From Lewinella sp. (GTDB lineage: Bacteria; Bacteroidota; Bacteroidia; Chitinophagales; Saprospiraceae), in assembly GCA_026421165.1 (NCBI GenBank), contig JAPKCQ010000006.1:1-34221 (forward strand): DNA of 34,221 nucleotides. Direction: 5' to 3'. The translations under genes were made by a program, and so were the position numbers. The notes under the pieces were generated by a model. The model was not told the DNA's origin and made no database searches. It saw only the letters and a list, made by a program, of their open reading frames with translations. Numbering within the stretch: position 1 is the first letter of the stretch; the number at the start of each line of letters is the position of its first letter. Shown one piece after another: positions 1 to 34,221 of the stretch.

Positions 1-155
1 CCTTTTAGACGCTTCGCTTTTAGACGGCTGCGCCTTTTAGACGCTTCGCTTTTAGGCTTCCGCACGGCTCCGGCAACGCTATAATGTGCGGTAGCCTAAA
101 AGGCGCAGCCGTCTAAAAGGGCGCAGCCCGTCTAAAAGGCGCAGCCGTCTAAACT
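1..155. repeat. Intergenic palindrome of TTTTAGAC units
   Basis: The window opens in a dense inverted repeat. The 24 bases at 19-42 are perfectly complementary to 130-153. An inner stem pairs 49-57 (CTTTTAGGC) with 94-102, followed by CCGCA/TGCGG near the loop. The right arm holds three near-tandem units of GGCGCAGCCGTCTAAAA, starting at 102, 119 and 138. The left arm alternates TTTTAGACGCTTCGC and TTTTAGACGGCTGCGCC. The element could form a long hairpin or cruciform. It has no reading frame worth naming, and it may continue to the left of the window. Confidence 0.8.
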
Positions 156-233
156 TCCCGTGCCTAAAAAAAAGGAAACTTAACCAACAAACCAATCGTT
201 AGCCCGATATTACCCGCCCAAATCAACCAGCTA

Positions 234-1487
234 ATGAAAAAATCAGGAGGGCCCGCCAATAAATTCCCCTTTGCAGAAGAGATCGTGAAAGGCTACGTGG
301 AGGACCAGCGAAGCCGACCGTTGCCAGACTTCAGCAACACCGAAAAAACTTTCGCTCACCTCCCCGACTGGCACCTAGTACAAAGCGGCCGGATGTTCAA
401 TATAATGGGTAAATCCTGGCTAACCAACATAATGGGTTTCATTGGTGTGCCTGCGGTAAAATTAGGTCTGCCGGGAGCGGCCTGGGCCGTTAAAAACACC
501 GTCTACCGTCAGTTTGTAGGGGGGACTAGTTTGATAGAGGCTCTGCCGGCCATCGAAAACCTCTACGAGCAAAACGTTACCAGTATCCTCGATTACGGCG
601 CCGAAGCGAAGAACTCCGATAAGGATTATAATTTCTTCATGAAAGAAACCCTGCGTGGCATCGACTTTAGCGCCGAAGCGCCCGCCGCCAACGCCGTGGT
701 GGTGAAGATCACAGCTCTGGGACCTAACGAAATGCTGGCCCGCCTTAACGACGCTCCGCTCGACTCCGATGACGATACCCTCGCCCACCTCCAAGCTACT
801 TTAAAACGCCTCGACGCCATCTGCGCGCAGGCCGAAAAACGCGATGTTCACGTGTATATCGATGGGGAGGAAAGTTGGCTGCAAAACACTATTGACCAGC
901 TTGCCGATCGTATGATGGCCCGGTATAATCAGGAGAAAATTATCGTACACAATACCTTTCAAATGTACCGCCACGACCGGCTGGAATTCTTGAAAGATAG
1001 CCATGAGAAAGCCCGTAGAGAAGGGTATAAGCTGGGGGCCAAACTCGTTCGTGGGGCCTACATGGTCAAAGAAAATGCCCGCGCCAAAGAGCAGGGCTAC
1101 AAGACACCGATCCAGCCTAGCCTGGAAGCTACCCACCGTGATTACAACGATGCTCTACGCTACTGCTTGGAGAACGTTAACGAAATTTCTACCTGCGTCG
1201 GTACCCACAACGAAGCCTCCGTCCGCTTGATGGTCGAGCTACTCCGTGATCATGACATCCCGCGCAACCACCCGAACATCCGCAGTGCCCAGTTGCTCGG
1301 TATGTCCGACAACCTTACCTTTAACCTCGCCGCCGACGGCTACAACGCTTCTAAGTATATGGTATACGGCCCCGTTACGGAAGTACTACCTTACTTGGTG
1401 CGCCGCGCCCAGGAGAATGCTTCCATTACCGGAGAGATGGGACGGGAGCTTAAGATGATCCGGGAGGAAATAAAGCGGAGGCACTGA
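234..1487 (+). CDS. Proline dehydrogenase (monofunctional PRODH)
   Basis: FAD enzyme that oxidises L-proline to pyrroline-5-carboxylate, the first step of proline catabolism, passing electrons to the quinone pool. The 417-residue chain carries the PRODH barrel. Visible motifs are YIDGEESW (208-215), KLVRGAYM (270-277), VGTHNEAS (322-329), a QLLGMSDN-LTFNLA run (353-366), KYMVYGPV (374-381) and the proline-binding PYLVRRAQEN (386-395). There is no P5C dehydrogenase domain, so this is the monofunctional, mitochondrial-like form rather than bifunctional PutA. No P5C dehydrogenase gene lies in the window. The ATG at 234 begins a sensible N-terminus (MKKSGGPANK). The serine ammonia-lyase gene follows 70 bp downstream on the same strand, so the two amino-acid-degrading genes may be co-expressed. 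Confidence 0.93.
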   Translation: MKKSGGPANKFPFAEEIVKGYVEDQRSRPLPDFSNTEKTFAHLPDWHLVQSGRMFNIMGKSWLTNIMGFIGVPAVKLGLPGAAWAVKNTVYRQFVGGTSLIEALPAIENLYEQNVTSILDYGAEAKNSDKDYNFFMKETLRGIDFSAEAPAANAVVVKITALGPNEMLARLNDAPLDSDDDTLAHLQATLKRLDAICAQAEKRDVHVYIDGEESWLQNTIDQLADRMMARYNQEKIIVHNTFQMYRHDRLEFLKDSHEKARREGYKLGAKLVRGAYMVKENARAKEQGYKTPIQPSLEATHRDYNDALRYCLENVNEISTCVGTHNEASVRLMVELLRDHDIPRNHPNIRSAQLLGMSDNLTFNLAADGYNASKYMVYGPVTEVLPYLVRRAQENASITGEMGRELKMIREEIKRRH

Positions 1488-1557
1488 TAAATATTTGTCG
1501 TGACAACAACCTATCTTTCCGGCCTTAATCAACCGCTGCCTAAGGCAGCATTCCGGC

Positions 1558-2982
1558 ATGCATAGTATCTCCGTCTTCGACATTTTTAAAATCGGCGTAG
1601 GCCCGTCTAGCTCTCACACCCTCGGCCCGTGGAAAGCGGCGCTTGCGTTTCGGGAGTTACTTCCGGATGCGCGGGAGGTAGTTACCCTAAGAGTCCTTCT
1701 TTATGGATCATTGAGTAAAACCGGAATCGGTCACGGAACCGACATCGCGGTACAGCTAGGGCTTGAAGGTTTCGACCCTGAGACGATTGAAACGGCGGAT
1801 ATACCTTTTCACATCAGTCGCATTTGTTCGGAGAAGCTATTGCAACTTGCACAAGGAGAGGAAGGGCCGGTTAATGTACCCTTCGATCCGTCGGTCGACA
1901 TCGTTTTCGAACAACGCAGTAGATCCTTTCATCCGAACGGGCTTACGTTCATTGCCCGCCTGAGCTCCGGCCGGAAGGTTAGGCGGACGTACTATTCCAT
2001 CGGCGGAGGGTTCATCGTCCGGGAAGGGACTTCGAGTAGTTTGGCGACGGGTCCTAAACTTCCATTTCCGATTGAGACGGCCGAAGAACTGCTGTATTAT
2101 GCACGGTCATCCGGAAATTCTATTGCGGAGATCGTTCGGCTCAATGAGCTGAAAGTATACCAAGCGGACTTCCTTAAAGCGGAGATTGACCGGTACCTGA
2201 ACGTCTTTACTTCCGTCGTCCATAAAGGCTGCATCGCCCCGGAAGTAAACTTACCCGGTGGCCTGAACGTGAAGCGCCGAGCAAGGAAAATGGCCGCAAG
2301 GCTACTGGCGCGTCCCGCTTCCCCAGATCCTGTGGCCTTTGACGAACAACTTTGTGCCATCAAACCTGACTTTACGACGATTACGAGCTGGGTAAGCTGC
2401 TTCGCACTGGCCGTTAACGAGGAAAATGCTGCATTGGGTAGAGTAATTACCAGCCCAACTAACGGTGCTGCTGGTGTAATTCCTGCCGTACTTTTCTACT
2501 ACCGTTATTTCTGTAAGGGAGCCAACGTTGCTGGCGAGCGAAACTTCTTTCTCGTCGCGGGTGAAATCGGGTCTTTGTTCAAGAAAAATGCAACCATTTC
2601 CGCAGCAGAGGGCGGTTGTCAGGCCGAGATTGGCGTAAGCTCCGCCATGGCCGCTGCTGCCCTGACGGAAGCCCTCGGCGGAACTCCCGAGCAAACCCTA
2701 ATGGCCGCTGAAATTGCGATGGAGCACCACCTCGGTCTCACTTGCGATCCCATCGGTGGCCTCGTCCAGATTCCCTGCATCGAGCGCAATGCGATGGGGG
2801 CGATGAAGGCAATTACGGCTGCAAACCTTGCGCTACAATCTGAGCCAGATGATGCAGTTGTGGACCTTGATTCCGTTATTCAAACGATGCTGGATACTGC
2901 TAGGGCTATGCATTCGGATTATAAGGAGACGGCTGAGGGAGGCTTGGCGATACGGGTTTCCGTGGCTGCCGCCAGTTGCTAG
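1558..2982 (+). CDS. sdaA: L-serine ammonia-lyase, iron-sulfur type, single chain
   Basis: Deaminates L-serine to pyruvate and ammonia using a [4Fe-4S] cluster. The 474-residue chain joins the beta and alpha domains, as in E. coli SdaA. Visible motifs are VGPSSSHTLGPW (14-25), GHGTD, SPTNGAAGVIPAVL in the middle, and the cluster cysteines C354, C396 and C407. Their 42 and 11 residue spacing is the one expected for this family. The C-terminal GGLVQIPCIERNAMGA segment is intact. The ATG at 1558 gives MHSISVFDIFKIG, the normal start of the family. The gene lies 70 bp after proline dehydrogenase and ends before a strong terminator hairpin. Confidence 0.95.
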   Translation: MHSISVFDIFKIGVGPSSSHTLGPWKAALAFRELLPDAREVVTLRVLLYGSLSKTGIGHGTDIAVQLGLEGFDPETIETADIPFHISRICSEKLLQLAQGEEGPVNVPFDPSVDIVFEQRSRSFHPNGLTFIARLSSGRKVRRTYYSIGGGFIVREGTSSSLATGPKLPFPIETAEELLYYARSSGNSIAEIVRLNELKVYQADFLKAEIDRYLNVFTSVVHKGCIAPEVNLPGGLNVKRRARKMAARLLARPASPDPVAFDEQLCAIKPDFTTITSWVSCFALAVNEENAALGRVITSPTNGAAGVIPAVLFYYRYFCKGANVAGERNFFLVAGEIGSLFKKNATISAAEGGCQAEIGVSSAMAAAALTEALGGTPEQTLMAAEIAMEHHLGLTCDPIGGLVQIPCIERNAMGAMKAITAANLALQSEPDDAVVDLDSVIQTMLDTARAMHSDYKETAEGGLAIRVSVAAASC

Positions 2983-3102
2983 TCTGGTCGATGATCATTC
3001 CGTGAGTGAGCTCACGAAGTACTCTTTGAATACGGGTCTTTAGTGCTTTGTTTGAGGCAACTTGGGCGGAGGAAGGCAAGAAGGTTAAGGAAGAACGCCG
3101 TA

Positions 3103-3148
3103 AAAATAAAAACAGCCATGACCTTAGGGCCACGGCTGTTTTTATTTT
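3103..3148. terminator. Bidirectional intrinsic terminator
   Basis: AAAATAAAAACAGCC at 3103-3117 pairs perfectly over 15 bp with GGCTGTTTTTATTTT at 3134-3148. Because the stem is A-rich on one side and T-rich on the other, it gives a U-tract in both directions. It lies between the convergent serine ammonia-lyase and dihydrolipoyl dehydrogenase genes and can serve both. A second perfect 8-bp hairpin (TGCTAGCT/AGCTAGCA) follows at 3150-3168. I see no convincing gene in the rest of 2983-3222. Confidence 0.85.
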
Positions 3149-3222
3149 GTGCTAGCTGGGAGCTAGCATCTTGCGGCCGGAGTTTGCCTCGGAAGCTCGC
3201 ACACGGAGTTGTACCGGCCGGG

Positions 3223-4620
3223 TTAGAGGTGAATTACTTCACCGTAAGCGGCAGCAGCAGCTTCCATAATAGCTTCAGACATGGTAGGGTGGGGGTGGAT
3301 CGACTTGACGATCTCCATACCTGTAGTCTCCAGTTTGCGAGCAACGACTACTTCTGCGATCATTTCCGTTACGTTGGCACCGACGAAGTGAGCGCCGAGA
3401 AATTCGCCGTACTTGGCGTCGAAGATAACTTTTACGAAACCTTCTTTTACGCCAGCAGCAGTAGCTTTTCCGGAGGCGCTGAAGGGGAACTTGCCTACCT
3501 TCAGTTCGTAACCGGCTTCCTTGGCTGCAGCCTCGGTGTAGCCAACGCTGGCAACTTCGGGAACACAGTACGTACAGCCGGGGATGTTGTTGTAGTTGAT
3601 TGGTTCGGGGTGGTGACCAGCGATGGCTTCGACGCAGGTAATGCCTTCGGCGGTGGCCACGTGGGCTAGGGCCTGGCCCTTGGTTACGTCACCGATGGCG
3701 TAGATGCCGGGCACGTTGGTACGGTACATTTCGTCAGTCTCGATAAGGCCGCGCTCGGTTTTGATGCCGAGGTCCTCCAGACCGATGTTTTCGGTATTGG
3801 GGGCTACGCCGGCGGCGGAGAGGACTATGTCGCACTCAATGATCTCCTCCTTACCCGTCTTGCGGTTTTTGGTGGTGACCTTGAGCACTTTGTTGCTGGT
3901 GTCCACGCTTTCCACGCTGGTATTGACTAGCACCTTGACGCCTTTCTTCTTGAAGATCTTGGTGAGTTCTTTGCTCACGTCGGTATCTTCACGCGGGACG
4001 AGGCCTTCGGGCATGAACTCTACGATGGTCACCTCGGTACCCATGCTGTGGTATACGTAAGCAAACTCAACGCCAATGGCACCGGCACCAACCACTACCA
4101 TACGCTTGGGTTGTTTAGGCAGTGTCATCGCTTTGCGGTATTCGATTACCTTCTCACCGTCGATGGGTAGGTTGGGCAAGGCGCGGGCGCGGGCGCCGGT
4201 TGCAATGATGATGTGTTCTGCATCATAGGTAGTCGCTTTGCCGGAGGGTGAGGTTACTTCGACCTTTTTGCCACGGACCAGCTTACCGGTTCCTTCAATG
4301 ACTTCGATCTTGTTCTTGCGCATGAGGAAGCTGATGCCCTTACTCATCCCGTCGGCTATGCCTCGACTACGGCTAATCACTGCACCAAAGTCAACTTTGG
4401 GCTGACCAACTTTAATGCCGTAGTCTTCGGCGTGCTTGATGTATTCAAATACCTGGGCACTTTTGATGAGGGCTTTTGTAGGAATACAACCCCAGTTCAG
4501 GCAGATGCCACCGAGGTTTTCACGTTCTACAATTGCGACTTTCATGCCGAGTTGTGAGGCACGGATAGCGGCGGGGTAACCGCCGGGGCCACTGCCGATT
4601 ACAATGAGGTCGTAAGCCAT
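3223..4620 (-). CDS. lpdA: Dihydrolipoyl dehydrogenase (E3)
   Basis: Flavoprotein that reoxidises dihydrolipoamide with NAD+ in 2-oxoacid dehydrogenase complexes or the glycine cleavage system. The 465-residue chain shows the FAD-binding GSGPGGYPAA (9-18) and the redox disulfide in GGICLNWGCIPTKAL with C40 and C45. It also has the NAD-binding GAGAIGVEF, the second FAD motif AIGDVT, and the C-terminal HPHPTMSE with the catalytic His444-Glu449 pair. Length and motifs are normal for the family. No E1 or E2 gene is adjacent, so the partner complex cannot be told from context. The start at 4620 is preceded by a perfect Bacteroidota -7 element at 4649-4656. A DtxR-type regulator lies 115 bp upstream on the same strand. 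Confidence 0.96.
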   Translation of the reverse strand: MAYDLIVIGSGPGGYPAAIRASQLGMKVAIVERENLGGICLNWGCIPTKALIKSAQVFEYIKHAEDYGIKVGQPKVDFGAVISRSRGIADGMSKGISFLMRKNKIEVIEGTGKLVRGKKVEVTSPSGKATTYDAEHIIIATGARARALPNLPIDGEKVIEYRKAMTLPKQPKRMVVVGAGAIGVEFAYVYHSMGTEVTIVEFMPEGLVPREDTDVSKELTKIFKKKGVKVLVNTSVESVDTSNKVLKVTTKNRKTGKEEIIECDIVLSAAGVAPNTENIGLEDLGIKTERGLIETDEMYRTNVPGIYAIGDVTKGQALAHVATAEGITCVEAIAGHHPEPINYNNIPGCTYCVPEVASVGYTEAAAKEAGYELKVGKFPFSASGKATAAGVKEGFVKVIFDAKYGEFLGAHFVGANVTEMIAEVVVARKLETTGMEIVKSIHPHPTMSEAIMEAAAAAYGEVIHL

Positions 4621-4648
4621 AGTTTTATCTGGTTTTTCGTTTCAAGGA

Positions 4649-4656
4649 CAAAGGTA
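4649..4656 (-). promoter_or_regulatory. -7 element upstream of lpdA
   Basis: Read on the minus strand this is TACCTTTG, a perfect match to the Bacteroidota -7 consensus TAnnTTTG, 28 bases before the lpdA ATG. I see no matching TTTG at the expected -33 distance, so the call rests on one element. Confidence 0.5.
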
Positions 4657-4674
4657 GGGAATTAGACCTTCAGA

Positions 4675-4734
4675 AGTTAGACCGTTAGCCGTAAGGCTGA
4701 AGTATATAATTTCTAAAGAATTAACGGTCTAACT
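4675..4734. repeat. Inverted repeat with TTAGACC phrases
   Basis: AGTTAGACCGTTA (4675-4687) pairs perfectly with TAACGGTCTAACT (4722-4734). The loop contains a small AGCC/GGCT hairpin. The element starts immediately past the stop codon of the DtxR-type gene and could help end its transcript. The adjacent sequence from 4662 repeats the same TTAGACC wording, which recurs near 31985-32034. Confidence 0.6.
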
Positions 4735-4735
4735 C

Positions 4736-5386
4736 CTAACGGACTAAAAGCCTATCCGCAGCCACTTTACTGAAGGTTGACTTTTCGTGCCCGGGGTAAG
4801 AGATGGTTAATGATCCGTCAAATGCTTCCCGGTGATGGATAGTCAGGACGGTATTGAGGCCCAGCTTCCGGTCATTGAGGAAATGAAGGAAATCATTAGA
4901 ATCGTGGGCTAGACCAACAATGGTCACCGTCTGGCCTCCATTACAATCGCTTAGGCGGCGGTGGTTCGCTTTAACGTAGTTACCGGCTTTGTCGGGAATG
5001 GGGGACCCGTGAGGATCCACCGTGGGGTAGCCCATTAGTTCGTCCATTCGCGAGAAAAAACCAGAAGACTTTACGTGTTCAATCTGCTCGGCAATTGCGT
5101 GGACTTCTTCCCAGCCGAAACCCATTTGCTCCACCAGGAACATTTCGGTGAGTCGGTGCTTCCTGACGATGAGCGCCGCGGCTTTTCGTCCTGCTGGGGT
5201 TAGGCACAGCGGTTTGTATTTTTCGTAATGGACAAGCCCTGCCTCTGCGAGTTTGCGCACCATACTGTTGGCCGATGGCTTACTCACACCGAGGGATCGT
5301 GAGAGCTCAGAAACTGCCACTTGACCCTTTGCGTCGGCAAGGGAAATAAGGGTTTTGAGGTAATTTTCTTCGGTAACGGTTGCCAT
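4736..5386 (-). CDS. DtxR/MntR-family metal-dependent regulator
   Basis: Cytoplasmic metal-sensing transcription factor, 216 residues. Residues 1-65 form a winged helix-turn-helix (VSELSRSLGVSKPSANSMVR at 25-44, YEKYKPLCLTPAGRKAA at 54-70). Residues 70-120 are the dimerisation and metal domain, with H77, E100, E103 and H104 matching the MntR/DtxR ligand pattern. Residues about 145-216 look like an FeoA/SH3-like C-terminal domain. The N-terminal ligand positions equivalent to MntR Asp8 and Glu11 read Asn8 and Lys11. Metal specificity (Mn or Fe) therefore cannot be assigned. No metal transporter gene is adjacent, so targets are unknown. The start MATVTEENYL is the usual one for the family. Confidence 0.9.
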   Translation of the reverse strand: MATVTEENYLKTLISLADAKGQVAVSELSRSLGVSKPSANSMVRKLAEAGLVHYEKYKPLCLTPAGRKAAALIVRKHRLTEMFLVEQMGFGWEEVHAIAEQIEHVKSSGFFSRMDELMGYPTVDPHGSPIPDKAGNYVKANHRRLSDCNGGQTVTIVGLAHDSNDFLHFLNDRKLGLNTVLTIHHREAFDGSLTISYPGHEKSTFSKVAADRLLVR

Positions 5387-5506
5387 CTGGGAACAAAGAT
5401 AACGTCAAGATGAAGAACCATCGCCTTAAACGCAAATCTTTACTCCAGTAGGGGAATACACAACAAAACGTTATCTTTCTCTGTCTTTAAAGTATATCTT
5501 ACAGCT

Positions 5507-6316
5507 ATGTTACGTCCTCTGACCTTTCTTACATTTTGTCTTTTTTGTTCAAGCGTTTTGATCGCGCAACAACGTTTACCTGGTAACAGCAACATCTATG
5601 GTGCAACGGGTAAAGGACTTGTGTATGATAACGAGATGACGTTTAATATATCGCTTGCTTCTCCCCGTAATTTCCTGATCGGGATGCGTTCAGGTAAGCT
5701 TGTCTCCTTTGATGAAATGCGCTACTGGTCCCTGTCTTTTGGTGACCTCCGCCATCCGCGTGAACGCCGCGAAAACCCTGACCGGATCAACTTGCTGACT
5801 AACCGGGTGAGCCGGGCCTATGTATTTGGTAGGCAGAACCAATTGTACGCTCTGCGGCTCGGGTTCGGTAAACGTAAGTACTTCAGTGAAAAGGCACGCC
5901 AGCGGGGCGTTGCCGTAGGTTACTCCTATGAATTTGGCCCAACGTTGGGCATCCTCAAGCCTTACTATCTGGAAGTGGACGCTGGCGAACCTAACAGCAA
6001 CCGTATCATCGATATACGCCATACCGGTATCAACACCGCCGAATTTCTTAACCAGGACCGCATCTTCGGCGCTTCGGCGTGGACGCAGGGTATTGACGAG
6101 CTGTCCATCCGCCCGGGTATCCACGCCAAAGCTGCCGCGCATTTCGCCTTCGGCGCCTACGATGAGATGGCAAAATCCTTGGAGGCAGGTATCTCCGCAG
6201 ACTTTCTGCTGGGTGAAACTGACATTATGATTGAAAGCGACCTTACGCCGGGCGTCACTAATAATCCGCTGCACATTAGTTTATTTATTAACGTGCAGTT
6301 GGGCAAGCGCTGGTAG
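5507..6316 (+). CDS. Conserved-looking exported beta-barrel-like protein, function unknown
   Basis: 269 residues. A signal peptide is evident (residues 1-20, hydrophobic core TFLTFCLFCSSVLIA before QQ). The mature chain alternates aromatic and polar strands and ends in NVQLGKRW, a C-terminal aromatic residue typical of outer-membrane barrels. Segments such as FGRQNQLYALRLGFGKRKYF and RGVAVGYSYEFGPTLG resemble an uncharacterised Bacteroidota family as I remember it, but I cannot name a function. The ATG at 5507 follows a TATCTTTC box (5472-5479) that is one base from the -7 consensus. It stands divergent from the DtxR-type gene, so shared regulation is possible but not shown. Confidence 0.8.
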   Translation: MLRPLTFLTFCLFCSSVLIAQQRLPGNSNIYGATGKGLVYDNEMTFNISLASPRNFLIGMRSGKLVSFDEMRYWSLSFGDLRHPRERRENPDRINLLTNRVSRAYVFGRQNQLYALRLGFGKRKYFSEKARQRGVAVGYSYEFGPTLGILKPYYLEVDAGEPNSNRIIDIRHTGINTAEFLNQDRIFGASAWTQGIDELSIRPGIHAKAAAHFAFGAYDEMAKSLEAGISADFLLGETDIMIESDLTPGVTNNPLHISLFINVQLGKRW

Positions 6317-6448
6317 AAAAAGGGTAGGGGCTGTACCCCGACTTTCAACGCGTTTTGGAACACGGAATAGCTGCAAGTCTATCCGGCCGTTAAGCTTGAA
6401 ACGAGGTCGTGTCTTTACACCACCTTACGCTCTCAAAAGCGGTCTTTG

Positions 6449-6465
6449 GCACCTGCGGCCGCGCC
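6449..6465 (+). repeat. Copy of dispersed CACCTGCG element
   Basis: GCACCTGCGGCCGCGCC in the spacer before the FG-GAP lipoprotein gene. It matches positions 3-19 of the dispersed element TTGCACCTGCGGCCGCGCC described in the findings. Confidence 0.7.
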
Positions 6466-6511
6466 TGATGACCACTTGTTTTGAACGAAAATAGGCCCGT
6501 TAAAACATCGT

Positions 6512-6519
6512 TACCTTTA
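6512..6519 (+). promoter_or_regulatory. Possible -7 element
   Basis: TACCTTTA, one base from TAnnTTTG, lies 19 bases before the ATG of the FG-GAP lipoprotein gene. The same octamer stands at the same distance before the PorP/SprF gene (29414-29421), which adds some weight. No clear -33 element is seen. Confidence 0.4.
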
Positions 6520-6538
6520 CGCACCCACAAGTAAAGTC

Positions 6539-9500
6539 ATGATGAATACGTTTCGCGCCTGTTTTCTGCTGCTACCTCTACTTCTACTGGTCGCATGCGG
6601 AGGAGAGAACATTAAGGTCACAAACACAAGTAGTTCTGCCTCGGCAGCCGAAACGGTAACCGACTTGTTCGCTAGCCAGGAACCATCTGCCACCGGAATC
6701 GGATTTGTGAATTCGGTGGAAGTGAACGAGAAATTAAACTACGTTAATTACGCCTACATCTTCAACGGTGGAGGTGTGGCAATGCTCGATTTTGACCAGG
6801 ATGGCCTAATGGACCTCTACTTCGTAAGCAACCAAAAAGAGAATAAGCTCTACCGCAACGCTGGTGACTGGGAATTTGAGGACATGACCTCAGCCGCCGG
6901 AGTAGCCGCCGTCGGAGGACTCAAATCGGGTGTAACTATTGTGGATGTAAACGCTGACGGTTATCCAGATATTTACCTGGCGCGAACGGGCTTGCAAAAA
7001 AGCAAAGGTCCCCAGCCTGAGCGCAAAAACGAACTGTTCGTCAACCAGAAAAACGGAACGTTTAAGGAGGAAGCCGGTCGCTACGGACTGGACAGCGACC
7101 GGGCCACCAACCACGCCAATTTCTTTGATTACGACGGCGACGGCGACCTGGATTGTTACCTGCTGAACATCCCAACCGATTTCAGTGCCGTTAATAAGAT
7201 GCGTGCGCAGCAGACTAAGGACGGCATAAAACGCATTACCACCCCTGCGCACGAATACGAATCGGACCAGCTGCTGCGCAACGATGGCACTCACTTTACC
7301 GACGTGACGATGGCGGCCGGACTCTACAACTACGGCTTCTCGCTCAGCTCGATTGTACACGACTTTAACCGCGATGGCCGGCCGGATATCTACATCGCCA
7401 ACGATTACATCGGATCAGATAATATTTATATAAACCAAGGCAACGGCACCTTCAAGGATCAGGCTTCTACTTACTTACGCCATTCCTCGCTTAATTCAAT
7501 GGGGAGTGACCTGGCTGACCTAAACGGCGATGACCTTCCCGATCTGGTTACCGTAGACATGCTGGCCGACGACCCCGTACGGGTTAAAAGCCTAGAAAAT
7601 GGCATGCGCCCGGATCGTTATAACTCCCTGACCCGCCTTGGTTATGGCCATCAGATGATGCGCAATCAGATGCAGATCAACAACGGAAATGGCTTCTCCG
7701 AGGTGGGCGAAATGGCCGGGATCTCCGCTACCGATTGGAGCTGGGCACCCCTCCTGGCTGATTTTGATAACGACGGAAATACCGACGTTTTTATCTCCAA
7801 CGGATACCGCTATGACGTAACAGATCTTGATTTTATCGCCTTCACTTCCGATTCGTTGATGGCCACCGGACTATTAAAAGCTTCAGATTCAAAAGCTTAC
7901 CAAACTTACCTTTCGCTGATCCCAACGGCGCCGCAATCCAATCATTTATACCGCAATTTGGGCAACCTCCAATTTGAAGAAGCAGCCGATGCTTGGGGCC
8001 TGGGAGGTAACAATTATTCCAGTAGTGCCGTATACGGAGACCTGGACAACGACGGAGATGTTGATCTCGTGGTCGCCACCCTTGATTCGCCGCCGTTGGT
8101 GTACCGAAACCAGGCAATTGAGAAAGGGGTGGGTGGTAACTGGCTGCAAATTAAGGCTGAAGGCTCCGTCGAGAATCCATTCGGCTACGGGCTTACGGCT
8201 ACTGCGGTAGTTGAAGGCCGGCGTTTCGTGCGGGAGTTACAGCCGGTTCGCGGCTTCCTAGGGTCTATCGATCCGGTCTTACACTTTGGCTTGGGCGGGG
8301 TAGACCAGATCGACCGTTTGGAGTTGCTTTGGCCCGATGGGAAGACGCAAGTTCTCGAAGATATTGCCGTAAATCAGCGCCTCATCGCAGCGTATAAAGA
8401 TGCCGGTAATGGCAAGTTGCAGGGCGCGGCCGCAGGTGCAAAGCTGTTCTCTTATCCCGCGGATCAACGGGGAATAAAATTTGTTCACCGTGAAAATGTG
8501 TTCGACGACTTCGACCGCCAGGCCCTCATCCCCAGAATGCTTAGCCGCGAAGGCCCGGCCTTGGTCATCGGAGACCTGAACGGCGACGGACGGGAAGACG
8601 CATTCTTCGGTGGAGCGGCAGGAAGCGCCTCTTCGATCTTCTTCCAAGAAAGCAACGGAACGTTCGAGGCATCGCCGAACCAACTTCCGGACGCGGAAAA
8701 ACGCTACGAAGACGTAAACGCTTTGCTCTTCGACGCGGATGGCGACGGAGACAATGACCTGTACGTAACCAGCGGCGGCAGCGCTTTTGCTAACGGTTCC
8801 GACCGTTACCAAGATCGGTTGTACCGCAATGAAGGAGGTAAGTTCGTGAGGGCCACTTTGCCGATCATGCAGACTAGTACCGGGCCCGTTCGAGCCGTTG
8901 ACTATGACGCCGACGGAGATCTGGATCTGGTGGTCGGTGGCCGTTCGGTACCCGGAGGATACCCCCGTGCGTCTCGCTCTTACCTGCTACAAAACAACGG
9001 TGGTAAATTCTCGGACGTAACGGCCAGCGCCATTCCCGAACTGGCCAACATCGGAATGGTAACGAGCATTGCTGTTGGTGATATTGAGGGGGACAACCGT
9101 CCGGAAATAGTTGTTGCCGGAGAGTGGATGGCACTCACTATTTTTACCGCAGGAGACAATGGTTACGCCCGCTCTGGCAACAGCCCGACGGGTACTTCGG
9201 GGAACTGGCAGAGCCTGCTCATCGTTGACCTGTCCGGCGACGGACAAAATGAGATCGTAGCCGGAAACGAAGGCTCAAATAGCCGCTTCAAACCCTCTCC
9301 TGAACGCCCGGTTCGCCTTTACGCCGACGACTTCGACGATAATGGAATGGTGGACCCCATCCTGACCGTTGCGGATGAAAACGGACGCATGGTTCCGATG
9401 ACGACCAAGGCTCAGTTCTTGAAACAATTGCCGGGGATGAAGAAAAAATTTGTCCGTACCAAAAACTACGCCAACGCATCGATAAACGATATTCTTACAT

Positions 9501-9907
9501 CGGAACAACTTGCGAAAGCGGCAATATTTGACCTAGAGACCGTCTTTTCAACGGTCTTTACCAGGGAGGGTGATGATTGGAAGGCAGCTCCGCTACCGAC
9601 CATTGTCCAGATATCAGCGGTCCGGGCAATCCGGGCGGCAGATTTTAACGACGATGGGAAAACTGACCTTCTGTTGGTCGGTAACGACTACTCTCTCAAT
9701 GTAGAAACCGGCCGGATGGACGGCGGCAACGGAGCCCTTCTCCTCAATGACGGCAAGGGAGAGTGGACCATCCCCTCTAACCGCGACCACGGCTTCTGGG
9801 CAAGCCTCGATGCCCGAGGTCTGGCGCCGATTAAGCTTGCGGATGGTAAGGCCGGATGGGTTGTGGTCAACAACAACGGCCCTGCTGGCTTATTTTTGGA
9901 AGAGTAG
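6539..9907 (+). CDS. FG-GAP/VCBS repeat lipoprotein with ASPIC/UnbV domain
   Basis: A 1122-residue surface lipoprotein. The signal peptide ends in LVACGG, a lipobox with the lipidated Cys near residue 20. Two arrays of FG-GAP repeats carry calcium-loop-like motifs such as DFDQDGLMDLYF, DVNADGYPDIYL, DYDGDGDLDCYL, DFDNDGNTDVFI and DADGDGDNDLYV, consistent with beta-propellers. An ASPIC/UnbV domain lies between them (about 533-617, including PFGYGLTA and LLWPDGKTQV). The second propeller half starts near residue 640. Such proteins are often found with SusC/SusD systems, but none is adjacent, so the ligand is unknown. The linker residues 629-635 (GAAAGAK) are encoded by an exact copy of the dispersed 19-bp element at 8423-8441. 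Confidence 0.92.
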   Translation: MMNTFRACFLLLPLLLLVACGGENIKVTNTSSSASAAETVTDLFASQEPSATGIGFVNSVEVNEKLNYVNYAYIFNGGGVAMLDFDQDGLMDLYFVSNQKENKLYRNAGDWEFEDMTSAAGVAAVGGLKSGVTIVDVNADGYPDIYLARTGLQKSKGPQPERKNELFVNQKNGTFKEEAGRYGLDSDRATNHANFFDYDGDGDLDCYLLNIPTDFSAVNKMRAQQTKDGIKRITTPAHEYESDQLLRNDGTHFTDVTMAAGLYNYGFSLSSIVHDFNRDGRPDIYIANDYIGSDNIYINQGNGTFKDQASTYLRHSSLNSMGSDLADLNGDDLPDLVTVDMLADDPVRVKSLENGMRPDRYNSLTRLGYGHQMMRNQMQINNGNGFSEVGEMAGISATDWSWAPLLADFDNDGNTDVFISNGYRYDVTDLDFIAFTSDSLMATGLLKASDSKAYQTYLSLIPTAPQSNHLYRNLGNLQFEEAADAWGLGGNNYSSSAVYGDLDNDGDVDLVVATLDSPPLVYRNQAIEKGVGGNWLQIKAEGSVENPFGYGLTATAVVEGRRFVRELQPVRGFLGSIDPVLHFGLGGVDQIDRLELLWPDGKTQVLEDIAVNQRLIAAYKDAGNGKLQGAAAGAKLFSYPADQRGIKFVHRENVFDDFDRQALIPRMLSREGPALVIGDLNGDGREDAFFGGAAGSASSIFFQESNGTFEASPNQLPDAEKRYEDVNALLFDADGDGDNDLYVTSGGSAFANGSDRYQDRLYRNEGGKFVRATLPIMQTSTGPVRAVDYDADGDLDLVVGGRSVPGGYPRASRSYLLQNNGGKFSDVTASAIPELANIGMVTSIAVGDIEGDNRPEIVVAGEWMALTIFTAGDNGYARSGNSPTGTSGNWQSLLIVDLSGDGQNEIVAGNEGSNSRFKPSPERPVRLYADDFDDNGMVDPILTVADENGRMVPMTTKAQFLKQLPGMKKKFVRTKNYANASINDILTSEQLAKAAIFDLETVFSTVFTREGDDWKAAPLPTIVQISAVRAIRAADFNDDGKTDLLLVGNDYSLNVETGRMDGGNGALLLNDGKGEWTIPSNRDHGFWASLDARGLAPIKLADGKAGWVVVNNNGPAGLFLEE
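8423..8441 (-). repeat. Dispersed CACCTGCG element inside a coding region
   Basis: The minus strand reads TTGCACCTGCGGCCGCGCC, identical over 19 bases to the intergenic copy at 23708-23726. It is read in frame as GAAAGA plus the first base of K, at the junction between the ASPIC domain and the second propeller. Confidence 0.7.
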
Positions 9908-9952
9908 GTAGGCGCTAGAGCGACGTTGCCTCCGGTGATGAGACGGGGATGA

Positions 9953-9967
9953 GTGGCCTCCGGCCAC
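9953..9967. terminator. Short hairpin after the FG-GAP gene
   Basis: GTGGCC (9953-9958) and GGCCAC (9962-9967) form a 6-bp stem with a 3-base loop, 45 bases past the stop. There is no T-tract, so it is a weak terminator candidate at best. Confidence 0.3.
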
Positions 9968-10111
9968 GCGATTGGTTAGTGCTGACGCGCTAAGATCATA
10001 GTTTACCGCAGGAAAGAACGCATGGAAGAGATTGGTTTCTCTCGCTTGTGGGAACATCGGCTCAGCGCACAGTTTAGACTACAGGGTGGCCCACTAGATT
10101 GGAGGAAGTCA

Positions 10112-10717
10112 TCAAATCATAAACTCAATCTCACCCTCCCCATCATAGCGGGCATTAACGGCGCGGAAGTGGCCGAGCTCGTCCCGCTGTCGCCGTTTAA
10201 CGGTGTAATCTGCGGCACAGAGTACGTCGGAACGGATCTTACCGAAGCTGGTGGGTAGCTGGTTTGATCCCTGACCAACAGCCGTGCAACAAACGAGCGG
10301 AGCTTCCAGGTCCTCACCGAGGCGGTAGACGAAGCTGTCCATAGCTAGGCGTACGGCAACCTCGCCGCGGGCATCGATCAACGCCAGTGGGGCACGGGGT
10401 CCGGCGGGTACCAGGAGGGTTAAGGGGCGTTTATGGTAGGATAGTAGGGTGTAGAGCCTGGGGTGAATCTTAGGGCACCAAGCGAAGAGTGTTTCCTGAT
10501 CATGGAATACCAGCTCCGGCCGGTTGGCGGGGGAAGGCGGGCAAACGATGAGCAGTTTTTGAACAGCAGCGGGGTGTTGTGGATGTGCAGAAAGTTGCCA
10601 CAGGTTGGCGGTTGGCAAAAGTACCAGGCCGCCGGCGTGGAGGGTGGGCAAGGCTCGGGAGCCCCGGGGAGGCAACGGGTGGCGCATCTCTGAGAGAATA
10701 TTAGTCCTCATGTCCAT
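10112..10717 (-). CDS. Sua5/YciO/YrdC-like protein with degenerate catalytic motifs
   Basis: 201 residues. The fold signature of threonylcarbamoyl-AMP synthase is recognisable: AGGLVLLPTANLW near 28-40 in place of the family's GG-ILYPTDTIWG, then HPRLYTLLSYHKRPLTLLVP, GEVAVRLAMD and a C-terminal FGKIRSDVLCAADYTV with YDGEGEIEF. The residues that make the enzyme work are altered. PTDT reads PTAN, the KxR motif is replaced by a CPPSP stretch, and the STSAN motif reads CCTAV. I infer a paralogue of Sua5 that no longer makes threonylcarbamoyl-AMP or does something else; a functional Sua5 should exist elsewhere. The start may be the ATG at 10717 or the one two codons later. The gene is convergent with the FG-GAP lipoprotein gene. 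Confidence 0.72.
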   Translation of the reverse strand: MDMRTNILSEMRHPLPPRGSRALPTLHAGGLVLLPTANLWQLSAHPQHPAAVQKLLIVCPPSPANRPELVFHDQETLFAWCPKIHPRLYTLLSYHKRPLTLLVPAGPRAPLALIDARGEVAVRLAMDSFVYRLGEDLEAPLVCCTAVGQGSNQLPTSFGKIRSDVLCAADYTVKRRQRDELGHFRAVNARYDGEGEIEFMI

Positions 10718-10855
10718 ATCACTTTTTGGAAAGGCGGACTGCTTTAATCGGGGCAGTGGCCGGGGTTTCAGTATAACTGTGAGGTGTGTATAAATATCCG
10801 GTCACCAGTGGGTGATACCGGTAGTGGAAAACACAAACTTTAACTTTCGGGACTA

Positions 10856-10863
10856 TAATTTTG
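10856..10863 (+). promoter_or_regulatory. -7 element upstream of the PKD/CHU_C gene
   Basis: TAATTTTG matches TAnnTTTG perfectly, 105 bases upstream of the proposed TTG start. This would leave a long 5' leader. No TTG is seen at the -33 spacing. The rest of 10718-10968 holds no gene that I can support. Confidence 0.4.
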
Positions 10864-10968
10864 TCAGCTAAGATCGAAAATGACGCTTTTTTAGGACGCT
10901 GACCGTAGCTTTCAGACTAGGAACCCGTATTTTGCCGTTAAGATTGTACCCTCCCTAAAATTTTAAGA

Positions 10969-13317
10969 TTGAGCTTCAAGAAACTATCGCCCCAAAGCCT
11001 TTTTTTTACACTGGCTCTCATATTTTTTCCATTTTCGGAAATCTTCGCTGATCATATTGTCGGTGGCGAATTCACCTATTCCTGTAGGGGCTGGTTGAAC
11101 GATGATCCTAGTACGGGGATCAAGGTTTACGACTGCCAGATTAATATGTACCGGGATTGTGTCGGAGACGGTGCTTATTTCGATGGCGTTAATACTGATC
11201 AAAATGGAGGGGTAGGACCCAATGGTTTTTCTAGTTCTCAGATGAATATTTCTATTTATCAAGGAACGACCATCTACGAAGCAACCAGGATATTCCTACT
11301 CGGGCCGGTGGCGGATGTGCCCATCAATTTGGGTAATCCTTGCCTTGAATTTGAAGAGGAGGTTTGTCAACAGATTGGTGTCTATGATTTTGAGATTGAA
11401 TTACCCGTTTCTGATCAGTCGTATACGCTTACTTATCAGCGCTGCTGCCGGAATATGACGATTTCTAACCTGATTACCCCCTCTCAGATTGGGTCCACTT
11501 ATTTCATTACCATAACTCCGGAAGCACAACAGCAGTGTAACGAGAGCCCACGATTTAACATCAATCCTCCGATCGCTCTATGCGTAAACGCGGATTTTCA
11601 AATTGACCTCGGAGCTTCCGAAAGGGAGGGTGATAGTCTCGTCTATAAATTTTGCGACCCCATTGTTGGTGGCGGACGGGACGGTAACATGACTACTCAA
11701 ACGACATTTGATGATGTAGTACCTAGAGTCGAATCTCCTCCTCCCTACACCGCTGCCAGCTTTCAGATGCCCCAGTTTAACGTGGATAATCAGCTTGGAG
11801 TTGGCAGTACGCTTATTCTTGATCCACAAACGGGGCTTATGTCGGGCAACCCAGCTTTTCGGGGGACTTTCTCTTTGGCCATCTGTGTTGAGGAATGGAG
11901 CCGGGATAGTATTCCCGTACTGCTGAGTCAGACGAAGCGGGAGTTCCAGATGACGGTGGGGCTGTGTGGCAACCAGGTGTTTGCTGACCTTCTGGAAACA
12001 GAAATCGATGCTCAGGGCCGTTTCTTCATCCGCCAGTGCGGACCGGGCCAGAACACGATCATTAATGAAAGTACCGTTGAGCGGTTCATTACTGAATACT
12101 CCTGGGAACTTGAGGGGCCGGATGGGTTAATCGCGGGTTCTAACCGTGACTTTACTTCTACCATCACGACGGTTGGCACTTATGAAGGGACGATGATTCT
12201 TAACCGTAGTTCGATTGCGTCGAACTGCCGGGATACAGCCACCTTCTTGCTCGGGGTATTTCCAGATACCGAGCCTAACTTTGAGTTCACCGTTCCTGGG
12301 TGTGATGATGAGCCGATTGACTTTACGGATTTGTCTGTTCCGCAGGGGGCTAATAATATTACCGACTGGTCCTGGAATTTTGCGGATAACTCTAATGAGG
12401 ATACCCGCCAAAATCCGCGCCACCGCTACAGAATCCCCGGTAATTTCGGTGTAACCCTCACTACCACGGATGATAATGGTTGTAGGGCAACCGTCACTAA
12501 TAACCTGGGGTACTTTCCCAGCCCGCGGACAATCATCATCGAACCAGAGGAGGGCTTCGGCTGTGCACCTTACACCAAGGAGTTTATCAATCTGAGCCAA
12601 CCCATTAACGACGATTACATCTTCGAGTGGGAATTTGGAGATGGTGGCACCGCGGATATCGCTAGCCCGACCTACGTCTACGAAAATCAGGGAGTGTACG
12701 ACGTCTACCTCGGTATTACCAGCCCCACTGGTTGTTTTGTGGATACTACTTTCGCTAACCTGATAGACGTTCGGGACGCACCAATGGCAGACTTTAGCTG
12801 GACCCCGGAGGAGCCGACGAACATTCTCCCTAATATTCGGGTGATAGACCAGAGCACAGGAGCTAACCAGCGCCGGTACATACTTAGGAACTCTGCAGGA
12901 GATCAGCTCTTTACCACGCCGTTTCAGGATTTTGATTATACTTTACGCGATACCGGCCGGGTGTTCATCACCCAGCTTGTTACCCATCCCAGCGGCTGTG
13001 TTGACACCATCACGAAAGATTTGAACCTAAGGTTAATCAATACTTATTTTCTGCCGAATATCTTCACGCCGAACGGCGACGGGCTGAACGATTCTTTCTT
13101 CCCCGTCGGCCTGCTCAATGGAGTTAAAGACTACCGCCTACGTGTCTGGACGCGCTGGGGTGAGTTGGTGTTCTCAACTAATACCATCAAGGACAGTTGG
13201 GACGGTACCTTCAAAGGCAGCCAGAGCCCTGGCGGTGGCTACATTTGGGACGTTCAGTATACTGACGTCAATGGTGATCCGGAAGCCCTGAAGGGAGGGG
13301 TTGTGTTGGTTCGGTAG
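10969..13317 (+). CDS. Secreted PKD-domain protein with gliding-motility C-terminal (type B) sorting domain
   Basis: 782 residues. The signal peptide spans about residues 1-27 (hydrophobic LFFTLALIFFPFSEIFA), followed by DHIVGGEFTY, a common start of large Bacteroidota surface proteins. Two PKD-like modules lie in the second half (WSWNFADNSNEDTRQNPRHR and FEWEFGDGG-TADIASPTYVY). Residues about 699-782 form the CHU_C/gliding-motility domain: FTPNGDGLNDSF, WTRWGELVF, WDGTFKG, GGGYIWDV. This domain is used as a type IX secretion signal of type B. The start is TTG: an in-frame stop lies at 10939-10941 and no ATG or GTG stands between. The gene ends at a large palindrome and probably codes for a cell-surface or released adhesin. 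Confidence 0.9.
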   Translation: MSFKKLSPQSLFFTLALIFFPFSEIFADHIVGGEFTYSCRGWLNDDPSTGIKVYDCQINMYRDCVGDGAYFDGVNTDQNGGVGPNGFSSSQMNISIYQGTTIYEATRIFLLGPVADVPINLGNPCLEFEEEVCQQIGVYDFEIELPVSDQSYTLTYQRCCRNMTISNLITPSQIGSTYFITITPEAQQQCNESPRFNINPPIALCVNADFQIDLGASEREGDSLVYKFCDPIVGGGRDGNMTTQTTFDDVVPRVESPPPYTAASFQMPQFNVDNQLGVGSTLILDPQTGLMSGNPAFRGTFSLAICVEEWSRDSIPVLLSQTKREFQMTVGLCGNQVFADLLETEIDAQGRFFIRQCGPGQNTIINESTVERFITEYSWELEGPDGLIAGSNRDFTSTITTVGTYEGTMILNRSSIASNCRDTATFLLGVFPDTEPNFEFTVPGCDDEPIDFTDLSVPQGANNITDWSWNFADNSNEDTRQNPRHRYRIPGNFGVTLTTTDDNGCRATVTNNLGYFPSPRTIIIEPEEGFGCAPYTKEFINLSQPINDDYIFEWEFGDGGTADIASPTYVYENQGVYDVYLGITSPTGCFVDTTFANLIDVRDAPMADFSWTPEEPTNILPNIRVIDQSTGANQRRYILRNSAGDQLFTTPFQDFDYTLRDTGRVFITQLVTHPSGCVDTITKDLNLRLINTYFLPNIFTPNGDGLNDSFFPVGLLNGVKDYRLRVWTRWGELVFSTNTIKDSWDGTFKGSQSPGGGYIWDVQYTDVNGDPEALKGGVVLVR

Positions 13318-13318
13318 T

Positions 13319-13415
13319 GAGTTGCTGCCGCACGTGGTGCGCTACCATAAGTACCACTACGCTTGCTTACCTTAGGCGAGCAAGCGTAGTGAGTGGTATG
13401 TAGCGGCAGCAACTC
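13319..13415. repeat. Large palindrome after the CHU_C gene
   Basis: GAGTTGCTGCCGC (13319-13331) pairs perfectly with GCGGCAGCAACTC (13403-13415). An inner stem pairs ACTACGCTTGCT (13356-13367) with AGCAAGCGTAGT (13379-13390). It lies between convergent genes and could stop transcription from both sides, although there is no T-tract. Its TTGCTGCCGCA end recurs in the repeat region 20239-20594. Confidence 0.75.
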
Positions 13416-13436
13416 GAAGGCTCAGAAACTTACTTA

Positions 13437-13449
13437 GCACCTGCGCCCG
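13437..13449 (+). repeat. Partial copy of dispersed CACCTGCG element
   Basis: GCACCTGCGCCCG, sharing the core but not the GGCCGCGCC tail, between the palindrome and the end of the GapN-type gene. Confidence 0.45.
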
Positions 13450-13472
13450 AAGAAAGGGAAGAGGGACTCTCC

Positions 13473-15068
13473 TTACAACAGATAATCTGTTGTCATGAAA
13501 TTACTCTTCCCTCCGGATACAACTAAGCCTACCAGCTTTCGCTGGCTACTATCCGTTGCCACTACGGTACGGATGGAGAAAGAGCGAAGTGCATCGTGTA
13601 CGCTTAAGGTTCCTGCGGCGCTGTCTCTTCTTCCGGTAAAGGGTAAATAATCAGGTCCGCGCTGGCAGGCGACGTTGATGTTTACCCGGCATACCTGGTT
13701 GACCATATTGTCCACCGCTGAGGCAACCGTTTCTTCCTGCGTACTGAACAGGCTGCATTGCTGCCCGCAGTCCGACTCGGCAATAGCTTCCATCACTTCC
13801 TCCAAGTCGTCGTATACCACGACGGGGACGACGGGCCCGAACTGTTCTTCGTGGTATAAACGCATATTTTTCGACACAGGGTAGAGCACTGCGGGAAAGA
13901 AGGAAGTATCGTTCACGCGACCGGCATACTGGTTCACCACCTTGGCACCGTTGGCTACCGCATCGTCTACATAAGCTTCCATGGCTGCCACTTTGCCACG
14001 TTCGGGCAGGGGCGTTAACTCACTGTCGGTCGCGGGGTGGTCAAGGATTAAGGCATCCACCGCGTCGGCCAGTTTTGTAATAAAGGTTTCGGCAACACTC
14101 TTGTGTACGAAGGTGATCTTAAGGGCCGTACAACGCTGTCCGTTGTAGCTTAAGGCACCTTTTACAATTTGTTTTACGGAGAGGTCCAAGTCAGCGTCGG
14201 GGAAGACGATGGCAGGGTTCTTCGCCTCCAAACCCAGTACCTGGCGTAAGCGGTTTGGCTTGGGGTGTTGTGAGACCAGCGCATTGGAGCTACTGGACCC
14301 GCCGATCAGGGCAAGGATGTCTACATCTCCTGATTGCATGATCGGTCCGGCAAGGGTGCGACCACGTCCAAAAAGGATATTAATCACCCCGGGAGGGAAG
14401 GCCTCCTGAAAAGCTTCTATCAGTGGCGTCAGTAACAGTACGCCGTATTTTGCGGGCTTAAATACCACCGTATTACCCATCATTAATGCGGGAATCAGCA
14501 AGCAGAAAGTTTCGTTAAGCGGGTAGTTGTACGGCCCAAGGCAAAGTACCACACCCAGGGGACCACGGCGAATCTGCGATAAGACGCCATCTTTGGAAGC
14601 AATACTCGAGCCGCGGCGTTGTAGCTCTTTGTACTCCTCGATGGTGTCGCGGATGTAATCTACCGTACGGTCGAATTCTTTGTAGGCCGCCGATTTGTTT
14701 TTGGCGATTTCCCACATCAGCATGGTGCTTACTTCTTCCCGTTTGACAATCATCAATTTCAGGAAGTGTTCCATGGCTGCTACCCGGCCGCTTGTCGAGG
14801 CGGTGGGCCAATGACCACGACCATTGTTGTATGCTTTTTTGGCGGCAGCTAAAGCTTCCAGGCCAACCTCTGCGCCCAATAAAGGCGATTCTCCGAGGTG
14901 GGTTTTTACGATACTCCCGTCAGTACTGACTTGCCCCATGGGGGAGTACACTTGCTCCATCTCTCCGGACCACGTGTGCATTTTCCCACCGATCAGGTAT
15001 TGCTTCCAATGAATGCGCTGGGGTGCGTCGAATACGGATAGGTCGTGGTCTTTCTTGCTGATCTCCAT
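13473..15068 (-). CDS. gapN: NADP-dependent non-phosphorylating glyceraldehyde-3-phosphate dehydrogenase (GapN type)
   Basis: A 531-residue aldehyde dehydrogenase. It probably oxidises glyceraldehyde-3-phosphate directly to 3-phosphoglycerate with NADP+, bypassing the ATP-forming step and supplying NADPH. Visible catalytic residues are Asn181 in GPYNYPLNETF, Glu281 in LGLEAKNP and the nucleophile Cys313 in NGQRCTALK. The C-terminal FTGRRDSAAGTLSVHDALR is a segment I associate with GapN-annotated Bacteroidota proteins. Assignment to GapN rather than another ALDH rests on overall resemblance. The start MEISKKDHDLSVFD fits the family. The gene stands alone, 269 bp from its upstream neighbour. 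Confidence 0.85.
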   Translation of the reverse strand: MEISKKDHDLSVFDAPQRIHWKQYLIGGKMHTWSGEMEQVYSPMGQVSTDGSIVKTHLGESPLLGAEVGLEALAAAKKAYNNGRGHWPTASTSGRVAAMEHFLKLMIVKREEVSTMLMWEIAKNKSAAYKEFDRTVDYIRDTIEEYKELQRRGSSIASKDGVLSQIRRGPLGVVLCLGPYNYPLNETFCLLIPALMMGNTVVFKPAKYGVLLLTPLIEAFQEAFPPGVINILFGRGRTLAGPIMQSGDVDILALIGGSSSSNALVSQHPKPNRLRQVLGLEAKNPAIVFPDADLDLSVKQIVKGALSYNGQRCTALKITFVHKSVAETFITKLADAVDALILDHPATDSELTPLPERGKVAAMEAYVDDAVANGAKVVNQYAGRVNDTSFFPAVLYPVSKNMRLYHEEQFGPVVPVVVYDDLEEVMEAIAESDCGQQCSLFSTQEETVASAVDNMVNQVCRVNINVACQRGPDYLPFTGRRDSAAGTLSVHDALRSFSIRTVVATDSSQRKLVGLVVSGGKSNFMTTDYLL

Positions 15069-15337
15069 TAGTGCTTATTAAGTATTGGAAAATCGATAAA
15101 CATGAATGTACAAGGATTGTTGCGGCGTTTTCGGTTTGCTCATGCTTGTAAAGCTAAAGGGAATACGTGCACTTTTTTCTAATCATCCTAATCTCCCTGA
15201 ATACATTACATCGGACTGCCTAACCGTTACATCACCGTTTTTCCTTTAAATACCTGCGGATATAGCCCCTTTCAGCGGTAGGTTAATGCTTATAATTGGT
15301 GCAATAATGTGGTAGGGACTACAGTGTTACACTGCTA

Positions 15338-15952
15338 TCAGTTTTTCCAAAATTTCCACCCATTAGGGTTTTTACCGTCCTTGATGCGTTGCTTACGCTT
15401 CTTCTCGCGCTCGCGCTCGCGTTGGTTTTGCTTGCGGTCTCTGCTGTTGGCACGTTCTTTCTTTTTATCCCAGATGTCGTTGCGGCCGGCGATGACGTAG
15501 CGGACGCTGATGGAAGTCTGGATGGAAACGGGGAAGGCATCGCCACCGAGGTTGATGGCGGGTTTGAAGTCGTAGGAAACGTTGACCTTAGCGAAGGTGG
15601 CTTCTGCTCCGAGGATTCCGTCGATGCCGAGCGGGCGACCGTAAACCTCTCCGGTATCGGTGTTGATCTCGTCGGTCCAGCCAACGTGTACGCCCGCACC
15701 GTAGAAAATATTGAGCCGGCGGCTGAGGATATTCTGATGTTGTTTGCCGAGCAGGGTCAGTGAGCCTTCGTTGCGGTTAAGACTTTTGTGGACGATTCCC
15801 TCAGCGACGAAATTTTTGTGGATAAGTGGGAGCCGAATCTGGGCGGTGGCTCCGATCTCGGTTCCGAGCCTAAGGCCAATTGCAGCGTCGTAAGATTGGG
15901 CGGTGATAAAAAGTGGAAATAGGAGCAGCGTAGCAATGAGTAGTCTTGTCAT
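15338..15952 (-). CDS. Small exported beta-barrel-like protein with highly charged C-terminal tail
   Basis: 204 residues, family not recognised. The signal peptide is MTRLLIATLLLFPLFITAQS (cleavage near 19). Residues 20-160 alternate in the manner of an outer-membrane barrel (AAIGLRLGTEIGATAQIRL, VSIQTSISVRYVIAG). Residues about 163-200 form an extremely Lys/Arg/Glu-rich tail (KKKERANSRDRKQNQ, RERERE, KKRKQRIKDG) ending in GWKFWKN. The tail may be periplasmic and could bind peptidoglycan or nucleic acid, but that is a guess. It lies 71 bp downstream of the ABC ATPase on the same strand. The spacer 15069-15337 holds only a small CAGTG/CACTG palindrome near 15322. Confidence 0.75.
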   Translation of the reverse strand: MTRLLIATLLLFPLFITAQSYDAAIGLRLGTEIGATAQIRLPLIHKNFVAEGIVHKSLNRNEGSLTLLGKQHQNILSRRLNIFYGAGVHVGWTDEINTDTGEVYGRPLGIDGILGAEATFAKVNVSYDFKPAINLGGDAFPVSIQTSISVRYVIAGRNDIWDKKKERANSRDRKQNQREREREKKRKQRIKDGKNPNGWKFWKN

Positions 15953-16023
15953 GATGCTAGGAACGGATTTTTTAGTGGGATTGTGATTTAGGAAGTTGGG
16001 TTTTTAGGAATCTTTAAGTTCTT

Positions 16024-17610
16024 CTACTTACTCGCTTCCACTAGGCGCTTGCCCATGGTACTGATTGGTGCGGCGAATACCTCTGCTGCCGGGCCTTCTT
16101 CGACGATGCGACCATCATTCATTATGATCACCCGGTCGGCCCGCTCGGCGACGAGTTTCAGGTCGTGGCTGATGAAGAGTAGGGCAATGCCTTGTTCCCA
16201 GCGTAGTTCGTTTAGGAGGTCCAGCACTTCTTTTCGTAGCGGGACATCCAGGGCGGATACGGCCTCATCAGCGATGAGTACGGTGGGGTTAGCTGCAAGC
16301 GCACGGGCGATGGCTACGCGCTGGCGTTGACCGCCACTCAGGGTGTTGGGTTTACGGTCTGCATAGACATCAGCGGGTAGGCCGACCTGATCCAGCAGGC
16401 GGCCAGCCTCCTGTTCGTAGGTTACTCGTTTTTTTCCGATAATCCTGATGCGAAGTACCTCCATGATGGCGCGGCGGATGGTATGGGCGGGATTAAGGGA
16501 ACTGAAGGGGTCCTGAAAAACGAGCTGGATGTTTCCACCGAGTGCGAGGTTTATAGTTCCCCCTGAGGCGGACTGGAGGCCGGAGAGGCAGCGTGCAATA
16601 CTGGTTTTCCCGCAGCCGCTGGGACCGACGATGGCGAGCCATTCACCGGACTGGAGGGAGAAGCTTACGTCATTTACCGCAGCGTGGGGCTGGGCTTTGG
16701 ACCATGGGAACGCCTTTGGGGTGGGGTAGGAGATGGTTAGGTTTTGGATGCTTAGGGCGGTGCTGGGTACTTGTTCTTCCGTATAAGTACGGGGTGGGTC
16801 TTGCTCCCGGCTACCATGTTCTTTCGTATAAGTACGGGATGATTTTCCCATCCTAAAAACCTCATCTCCAAGCGCCAATAAACCTTCAGCCGGCCCTTGT
16901 CTCACTACCATTCCCGCCTCCATCACCAGTAGGTGGTCCGCACTTCGGGCCATGACGCCCAGGTCGTGGGTGATGAAAATGGTCGTCATCCCTAGTTCCG
17001 TCCGTAGCTTTTCGAGCAGGCGGAGGATGCCAGCTTCGGTGATGGTATCTAGGGCGGTGGTGGGTTCGTCGGCAATCAGGAGGCGCGGAGCGCCGAGGAG
17101 GGCGAGGGCGATGAGCAACCGTTGCCGCTGGCCGCCACTGAGTTGGTGGGGGTAGGAGTTTAGGATCCGGTTCCGGTCCTCAGTCAGTTCAACTTTTTGG
17201 AGCCAGGCGCGGATGTGTTGCTTTCGTGCAGCAGCCGTTGTTAGTTCTGGGCACAGGTGGTGGGCGGCCTCCAGGAGTTGGGCACCAACGTGCTGAACCG
17301 GATTCAAGGCCGTGAGTGGCTCCTGGAATACCAGGCTTATTTTGCGACCACGGAGCGTTCTCCATTGGTTTTCGGTAGCTTTTAGCAGGTCAACGGCCGG
17401 GCCTTTTTCGGGTTGGTACCAAGCCTCGCCGGCTTCAATGTGGGCTTTGGGCGGCAGCATTCCCAGTAGAGCCATCGCGGTCATACTCTTGCCCGATCCG
17501 GATAGGCCGAGCATCCCTAAACGTTGACCCGACTCCAGTTTGAAACTGAGATCGTTCACCACCGGCGGGTGGTTGGGGAAGCTTATGGTCAGACCGGATA
17601 CTTGCAGCAT
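16024..17610 (-). CDS. Fused two-NBD ABC transporter ATPase, peptide/nickel (Dpp/Opp/YejF) type
   Basis: 528 residues with two complete nucleotide-binding domains, like YejF or a DppD-DppF fusion. NBD1 has Walker A GLSGSGKS (35-42), signature LSGGQ (157-161), Walker B LLIADE (177-182) and switch His215. NBD2 has Walker A GPSGCGKT (329-336), signature LSGGQ (424-428) and Walker B VLIADE (444-449). Both domains look active. It would power uptake of oligopeptides or a similar solute, but no permease or binding-protein gene is nearby, so its partners lie elsewhere. The linker (about 250-285) is unusual: residues RTYTKE and RTYTEE come from a 22-bp direct repeat with a 45-bp period (16772-16793 and 16817-16838). 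A TACCTTAC box lies just upstream of the ATG. Confidence 0.92.
   Translation of the reverse strand: MLQVSGLTISFPNHPPVVNDLSFKLESGQRLGMLGLSGSGKSMTAMALLGMLPPKAHIEAGEAWYQPEKGPAVDLLKATENQWRTLRGRKISLVFQEPLTALNPVQHVGAQLLEAAHHLCPELTTAAARKQHIRAWLQKVELTEDRNRILNSYPHQLSGGQRQRLLIALALLGAPRLLIADEPTTALDTITEAGILRLLEKLRTELGMTTIFITHDLGVMARSADHLLVMEAGMVVRQGPAEGLLALGDEVFRMGKSSRTYTKEHGSREQDPPRTYTEEQVPSTALSIQNLTISYPTPKAFPWSKAQPHAAVNDVSFSLQSGEWLAIVGPSGCGKTSIARCLSGLQSASGGTINLALGGNIQLVFQDPFSSLNPAHTIRRAIMEVLRIRIIGKKRVTYEQEAGRLLDQVGLPADVYADRKPNTLSGGQRQRVAIARALAANPTVLIADEAVSALDVPLRKEVLDLLNELRWEQGIALLFISHDLKLVAERADRVIIMNDGRIVEEGPAAEVFAAPISTMGKRLVEASK
16772..16838 (-). repeat. Direct repeat within the ABC linker
   Basis: TGTTCTTCCGTATAAGTACG (from 16772) and TGTTCTTTCGTATAAGTACG (from 16817) differ at one base and both continue with GG. 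The period of 45 bp keeps the reading frame, so this is a 15-codon duplication of linker sequence. Confidence 0.7.
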
Positions 17611-17675
17611 GGGGTGTAAGGTACGGGCTTCTGTTTTACAGTCTCAATTCTATTGCTTAGGAAAATAATTTGGGC

Positions 17676-17693
17676 GGCGGTGCGCAGGTGCAA
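17676..17693 (-). repeat. Copy of dispersed CACCTGCG element
   Basis: The minus strand reads TTGCACCTGCGCACCGCC: the first 11 bases match the dispersed element and the tail diverges. It lies in the spacer upstream of the ABC ATPase gene. Confidence 0.55.
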
Positions 17694-17775
17694 TGAAAGG
17701 TTTTCGGAAAGTCTTCAGGGGAGTGCGTCTGATAAGTAAGACACATAGTACAGAGTACTATAAGGTTACACTGTA

Positions 17776-18540
17776 CTAGCGGGGTAACCCGGCGGCCACC
17801 TCCCGGGCTGCGGCGTTTAACAGCATCAAGTCTACCGCTGCGCCAATGATTGTTGAGCCGGCTGCTTTGTAGGTTGCTACGGACTCCGGCGTTAGGGCAA
17901 GCGTTCCCGCCGCCTTGCCCAGCGCTCTTACCCGCCGGATGCTGGCAACAATGGAGGCGGTCACCTCGGGATGCGACGGCTCACCAAGGAAACCCATGGA
18001 TGCGGCTAAATCCGCAGGGCCGAACAGCACGCCGTCTACACCATCTACCGCTACGATGGCGTCGAGGTTTGCGACGCCTTCCACGGTTTCGATCTGCACA
18101 ATTAGGCACATCTCCGCGTCGGCCTGGGCCGGGTAATTGTCCACGTTGCCGAAGCGGGCAGCCCGGACCATTGAACTGGCCATCCCGCGAACACCCTTAG
18201 GAGGGTACCGCATCGCCCTAACCAGTGCTTCCGCCTCGCCTACGGTATCGACCATTGGTACGATCAGGCTTTGTACTCCCATGTCGAGCAGTCGTTTAAT
18301 CCGGGCAAGGTCGTGATCGGGAGGTCGAACGACCGCTGCTACTTCAGGGTATCCATTGATTACCTGCAGGTGGTGTAAAACGTCCGTAAGCTCCAGTGGC
18401 GCGTGCTCCATGTCAATGCATACCCAGTCGAAACCTGCTCCGGCGCAAATATCGGCGGCGTAGGTATGAGGGATGGCATTCCAGGTGCCGTAGGTAAGGC
18501 GGTGGAGCTTTGCTTTGAAATGGTTCGTTGGGAAATTCAT
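17776..18540 (-). CDS. HpcH/HpaI-family aldolase
   Basis: A 254-residue class II, metal-dependent TIM-barrel aldolase of the 2-keto-3-deoxy acid type (HpaI, GarL, RhmA). Such enzymes cleave 4-hydroxy-2-oxo acids to pyruvate and an aldehyde. Visible are the catalytic His46 in CIDMEHAPLE, Arg72, RYPPKGVRGMA (111-121), the metal ligands Glu151 in VQIETVEG and Asp177 in GPADLAASMG, and the family-typical length. The substrate cannot be told from sequence. The gene starts 9 bp after the mqnD stop on the same strand, so it is almost certainly in one transcript with mqnD. No pathway link between the two is known to me. A hairpin (TAGTACAG/CTGTACTA, 17746-17778) overlaps the stop codon. Confidence 0.9.
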   Translation of the reverse strand: MNFPTNHFKAKLHRLTYGTWNAIPHTYAADICAGAGFDWVCIDMEHAPLELTDVLHHLQVINGYPEVAAVVRPPDHDLARIKRLLDMGVQSLIVPMVDTVGEAEALVRAMRYPPKGVRGMASSMVRAARFGNVDNYPAQADAEMCLIVQIETVEGVANLDAIVAVDGVDGVLFGPADLAASMGFLGEPSHPEVTASIVASIRRVRALGKAAGTLALTPESVATYKAAGSTIIGAAVDLMLLNAAAREVAAGLPR

Positions 18541-18549
18541 GGAGGCAAG

Positions 18550-19437
18550 TTAATCCTCAGGTACTAAATAATCTTCCCGCCCAGCAGGTATAACTCCCCG
18601 GTCCCTTCCCTGTCCCAGAAAGCCAGCTACCGCAGCGCGACCCTCGGGGCCTAGCTCCAGCGAATATTGATTGACGTAGAGCGCGATGTGCTTGCGCCGA
18701 ACTTCCGCGTCCATTTCTTGCGCGTGAGCAGCGACGTATTCAGCGGAAGCATCGGGATGGTTGAAAGCGTACTGGACGGAACGGGCCAGAATGCGGTCAA
18801 ACGTTCTCTGGACCTCGGACGGGACAGCGCGCTTGATGACGATGCCGCCCAGGGGGATAGCGTGGCCGGTGGTGGACTCCCAGTATTCGCCGAGGTCCAT
18901 CAGTTTATGGAGGCCGCGCTCGTGGTAAGTGAAGCGGTTTTCATGGATCAGCAGTCCGGCGGTGAATTCACCGGAGAGTACCCGGCTTTCGATGTCGGAG
19001 AAGAGCACTTCCTGCTTGTTCGTTAATTGGGGCTGGGCGAGACCGAGGAGGTAGTTGGCGGTGGTGTACTTACCCGGGATGGCGATCGGAGTTTCGGGGA
19101 GGAGGACATTGCTGTTTTTGTCCTTTCCTTGCACCTGCGTTCGCGCCGAAAAAACATCCGCCAGTGCTTCATCTGCCGTTACTAATAATGGACCAACGCC
19201 CCGCCCCAGCGCACTGCCAGAATTAAGCAGCGCATAGGTCTCCGTGAGGTGGCCAAAGGCATGGTAGCTAAGCTTGGTTACGTCCAGTTCGCCGGCAAAA
19301 GCCAGCTGGTTGAGCTCCTCAACGTCGCCCAGGCGAACATCAAACGTTAGGCCTTCGGTATCAATACGACCATGGACCAGGGCGTCGAAAATGAAGGTGT
19401 CGTTGGGGCAGGGGGAAAAGCCGAGGGTAAGCTGCAT
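18550..19437 (-). CDS. mqnD: 1,4-dihydroxy-6-naphthoate synthase
   Basis: Acts in the futalosine route to menaquinone, converting cyclic de-hypoxanthine futalosine to 1,4-dihydroxy-6-naphthoate. The 295 residues carry LGFSPCPNDTFIFDAL (5-20), LDVTKLSYHAFG (51-62), SGSALGRGVGPLLV (73-86), IAIPGKYTTANYLL (118-131) and LLIHENRFTYHERGL (162-176). I chose the ATG at 19437 because the family begins at this point (MQLTLGFSPCP); an upstream extension to 19698 would overlap the divergent rluA-type gene antisense. Residues about 96-115 look like an extra segment compared with my memory of the family. Part of it (residues 97-103, SARTQVQ) is encoded by a copy of the dispersed CACCTGCG element. The mqnB gene lies 12 kb away. 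Confidence 0.93.
   Translation of the reverse strand: MQLTLGFSPCPNDTFIFDALVHGRIDTEGLTFDVRLGDVEELNQLAFAGELDVTKLSYHAFGHLTETYALLNSGSALGRGVGPLLVTADEALADVFSARTQVQGKDKNSNVLLPETPIAIPGKYTTANYLLGLAQPQLTNKQEVLFSDIESRVLSGEFTAGLLIHENRFTYHERGLHKLMDLGEYWESTTGHAIPLGGIVIKRAVPSEVQRTFDRILARSVQYAFNHPDASAEYVAAHAQEMDAEVRRKHIALYVNQYSLELGPEGRAAVAGFLGQGRDRGVIPAGREDYLVPED
19129..19147 (+). repeat. Dispersed CACCTGCG element inside mqnD
   Basis: TTGCACCTGCGTTCGCGCC differs from the consensus at two positions. It is read on the minus strand in frame as SARTQVQ, within a segment that appears inserted between conserved parts of MqnD. Confidence 0.6.
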
Positions 19438-19480
19438 GGTGAAAAGCGATTTCTGATTTAACGGCTGCGTAGGCAGGCGG

Positions 19481-19510
19481 TTGTAATGCCGCTGGAATAA
19501 CCGACCTTTG
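19481..19510 (+). promoter_or_regulatory. Promoter of the RluA-type gene
   Basis: TTG (19481-19483), a 19-base spacer and GACCTTTG (19503-19510) fit the Bacteroidota -33/-7 arrangement, with one mismatch in TAnnTTTG. The -7 box lies 17 bases before the ATG at 19528. Confidence 0.5.
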
Positions 19511-19527
19511 CGCTCAATCCCGTAATT

Positions 19528-20232
19528 ATGAATTTTCAGGTTCTCTTCGAAGACAATCACCTTATCGCCATCAATAAGCCCGCCGGCGTCCTCAGTCAGG
19601 GCGACGTCACCGGCGATGACACCGTGATGGACTGGGCTAAAAGCTACATCAAACACCGCTACAATAAACCGGGCGATGTGTACCTCGGCCAGATCCACCG
19701 CCTCGACCGGCCGGTGAGTGGCGTCATCCTCTTCGCCCGCACCAGCAAGGCACTAACCCGGATGAACGAGATGTTTAAAGAGCGGAAAATAACCAAGACC
19801 TACTGGGCCGTGGTGACCAATCAGCCCGATCCGATTGAAGGCGACCTGAAAGGATACATATATAAGGATGCGGAGAAAAACCGCAGCAAGATCGTCCCGA
19901 AGGCCGATTCTAACCGGCACAAAGGAGCCAAACTGGCCAAGCTGAGTTATAAAGTTATGGGCCGCATCGGTACCAACGTCCTGCTGAACATCAAACTCGA
20001 TACCGGCCGCCCGCACCAAATCCGTGTGCAACTGGCCGATCAATTGAAAACCCCCATCCGCGGCGACATCAAGTACGGCTCGCAGCAACGCAACGATGAC
20101 ACAAACATTAACCTGCACGCTCGCTCGCTGGAGTTTCTGCACCCGGTGAAGAAAGAACAGGTCAAGATTACAGCCCAGGTGCCGCGGGAAGACCAGATTT
20201 GGGGGCTCTTCCATGAGATGGAGGAGTGGTAG
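19528..20232 (+). CDS. RluA-family pseudouridine synthase
   Basis: Isomerises specific uridines in rRNA or tRNA. The 234 residues match the catalytic domain of the RluA family: FEDNHLIAINKPAGVLSQ (7-24), the catalytic motif GQIHRLDRPVSGVILFAR with Asp60, and TGRPHQIRVQLA near 175. There is no N-terminal S4 domain, so it is the short form. The exact target uridine cannot be assigned. The ATG at 19528 gives MNFQVLFEDNHLIA, the usual start. It is divergent from mqnD with a 90-bp spacer and has a good promoter. Confidence 0.9.
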   Translation: MNFQVLFEDNHLIAINKPAGVLSQGDVTGDDTVMDWAKSYIKHRYNKPGDVYLGQIHRLDRPVSGVILFARTSKALTRMNEMFKERKITKTYWAVVTNQPDPIEGDLKGYIYKDAEKNRSKIVPKADSNRHKGAKLAKLSYKVMGRIGTNVLLNIKLDTGRPHQIRVQLADQLKTPIRGDIKYGSQQRNDDTNINLHARSLEFLHPVKKEQVKITAQVPREDQIWGLFHEMEEW

Positions 20233-20238
20233 GGAAAA

Positions 20239-20281
20239 GATAAGGGATTGGCGATAAGTGATAAGCGATTTTGCTGCCGCA
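20239..20281 (+). repeat. Left flanking direct repeat (GATAAG...GCTGCCGCA)
   Basis: A run of GATAAG/GATTGG units ending in GATAAGCGATTTTGCTGCCGCA read in two parts: GATAAGCGATTT then TGCTGCCGCA. The right copy at 20559-20594 ends GATAAGCGATTT then GGCTGCCGCA, a 22-base match with one difference. Confidence 0.7.
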
Positions 20282-20377
20282 AGCAAGAAACCGACTTCAC
20301 CAATCATTAATGCTCCGTAGACCACACAGAGCCCCGGTGGGGCGTCTTTCATGGCGAGGGGTGGAGCGAAATGGCGA

Positions 20378-20533
20378 TAGCCGTTTGCGCAACCTTCCGC
20401 TAAACCGGTAGCCGTACGCGTAACTTCTCGTAAGATTGTTGACCGTTTGCGCAACCCCTCGCTAAATTGGTGGCGGTTAGCGTCATCCCTGTAAAACGTG
20501 GCCGCTGTTCGCACAACAATCCATAACAACCGG
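20378..20533 (+). repeat. Degenerate 31-bp tandem array, five units
   Basis: Units start at 20378, 20409, 20440, 20471 and 20502 (31, 31, 31, 31 and 32 bases). Each begins like TAGCCGTTTGCGCAACC and continues CTCGCTAAA with decay. Units 1 and 3 are most alike. There are no spacers between units, so this is not a CRISPR array, and 31 is not a multiple of three, so it is not a coding repeat. Confidence 0.65.
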
Positions 20534-20558
20534 CTGCCGCACTGCTTTGGGCGAAATA

Positions 20559-20594
20559 GATAAGCGATAAGGGATAAGCGATTTGGCTGCCGCA
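20559..20594 (+). repeat. Right flanking direct repeat (GATAAG...GCTGCCGCA)
   Basis: GATAAGCGATAAGGGATAAG followed by CGATTTGGCTGCCGCA, the partner of the copy at 20239-20281. The last nine bases also match the arm of the palindrome at 13319. Confidence 0.7.
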
Positions 20595-20668
20595 CGAGGG
20601 AGTAAACCTCGGATTTACTTAGAAGTAGGTTAGGTCAGGCAAAACCCCTAACGAATACAAAGGATGAA

Positions 20669-21811
20669 ATGGCAAATTTCCTAAACAAAAGACTGGACAA
20701 AATTCAAGCTACAGGCAGCTTCCGCTCTCTGGCTGGAACGGTGGGTGGCATTGATTTTTGGTCAAACGACTACCTGGGCTTAGCGCGGGAGCAAGCACCG
20801 GTTACGCCAACAAACCAACGAAACAATAACCCAACGAACTGGTCTTCCGGCGCGACCGGCTCCCGCTCCATCTCGGGAGACTCAGCTGTTTACCAGGCTT
20901 TGGAACGGCGGATTGCTGATTTCCACGGCCATTCTGCTGCTTTGGTGTTTAACTCAGGTTATACCGCCAACTTGGGCTTACTCTCGGCGATCCTGAAACG
21001 GGGCGACACCATTCTGTACGACGAACTAATGCACGCTAGTTGCCGGGATGGGATTCGGTTGGGCTTTGCACGGGTGGTGAAATTCTTGCACAATGACTTG
21101 GAGGAAACGCTCATTCGCATAGGTGCGAATGAGCAAAAGAGCGGGCAGCTTTTCGTCCTCACCGAAGGCCGCTTCAGCATGGACGGCGACGTAGCACCAC
21201 TGAGCGAAATGGCCGCACTCTGCCAAGAACACGGTGCGCACCTGATTGTAGACGAAGCGCACTCCGGCGGTCTGGATGGTCAACAGGGTAAGGGCCTCGT
21301 TGCTGACTTGGGACTGCAAGCCGAAGTCTTCGCTACGGTAATCACTTACGGTAAGGCATTTGGCGCTCACGGAGCAGCAGTGCTGGGTTCTCAGGAGCTG
21401 CGGGATTACCTGATCAATACCTGCCGACCGTTCATTTATACCACCGGTCCGGCCCCGGCGCAGTGGCGTGGGATTGCGGAGGCGTACGATAAAATGGAGG
21501 CGCTGCACGGAGAGCAGACCGCCCGGCTCCAAACGGTAATCGGGCAGTTTCGTGAGGGCATGACCGAAGCTGGGGCTGGACGTCGTCTAACGCCTAGCAA
21601 CGGCCCGATCCAGGTCATTCACGTACCGGGTAACGATGCGGTGATGGTGGCGGAAGCGGCTTGCAGGGAAGCAGGACTGCTGGTTAAAGGCATCCGTTCG
21701 CCTACGGTTGCGGTGGGGAGTGAGCGGTTGCGGGTTTGTTTGCATTCGTTTAATAACGAAGGGGAGGTAGCGTTGCTGGTGGAGACTTTAGGGAGGATTT
21801 GCGCTATTTGA
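20669..21811 (+). CDS. bioF: 8-amino-7-oxononanoate synthase-like (alpha-oxoamine synthase family)
   Basis: PLP enzyme of 380 residues, most like BioF, which condenses pimeloyl-ACP or pimeloyl-CoA with alanine in biotin synthesis. Visible are FWSNDYLGLA (30-39), GATGSRSISGDSAVY (61-75), FNSGYTANLGLLSA (94-107), MHAS with the PLP-stacking His122, FSMDGDVAPLSE (169-180), VDEAHSGG with Asp195 and His198, and the Schiff-base lysine Lys229 in ITYGKAFGAHGA. The stretch TEGRFSMDGD differs from the common ES-FSMDGD, and HSGG from HATG. No other biotin genes are near, so glycine C-acetyltransferase or another member of the family is possible. The ATG at 20669 follows AAAGGA. Confidence 0.82.
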   Translation: MANFLNKRLDKIQATGSFRSLAGTVGGIDFWSNDYLGLAREQAPVTPTNQRNNNPTNWSSGATGSRSISGDSAVYQALERRIADFHGHSAALVFNSGYTANLGLLSAILKRGDTILYDELMHASCRDGIRLGFARVVKFLHNDLEETLIRIGANEQKSGQLFVLTEGRFSMDGDVAPLSEMAALCQEHGAHLIVDEAHSGGLDGQQGKGLVADLGLQAEVFATVITYGKAFGAHGAAVLGSQELRDYLINTCRPFIYTTGPAPAQWRGIAEAYDKMEALHGEQTARLQTVIGQFREGMTEAGAGRRLTPSNGPIQVIHVPGNDAVMVAEAACREAGLLVKGIRSPTVAVGSERLRVCLHSFNNEGEVALLVETLGRICAI

Positions 21812-21926
21812 GACGCGCATTAAAAAAGCAGTTTTTTGTGAAGCTTTAATTTCATTCTTCAAGTTAGCGAGTTTGGCCTTTCTAGTCTATTCTTCGGCCG
21901 AGTAATTGTTTCTAATGAATCATAAT

Positions 21927-22369
21927 ATGATGAAACTTTACGATTACCCGTTCAGGTTGGCCCCTTGGTATGTGCTCTTTGCGCCATGCATGGGTGTCTG
22001 ACCTATCCTTCTTTTTATAGGCACCGGACGGGACGCTGTGAGGGTGTAGCGTTGAACGGTACAGGCAACGCACTTGACCTTGCTTTCAACGCTGACTTTG
22101 CTTCTACAACGGCTCAGAACGTGCTCTTCCAGAACACGCCTAACCCGGTTGTTAACGTGACTATGATCACCTTCGAACTTGCCGCTGCCGGTACTGCTAC
22201 CCTGAACGTTCAGGATGTAACTGGTCGTTTGGTAAAGACGGTTGAAGTCGACGGTGTTGCTGGTCTGAACCAGATCGAAGTGCAGAACATCGGTGCTGCT
22301 GGTGTTTACGCCTACACGCTGACTTCTGGTAACTTCACTGCTACCAAGCAGATGGTTGTTGTTAAGTAA
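21927..22369 (+). pseudogene. Relic of a type IX-secreted protein (orphan C-terminal sorting domain)
   Basis: From about 22050 to the TAA ending at 22369 the sequence encodes a clear type A type IX sorting domain: FQNTPNPVVNVTMITFEL, GTATLNVQDVTGRLVKTVEV, GVYAYTLTSGNFTATKQMVV. No gene body precedes it. Its frame opens only at a TTG (21965) and gives a Cys-rich, unexportable start. In another frame, ATG-ATG at 21927-21932 begins a 24-codon stretch that could be an old signal peptide (KLYDYPFRLAPWYVLFAPCM) and stops at 21999-22001. I infer that the middle of a secreted protein was deleted, leaving both ends out of frame. A strong terminator remains downstream. A real short protein is less likely. 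Confidence 0.65.
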
Positions 22370-22416
22370 TTCTGCGGCCTGAGGGTCATTGAATAGCAGC
22401 GTGAAAGCTGCCGAAC

Positions 22417-22452
22417 AGCCCCGCTACTCAGAGACGAGTGGCGGGGCTTTTT
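22417..22452 (+). terminator. Intrinsic terminator
   Basis: AGCCCCGCTACTC (22417-22429) pairs with GAGTGGCGGGGCT (22436-22448) with one G-T pair, followed by TTTTT. It terminates the relic at 21927-22369. Confidence 0.85.
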
Positions 22453-22814
22453 CGATTGCCTTGTTTTTTAAGGGACGCGAATTAAATAAAACGTATTTTT
22501 CAACCTGACACTTTTGCGCTCATCGCACTTGAAAACTCTTGGCAAAAGGTAGCGGATTTTTTCAAGGCGAGCAACAGAAGGACTCACGTTCCTTTTATGA
22601 CGTTCCTCGCTTCGCGACGATAAGACGGCCTGAAGGACGTTGAACAGTAGCCCGACCGCCGTAGGTAGTTGTGTAGCGAATACTACCGAAAGGACACTCA
22701 TCGAAAAAATACGGCACTTTATCGAAAGAACCAAAACCTCCAACTGTCACGGATTAAGTTTGTGCTAAATTATTTAACCGTAGCCCCTTTCGGGATGCAC
22801 CAATTAAGAATACA
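22453..22814. other. Gene-free spacer with repeat-like content
   Basis: A minus-strand frame of 91 codons (22468-22743) is open, but its product has no family resemblance and no start context that I trust. The sequence has repeat-like pieces (GGACTCACGTTCC near 22582, GGACGTTGAAC near 22636). The bases before 22815 may hold a promoter (TTTG at 22759-22762), although the -7 match is poor. Confidence 0.35.
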
Positions 22815-23543
22815 ATGAAGAAATTACTTACCCTCGCCCTCATGCTGGTATTCGCCACCAGCCTCTTTGCCCAAGAAGCTCCAACTGTGGAGGAAATTGC
22901 CAAAACCTATATTGAGAATATGGGTGGAGTAGATGCCATGAAGGCAGTGAAAGCTACTACAGTTAAGGGGAAGGCAAGCATGCAGGGTATGGAGTTCCCC
23001 ATCACCATCACTGCTTCTGAAGGAGACATGCAGCACGTGGAAATCAACGTTCAGGGCCAGAAAATTATCCAGGCTTATGACGGAGAGACTGCTTGGCAGA
23101 TCATGCCGTTTGCGGGCATTACGGAACCGACGGAGATGTCTGAAGAAGAAGCAGAGCAAATGAAAGATACGCGCTTTCTTTCCGAATTTATTGATTCGGA
23201 AGAGCGTGGTTTTACACTGGAAAGTGCGGAAAGTAAGGAAGTAGAAGGTACGCCGACCTACGGTGTGCGGGTGACCAACGAGACTGGCTACGACCACATC
23301 TGGTATTTCGATACGGAGTATATGATTCCGGTGATGATGACTAGCCAAGTAAAGTCGGGGCCACAGAAAGGTTCTACGATGGAAACCTACATGAGTGACT
23401 ACCAGGAAGTGGAAGGGCTGATGATCCCAATGTTCATGGAAGTGAAATTTGATGGGGCAACGGTACAGAAGATTACCATGAGTGAGGTCATTATCAATCC
23501 TGAAATCGATAAGACCATGTTCTCCATACCTAAGAAGAACTAA
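22815..23543 (+). CDS. LolA-like exported protein (outer-membrane lipoprotein-sorting superfamily)
   Basis: 242 residues with a signal peptide (MKKLLTLALMLVFATSLFAQ). The mature part begins PTVEEIAKTYIENMGGVDAMKAVK, an arrangement common in Bacteroidota periplasmic proteins annotated as lipoprotein-sorting proteins. It continues as alternating beta strands (ITITASEGDMQHVEINVQGQ, AYDGETAWQIMPFAG, DHIWYFDTEYMIPVMM, DYQEVEGLMIPMFMEVKFDG), consistent with the half-barrel that holds a lipid chain in LolA/LolB. It is not a classical LolA and the ligand is unknown. A terminator follows directly, so it is transcribed alone or as the last gene of its unit. Confidence 0.78.
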   Translation: MKKLLTLALMLVFATSLFAQEAPTVEEIAKTYIENMGGVDAMKAVKATTVKGKASMQGMEFPITITASEGDMQHVEINVQGQKIIQAYDGETAWQIMPFAGITEPTEMSEEEAEQMKDTRFLSEFIDSEERGFTLESAESKEVEGTPTYGVRVTNETGYDHIWYFDTEYMIPVMMTSQVKSGPQKGSTMETYMSDYQEVEGLMIPMFMEVKFDGATVQKITMSEVIINPEIDKTMFSIPKKN

Positions 23544-23566
23544 GAAAGCCATCCACGTATTTGATC

Positions 23567-23609
23567 CGGCCGGGTTTTCCAGATACAGGAGAATCCGGCC
23601 GTTGTTTTT
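23567..23609 (+). terminator. Intrinsic terminator
   Basis: CGGCCGGGTTTTCC (23567-23580) pairs with GGAGAATCCGGCCG (23588-23601) through two G-T pairs, followed by TTGTTTTT, 24 bases past the stop of the LolA-like gene. Confidence 0.8.
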
Positions 23610-23616
23610 CAAATGT

Positions 23617-23634
23617 GGCGCTGGCGCAGGTGCA
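23617..23634 (-). repeat. Copy of dispersed CACCTGCG element, inverted
   Basis: The minus strand reads TGCACCTGCGCCAGCGCC. It faces the plus-strand copy at 23708-23726, so the two can form a long hairpin with about 73 bases between them. Confidence 0.6.
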
Positions 23635-23707
23635 GGGTGGGGGACGAGGTACGGTAGCTACGAAGCACCGGTTTACAGTCTACTAACCATGCTCTTTAAA
23701 CCTCTTT

Positions 23708-23726
23708 TTGCACCTGCGGCCGCGCC
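23708..23726 (+). repeat. Copy of dispersed CACCTGCG element
   Basis: TTGCACCTGCGGCCGCGCC, taken here as the reference sequence of the family. It is identical to the complement of 8423-8441 inside the FG-GAP gene. Confidence 0.75.
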
Positions 23727-23793
23727 CTGAAAAGCGCTCGTAATGCACCTTTGAACCTTGTCAGGACCATAATATTCATAAGCTATATTCATC

Positions 23794-26700
23794 ATGAGAC
23801 AAATATTTACACTAATACTCTTGGCCTTCGTTACGGTACTTTCAGCCCAGAAGGAATTCAAGACTACCACGGCTCTTTTCGGCGACTTGCGCGCTCGCCA
23901 GATCGGCCCCGCCGTAATGAGTGGTCGGATAAGCTGCCTAGCTGTGAACCCGAAAGATGCCACCACAATTTTTATTGGCGCAGCAGGCGGCGGTGTGTGG
24001 AGAACGACTTCATCTGGCGGACAGGTACAGCCTGTTTTTGACGACCACCCCCAGAGCATTGGCGCCATAGCGATCTCACCCTCCAATACGGATGTGGTCT
24101 ACGTTGGAACGGGAGAACCATGGACGCGTAATAGTATCAGTGTCGGTGCAGGGGTTTATAAATCAACGAATAACGGTTCAGATTGGAAAGCCATCGGCCT
24201 GGAAAATACCGAACGTATAGCAGATATCTCCGTACACCCGGAAGACGCGAATGTGCTCTACGTCGCCGCCATGGGACACCTTTGGGACAGCAACGAAGAA
24301 CGCGGCGTTTTCAAATCAGCCGACGGGGGAACAAGCTGGGAAAAGGTGCTCTACATTGACGAAGACACCGGAGCAGCCAACCTGGCCATGGACCCCAATA
24401 ACCCCGACGTGCTCTACGCCGCCATGTGGAGCCACCGCCGCCTACCCTGGACGTTTGACTCCGGCCTGCACGGCAAATCTGGCCTCTATAAAACCACCAA
24501 CGGCGGCAAAACGTGGAACAAACTGACCAACGGCCTGCCCGACGAAAAACTCGGCCGGATCGGCATTGAAGTGGCTCCGAGTAACAGCAACATCCTCTAC
24601 GCAAGCGTGGAAACCGGAACCTTAGAAACTAAGGGGATGTACCGTAGTGAAGACGGCGGCGCCAATTGGAAAATGATTGGCCGCAACCAAAATACCGGCA
24701 TCCGGCCTTTCTATTTCAGTGAACTGGAGATTGACCCAAACAACCCTGACATTGTAGCAAAGTGCGGCCTGAACGGCATCATCAGCGAAAACCAGGGAGC
24801 TACCTGGCGGACCCTCGACGGGCGCGTGCATTCTGATTTTCACGACATCTGGATCGACCCGGCCAACGGAAAGCACATTCTCGTTGGTACCGACGGCGGC
24901 GTTTACGAGAGTTACGACCGGGGTTACACCTTTAAGATGTGGATGAACCTGCCCGTAAGTCAGTTCTACCACGTCAGTGTCGACAACGCAAAGCCTTACC
25001 GGGTATACGGTGGTTTACAGGACAACGGCTCCTGGTTCGCGCCAGCAACGAGCGCCGGCGGCATCACCAATTCTGATTGGAAGAAAACCTTTGGTGGCGA
25101 CGGATTCTATAGTTTTCGCCACCCGGCCAAAGAGCACATCGTATTCAGTGAGTACCAGGGCGGTAAGCTTGTCCGCTACGATGAGCGGACCGGGCAAGCC
25201 AAGTCTATTCCACCCTATGCGACCACTGGAGAAGATGAATTACGTTTCAACTGGAACGCTCCCGTACACGTAAGTAAAGACGGGGAGCGACTTTACTTTG
25301 GTGCTCAATACTTGTACCGTTCTACAAATGACGGAGACAGCTGGGATCGCATCAGCCCGGACCTAACCACCAACGATCCTGAAAAGCAACAACAACAGCT
25401 CAGCGGTGGCCTGAGCATCGACAACTCTACGGCGGAGAACCATACCACCATCTACGTAATTGCAGAAAGCCCGCTGGACAAGAATACGGTTTGGGCCGGT
25501 ACGGACGACGGTAACCTGCAGGTTACCCGCGACGGTGGTAAGACCTGGTCAAAGGTCAACGAAAACGTTCCCGGCCTTCCGGCTAATACCTGGGTAACCT
25601 TCGTGGAACCCAGCCCGCACGACGCCAATACCGCCTTCGTAACTTTTGACGGCCACCGAACAGGGGACATGAATACCTACCTGTATAAAACCACCGACGG
25701 AGGGGAGACCTGGACAGATATTGGTGATACTTCCATCTTCGGCTACTCGTTGAGCGTACGCCAAGATCTGGTAAATGCTAGTCTCTTGTTTCTAGGCACA
25801 GAGTTCGGCCTCTACATCAGCCTCGATGGCGGTAGCAGCTGGGCGCCCTTTAGGAATAACCTACCGATGGTCGGTATCCGGGACATGGTCATTCAGGAAC
25901 GGGAGGCCGATCTGGTGATGGCCACCCACGGTCGTGGGATCATCATTCTGGATGATCTCGAAGCGCTGCGGCAGCTTACGCCGGAAGTGACCGCTAAGAA
26001 ATTCACCTTCCTGAACGTGAAGCCAGCCTATCTCGGCGATGGTGCTGGTATTGGGATGGGAGACTTTGGTGGTAGCGGCACCTTCGTTGGCTTGAATCAG
26101 CCGCGTGCTGCGCGCATTATGTACTATAACCAACGCCGGCACATGTTCGGTAAGATGTACGTTGAGGTGTGGAAAGATGGAGAACTACTCAGGACGATGC
26201 AGGCTGGTAAGGGAGCAGGCCTTAACGTTGTGGAGCTCCCCACGTCGATCAAGAAGCCCAGGGCCGCACCTACGAATAACCGCATGGCACTTTTTGGAAC
26301 TCTCTCCGGCCCGAACCTACCCGCGGGTAAATATGATGTGAAGTTAATTAAAGGCAAAGAGACCTTTGAAACTCAGATCGAACTGACCGTGGAGGACGAT
26401 GATGTTTACAGCGTAGCTGATCGTGAAGCTCAGCGCAAAATCCTGATGGCGGTCTACAACGATACCGAAGAGCTGGCCTGGATTTACGACACTTACGAAC
26501 GAATTGAAACCCAGGCAAAAGCTCTTACCCCCACAAAGAAAAAGGCCGTAGAAATGGTAACTGGAATAGTGGAGAGTGCAGCTAAGGCTAAGGCAAACCT
26601 AGTGTTCCTTGGCGGAGACTTCTACGTTGACGAAGGAGCTCGCCTACGGGAAGAAATGGGTAGCCTCTACTTTGATATCAGTACCTTTCCCGGCCAGCCA

Positions 26701-26976
26701 TCGGATAGTCAGGAACAAGAAGCTCTCCGGATTCACGGTGAAATGGTGAGGGTTAAAGCTAAGTTTGAAGCTATGCTGAAGGGTCAGGTCGCGGCGCTGA
26801 ACGAGAAGCTCGTGGAAGACGAACGTATCCGCTGGTCTTCAAAAGCGGATTTCCTTGCTGCCGAATCTATAGGCTCCGATGCGGGCTCTCAGCGGCAGCG
26901 CTGGACGGGAAATACGCTTTGGAAGGATGCATTGGTTAATCCTTTGGGAGGTGCCTGGGTGCGGTTGTTGCATTAA
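23794..26976 (+). CDS. Large secreted BNR/sortilin-type beta-propeller protein
   Basis: 1060 residues. The signal peptide is MRQIFTLILLAFVTVLSAQ. Many Asp-box/BNR-like repeats follow: YKSTNNGSDWKAIG, FKSADGGTSWEKVL, YKTTNGGKTWNKLT, YRSEDGGANWKMIG, YRSTNDGDSWDRIS, VTRDGGKTWSKV and YKTTDGGETWTDIG. Together they imply one or two seven- to ten-bladed propellers (residues about 25-710), as in VPS10/sortilin-like or WD40/YVTN proteins often labelled glycosyl hydrolase. Residues about 715-1060 form a helical and beta C-terminal part without a recognisable catalytic or type IX sorting domain. Enzyme activity cannot be claimed. The start at 23794 gives a clean signal peptide. Confidence 0.88.
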   Translation: MRQIFTLILLAFVTVLSAQKEFKTTTALFGDLRARQIGPAVMSGRISCLAVNPKDATTIFIGAAGGGVWRTTSSGGQVQPVFDDHPQSIGAIAISPSNTDVVYVGTGEPWTRNSISVGAGVYKSTNNGSDWKAIGLENTERIADISVHPEDANVLYVAAMGHLWDSNEERGVFKSADGGTSWEKVLYIDEDTGAANLAMDPNNPDVLYAAMWSHRRLPWTFDSGLHGKSGLYKTTNGGKTWNKLTNGLPDEKLGRIGIEVAPSNSNILYASVETGTLETKGMYRSEDGGANWKMIGRNQNTGIRPFYFSELEIDPNNPDIVAKCGLNGIISENQGATWRTLDGRVHSDFHDIWIDPANGKHILVGTDGGVYESYDRGYTFKMWMNLPVSQFYHVSVDNAKPYRVYGGLQDNGSWFAPATSAGGITNSDWKKTFGGDGFYSFRHPAKEHIVFSEYQGGKLVRYDERTGQAKSIPPYATTGEDELRFNWNAPVHVSKDGERLYFGAQYLYRSTNDGDSWDRISPDLTTNDPEKQQQQLSGGLSIDNSTAENHTTIYVIAESPLDKNTVWAGTDDGNLQVTRDGGKTWSKVNENVPGLPANTWVTFVEPSPHDANTAFVTFDGHRTGDMNTYLYKTTDGGETWTDIGDTSIFGYSLSVRQDLVNASLLFLGTEFGLYISLDGGSSWAPFRNNLPMVGIRDMVIQEREADLVMATHGRGIIILDDLEALRQLTPEVTAKKFTFLNVKPAYLGDGAGIGMGDFGGSGTFVGLNQPRAARIMYYNQRRHMFGKMYVEVWKDGELLRTMQAGKGAGLNVVELPTSIKKPRAAPTNNRMALFGTLSGPNLPAGKYDVKLIKGKETFETQIELTVEDDDVYSVADREAQRKILMAVYNDTEELAWIYDTYERIETQAKALTPTKKKAVEMVTGIVESAAKAKANLVFLGGDFYVDEGARLREEMGSLYFDISTFPGQPSDSQEQEALRIHGEMVRVKAKFEAMLKGQVAALNEKLVEDERIRWSSKADFLAAESIGSDAGSQRQRWTGNTLWKDALVNPLGGAWVRLLH

Positions 26977-27023
26977 TTATGAAGGGCTGTACCCAACCTT
27001 GATTACGTCCGGGGACCTATTTG

Positions 27024-27083
27024 ACCGCTATTAAGCTCTTGTTCTTCCAGCTTCAGCCTGAAGAACAGCAGCTTAATAGCGGT
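27024..27083. terminator. Long hairpin between convergent genes
   Basis: ACCGCTATTAAGCT (27024-27037) pairs perfectly with AGCTTAATAGCGGT (27070-27083), and GTTCTTC (27041-27047) with GAAGAAC (27060-27066). It sits between the BNR protein gene and the RlmL-like gene and could end both transcripts. It lacks a clear T-tract, so it may instead be a palindromic repeat. Confidence 0.6.
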
Positions 27084-27090
27084 TAAGTAG

Positions 27091-28257
27091 TTACTCCTCT
27101 TCTTCTTTAAATTTCCGCGTACCAGCGTACAGTTCGTATTTGGCAAACCGGACTTCAATCGGCCCGTTCATGAGCGGAATGCGGCGACTTGTTTTTAGCC
27201 CGACGGACTTCAATCCTTCGGGGCTACCGGTGATGAGCCAGGCGGAATAACCTTTCCAGTTTGTCTTGAAAGTATCGCCCATCATTTCGTAGAGCTCCTC
27301 AATGTTACCTGTTTTGAGGCGTACCTCGTACGGCGGGTTCGTGACGAGTATACCACCTTGTTCGCCTTCTAGTGGAGTGGGGGCGAGCAGCTGATCGAAG
27401 GGTATTGATTGGAATTCGATGTGACTGACCTGGTCGGTGCGTTCGAGGGATATTTTTGCTAGGCGGAGCGTAAGTTCGTCGATATCGTTGGCTAGAATGG
27501 GGTGGGGTGGGGTGCGGACTTTATTGCGTGCCTCCTGGCGGATGGAAGCCCAGAGCGCGGGGTCGAAATCTGGCCAGCGTTCGAATCCGAAGGAGCGATT
27601 GAGGCCGGGTGCTTGGTGGGCGGCGATCATTGCTGCTTCTGCAATGATGGTTCCGGAACCGCACATGGGGTCGCAGAAAGGTACTTCTCCGTCGTATCCG
27701 GCGAGGGTGAGCAGGCCGGCGGCTAGTACTTCGTTGATGGGCGCTCCGCCTGTCCGTTTGCGATAGCCGCGCCGGTGGAGGCTGTCGCCTGAGCTGTTGA
27801 GGCTTACACTGACCTGGTCGTCACGGGTTACATGAAGGTTCAACGTCATGTCTGCGTCTTCTTTGCTCACGCTTGGCCGTTCACCGGTCTTTGCCCGGAA
27901 CTGATCGACGATTGCATCCTTAGAAAGCTGACTTAAGTAAACAGCGTTGCGGTGATATTCTGACTGGGTATTGGCGTCGATCCAGAGGAAGCCGTCTACT
28001 TTAAGGTAGGGGCTCCAGTCGATAGCCTTCAGCTGATCATACATCTCCTGCTCATTACGGGCGCGGAAGGTGGCGAGTTCGGTTAGTACCCTGATGCCGG
28101 TCCGGAGGTTCAGGTTGGCACGGTACATGAGGGACTGGTCTCCTTTGCACATCACGACCCTGCGGCCGGGTTCAACATCGGATGCCCCAAGGGCGGTAAG
28201 TTCGGCGGCAAGGATTTCTTCGAAGCCCTCGAAGGTGGTGATGGCGAATGTTTTGAT
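27091..28257 (-). CDS. THUMP-domain class I rRNA methyltransferase (RlmL N-part/YcbY-like), unusual start
   Basis: SAM-dependent base methyltransferase acting on large-subunit rRNA. The conserved body includes the THUMP region (GDQSLMYRANLNLRTGIRVL), the SAM motif CDPMCGSGTIIAEAAMIAA, FGFERWPDF and the catalytic LVTNPPYEVRL. The first ATG (28155) and the GTG before it (28158) lie inside the THUMP domain. In-frame translation of the preceding 33 codons reads IKTFAITTFEGFEEILAAEL then TALGASDVEPGRRV, which is plainly the missing N-terminus. No ATG, GTG or TTG occurs in that stretch. I therefore propose initiation at ATC (28255-28257, or 28240-28242); otherwise the protein is truncated or the start codon is mutated. 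A TATCTTCG box lies about 20 bases upstream. Confidence 0.85.
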   Translation of the reverse strand: MKTFAITTFEGFEEILAAELTALGASDVEPGRRVVMCKGDQSLMYRANLNLRTGIRVLTELATFRARNEQEMYDQLKAIDWSPYLKVDGFLWIDANTQSEYHRNAVYLSQLSKDAIVDQFRAKTGERPSVSKEDADMTLNLHVTRDDQVSVSLNSSGDSLHRRGYRKRTGGAPINEVLAAGLLTLAGYDGEVPFCDPMCGSGTIIAEAAMIAAHQAPGLNRSFGFERWPDFDPALWASIRQEARNKVRTPPHPILANDIDELTLRLAKISLERTDQVSHIEFQSIPFDQLLAPTPLEGEQGGILVTNPPYEVRLKTGNIEELYEMMGDTFKTNWKGYSAWLITGSPEGLKSVGLKTSRRIPLMNGPIEVRFAKYELYAGTRKFKEEEE

Positions 28258-28396
28258 GGCTGTGTGATTTTGCGTGATTCGGGGCGAAGATAGGGGGCAC
28301 GGTGCGGTTTTACCGGGATTTTGGAGGAATAGCCAGCCTAGCGGCCGCCGGAGGGGGAGTTGTTAATAAAGTGACCTCCAGGTTTGGAACGTATTC

Positions 28397-28415
28397 TTGC
28401 ACCTGCGTCCGCGCC
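28397..28415 (+). repeat. Copy of dispersed CACCTGCG element
   Basis: TTGCACCTGCGTCCGCGCC, one base from the reference, in the spacer between the NlpC/P60-like gene and the RlmL-like gene. Confidence 0.7.
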
Positions 28416-28429
28416 ATCAAGTCCGGGTT

Positions 28430-29284
28430 CTAGAAGATAGCCATCTGATTTTCATCCACCTCCATCTTCTTCTGTTTACGCATCAGTACGTTCGGCAGGT
28501 CCATATCGGGGAGTAGTCGCTTCACGATACGCAGCCGGTGAGAATAACGGCCGGTTTCGTGATTGAAGATACCGTAATGGTCAATGTTGTCGATACGGAC
28601 CCTATCGCCGACGTGGAGGATCTTACTGTTAGGAAGCAGTAGGCCGACGTGTTCGATATGCCCTTTACGGTTATCGAAAAAAGCGAGATCGGCCGGCTGG
28701 GCCTGAATTACGAAGTCGACCATCCGGCCATGGCTGCTCATTGCGTCGGCGGTACGGGGTAATTTTATGTTGATTAGCCTGGCGACAAGCTGGATTAGAG
28801 CTGCGGGGTCGATGCCGGTAGGTGTTCGGCCTCCGGAAAGACCGGGGACAAAAAGCCAGCGCCGGGCAAAACGGATCATGAGGTTGGCTTCCGTACGAAT
28901 ATCTTCGGAAAGCGCCGCCTGGCCGGAGTAGTTAAAAATATGCTGGCCATGAAGGAGGCGAATGCCGTCAAATTCTGGCAAACGCGCTCCGAAGGTAACG
29001 GGGACGGCTGCCTTTTCGCCAAGGATTGTGGACCATAGATCCAGCGCAAAAGCGGGGTTATCCCGTTGCAAGCGGAAGGTGCGTTCATCGGCGGCAATGA
29101 GTTGGTCCGTTCGAACGAAACCCTCAAAGTCATCGTCACAGCAGCGGATGCGGGTAAATGTTTTGCCCGCTTCCACAATGGTAACCGGTTCGCCCAGTAG
29201 TAACTGGGACATCATTTCGGATTTAGCCTTAGCGTGGCTCCGGATGGCAGCAGCGGTGAATCGGCCGAGGGCAAAGTTTGACAT
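28430..29284 (-). CDS. NlpC/P60-like protein with SH3 domain, catalytic Cys missing
   Basis: 284 residues. Residues about 5-65 resemble a bacterial SH3 domain (IRSHAKAKSEMMSQLLLGEPV, FEGFVRTDQL). Residues about 130-260 resemble the C40 (NlpC/P60) endopeptidase domain that cleaves peptidoglycan stem peptides. The Bacteroidota motif WGGKSPFGIDCSGF reads GGRTPTGIDPAALIQ here, so the nucleophile position is Pro160 (codon CCC). The later histidines are kept (H212 in HIEHVGLLL, H224 in ILHVG), as is the C-terminal HYGIFNHETGRYSHRLRIVK. I infer a pseudoenzyme. The ATG at 29284 was chosen because upstream codons to 29431 have no family resemblance. No signal peptide is visible. It is divergent from the PorP/SprF gene. 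Confidence 0.82.
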   Translation of the reverse strand: MSNFALGRFTAAAIRSHAKAKSEMMSQLLLGEPVTIVEAGKTFTRIRCCDDDFEGFVRTDQLIAADERTFRLQRDNPAFALDLWSTILGEKAAVPVTFGARLPEFDGIRLLHGQHIFNYSGQAALSEDIRTEANLMIRFARRWLFVPGLSGGRTPTGIDPAALIQLVARLINIKLPRTADAMSSHGRMVDFVIQAQPADLAFFDNRKGHIEHVGLLLPNSKILHVGDRVRIDNIDHYGIFNHETGRYSHRLRIVKRLLPDMDLPNVLMRKQKKMEVDENQMAIF

Positions 29285-29413
29285 ACGGCTGCAAGATAAA
29301 AGAAAATGCCGGTTGCGACGCTTCTGAACCCTTCTTATGCCGACAACAATTATTCTGCAATATGCTTGCCCGATTTCCGTTGGTAAAAGTGACATCGCCG
29401 TTAAGGCCTGCCG

Positions 29414-29421
29414 TACCTTTA
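29414..29421 (+). promoter_or_regulatory. Possible -7 element before PorP/SprF
   Basis: TACCTTTA, one base from TAnnTTTG, ending 19 bases before the ATG at 29441. It is identical in sequence and distance to the box before the FG-GAP gene. Confidence 0.45.
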
Positions 29422-29440
29422 CGGTCTCCAAAATTACTGT

Positions 29441-30499
29441 ATGAAGCTTCCCTTACTGGTTCTAACTTTTTTACTGTGTGCTACCGGGCTTTCCGCCCAG
29501 GATTACCACTTTTCACAGTTTTTTGCCGCACCCCTGTCTTTGAACCCCGCACTCACTGGTGCCTTCTCCGGAAGCTATCGGGTGGCAATTTCTCAGCGTA
29601 GCCAGTGGGGACAGACGCTGGAAACCCCGTTTTCTACGACTGCATTTGCTGCGGACTTTAAATATTACGTTAACCCTAAAAAGCGCCGCTACAAGGATGC
29701 TTTCGGCGTGGGAGTCGTTTTTGCCAGTGACCGATTGGCGGAGTTCAACTACAGTGTCAACCAGATCATGGTGGGAGGAGCCTTCCATAAAGCACTTGAT
29801 CCAAAGAACAACCAGACCCTCAGCCTGGGCTTTCAGTTGGGGGTCGTGCAGCGCAATGTAAGCTACGATCAACTCAGCTTTGAGGATGCTTTTGACGGCA
29901 CGGCCATCTATGTAGACGGGGCTTCGGCCGAAGCGCTTCCGGCCAATAACTATGCTTTTGGCGACTACCAGCTGGGGCTTAATTACGCTTACTCACCGAA
30001 AAACAAAGCTGCGGTTTTTCTTGGGGTGGCCATTCACCACTTCAACCAGCCGGAGCAAAGCTTTTACGCAGAAATCACCCAGGGAGAGGACGTTGAGGTT
30101 ACCCAAACGCTTTACCGCCGGTATAGCGGCTACGTAAATTTCCGGCTGCCCGTTGGGTGGAATGTTGAGCTTAGCCCCCGGGTTTATGCTTATATGCAAG
30201 GTCCACACTTGGTTACAAGCGCCGGTAGTAACCTGCGCTTCCTGCTCGATGAAAGTAATGCAGCAGCACTCCACCTTGGCGCGTACGTACGTGGTGTAGG
30301 CAATGATGCGGGCTATGGAGTGGGCAGTGCCGTGAGCATGTTTGGTATCGAGTTCAATAGTTTTCTCATTGGGATGAGCTATGATATCGGCCTCAATGGA
30401 TTACAAACTAACCGCCGCCACCAGGGTGCATTCGAGATCAATATCGCCTACCTCGGAAAGGCAAATGACGATGAAGCAGTGCCCTGTCCAAAATTTTAA
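29441..30499 (+). CDS. PorP/SprF family type IX secretion membrane protein
   Basis: A 352-residue outer-membrane protein. The signal peptide is MKLPLLVLTFLLCATGLSAQ, followed by the family hallmark DYHFSQFFAAPLSLNPALTG. The rest alternates as beta strands, with YKDAFGVGVVFASDRLAEFN, GGAFHKAL, FGDYQLGLNYAYSP and SFLIGMSYDIGLNGL, and ends in VPCPKF. Members partner with secreted CHU_C-domain proteins in type IX export or surface attachment. The PKD/CHU_C protein at 10969-13317 is a possible client but is not adjacent. No other type IX component gene is in the window. A thioredoxin-fold gene follows after 67 bp on the same strand. Confidence 0.94.
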   Translation: MKLPLLVLTFLLCATGLSAQDYHFSQFFAAPLSLNPALTGAFSGSYRVAISQRSQWGQTLETPFSTTAFAADFKYYVNPKKRRYKDAFGVGVVFASDRLAEFNYSVNQIMVGGAFHKALDPKNNQTLSLGFQLGVVQRNVSYDQLSFEDAFDGTAIYVDGASAEALPANNYAFGDYQLGLNYAYSPKNKAAVFLGVAIHHFNQPEQSFYAEITQGEDVEVTQTLYRRYSGYVNFRLPVGWNVELSPRVYAYMQGPHLVTSAGSNLRFLLDESNAAALHLGAYVRGVGNDAGYGVGSAVSMFGIEFNSFLIGMSYDIGLNGLQTNRRHQGAFEINIAYLGKANDDEAVPCPKF

Positions 30500-30566
30500 T
30501 AAGATAATTTTATAGCTGTACCTTCCTTTTGAAATAATCCTTTCGAACAATAGAACTTCCCACCTC

Positions 30567-31085
30567 ATGTCATTTTTTCGACTAATCCTGGTCTTCGTAA
30601 CCGTGCTTTTTTTTACGCCCACCGCTTCTGCTCAAATTACTTGGATGAGCTGGGGCGAAGCTGTTTCTGCTAATAAAAAAGAACCAAAAAAACTACTCAT
30701 TGATGTCTACACCGAGTGGTGTGGCTGGTGCAAGAAGATGGACAAGAACGTTTTCACTGACCCCGTCATCGAAGCATACGTAAAGGAGAACTTCTACGCC
30801 GTAAAGTTCAACGCTGAGCAGAAAGAAGCGATTAAGTACGACGGGCATACTTTCAATTTCAACGCCAACGCTAGCAGCCGCGGCGTTCACGATCTGGCCG
30901 TCGCTTTGCTAGATAGCCGTATGAGTTACCCGAGTATTGTTTATCTTGACGAGAACCGCGACCGCATCTCCATCAGCCCCGGGTTTAAGCCGGCGGATAA
31001 GTTCATCAATGAACTTAACTTCATCCATGGTGGGCATTATAAGACTAAGACCTATGAAGAGTACCTTAAGGCGCGGGGCAAATAG
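30567..31085 (+). CDS. Exported thioredoxin-fold protein with WCGWC motif
   Basis: 172 residues. The signal peptide is MSFFRLILVFVTVLFFTPTASA. The thioredoxin-like domain carries KLLIDVYTEWCGWCKKMDKN with Cys52 and Cys55, then a conserved YPSIVYLDENRD segment containing the cis-proline equivalent. It resembles the thioredoxin_7/DUF255-like group and probably works as a periplasmic disulfide reductase or oxidase. The partner is unknown. Its position behind PorP/SprF suggests, but does not prove, a role in folding envelope or secreted proteins. The length is short, with no additional domain. Confidence 0.87.
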   Translation: MSFFRLILVFVTVLFFTPTASAQITWMSWGEAVSANKKEPKKLLIDVYTEWCGWCKKMDKNVFTDPVIEAYVKENFYAVKFNAEQKEAIKYDGHTFNFNANASSRGVHDLAVALLDSRMSYPSIVYLDENRDRISISPGFKPADKFINELNFIHGGHYKTKTYEEYLKARGK

Positions 31086-31296
31086 TGGAAGGTGATCTTA
31101 CGGGTTGCTTGAGTTGACACGGTCGCAGACGCAGGATGCAAGGAAGGTTTTACAATAGCGTTGCTCTTGAAGGCTCAGGACAGCCCGACAAAGCGATTTT
31201 AGCTCTGCTGCTGCTTTAGTGGTCTTCCCTGGTGCCTTCTTTCGAACGGGGGAACGGGGTTTTAAGCGTCCATTGGAGGTGTAAATCACGTAAAAA

Positions 31297-31980
31297 TTAC
31301 CCCCCAATAAAAGCTTTCAACAAGTCTTGCAACTGCTCATTAAGCGCAGTAATAGCCTTCTTCATTTGCCAGCTATCCCGATCTCTCGGGGCGACGTAAT
31401 TGCTGATGGCACGTAATTGTAAGGGTTCAGTCCCGTTCTGTAAGCAGGCGTAGAAGAAGGCAGCTCCTTCCATGCTTTCCACCTGAGCTTTCGGGAACCT
31501 TACTTTCATGCGGGCAATGCTTTCCGCAGATCCGTTGACTCTGTTTACCGAAATAGCCGCTACTTCAGTAAAGGGCAGTGATGCGAGCCCTGTCGGAGAT
31601 TCAAGCTCTTCCTGCTGGTTAAATGGATGGCCGGGGTGTAGACCGATCTCTCCCAAACTGAGGTGCTTCCCGTCCTGATCCTCCGCCCCTAAGTCTCCAA
31701 ATCTTTCCGAAATTACCCGAACAACCTGGCCCAGCTCAAGGCGCTGGTCAATCGCGCCTCCAATGCCCGCCTGAATGGCCAGCGCGGGAAGGTTCCCGGC
31801 ACCAAACCTTGCACCAAGCGCATAAGCTGTGGCCGTAAGCCCAAGGCCGGTAAAGAGGACCTCAACGGAAACCGTGCCGAAATTAAGTACGTTACCCGTT
31901 TCCGTTTCCGCCCGGGCACGCAGCCAGTTCACAGTAGGTTCTATCTCGAAAAGGGTGGCGGACGTGAGGAGAATATTCAT
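31297..31980 (-). CDS. mqnB: Futalosine hydrolase
   Basis: Removes the hypoxanthine base from futalosine in the futalosine pathway to menaquinone. It has 227 residues of the nucleoside phosphorylase/hydrolase fold: MNILLTSATLFEIEPTVNWL (1-20), FTGLGLTATAYALG (43-56), AIQAGIGGAIDQRLELGQVV (68-87), the substrate-binding VESMEGAAFFYACL (167-180) and SNYVAPRDRDSWQMKKAI (193-210), which separates MqnB from MTA/SAH nucleosidase. It lies 53 bp downstream of the AstE-like gene on the same strand and may be read from the rimK promoter. Together with mqnD it shows that this organism makes menaquinone by the futalosine route. Confidence 0.93.
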   Translation of the reverse strand: MNILLTSATLFEIEPTVNWLRARAETETGNVLNFGTVSVEVLFTGLGLTATAYALGARFGAGNLPALAIQAGIGGAIDQRLELGQVVRVISERFGDLGAEDQDGKHLSLGEIGLHPGHPFNQQEELESPTGLASLPFTEVAAISVNRVNGSAESIARMKVRFPKAQVESMEGAAFFYACLQNGTEPLQLRAISNYVAPRDRDSWQMKKAITALNEQLQDLLKAFIGG

Positions 31981-31984
31981 TTGC

Positions 31985-32034
31985 TATGTTCTAACGGTTT
32001 AATTTCCAAAAATCTAATTTCTAAGGGTCTAACT
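31985..32034. repeat. TTAGACC-phrase repeat between mqnB and the AstE-like gene
   Basis: On the minus strand it reads TTAGACCCTTAGAAATTAGA followed by TTTTTGG. That resembles TTAGACCTTCAGAAGTTAGA followed by CCGTTAG at 4662-4688, and it continues AAATTAAACCGTTAGAAC. This short AT-rich repeat family appears in two spacers of the window. Confidence 0.45.
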
Positions 32035-32999
32035 TACTGCTTCCACCCAATATGAAAAAGCGCATCTCCCTGGCTAACGACAGCAGAGTTAGCATGACCA
32101 ATAATAAACCCGTCGCGCGGAGAAACGATGCGCTTATCCGTCCCCATCCCATGAGGATCAGCGATGATGCCGATGACTTCGCCCTTCCGGACTGGGAATC
32201 CTGACCTTTTTGACCAATGGAACAAGCCAGCCTGGCCGGCTCGTGTCCAAATACTCTGGTTGAGGAGTATGGTTTTTTTTGCGGGGTCAAGTGGCTTAAC
32301 CTGGATCATCTGTTGGTCGTACAGCAAGCGGTGGATACCGGCGACGCCAACGTCGATGCTATTGGCGTCGTACCGAAGATTTTCCCCTCCCTCAAAGGTG
32401 AGTACGGTGAGTTCGTGGTGTTTCATGGATGACCGGCGAAGAGATTTGGGCGGAGCTTTCTTTGCCAGGATCAGAGGAGAGGCAAAAGCCTTTGCGGCGC
32501 GCTCCGCCTTTGGGTCCTCAGAATTATACCGTACTTGCGGAAAATTGTAGGTGCCCCTACCGCCGGTGTGAAAATCTACGGCAAGGTCAATATGGGGGAG
32601 GATGTTTTTACTCAGTCCGTTAGCGATACGACTGGCCAGGGAACCGGTAGAATTACCTGGGAAACTACGGTTGACATCTTTACCGTCCGGCACGTCGCGG
32701 CTAAAATTATTAAAGCCGTAAACATTGAGAAGTGGTATGGCGATGACGGTTCCGGCGTTAATCTTGCTGAAGATCTTATTTGTAAGGCAACGGCGAACAA
32801 TCTCTACCCCGTTGATCTCGTCTCCGTGTACGCCGGCGAGGAACATGAGCGTTGGCCCGGGCTTGTAAGAACGGAAAACGTGGGCACTGATAGAAACCTG
32901 GTTCCCGCTGGGTAATTGACCCGCAGCAACTTCTACGGTACCTGACTGCCCGGGGTAAAAGGCTCCATCAGCGATGATCATGGGGTGTATATCGTTCAT
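32034..32999 (-). CDS. AstE/aspartoacylase-like M14-family zinc hydrolase
   Basis: 321 residues of the succinylglutamate desuccinylase/aspartoacylase family, which share the zinc carboxypeptidase (M14) fold. The zinc ligands are His58 and Glu61 in AGVHGDEING and His144 in VDFHTGG. The substrate-binding DVNRSFPG contains Arg111, and the probable catalytic base is Glu203 in TFEGGE. The C-terminal part (about 250-321) is a beta domain with a biotinyl-like or barrel-sandwich look (GEVIGIIADPHG, SPRDGFIIG). All catalytic positions look intact. Its ATG overlaps the rimK-type stop by 4 bp (ATGA), so the two are translationally coupled. Context suggests it acts on the RimK product or a related glutamyl or N-acyl amide rather than in arginine breakdown. 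No other ast gene is present. Confidence 0.9.
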   Translation of the reverse strand: MNDIHPMIIADGAFYPGQSGTVEVAAGQLPSGNQVSISAHVFRSYKPGPTLMFLAGVHGDEINGVEIVRRCLTNKIFSKINAGTVIAIPLLNVYGFNNFSRDVPDGKDVNRSFPGNSTGSLASRIANGLSKNILPHIDLAVDFHTGGRGTYNFPQVRYNSEDPKAERAAKAFASPLILAKKAPPKSLRRSSMKHHELTVLTFEGGENLRYDANSIDVGVAGIHRLLYDQQMIQVKPLDPAKKTILLNQSIWTRAGQAGLFHWSKRSGFPVRKGEVIGIIADPHGMGTDKRIVSPRDGFIIGHANSAVVSQGDALFHIGWKQ

Positions 33000-33889
33000 A
33001 GGTTAAGGTCGAGTTTGAAGGTTTTGTTTACGGCGTACTCGATGATGGCTCCGGCAATGTCTATGCCGGTGTGGGTTTCGATGCCCTCAAGGCCAGGGCT
33101 GGCATTCACTTCAATGACCAGCGGACCGCGATCACTGGGTATGAGGTCCACTCCTGCAACTTCAACACCAACCATTTGTGCGGCGCGGATAGCGAGGGCT
33201 TCCTCTTCTGGAGAGAGCTCAACCTGGCGGGCAGTAGCACCCCGGTGCATATTTGCGCGGAACTCATCCGGGCCTGCTTTGCGCTCCATGGCGGCAATTA
33301 CTTTATTACCGACAACCAACGCCCGGATGTCACGTCCGTCACTTTCGGCGATGAATTCCTGAAGGGTCACCCGGTCCTGAAGCCGAAGGAAGCCCTCAGC
33401 GATGCGTTCGAGTTGGTACGGGGTATGCGCCAAAGCAACCCCAACGCCGTGCGTACTTTCTAATAGTTTTACAACGATGGGGAAGGTACCCATTGTCTTT
33501 CCAGCACGGCGAACTTCCTGGAGGGTGAAGCATAAAACCGTTCCCGGCACCTGCACGCCGTTGCCCGCAAGAACCTGAAGGCACGACATCTTGTCGCGCG
33601 CTAATAAGAGCCCTTCCGCGCTGATCGTCGTCGGGACTCTAAGCACCTCGAGTTGGCGAATGATCGCGGCACCCCGGCTGGTAATGTTGGCTCCAATACG
33701 TGGAATGGCCACATCTGGCAGCGGTAACGGCTTGCCGTTCAGCAATAGGGATGCGCCTTGGTGGTCTAGTACAGGGCTGCAAAAACCGTGGTCAATTACG
33801 GTGGTCTTGTACCCACGTTTAAGGCCGGCTTTCACCAGCCGTTGGGTAGAATAAAGGAACGGCCCGCGGGAGAAAATATTGATGGTCAT
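32996..33889 (-). CDS. rimK: RimK-family ATP-grasp alpha-L-glutamate ligase
   Basis: 297 residues, close to E. coli RimK (300). The ATP-grasp core shows DK(99-100)MSCLQVLA, the ATP lysine Lys141 in PIVVKLLESTHGVGV, EF at 179-180 for the adenine, DEFRANMHRGATA (208-220), and the magnesium ligands Asp248 in AGVDLI and Glu260/Asn262 in LVIEVNASPGLEGIE. RimK adds glutamate residues to the C-terminus of ribosomal protein S6 in proteobacteria; relatives ligate other amino acids to proteins or small molecules. The acceptor here is not known. It is the first gene of a minus-strand unit with the AstE-like gene (4-bp overlap) and perhaps mqnB. A TAGCTTTA box lies about 40 bases upstream. Confidence 0.92.
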   Translation of the reverse strand: MTINIFSRGPFLYSTQRLVKAGLKRGYKTTVIDHGFCSPVLDHQGASLLLNGKPLPLPDVAIPRIGANITSRGAAIIRQLEVLRVPTTISAEGLLLARDKMSCLQVLAGNGVQVPGTVLCFTLQEVRRAGKTMGTFPIVVKLLESTHGVGVALAHTPYQLERIAEGFLRLQDRVTLQEFIAESDGRDIRALVVGNKVIAAMERKAGPDEFRANMHRGATARQVELSPEEEALAIRAAQMVGVEVAGVDLIPSDRGPLVIEVNASPGLEGIETHTGIDIAGAIIEYAVNKTFKLDLNL

Positions 33890-33954
33890 GGTAGTTGATA
33901 ATCGGAAAGTGTAAAGCTAAGTTTTAGTTTGGGCATTGGTGCATTTTGTGTCTT

Positions 33955-33968
33955 AAGTCCCCGGACTT
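33955..33968. promoter_or_regulatory. Small palindrome in the divergent rimK/DinB spacer
   Basis: AAGTCCCCGGACTT is a 6-bp inverted repeat with a 2-base centre. It lies next to TTACCTTG (33967-33974), a weak -7-like box for the DinB-like gene. It could be an operator, but nothing else supports that. Confidence 0.25.
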
Positions 33969-33995
33969 ACCTTGTGACTCCACCACTTACTAGCG

Positions 33996-34199
33996 ATGCT
34001 GAAACTGCTAAAACAAACCCATATCCATTTTCTAGATTGGAACCTGAAACGCATCACCCGCTGCCTCTGTGAACTTACCGAAGAGCAGGTATGGCAACGC
34101 CCCAACGGGAGCAGCAATAGCGTCGGCAACCAAATGCTTCACTTATGCGGCAACATTCAACAATGGGTCATTGCCGGACTAGTGGTCTGTCAACATTAA
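33996..34199 (+). pseudogene. 5' part of a DinB-like gene, interrupted at the window edge
   Basis: 67 codons are readable. Residues 1-61 match the N-terminal helices of the DinB/DUF1572 group: HFLDWNLKRITRCLCELTEE, QVWQRPNGSSNSVGNQMLHL, then CGNIQQWVIAGL. Family members run to about 150-180 residues and continue past IAGLGG. Here the frame changes character after GGACTAG (34176-34182) and stops within a few codons (TAA at 34197-34199). The new sequence is AT-rich. I infer that the gene was cut by an insertion, possibly an IS element at a CTAG site, and that its 3' part may lie beyond the window. A simple frameshift is the alternative. Confidence 0.7.
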
Positions 34200-34221
34200 A
34201 TATTGGGGTAATCTGCGATGC
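34183..34221. mobile_element. Possible left end of an insertion sequence
   Basis: The 39 bases from TGGTCTGTCAACATTAAATA to the window end follow a CTAG tetramer exactly where the DinB-like frame is lost. The end sequence cannot be assigned to an IS family from this much, and no transposase is visible. Confidence 0.3.

Follow-up and report, generated by a model that had tools for sequence, protein, structure and literature searches.

According to the consulted part of a 2006 study (PMC1626085), uptake sequences were then known only from Pasteurellaceae and Neisseriaceae; our literature search found none described for Bacteroidota, and no phylum added beyond that of these two families. As described in the consulted part of the same source, the Pasteurellaceae USS is a core with A/T-rich flanking tracts and no orientation bias, which prefers non-coding DNA yet has many genic copies, and whose sites are long-lived and types subclade-specific (PMC1626085). 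The element described here is like the USS in these respects, but it is unrelated in sequence and phylum, longer, bipartite, about 3–5 times sparser and less clear-cut in consensus strength and gaplessness, and its genus has no convincing pilus ATPase. In the part of PMC3630211 drawn on, the DUS of Neisseriaceae are over-represented 10-mers whose core is conserved and whose dialects differ by species or clade; their receptor, ComP, belongs to the type IV minor pilins according to the consulted parts of PMC3868556 and PMC12061091. The present element likewise has dialects, which diverge more than those of the DUS; its length is ∼45 bp compared with 10–12 bp, and pilin machinery was not seen in its genus. 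The traits looked for in such sequences are copy numbers in the hundreds to thousands and well in excess of chance, a strong consensus in which perfect copies greatly outnumber those with one mismatch, no orientation bias, non-coding enrichment with many copies in genes, origin by substitution rather than insertion, sharing by related taxa or dialects that follow phylogeny, spacing more even than random with some close inverted pairs, and competence machinery with a type IV pilus. REP/REPIN sequences with RAYT (Y1) transposases also form hundreds of short dispersed copies, some in inverted pairs, whereas the element is non-palindromic and no Y1 transposase was linked to it among 30 loci. Chi and KOPS, like the element, are over-represented chromosomal words; they are short and strand-skewed, while the element is long and strand-neutral.

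The window is a stretch of 34,221 nucleotides from Lewinella sp., for which the preliminary description had claimed eight core sites. All eight were recovered as exact CACCTGCG sites, compared with 1.21 expected from shuffles (0 of 100 shuffles reached eight), and the 19-mer at ≤3 mismatches has six sites (expected 0.00). We also confirmed that five sites have TTGCACCTGCG in common, that 8423-8441 (−) and 23708-23726 (+) agree over 19 bases, and that six sites are intergenic and two genic, one in the gene at 6539-9907 (an FG-GAP lipoprotein according to that description) and the other in mqnD. The degenerate relative suspected near 31121-31146 is real; judged by eye, its mismatches are explained by extra bases (Table 1). 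As had been anticipated, the repeat is genome-wide, with 363 copies of TTGCACCTGCG in the source genome against one of the reversed word.

Table 1. Copies of the element and related features in the window
Feature	Position	Strand	Remarks
Element copy	6447..6465	+	Intergenic, upstream of 6539-9907 gene; full orthologous copy in G014, not found in G003
Element copy	8423..8441	−	Inside gene 6539-9907, frame GAAAGAK; G014 identical
Decayed copy	13435..13449	+	Only AGCACCTGCG remains; orthologous place in G014 has full TTGCACCTGCGTACGCGCC
Minor subtype TTGCACCTGCG-CACC-GCCGCCC	17672..17693	−	3′ half CACCGCCGCCC resembles G001 dialect
Element copy	19129..19147	+	Within mqnD (ORF 18550-19698), antisense to gene; encodes SARTQVQ in variable-length loop
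Left member of divergent pair	23617..23635	−	Spacing 91 bp
Right member of divergent pair	23708..23726	+	Pair spacing 91 bp
Conserved ∼45-bp unit around 23708	23687..23733	+	Pyrimidine tract to A-tract, implied by genome-wide profile
Element copy	28397..28415	+	Intergenic; G014 keeps copy, one mismatch
Degenerate copy	31116..31134	−	4 mismatches in ungapped alignment; usual upstream AAACCTTCC tract present

TTGCACCTGCG is part of a bipartite unit of ∼45 bp, with 11 + 5 bases around a variable triplet, which reads as a pyrimidine tract, C-n-TTGCACCTGCG, the triplet, GCGCCC and an A-tract. The unit profile is monomeric and asymmetric, with no inverted repeat inside the unit, and carries 33–39 bits per site. 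The 17-mer GCACCTGCGNNNGCGCC has between 0 and 1176 copies across 21 genomes of the genus (reversed control 0–2), with at least 100 in 12 of 20 genus relatives, and four copies in total in 39 genomes from elsewhere in the family or order; the 11-mer TTGCACCTGCG by itself has 0–9 copies in these 39 non-genus genomes, G023 and G047 slightly exceeding the reversed control. Genus members poor in GCACCTGCGNNNGCGCC have other words: one genome carries TTGCTACTTTG 826 times, another CCTGCGCTCCGNCGC 494 times. The three dialect words in the genus Neolewinella (TTGCACCTGCGnnnGCGCC, TACCTGCGCTCCGCCGCC and TTGCTACTTTGnnAGCCA), aligned by eye, have in common the skeleton C-n-TTGC-nn-CT-nn-G-nnn-GC-n-C with T-rich and A-rich flanks. 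In a tree of one gene, MqnD, genomes G001 and G007 stand together (100/99) and ten genomes of dialect 1 cluster with one another (96/99), and on this one-gene tree the dialects follow phylogeny. Copy numbers in the rich genomes greatly exceed chance, but the density is 0.21–0.36 per kb (≤2 mismatches) compared with ∼1 per kb in known USS/DUS.

We consider that the element is probably an uptake-sequence-like self-recognition motif, by which a cell would tag its DNA as its own for uptake. The ∼45-bp motif would be bound by a DNA receptor at the surface or in the periplasm, fragments of own DNA with the motif would be preferentially taken up and recombined, and this biased uptake would spread the word by replacing alleles without it, as in Pasteurellaceae and Neisseriaceae. 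Most of the traits on which this reading rests are found in known uptake sequences as well (PMC1626085, PMC3630211). The suggestion of a protein binding site in the preliminary description is right in this broad sense, and from the analysis of these genomes we infer a role of the motif-binding protein in DNA uptake. Alternatively, the sites may be bound inside the cell by a chromosomal protein (a nucleoid organiser, or a factor in segregation or repair) and be selected for chromosome function, in which case the dialects would reflect co-evolution with the protein. Genome-wide spread, conservation at orthologous places, the skeleton common to the dialects and the want of a convincing pilus ATPase all agree with such a protein, but by a rough estimate ∼13 bits would be enough to single out ∼1000 sites among 9 million positions, far below the information per site measured here. 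In addition, one perfect word is about as frequent as all single-mismatch variants combined, there is no strand bias of the Chi/KOPS type, and genomes of a single genus hold anything between 0 and 1176 copies; we thus consider a chromosomal protein unlikely. Against the uptake reading, perfect copies are clearly more numerous than one-mismatch copies in three genomes only (63/21 in G002, 31/12 in G014 and 31/18 in G010), and about even or fewer in others (44/41 in G000, 15/15 in G001, 35/42 in G013 and 2/7 in G007), for words of 16–17 scored positions compared with 9–12 in published USS/DUS cores (reversed controls 0–1/0).

No orientation bias was found. Strand counts are even (e.g. 258/222, 387/433 and 314/310), the most uneven of the abundant genomes being G011 (69/41), and the first 400 kb of a long contig carry 38 plus and 47 minus copies; these balanced strands argue against a Chi/KOPS-type signal. 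Copies are enriched in non-coding DNA and many lie in genes, as 50 of 96 are intergenic in G000, 53 of 95 in G002, 37 of 92 in G013 and 26 of 51 in G014 at coding fractions of 80–89%; the remaining 46 sites of G000 are within genes, while coding DNA makes up 80% of its sequence. This intergenic enrichment would also suit transcription signals (terminators, promoters or processing sites), an explanation that we regard as very improbable, since about half of the copies lie within genes, in either strand, orientation relative to flanking genes is mixed (59/41/39/22 over four arrangements), and an Rfam search of the window gave no match. A structured RNA was rejected on the same Rfam result. Among antisense in-gene sites, 100 of 105 fall in two of the three frames, and in-gene copies are mostly in harmless frames. 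Spacing was not significantly more even than random (CV 0.80, KS p 0.11, 85 sites).

Copies were retained at orthologous places with diverging flanks in 14 of 15 site–genome pairs, compared with 1 of 82 in the control, in a test restricted to places fetched for their genes, from which named loci and loci with paralogues were left out. We disregarded a broader ortholog test with all loci (44 of 58 rows at ≤3 mismatches, control 3 of 114), since it included redundant rows as well as named loci that the motif itself had been used to fetch. Against PDB homologues, HisD, two MiaA cases and a FadH-like enzyme are gapless over the encoded residues and an SsuD-like enzyme has a one-residue gap at the encoded part, these five enzymes (four gapless) being hand-picked for looking conserved and not a random sample. 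From these alignments, the copies in HisD, MiaA and the FadH-like enzyme appear to have replaced codons without insertion. In 22 alignment rows drawn from 198 in-gene sites, 14 are gapped (nine of them MqnD) and eight gapless, of which three (L049, L176 and L264) are gapped just beyond the counted interval, two near the protein start. For G010, five of eight in-gene alignments are gapless and three gapped (8 of 44 sites comparable), and for G001 one of two is gapless and one gapped (2 of 12 comparable), gapless rows L315 and L321 of this set having gaps just beyond the counted interval. For the USS, about a quarter of such copies are reported to be gapped (PMC1626085). In MqnD, the segment lengthens a variable loop by about 14 residues or more, and the prediction that it is missing from distant orthologues holds.

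This loop gain and the 14 gapped rows, together with many near-identical copies and divergent pairs 44–91 bp apart in G002 and G000, could reflect a mobile or copied element of very small size, REP/REPIN- or MITE-like, which some transposase dispersed and which was then kept. However, the unit is non-palindromic, in several conserved genes the copy apparently took the place of existing codons, and divergent pairs within 100 bp number nine in G002, three in G014, two in G000 and none in G013 where chance gives ∼2 pairs of any orientation each, so that the excess is clear in G002 only. In a Y1_Tnp search over the 21 genus genomes, with 30 loci scanned among the matches listed, copies stood on both sides of only one locus, where they were degenerate and ∼670 and 1410 bp off, and G018 has 675 copies yet no Y1 match. 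A copy within about 1.5 kb was found at 13 of the 30 loci, roughly as the background density of rich genomes, about one copy in 4 kb, would be expected to give. We therefore judge a mobile origin to be quite improbable. The REP-like reading proposed earlier is not supported, given the lack of a palindrome and of any closely flanked Y1 locus (0 of 30), nor is the palindromic-insert (MITE) reading, given the lack of an inverted repeat within the unit, the apparent codon replacement and dimers in clear excess only in G002; uptake sequences with dialects fit the element better than either, and the preliminary interpretation as a whole is partly supported. A phage origin was also rejected: an IMG/VR scan gave 80 matching stretches, of which 79 were single-match and one double, two stretches coming from one 38.7-kb contig.

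With respect to machinery for the proposed self-recognition in uptake, ComEC was found in 21 of 21 and DprA in 20 of 21 genus genomes, and both are also present in controls such as E. coli. No full-length type IV pilus ATPase (PF00437) was found in the 21 genus genomes, and the receptor would hence be unfamiliar. PF00437 gave only partial matches in the genus (best E 1.3e-5, ∼84 of 370 positions, in frames of ∼950 residues), which just reach the family cut-off in 11 of 21 genomes; because we read them as unrelated ATPases, a type IV pilus is unlikely, and competence machinery with such a pilus was not recovered. Our literature search did not turn up competence in any of these species. Tentatively, and as a nearly balanced matter, this genus of Bacteroidota may hold a DNA uptake sequence that is the first beyond Proteobacteria, written in three or more dialects and read by a receptor other than a type IV pilin. 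If so, it would be an independent and apparently pilus-less case, whose three dialects in one genus form a natural replicate across phyla, so that receptor, code and species barrier become comparable between phyla. Self-specific uptake would then be suggested as a route of gene exchange in these marine bacteria and offer a handle for transforming them.

Within the window, the GAAAGAK segment is element-encoded peptide in both G014 and one N. agarilytica locus, the two that were compared. The copy at 17672..17693 persists in both G014 and G003 despite one or two changes, with diverged flanks. For the divergent pair at 23617 and 23708, both cores are retained in G014 and G003, and the DNA between the cores differs.

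The element is a real, genus-wide DNA word that forms dialects. The preliminary description had reported eight sites with the core CACCTGCG in the window; all eight were confirmed against 1.21 expected, the 19-mer gave six matches at up to three mismatches where the expectation is zero, and everything else in that description of the window sites that could be checked was borne out. Whole-genome counts in the window's own genome (G000; 4,498,065 bases, 485 contigs, completeness 98.92) gave 189 + 174 copies of TTGCACCTGCG and one of a backward-read control word, and 480 copies of the 17-mer GCACCTGCGNNNGCGCC against none of its control. Across 20 Neolewinella relatives, GCACCTGCGNNNGCGCC ranged from 0 (G001) and 3 (G010) up to a maximum of 1176 in G006, and 12 of the 20 carry 100 copies or more; among 39 outsiders from the same family or order it was found three times in G021, once in G049 and nowhere else, the bare 11-mer reaching 0–9 copies in each. 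A scan of named records with TTGCACCTGCGNNNGCGCCC returned at least 117 stretches, and the titles of the 80 listed were mostly Neolewinella or Lewinella; the matches listed further include several entries from a 'Bacteroidia bacterium' MAG, a single Saprospiraceae MAG, and eight single entries from Proteobacteria, Bacillus and Nocardia.

A profile built from 49 exact sites of G000 and 62 of G002, and repeated on six genomes, showed conservation from about −21 to +25. This span comprises a tract rich in C and T, where T peaks near −4 and −14, a C at −2, then TTGCACCTGCG, three variable bases, GCGCCC and an A-rich stretch, and the profile contains no palindrome within the unit. The variable triplet is biased by species (GCA in 35 of 48 G013 sites, GCC in 22 of 54 G000 sites), and total information was 33–39 bits in every dialect measured. 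In 367 kb of G000, 44 copies were perfect, 41 had one mismatch and 11 had two, compared with 0, 0 and 1 for the reversed control. Perfect copies exceeded one-mismatch copies in G002 (63/21), G014 (31/12) and G010 (31/18), and showed no such excess in G001 (15/15), G013 (35/42) and G007 (2/7).

Genus genomes poor in the window's word (dialect 1) are not always poor in such words, as some are rich in others. Under an order-4 Markov model, the commonest 10-mer in 320 kb of G010 was TGCTACTTTG (79 copies, 1.5 expected), and that in 340 kb of G001 was CTGCGCTCCG (26 copies, 1.7 expected). The private word of G010 reads in full TTGCTACTTTG(nn)AGCCAAAA, as seen in L171, L172 and L311-L324, and whole-genome counts of TTGCTACTTTG were 826 in G010, 0–4 in each remaining genome of the genus (20 genomes) and 0–9 in the 39 outsiders. 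CCTGCGCTCCGNCGC occurred 494 times in G001, 190 in G007 and 80 in G015, 0–43 times in other genus genomes, and not at all in the 39 outsiders. A TTGC-anchored alignment by eye gave a skeleton common to dialects 1 and 3, C-n-TTGC-nn-CT-nn-G-nnn-GC-n-C, then A. In an arbitrarily rooted single-gene tree of MqnD from 20 genomes (G018 had no MqnD match), G001 and G007 paired (100/99), ten dialect-1 genomes formed one group (96/99), and G010 was a long branch of its own. G008 (114 copies) and G011 (110) fell outside the ten-genome group and lie near its poorest members, G015 (167) and G019 (181), and G004 holds 11 copies of dialect 1 and 9 of dialect 2. Further over-represented words were observed in G007 (ATTCACTAAT/ATTCAGTCAT; L341-L350), G005 (TACGCTTGTTGCTGTA; L166-L168) and G013 (AGTCTATAGT, ACTACAGACT; L169-L170, L174-L193).

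The strands of the element are balanced genome-wide in the 17-mer counts, and its orientation to neighbouring genes is mixed. With sites taken at up to two mismatches and genes called by a simple purpose-made caller, 50 of 96 sites in G000 lay between genes, in sequence that is itself about 80% coding; the corresponding counts were 53/95 in G002, 37/92 in G013 and 26/51 in G014. Antisense in-gene sites were distributed over the frames as 60, 40 and 5 (named loci counted in), GAAAGA and ARxQVQ being tolerated and RGRRC avoided, and sense copies as 34, 34 and 25; with codons read by eye, the sense copies can give APAAAP linkers or a CTCG that resembles a lipobox. A drive acting on the DNA and filtered through the function of the proteins would produce this pattern.

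Five enzyme cases were picked for apparent conservation. The HisD copy, VGADAGA, aligned gapless to VIADTTA of the PDB homologue 6an0; the G010 dialect in MiaA, directly after the P-loop (LAIKVAK), and the copy in a FadH-like enzyme were likewise gapless in their own alignments. In N. lacunae MiaA, dialect 1 lies at a different place, and its encoded part is gapless, a gap of one residue standing slightly ahead of it; an SsuD-like enzyme has a one-residue gap. MqnD has about 28 residues in place of 9 in the PDB homologue 2czl (TTHA1568), and this loop is short in relatives with few copies. When element-bearing rows were compared with low-copy outgroups, 8 of 22 were gapless and MqnD made up 9 of the 14 gapped; gapless in-gene sites were 5/8 in G010 and 1/2 in G001. 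Gain in place is therefore clear in some of the genes compared. In a BioF-like enzyme (named by eye), copies of different species are slightly offset within one loop, and these differing positions suggest independent gain. The peptide SLRDASRS, beside the element in the mqnD loop of L105/L166 (G005) and L108/L125 (G002), is possibly the product of another repeat entering the same loop.

Once present, copies were kept (up to two mismatches) in 14 of 15 site-genome pairs with flanks 67–81% identical, compared with 1 of 82 random control points.

Coordinates of window features
Position	Feature	Observation
6447	intergenic core	outlasts poorly aligning surroundings
13438	decayed site	G014 orthologue intact
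17672-17693	minor subtype	3' half resembles G001 dialect
17683	intergenic core	outlasts poorly aligning surroundings
23617/23708	intergenic pair	cores outlast poorly aligning surroundings
2-43, 110-138	CTTTTAGACG, contig end	three times on +, twice on -
20239-20283, 20564-20594	second repeat family	AAGCGAT repeats followed by GATTTnGCTGCCGC
21965-22369	protein fragment	C-terminal QNTPNPV...VVK domain

The accessible text of PMC1626085 (2006) describes uptake signal sequences of Pasteurellaceae (USS) and DNA uptake sequences of Neisseriaceae (DUS) as orientation-neutral, with about one copy per kb, a non-coding preference, a strong consensus, some close pairs in opposite orientation, stable sites, types per subclade and, for USS, gaps in 24% of alignments; that of PMC3630211 gives eight DUS dialects with CTG conserved. 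In Riemerella columbina (Flavobacteriaceae), own DNA is reported to be preferred, and the k-mer table there holds A/T-rich words only (accessible text of PMC7965970). Beyond these unconfirmed k-mers, the titles and abstract openings listed for the literature covered, from which subscription journals were mostly absent, contained no Bacteroidota uptake sequence and nothing on this Neolewinella repeat.

Of eight uptake-sequence features tested, four were found here, namely abundance, orientation neutrality, non-coding preference with genic copies, and dialects, and one, pilus machinery, was not; the other three, strength of consensus, gain by substitution and spacing, gave mixed results. ComEC (PF03772) is present in 21 of 21 genus genomes and DprA (PF02481) in 20, the exception being 55% complete; E. 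coli and other control genomes are matched as well, and the presence of the two proves nothing. PF00437 gave only partial matches in the 21 genus genomes (best E 1.3e-5), of which 11 barely reached the family cut-off, with ~84 of 370 positions covered and frames 940–1070 residues long, and it matched two genomes of other families of the same order at 8.0e-123 and 1.4e-126. Because the matches in the genus are only partial, a receptor of the pilin type known from Neisseria is unlikely, judged by this one pilus family alone. The main rival is that the word is bound by a chromosomal protein; from sequence, a putative role in DNA uptake is the best single explanation.

Other repeats were seen in the window. 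The AAGCGAT/GATTTnGCTGCCGC family is represented by related copies at other places in G000, G014 and G005, and CTTTTAGACG was counted 19 times in the 367 kb of G000 and 0–2 times in six other stretch sets. The QNTPNPV...VVK domain, which we take to be a secretion sorting domain, belongs to a protein that has numerous paralogues across the genus; the element lies in one of these paralogues (L043:388).
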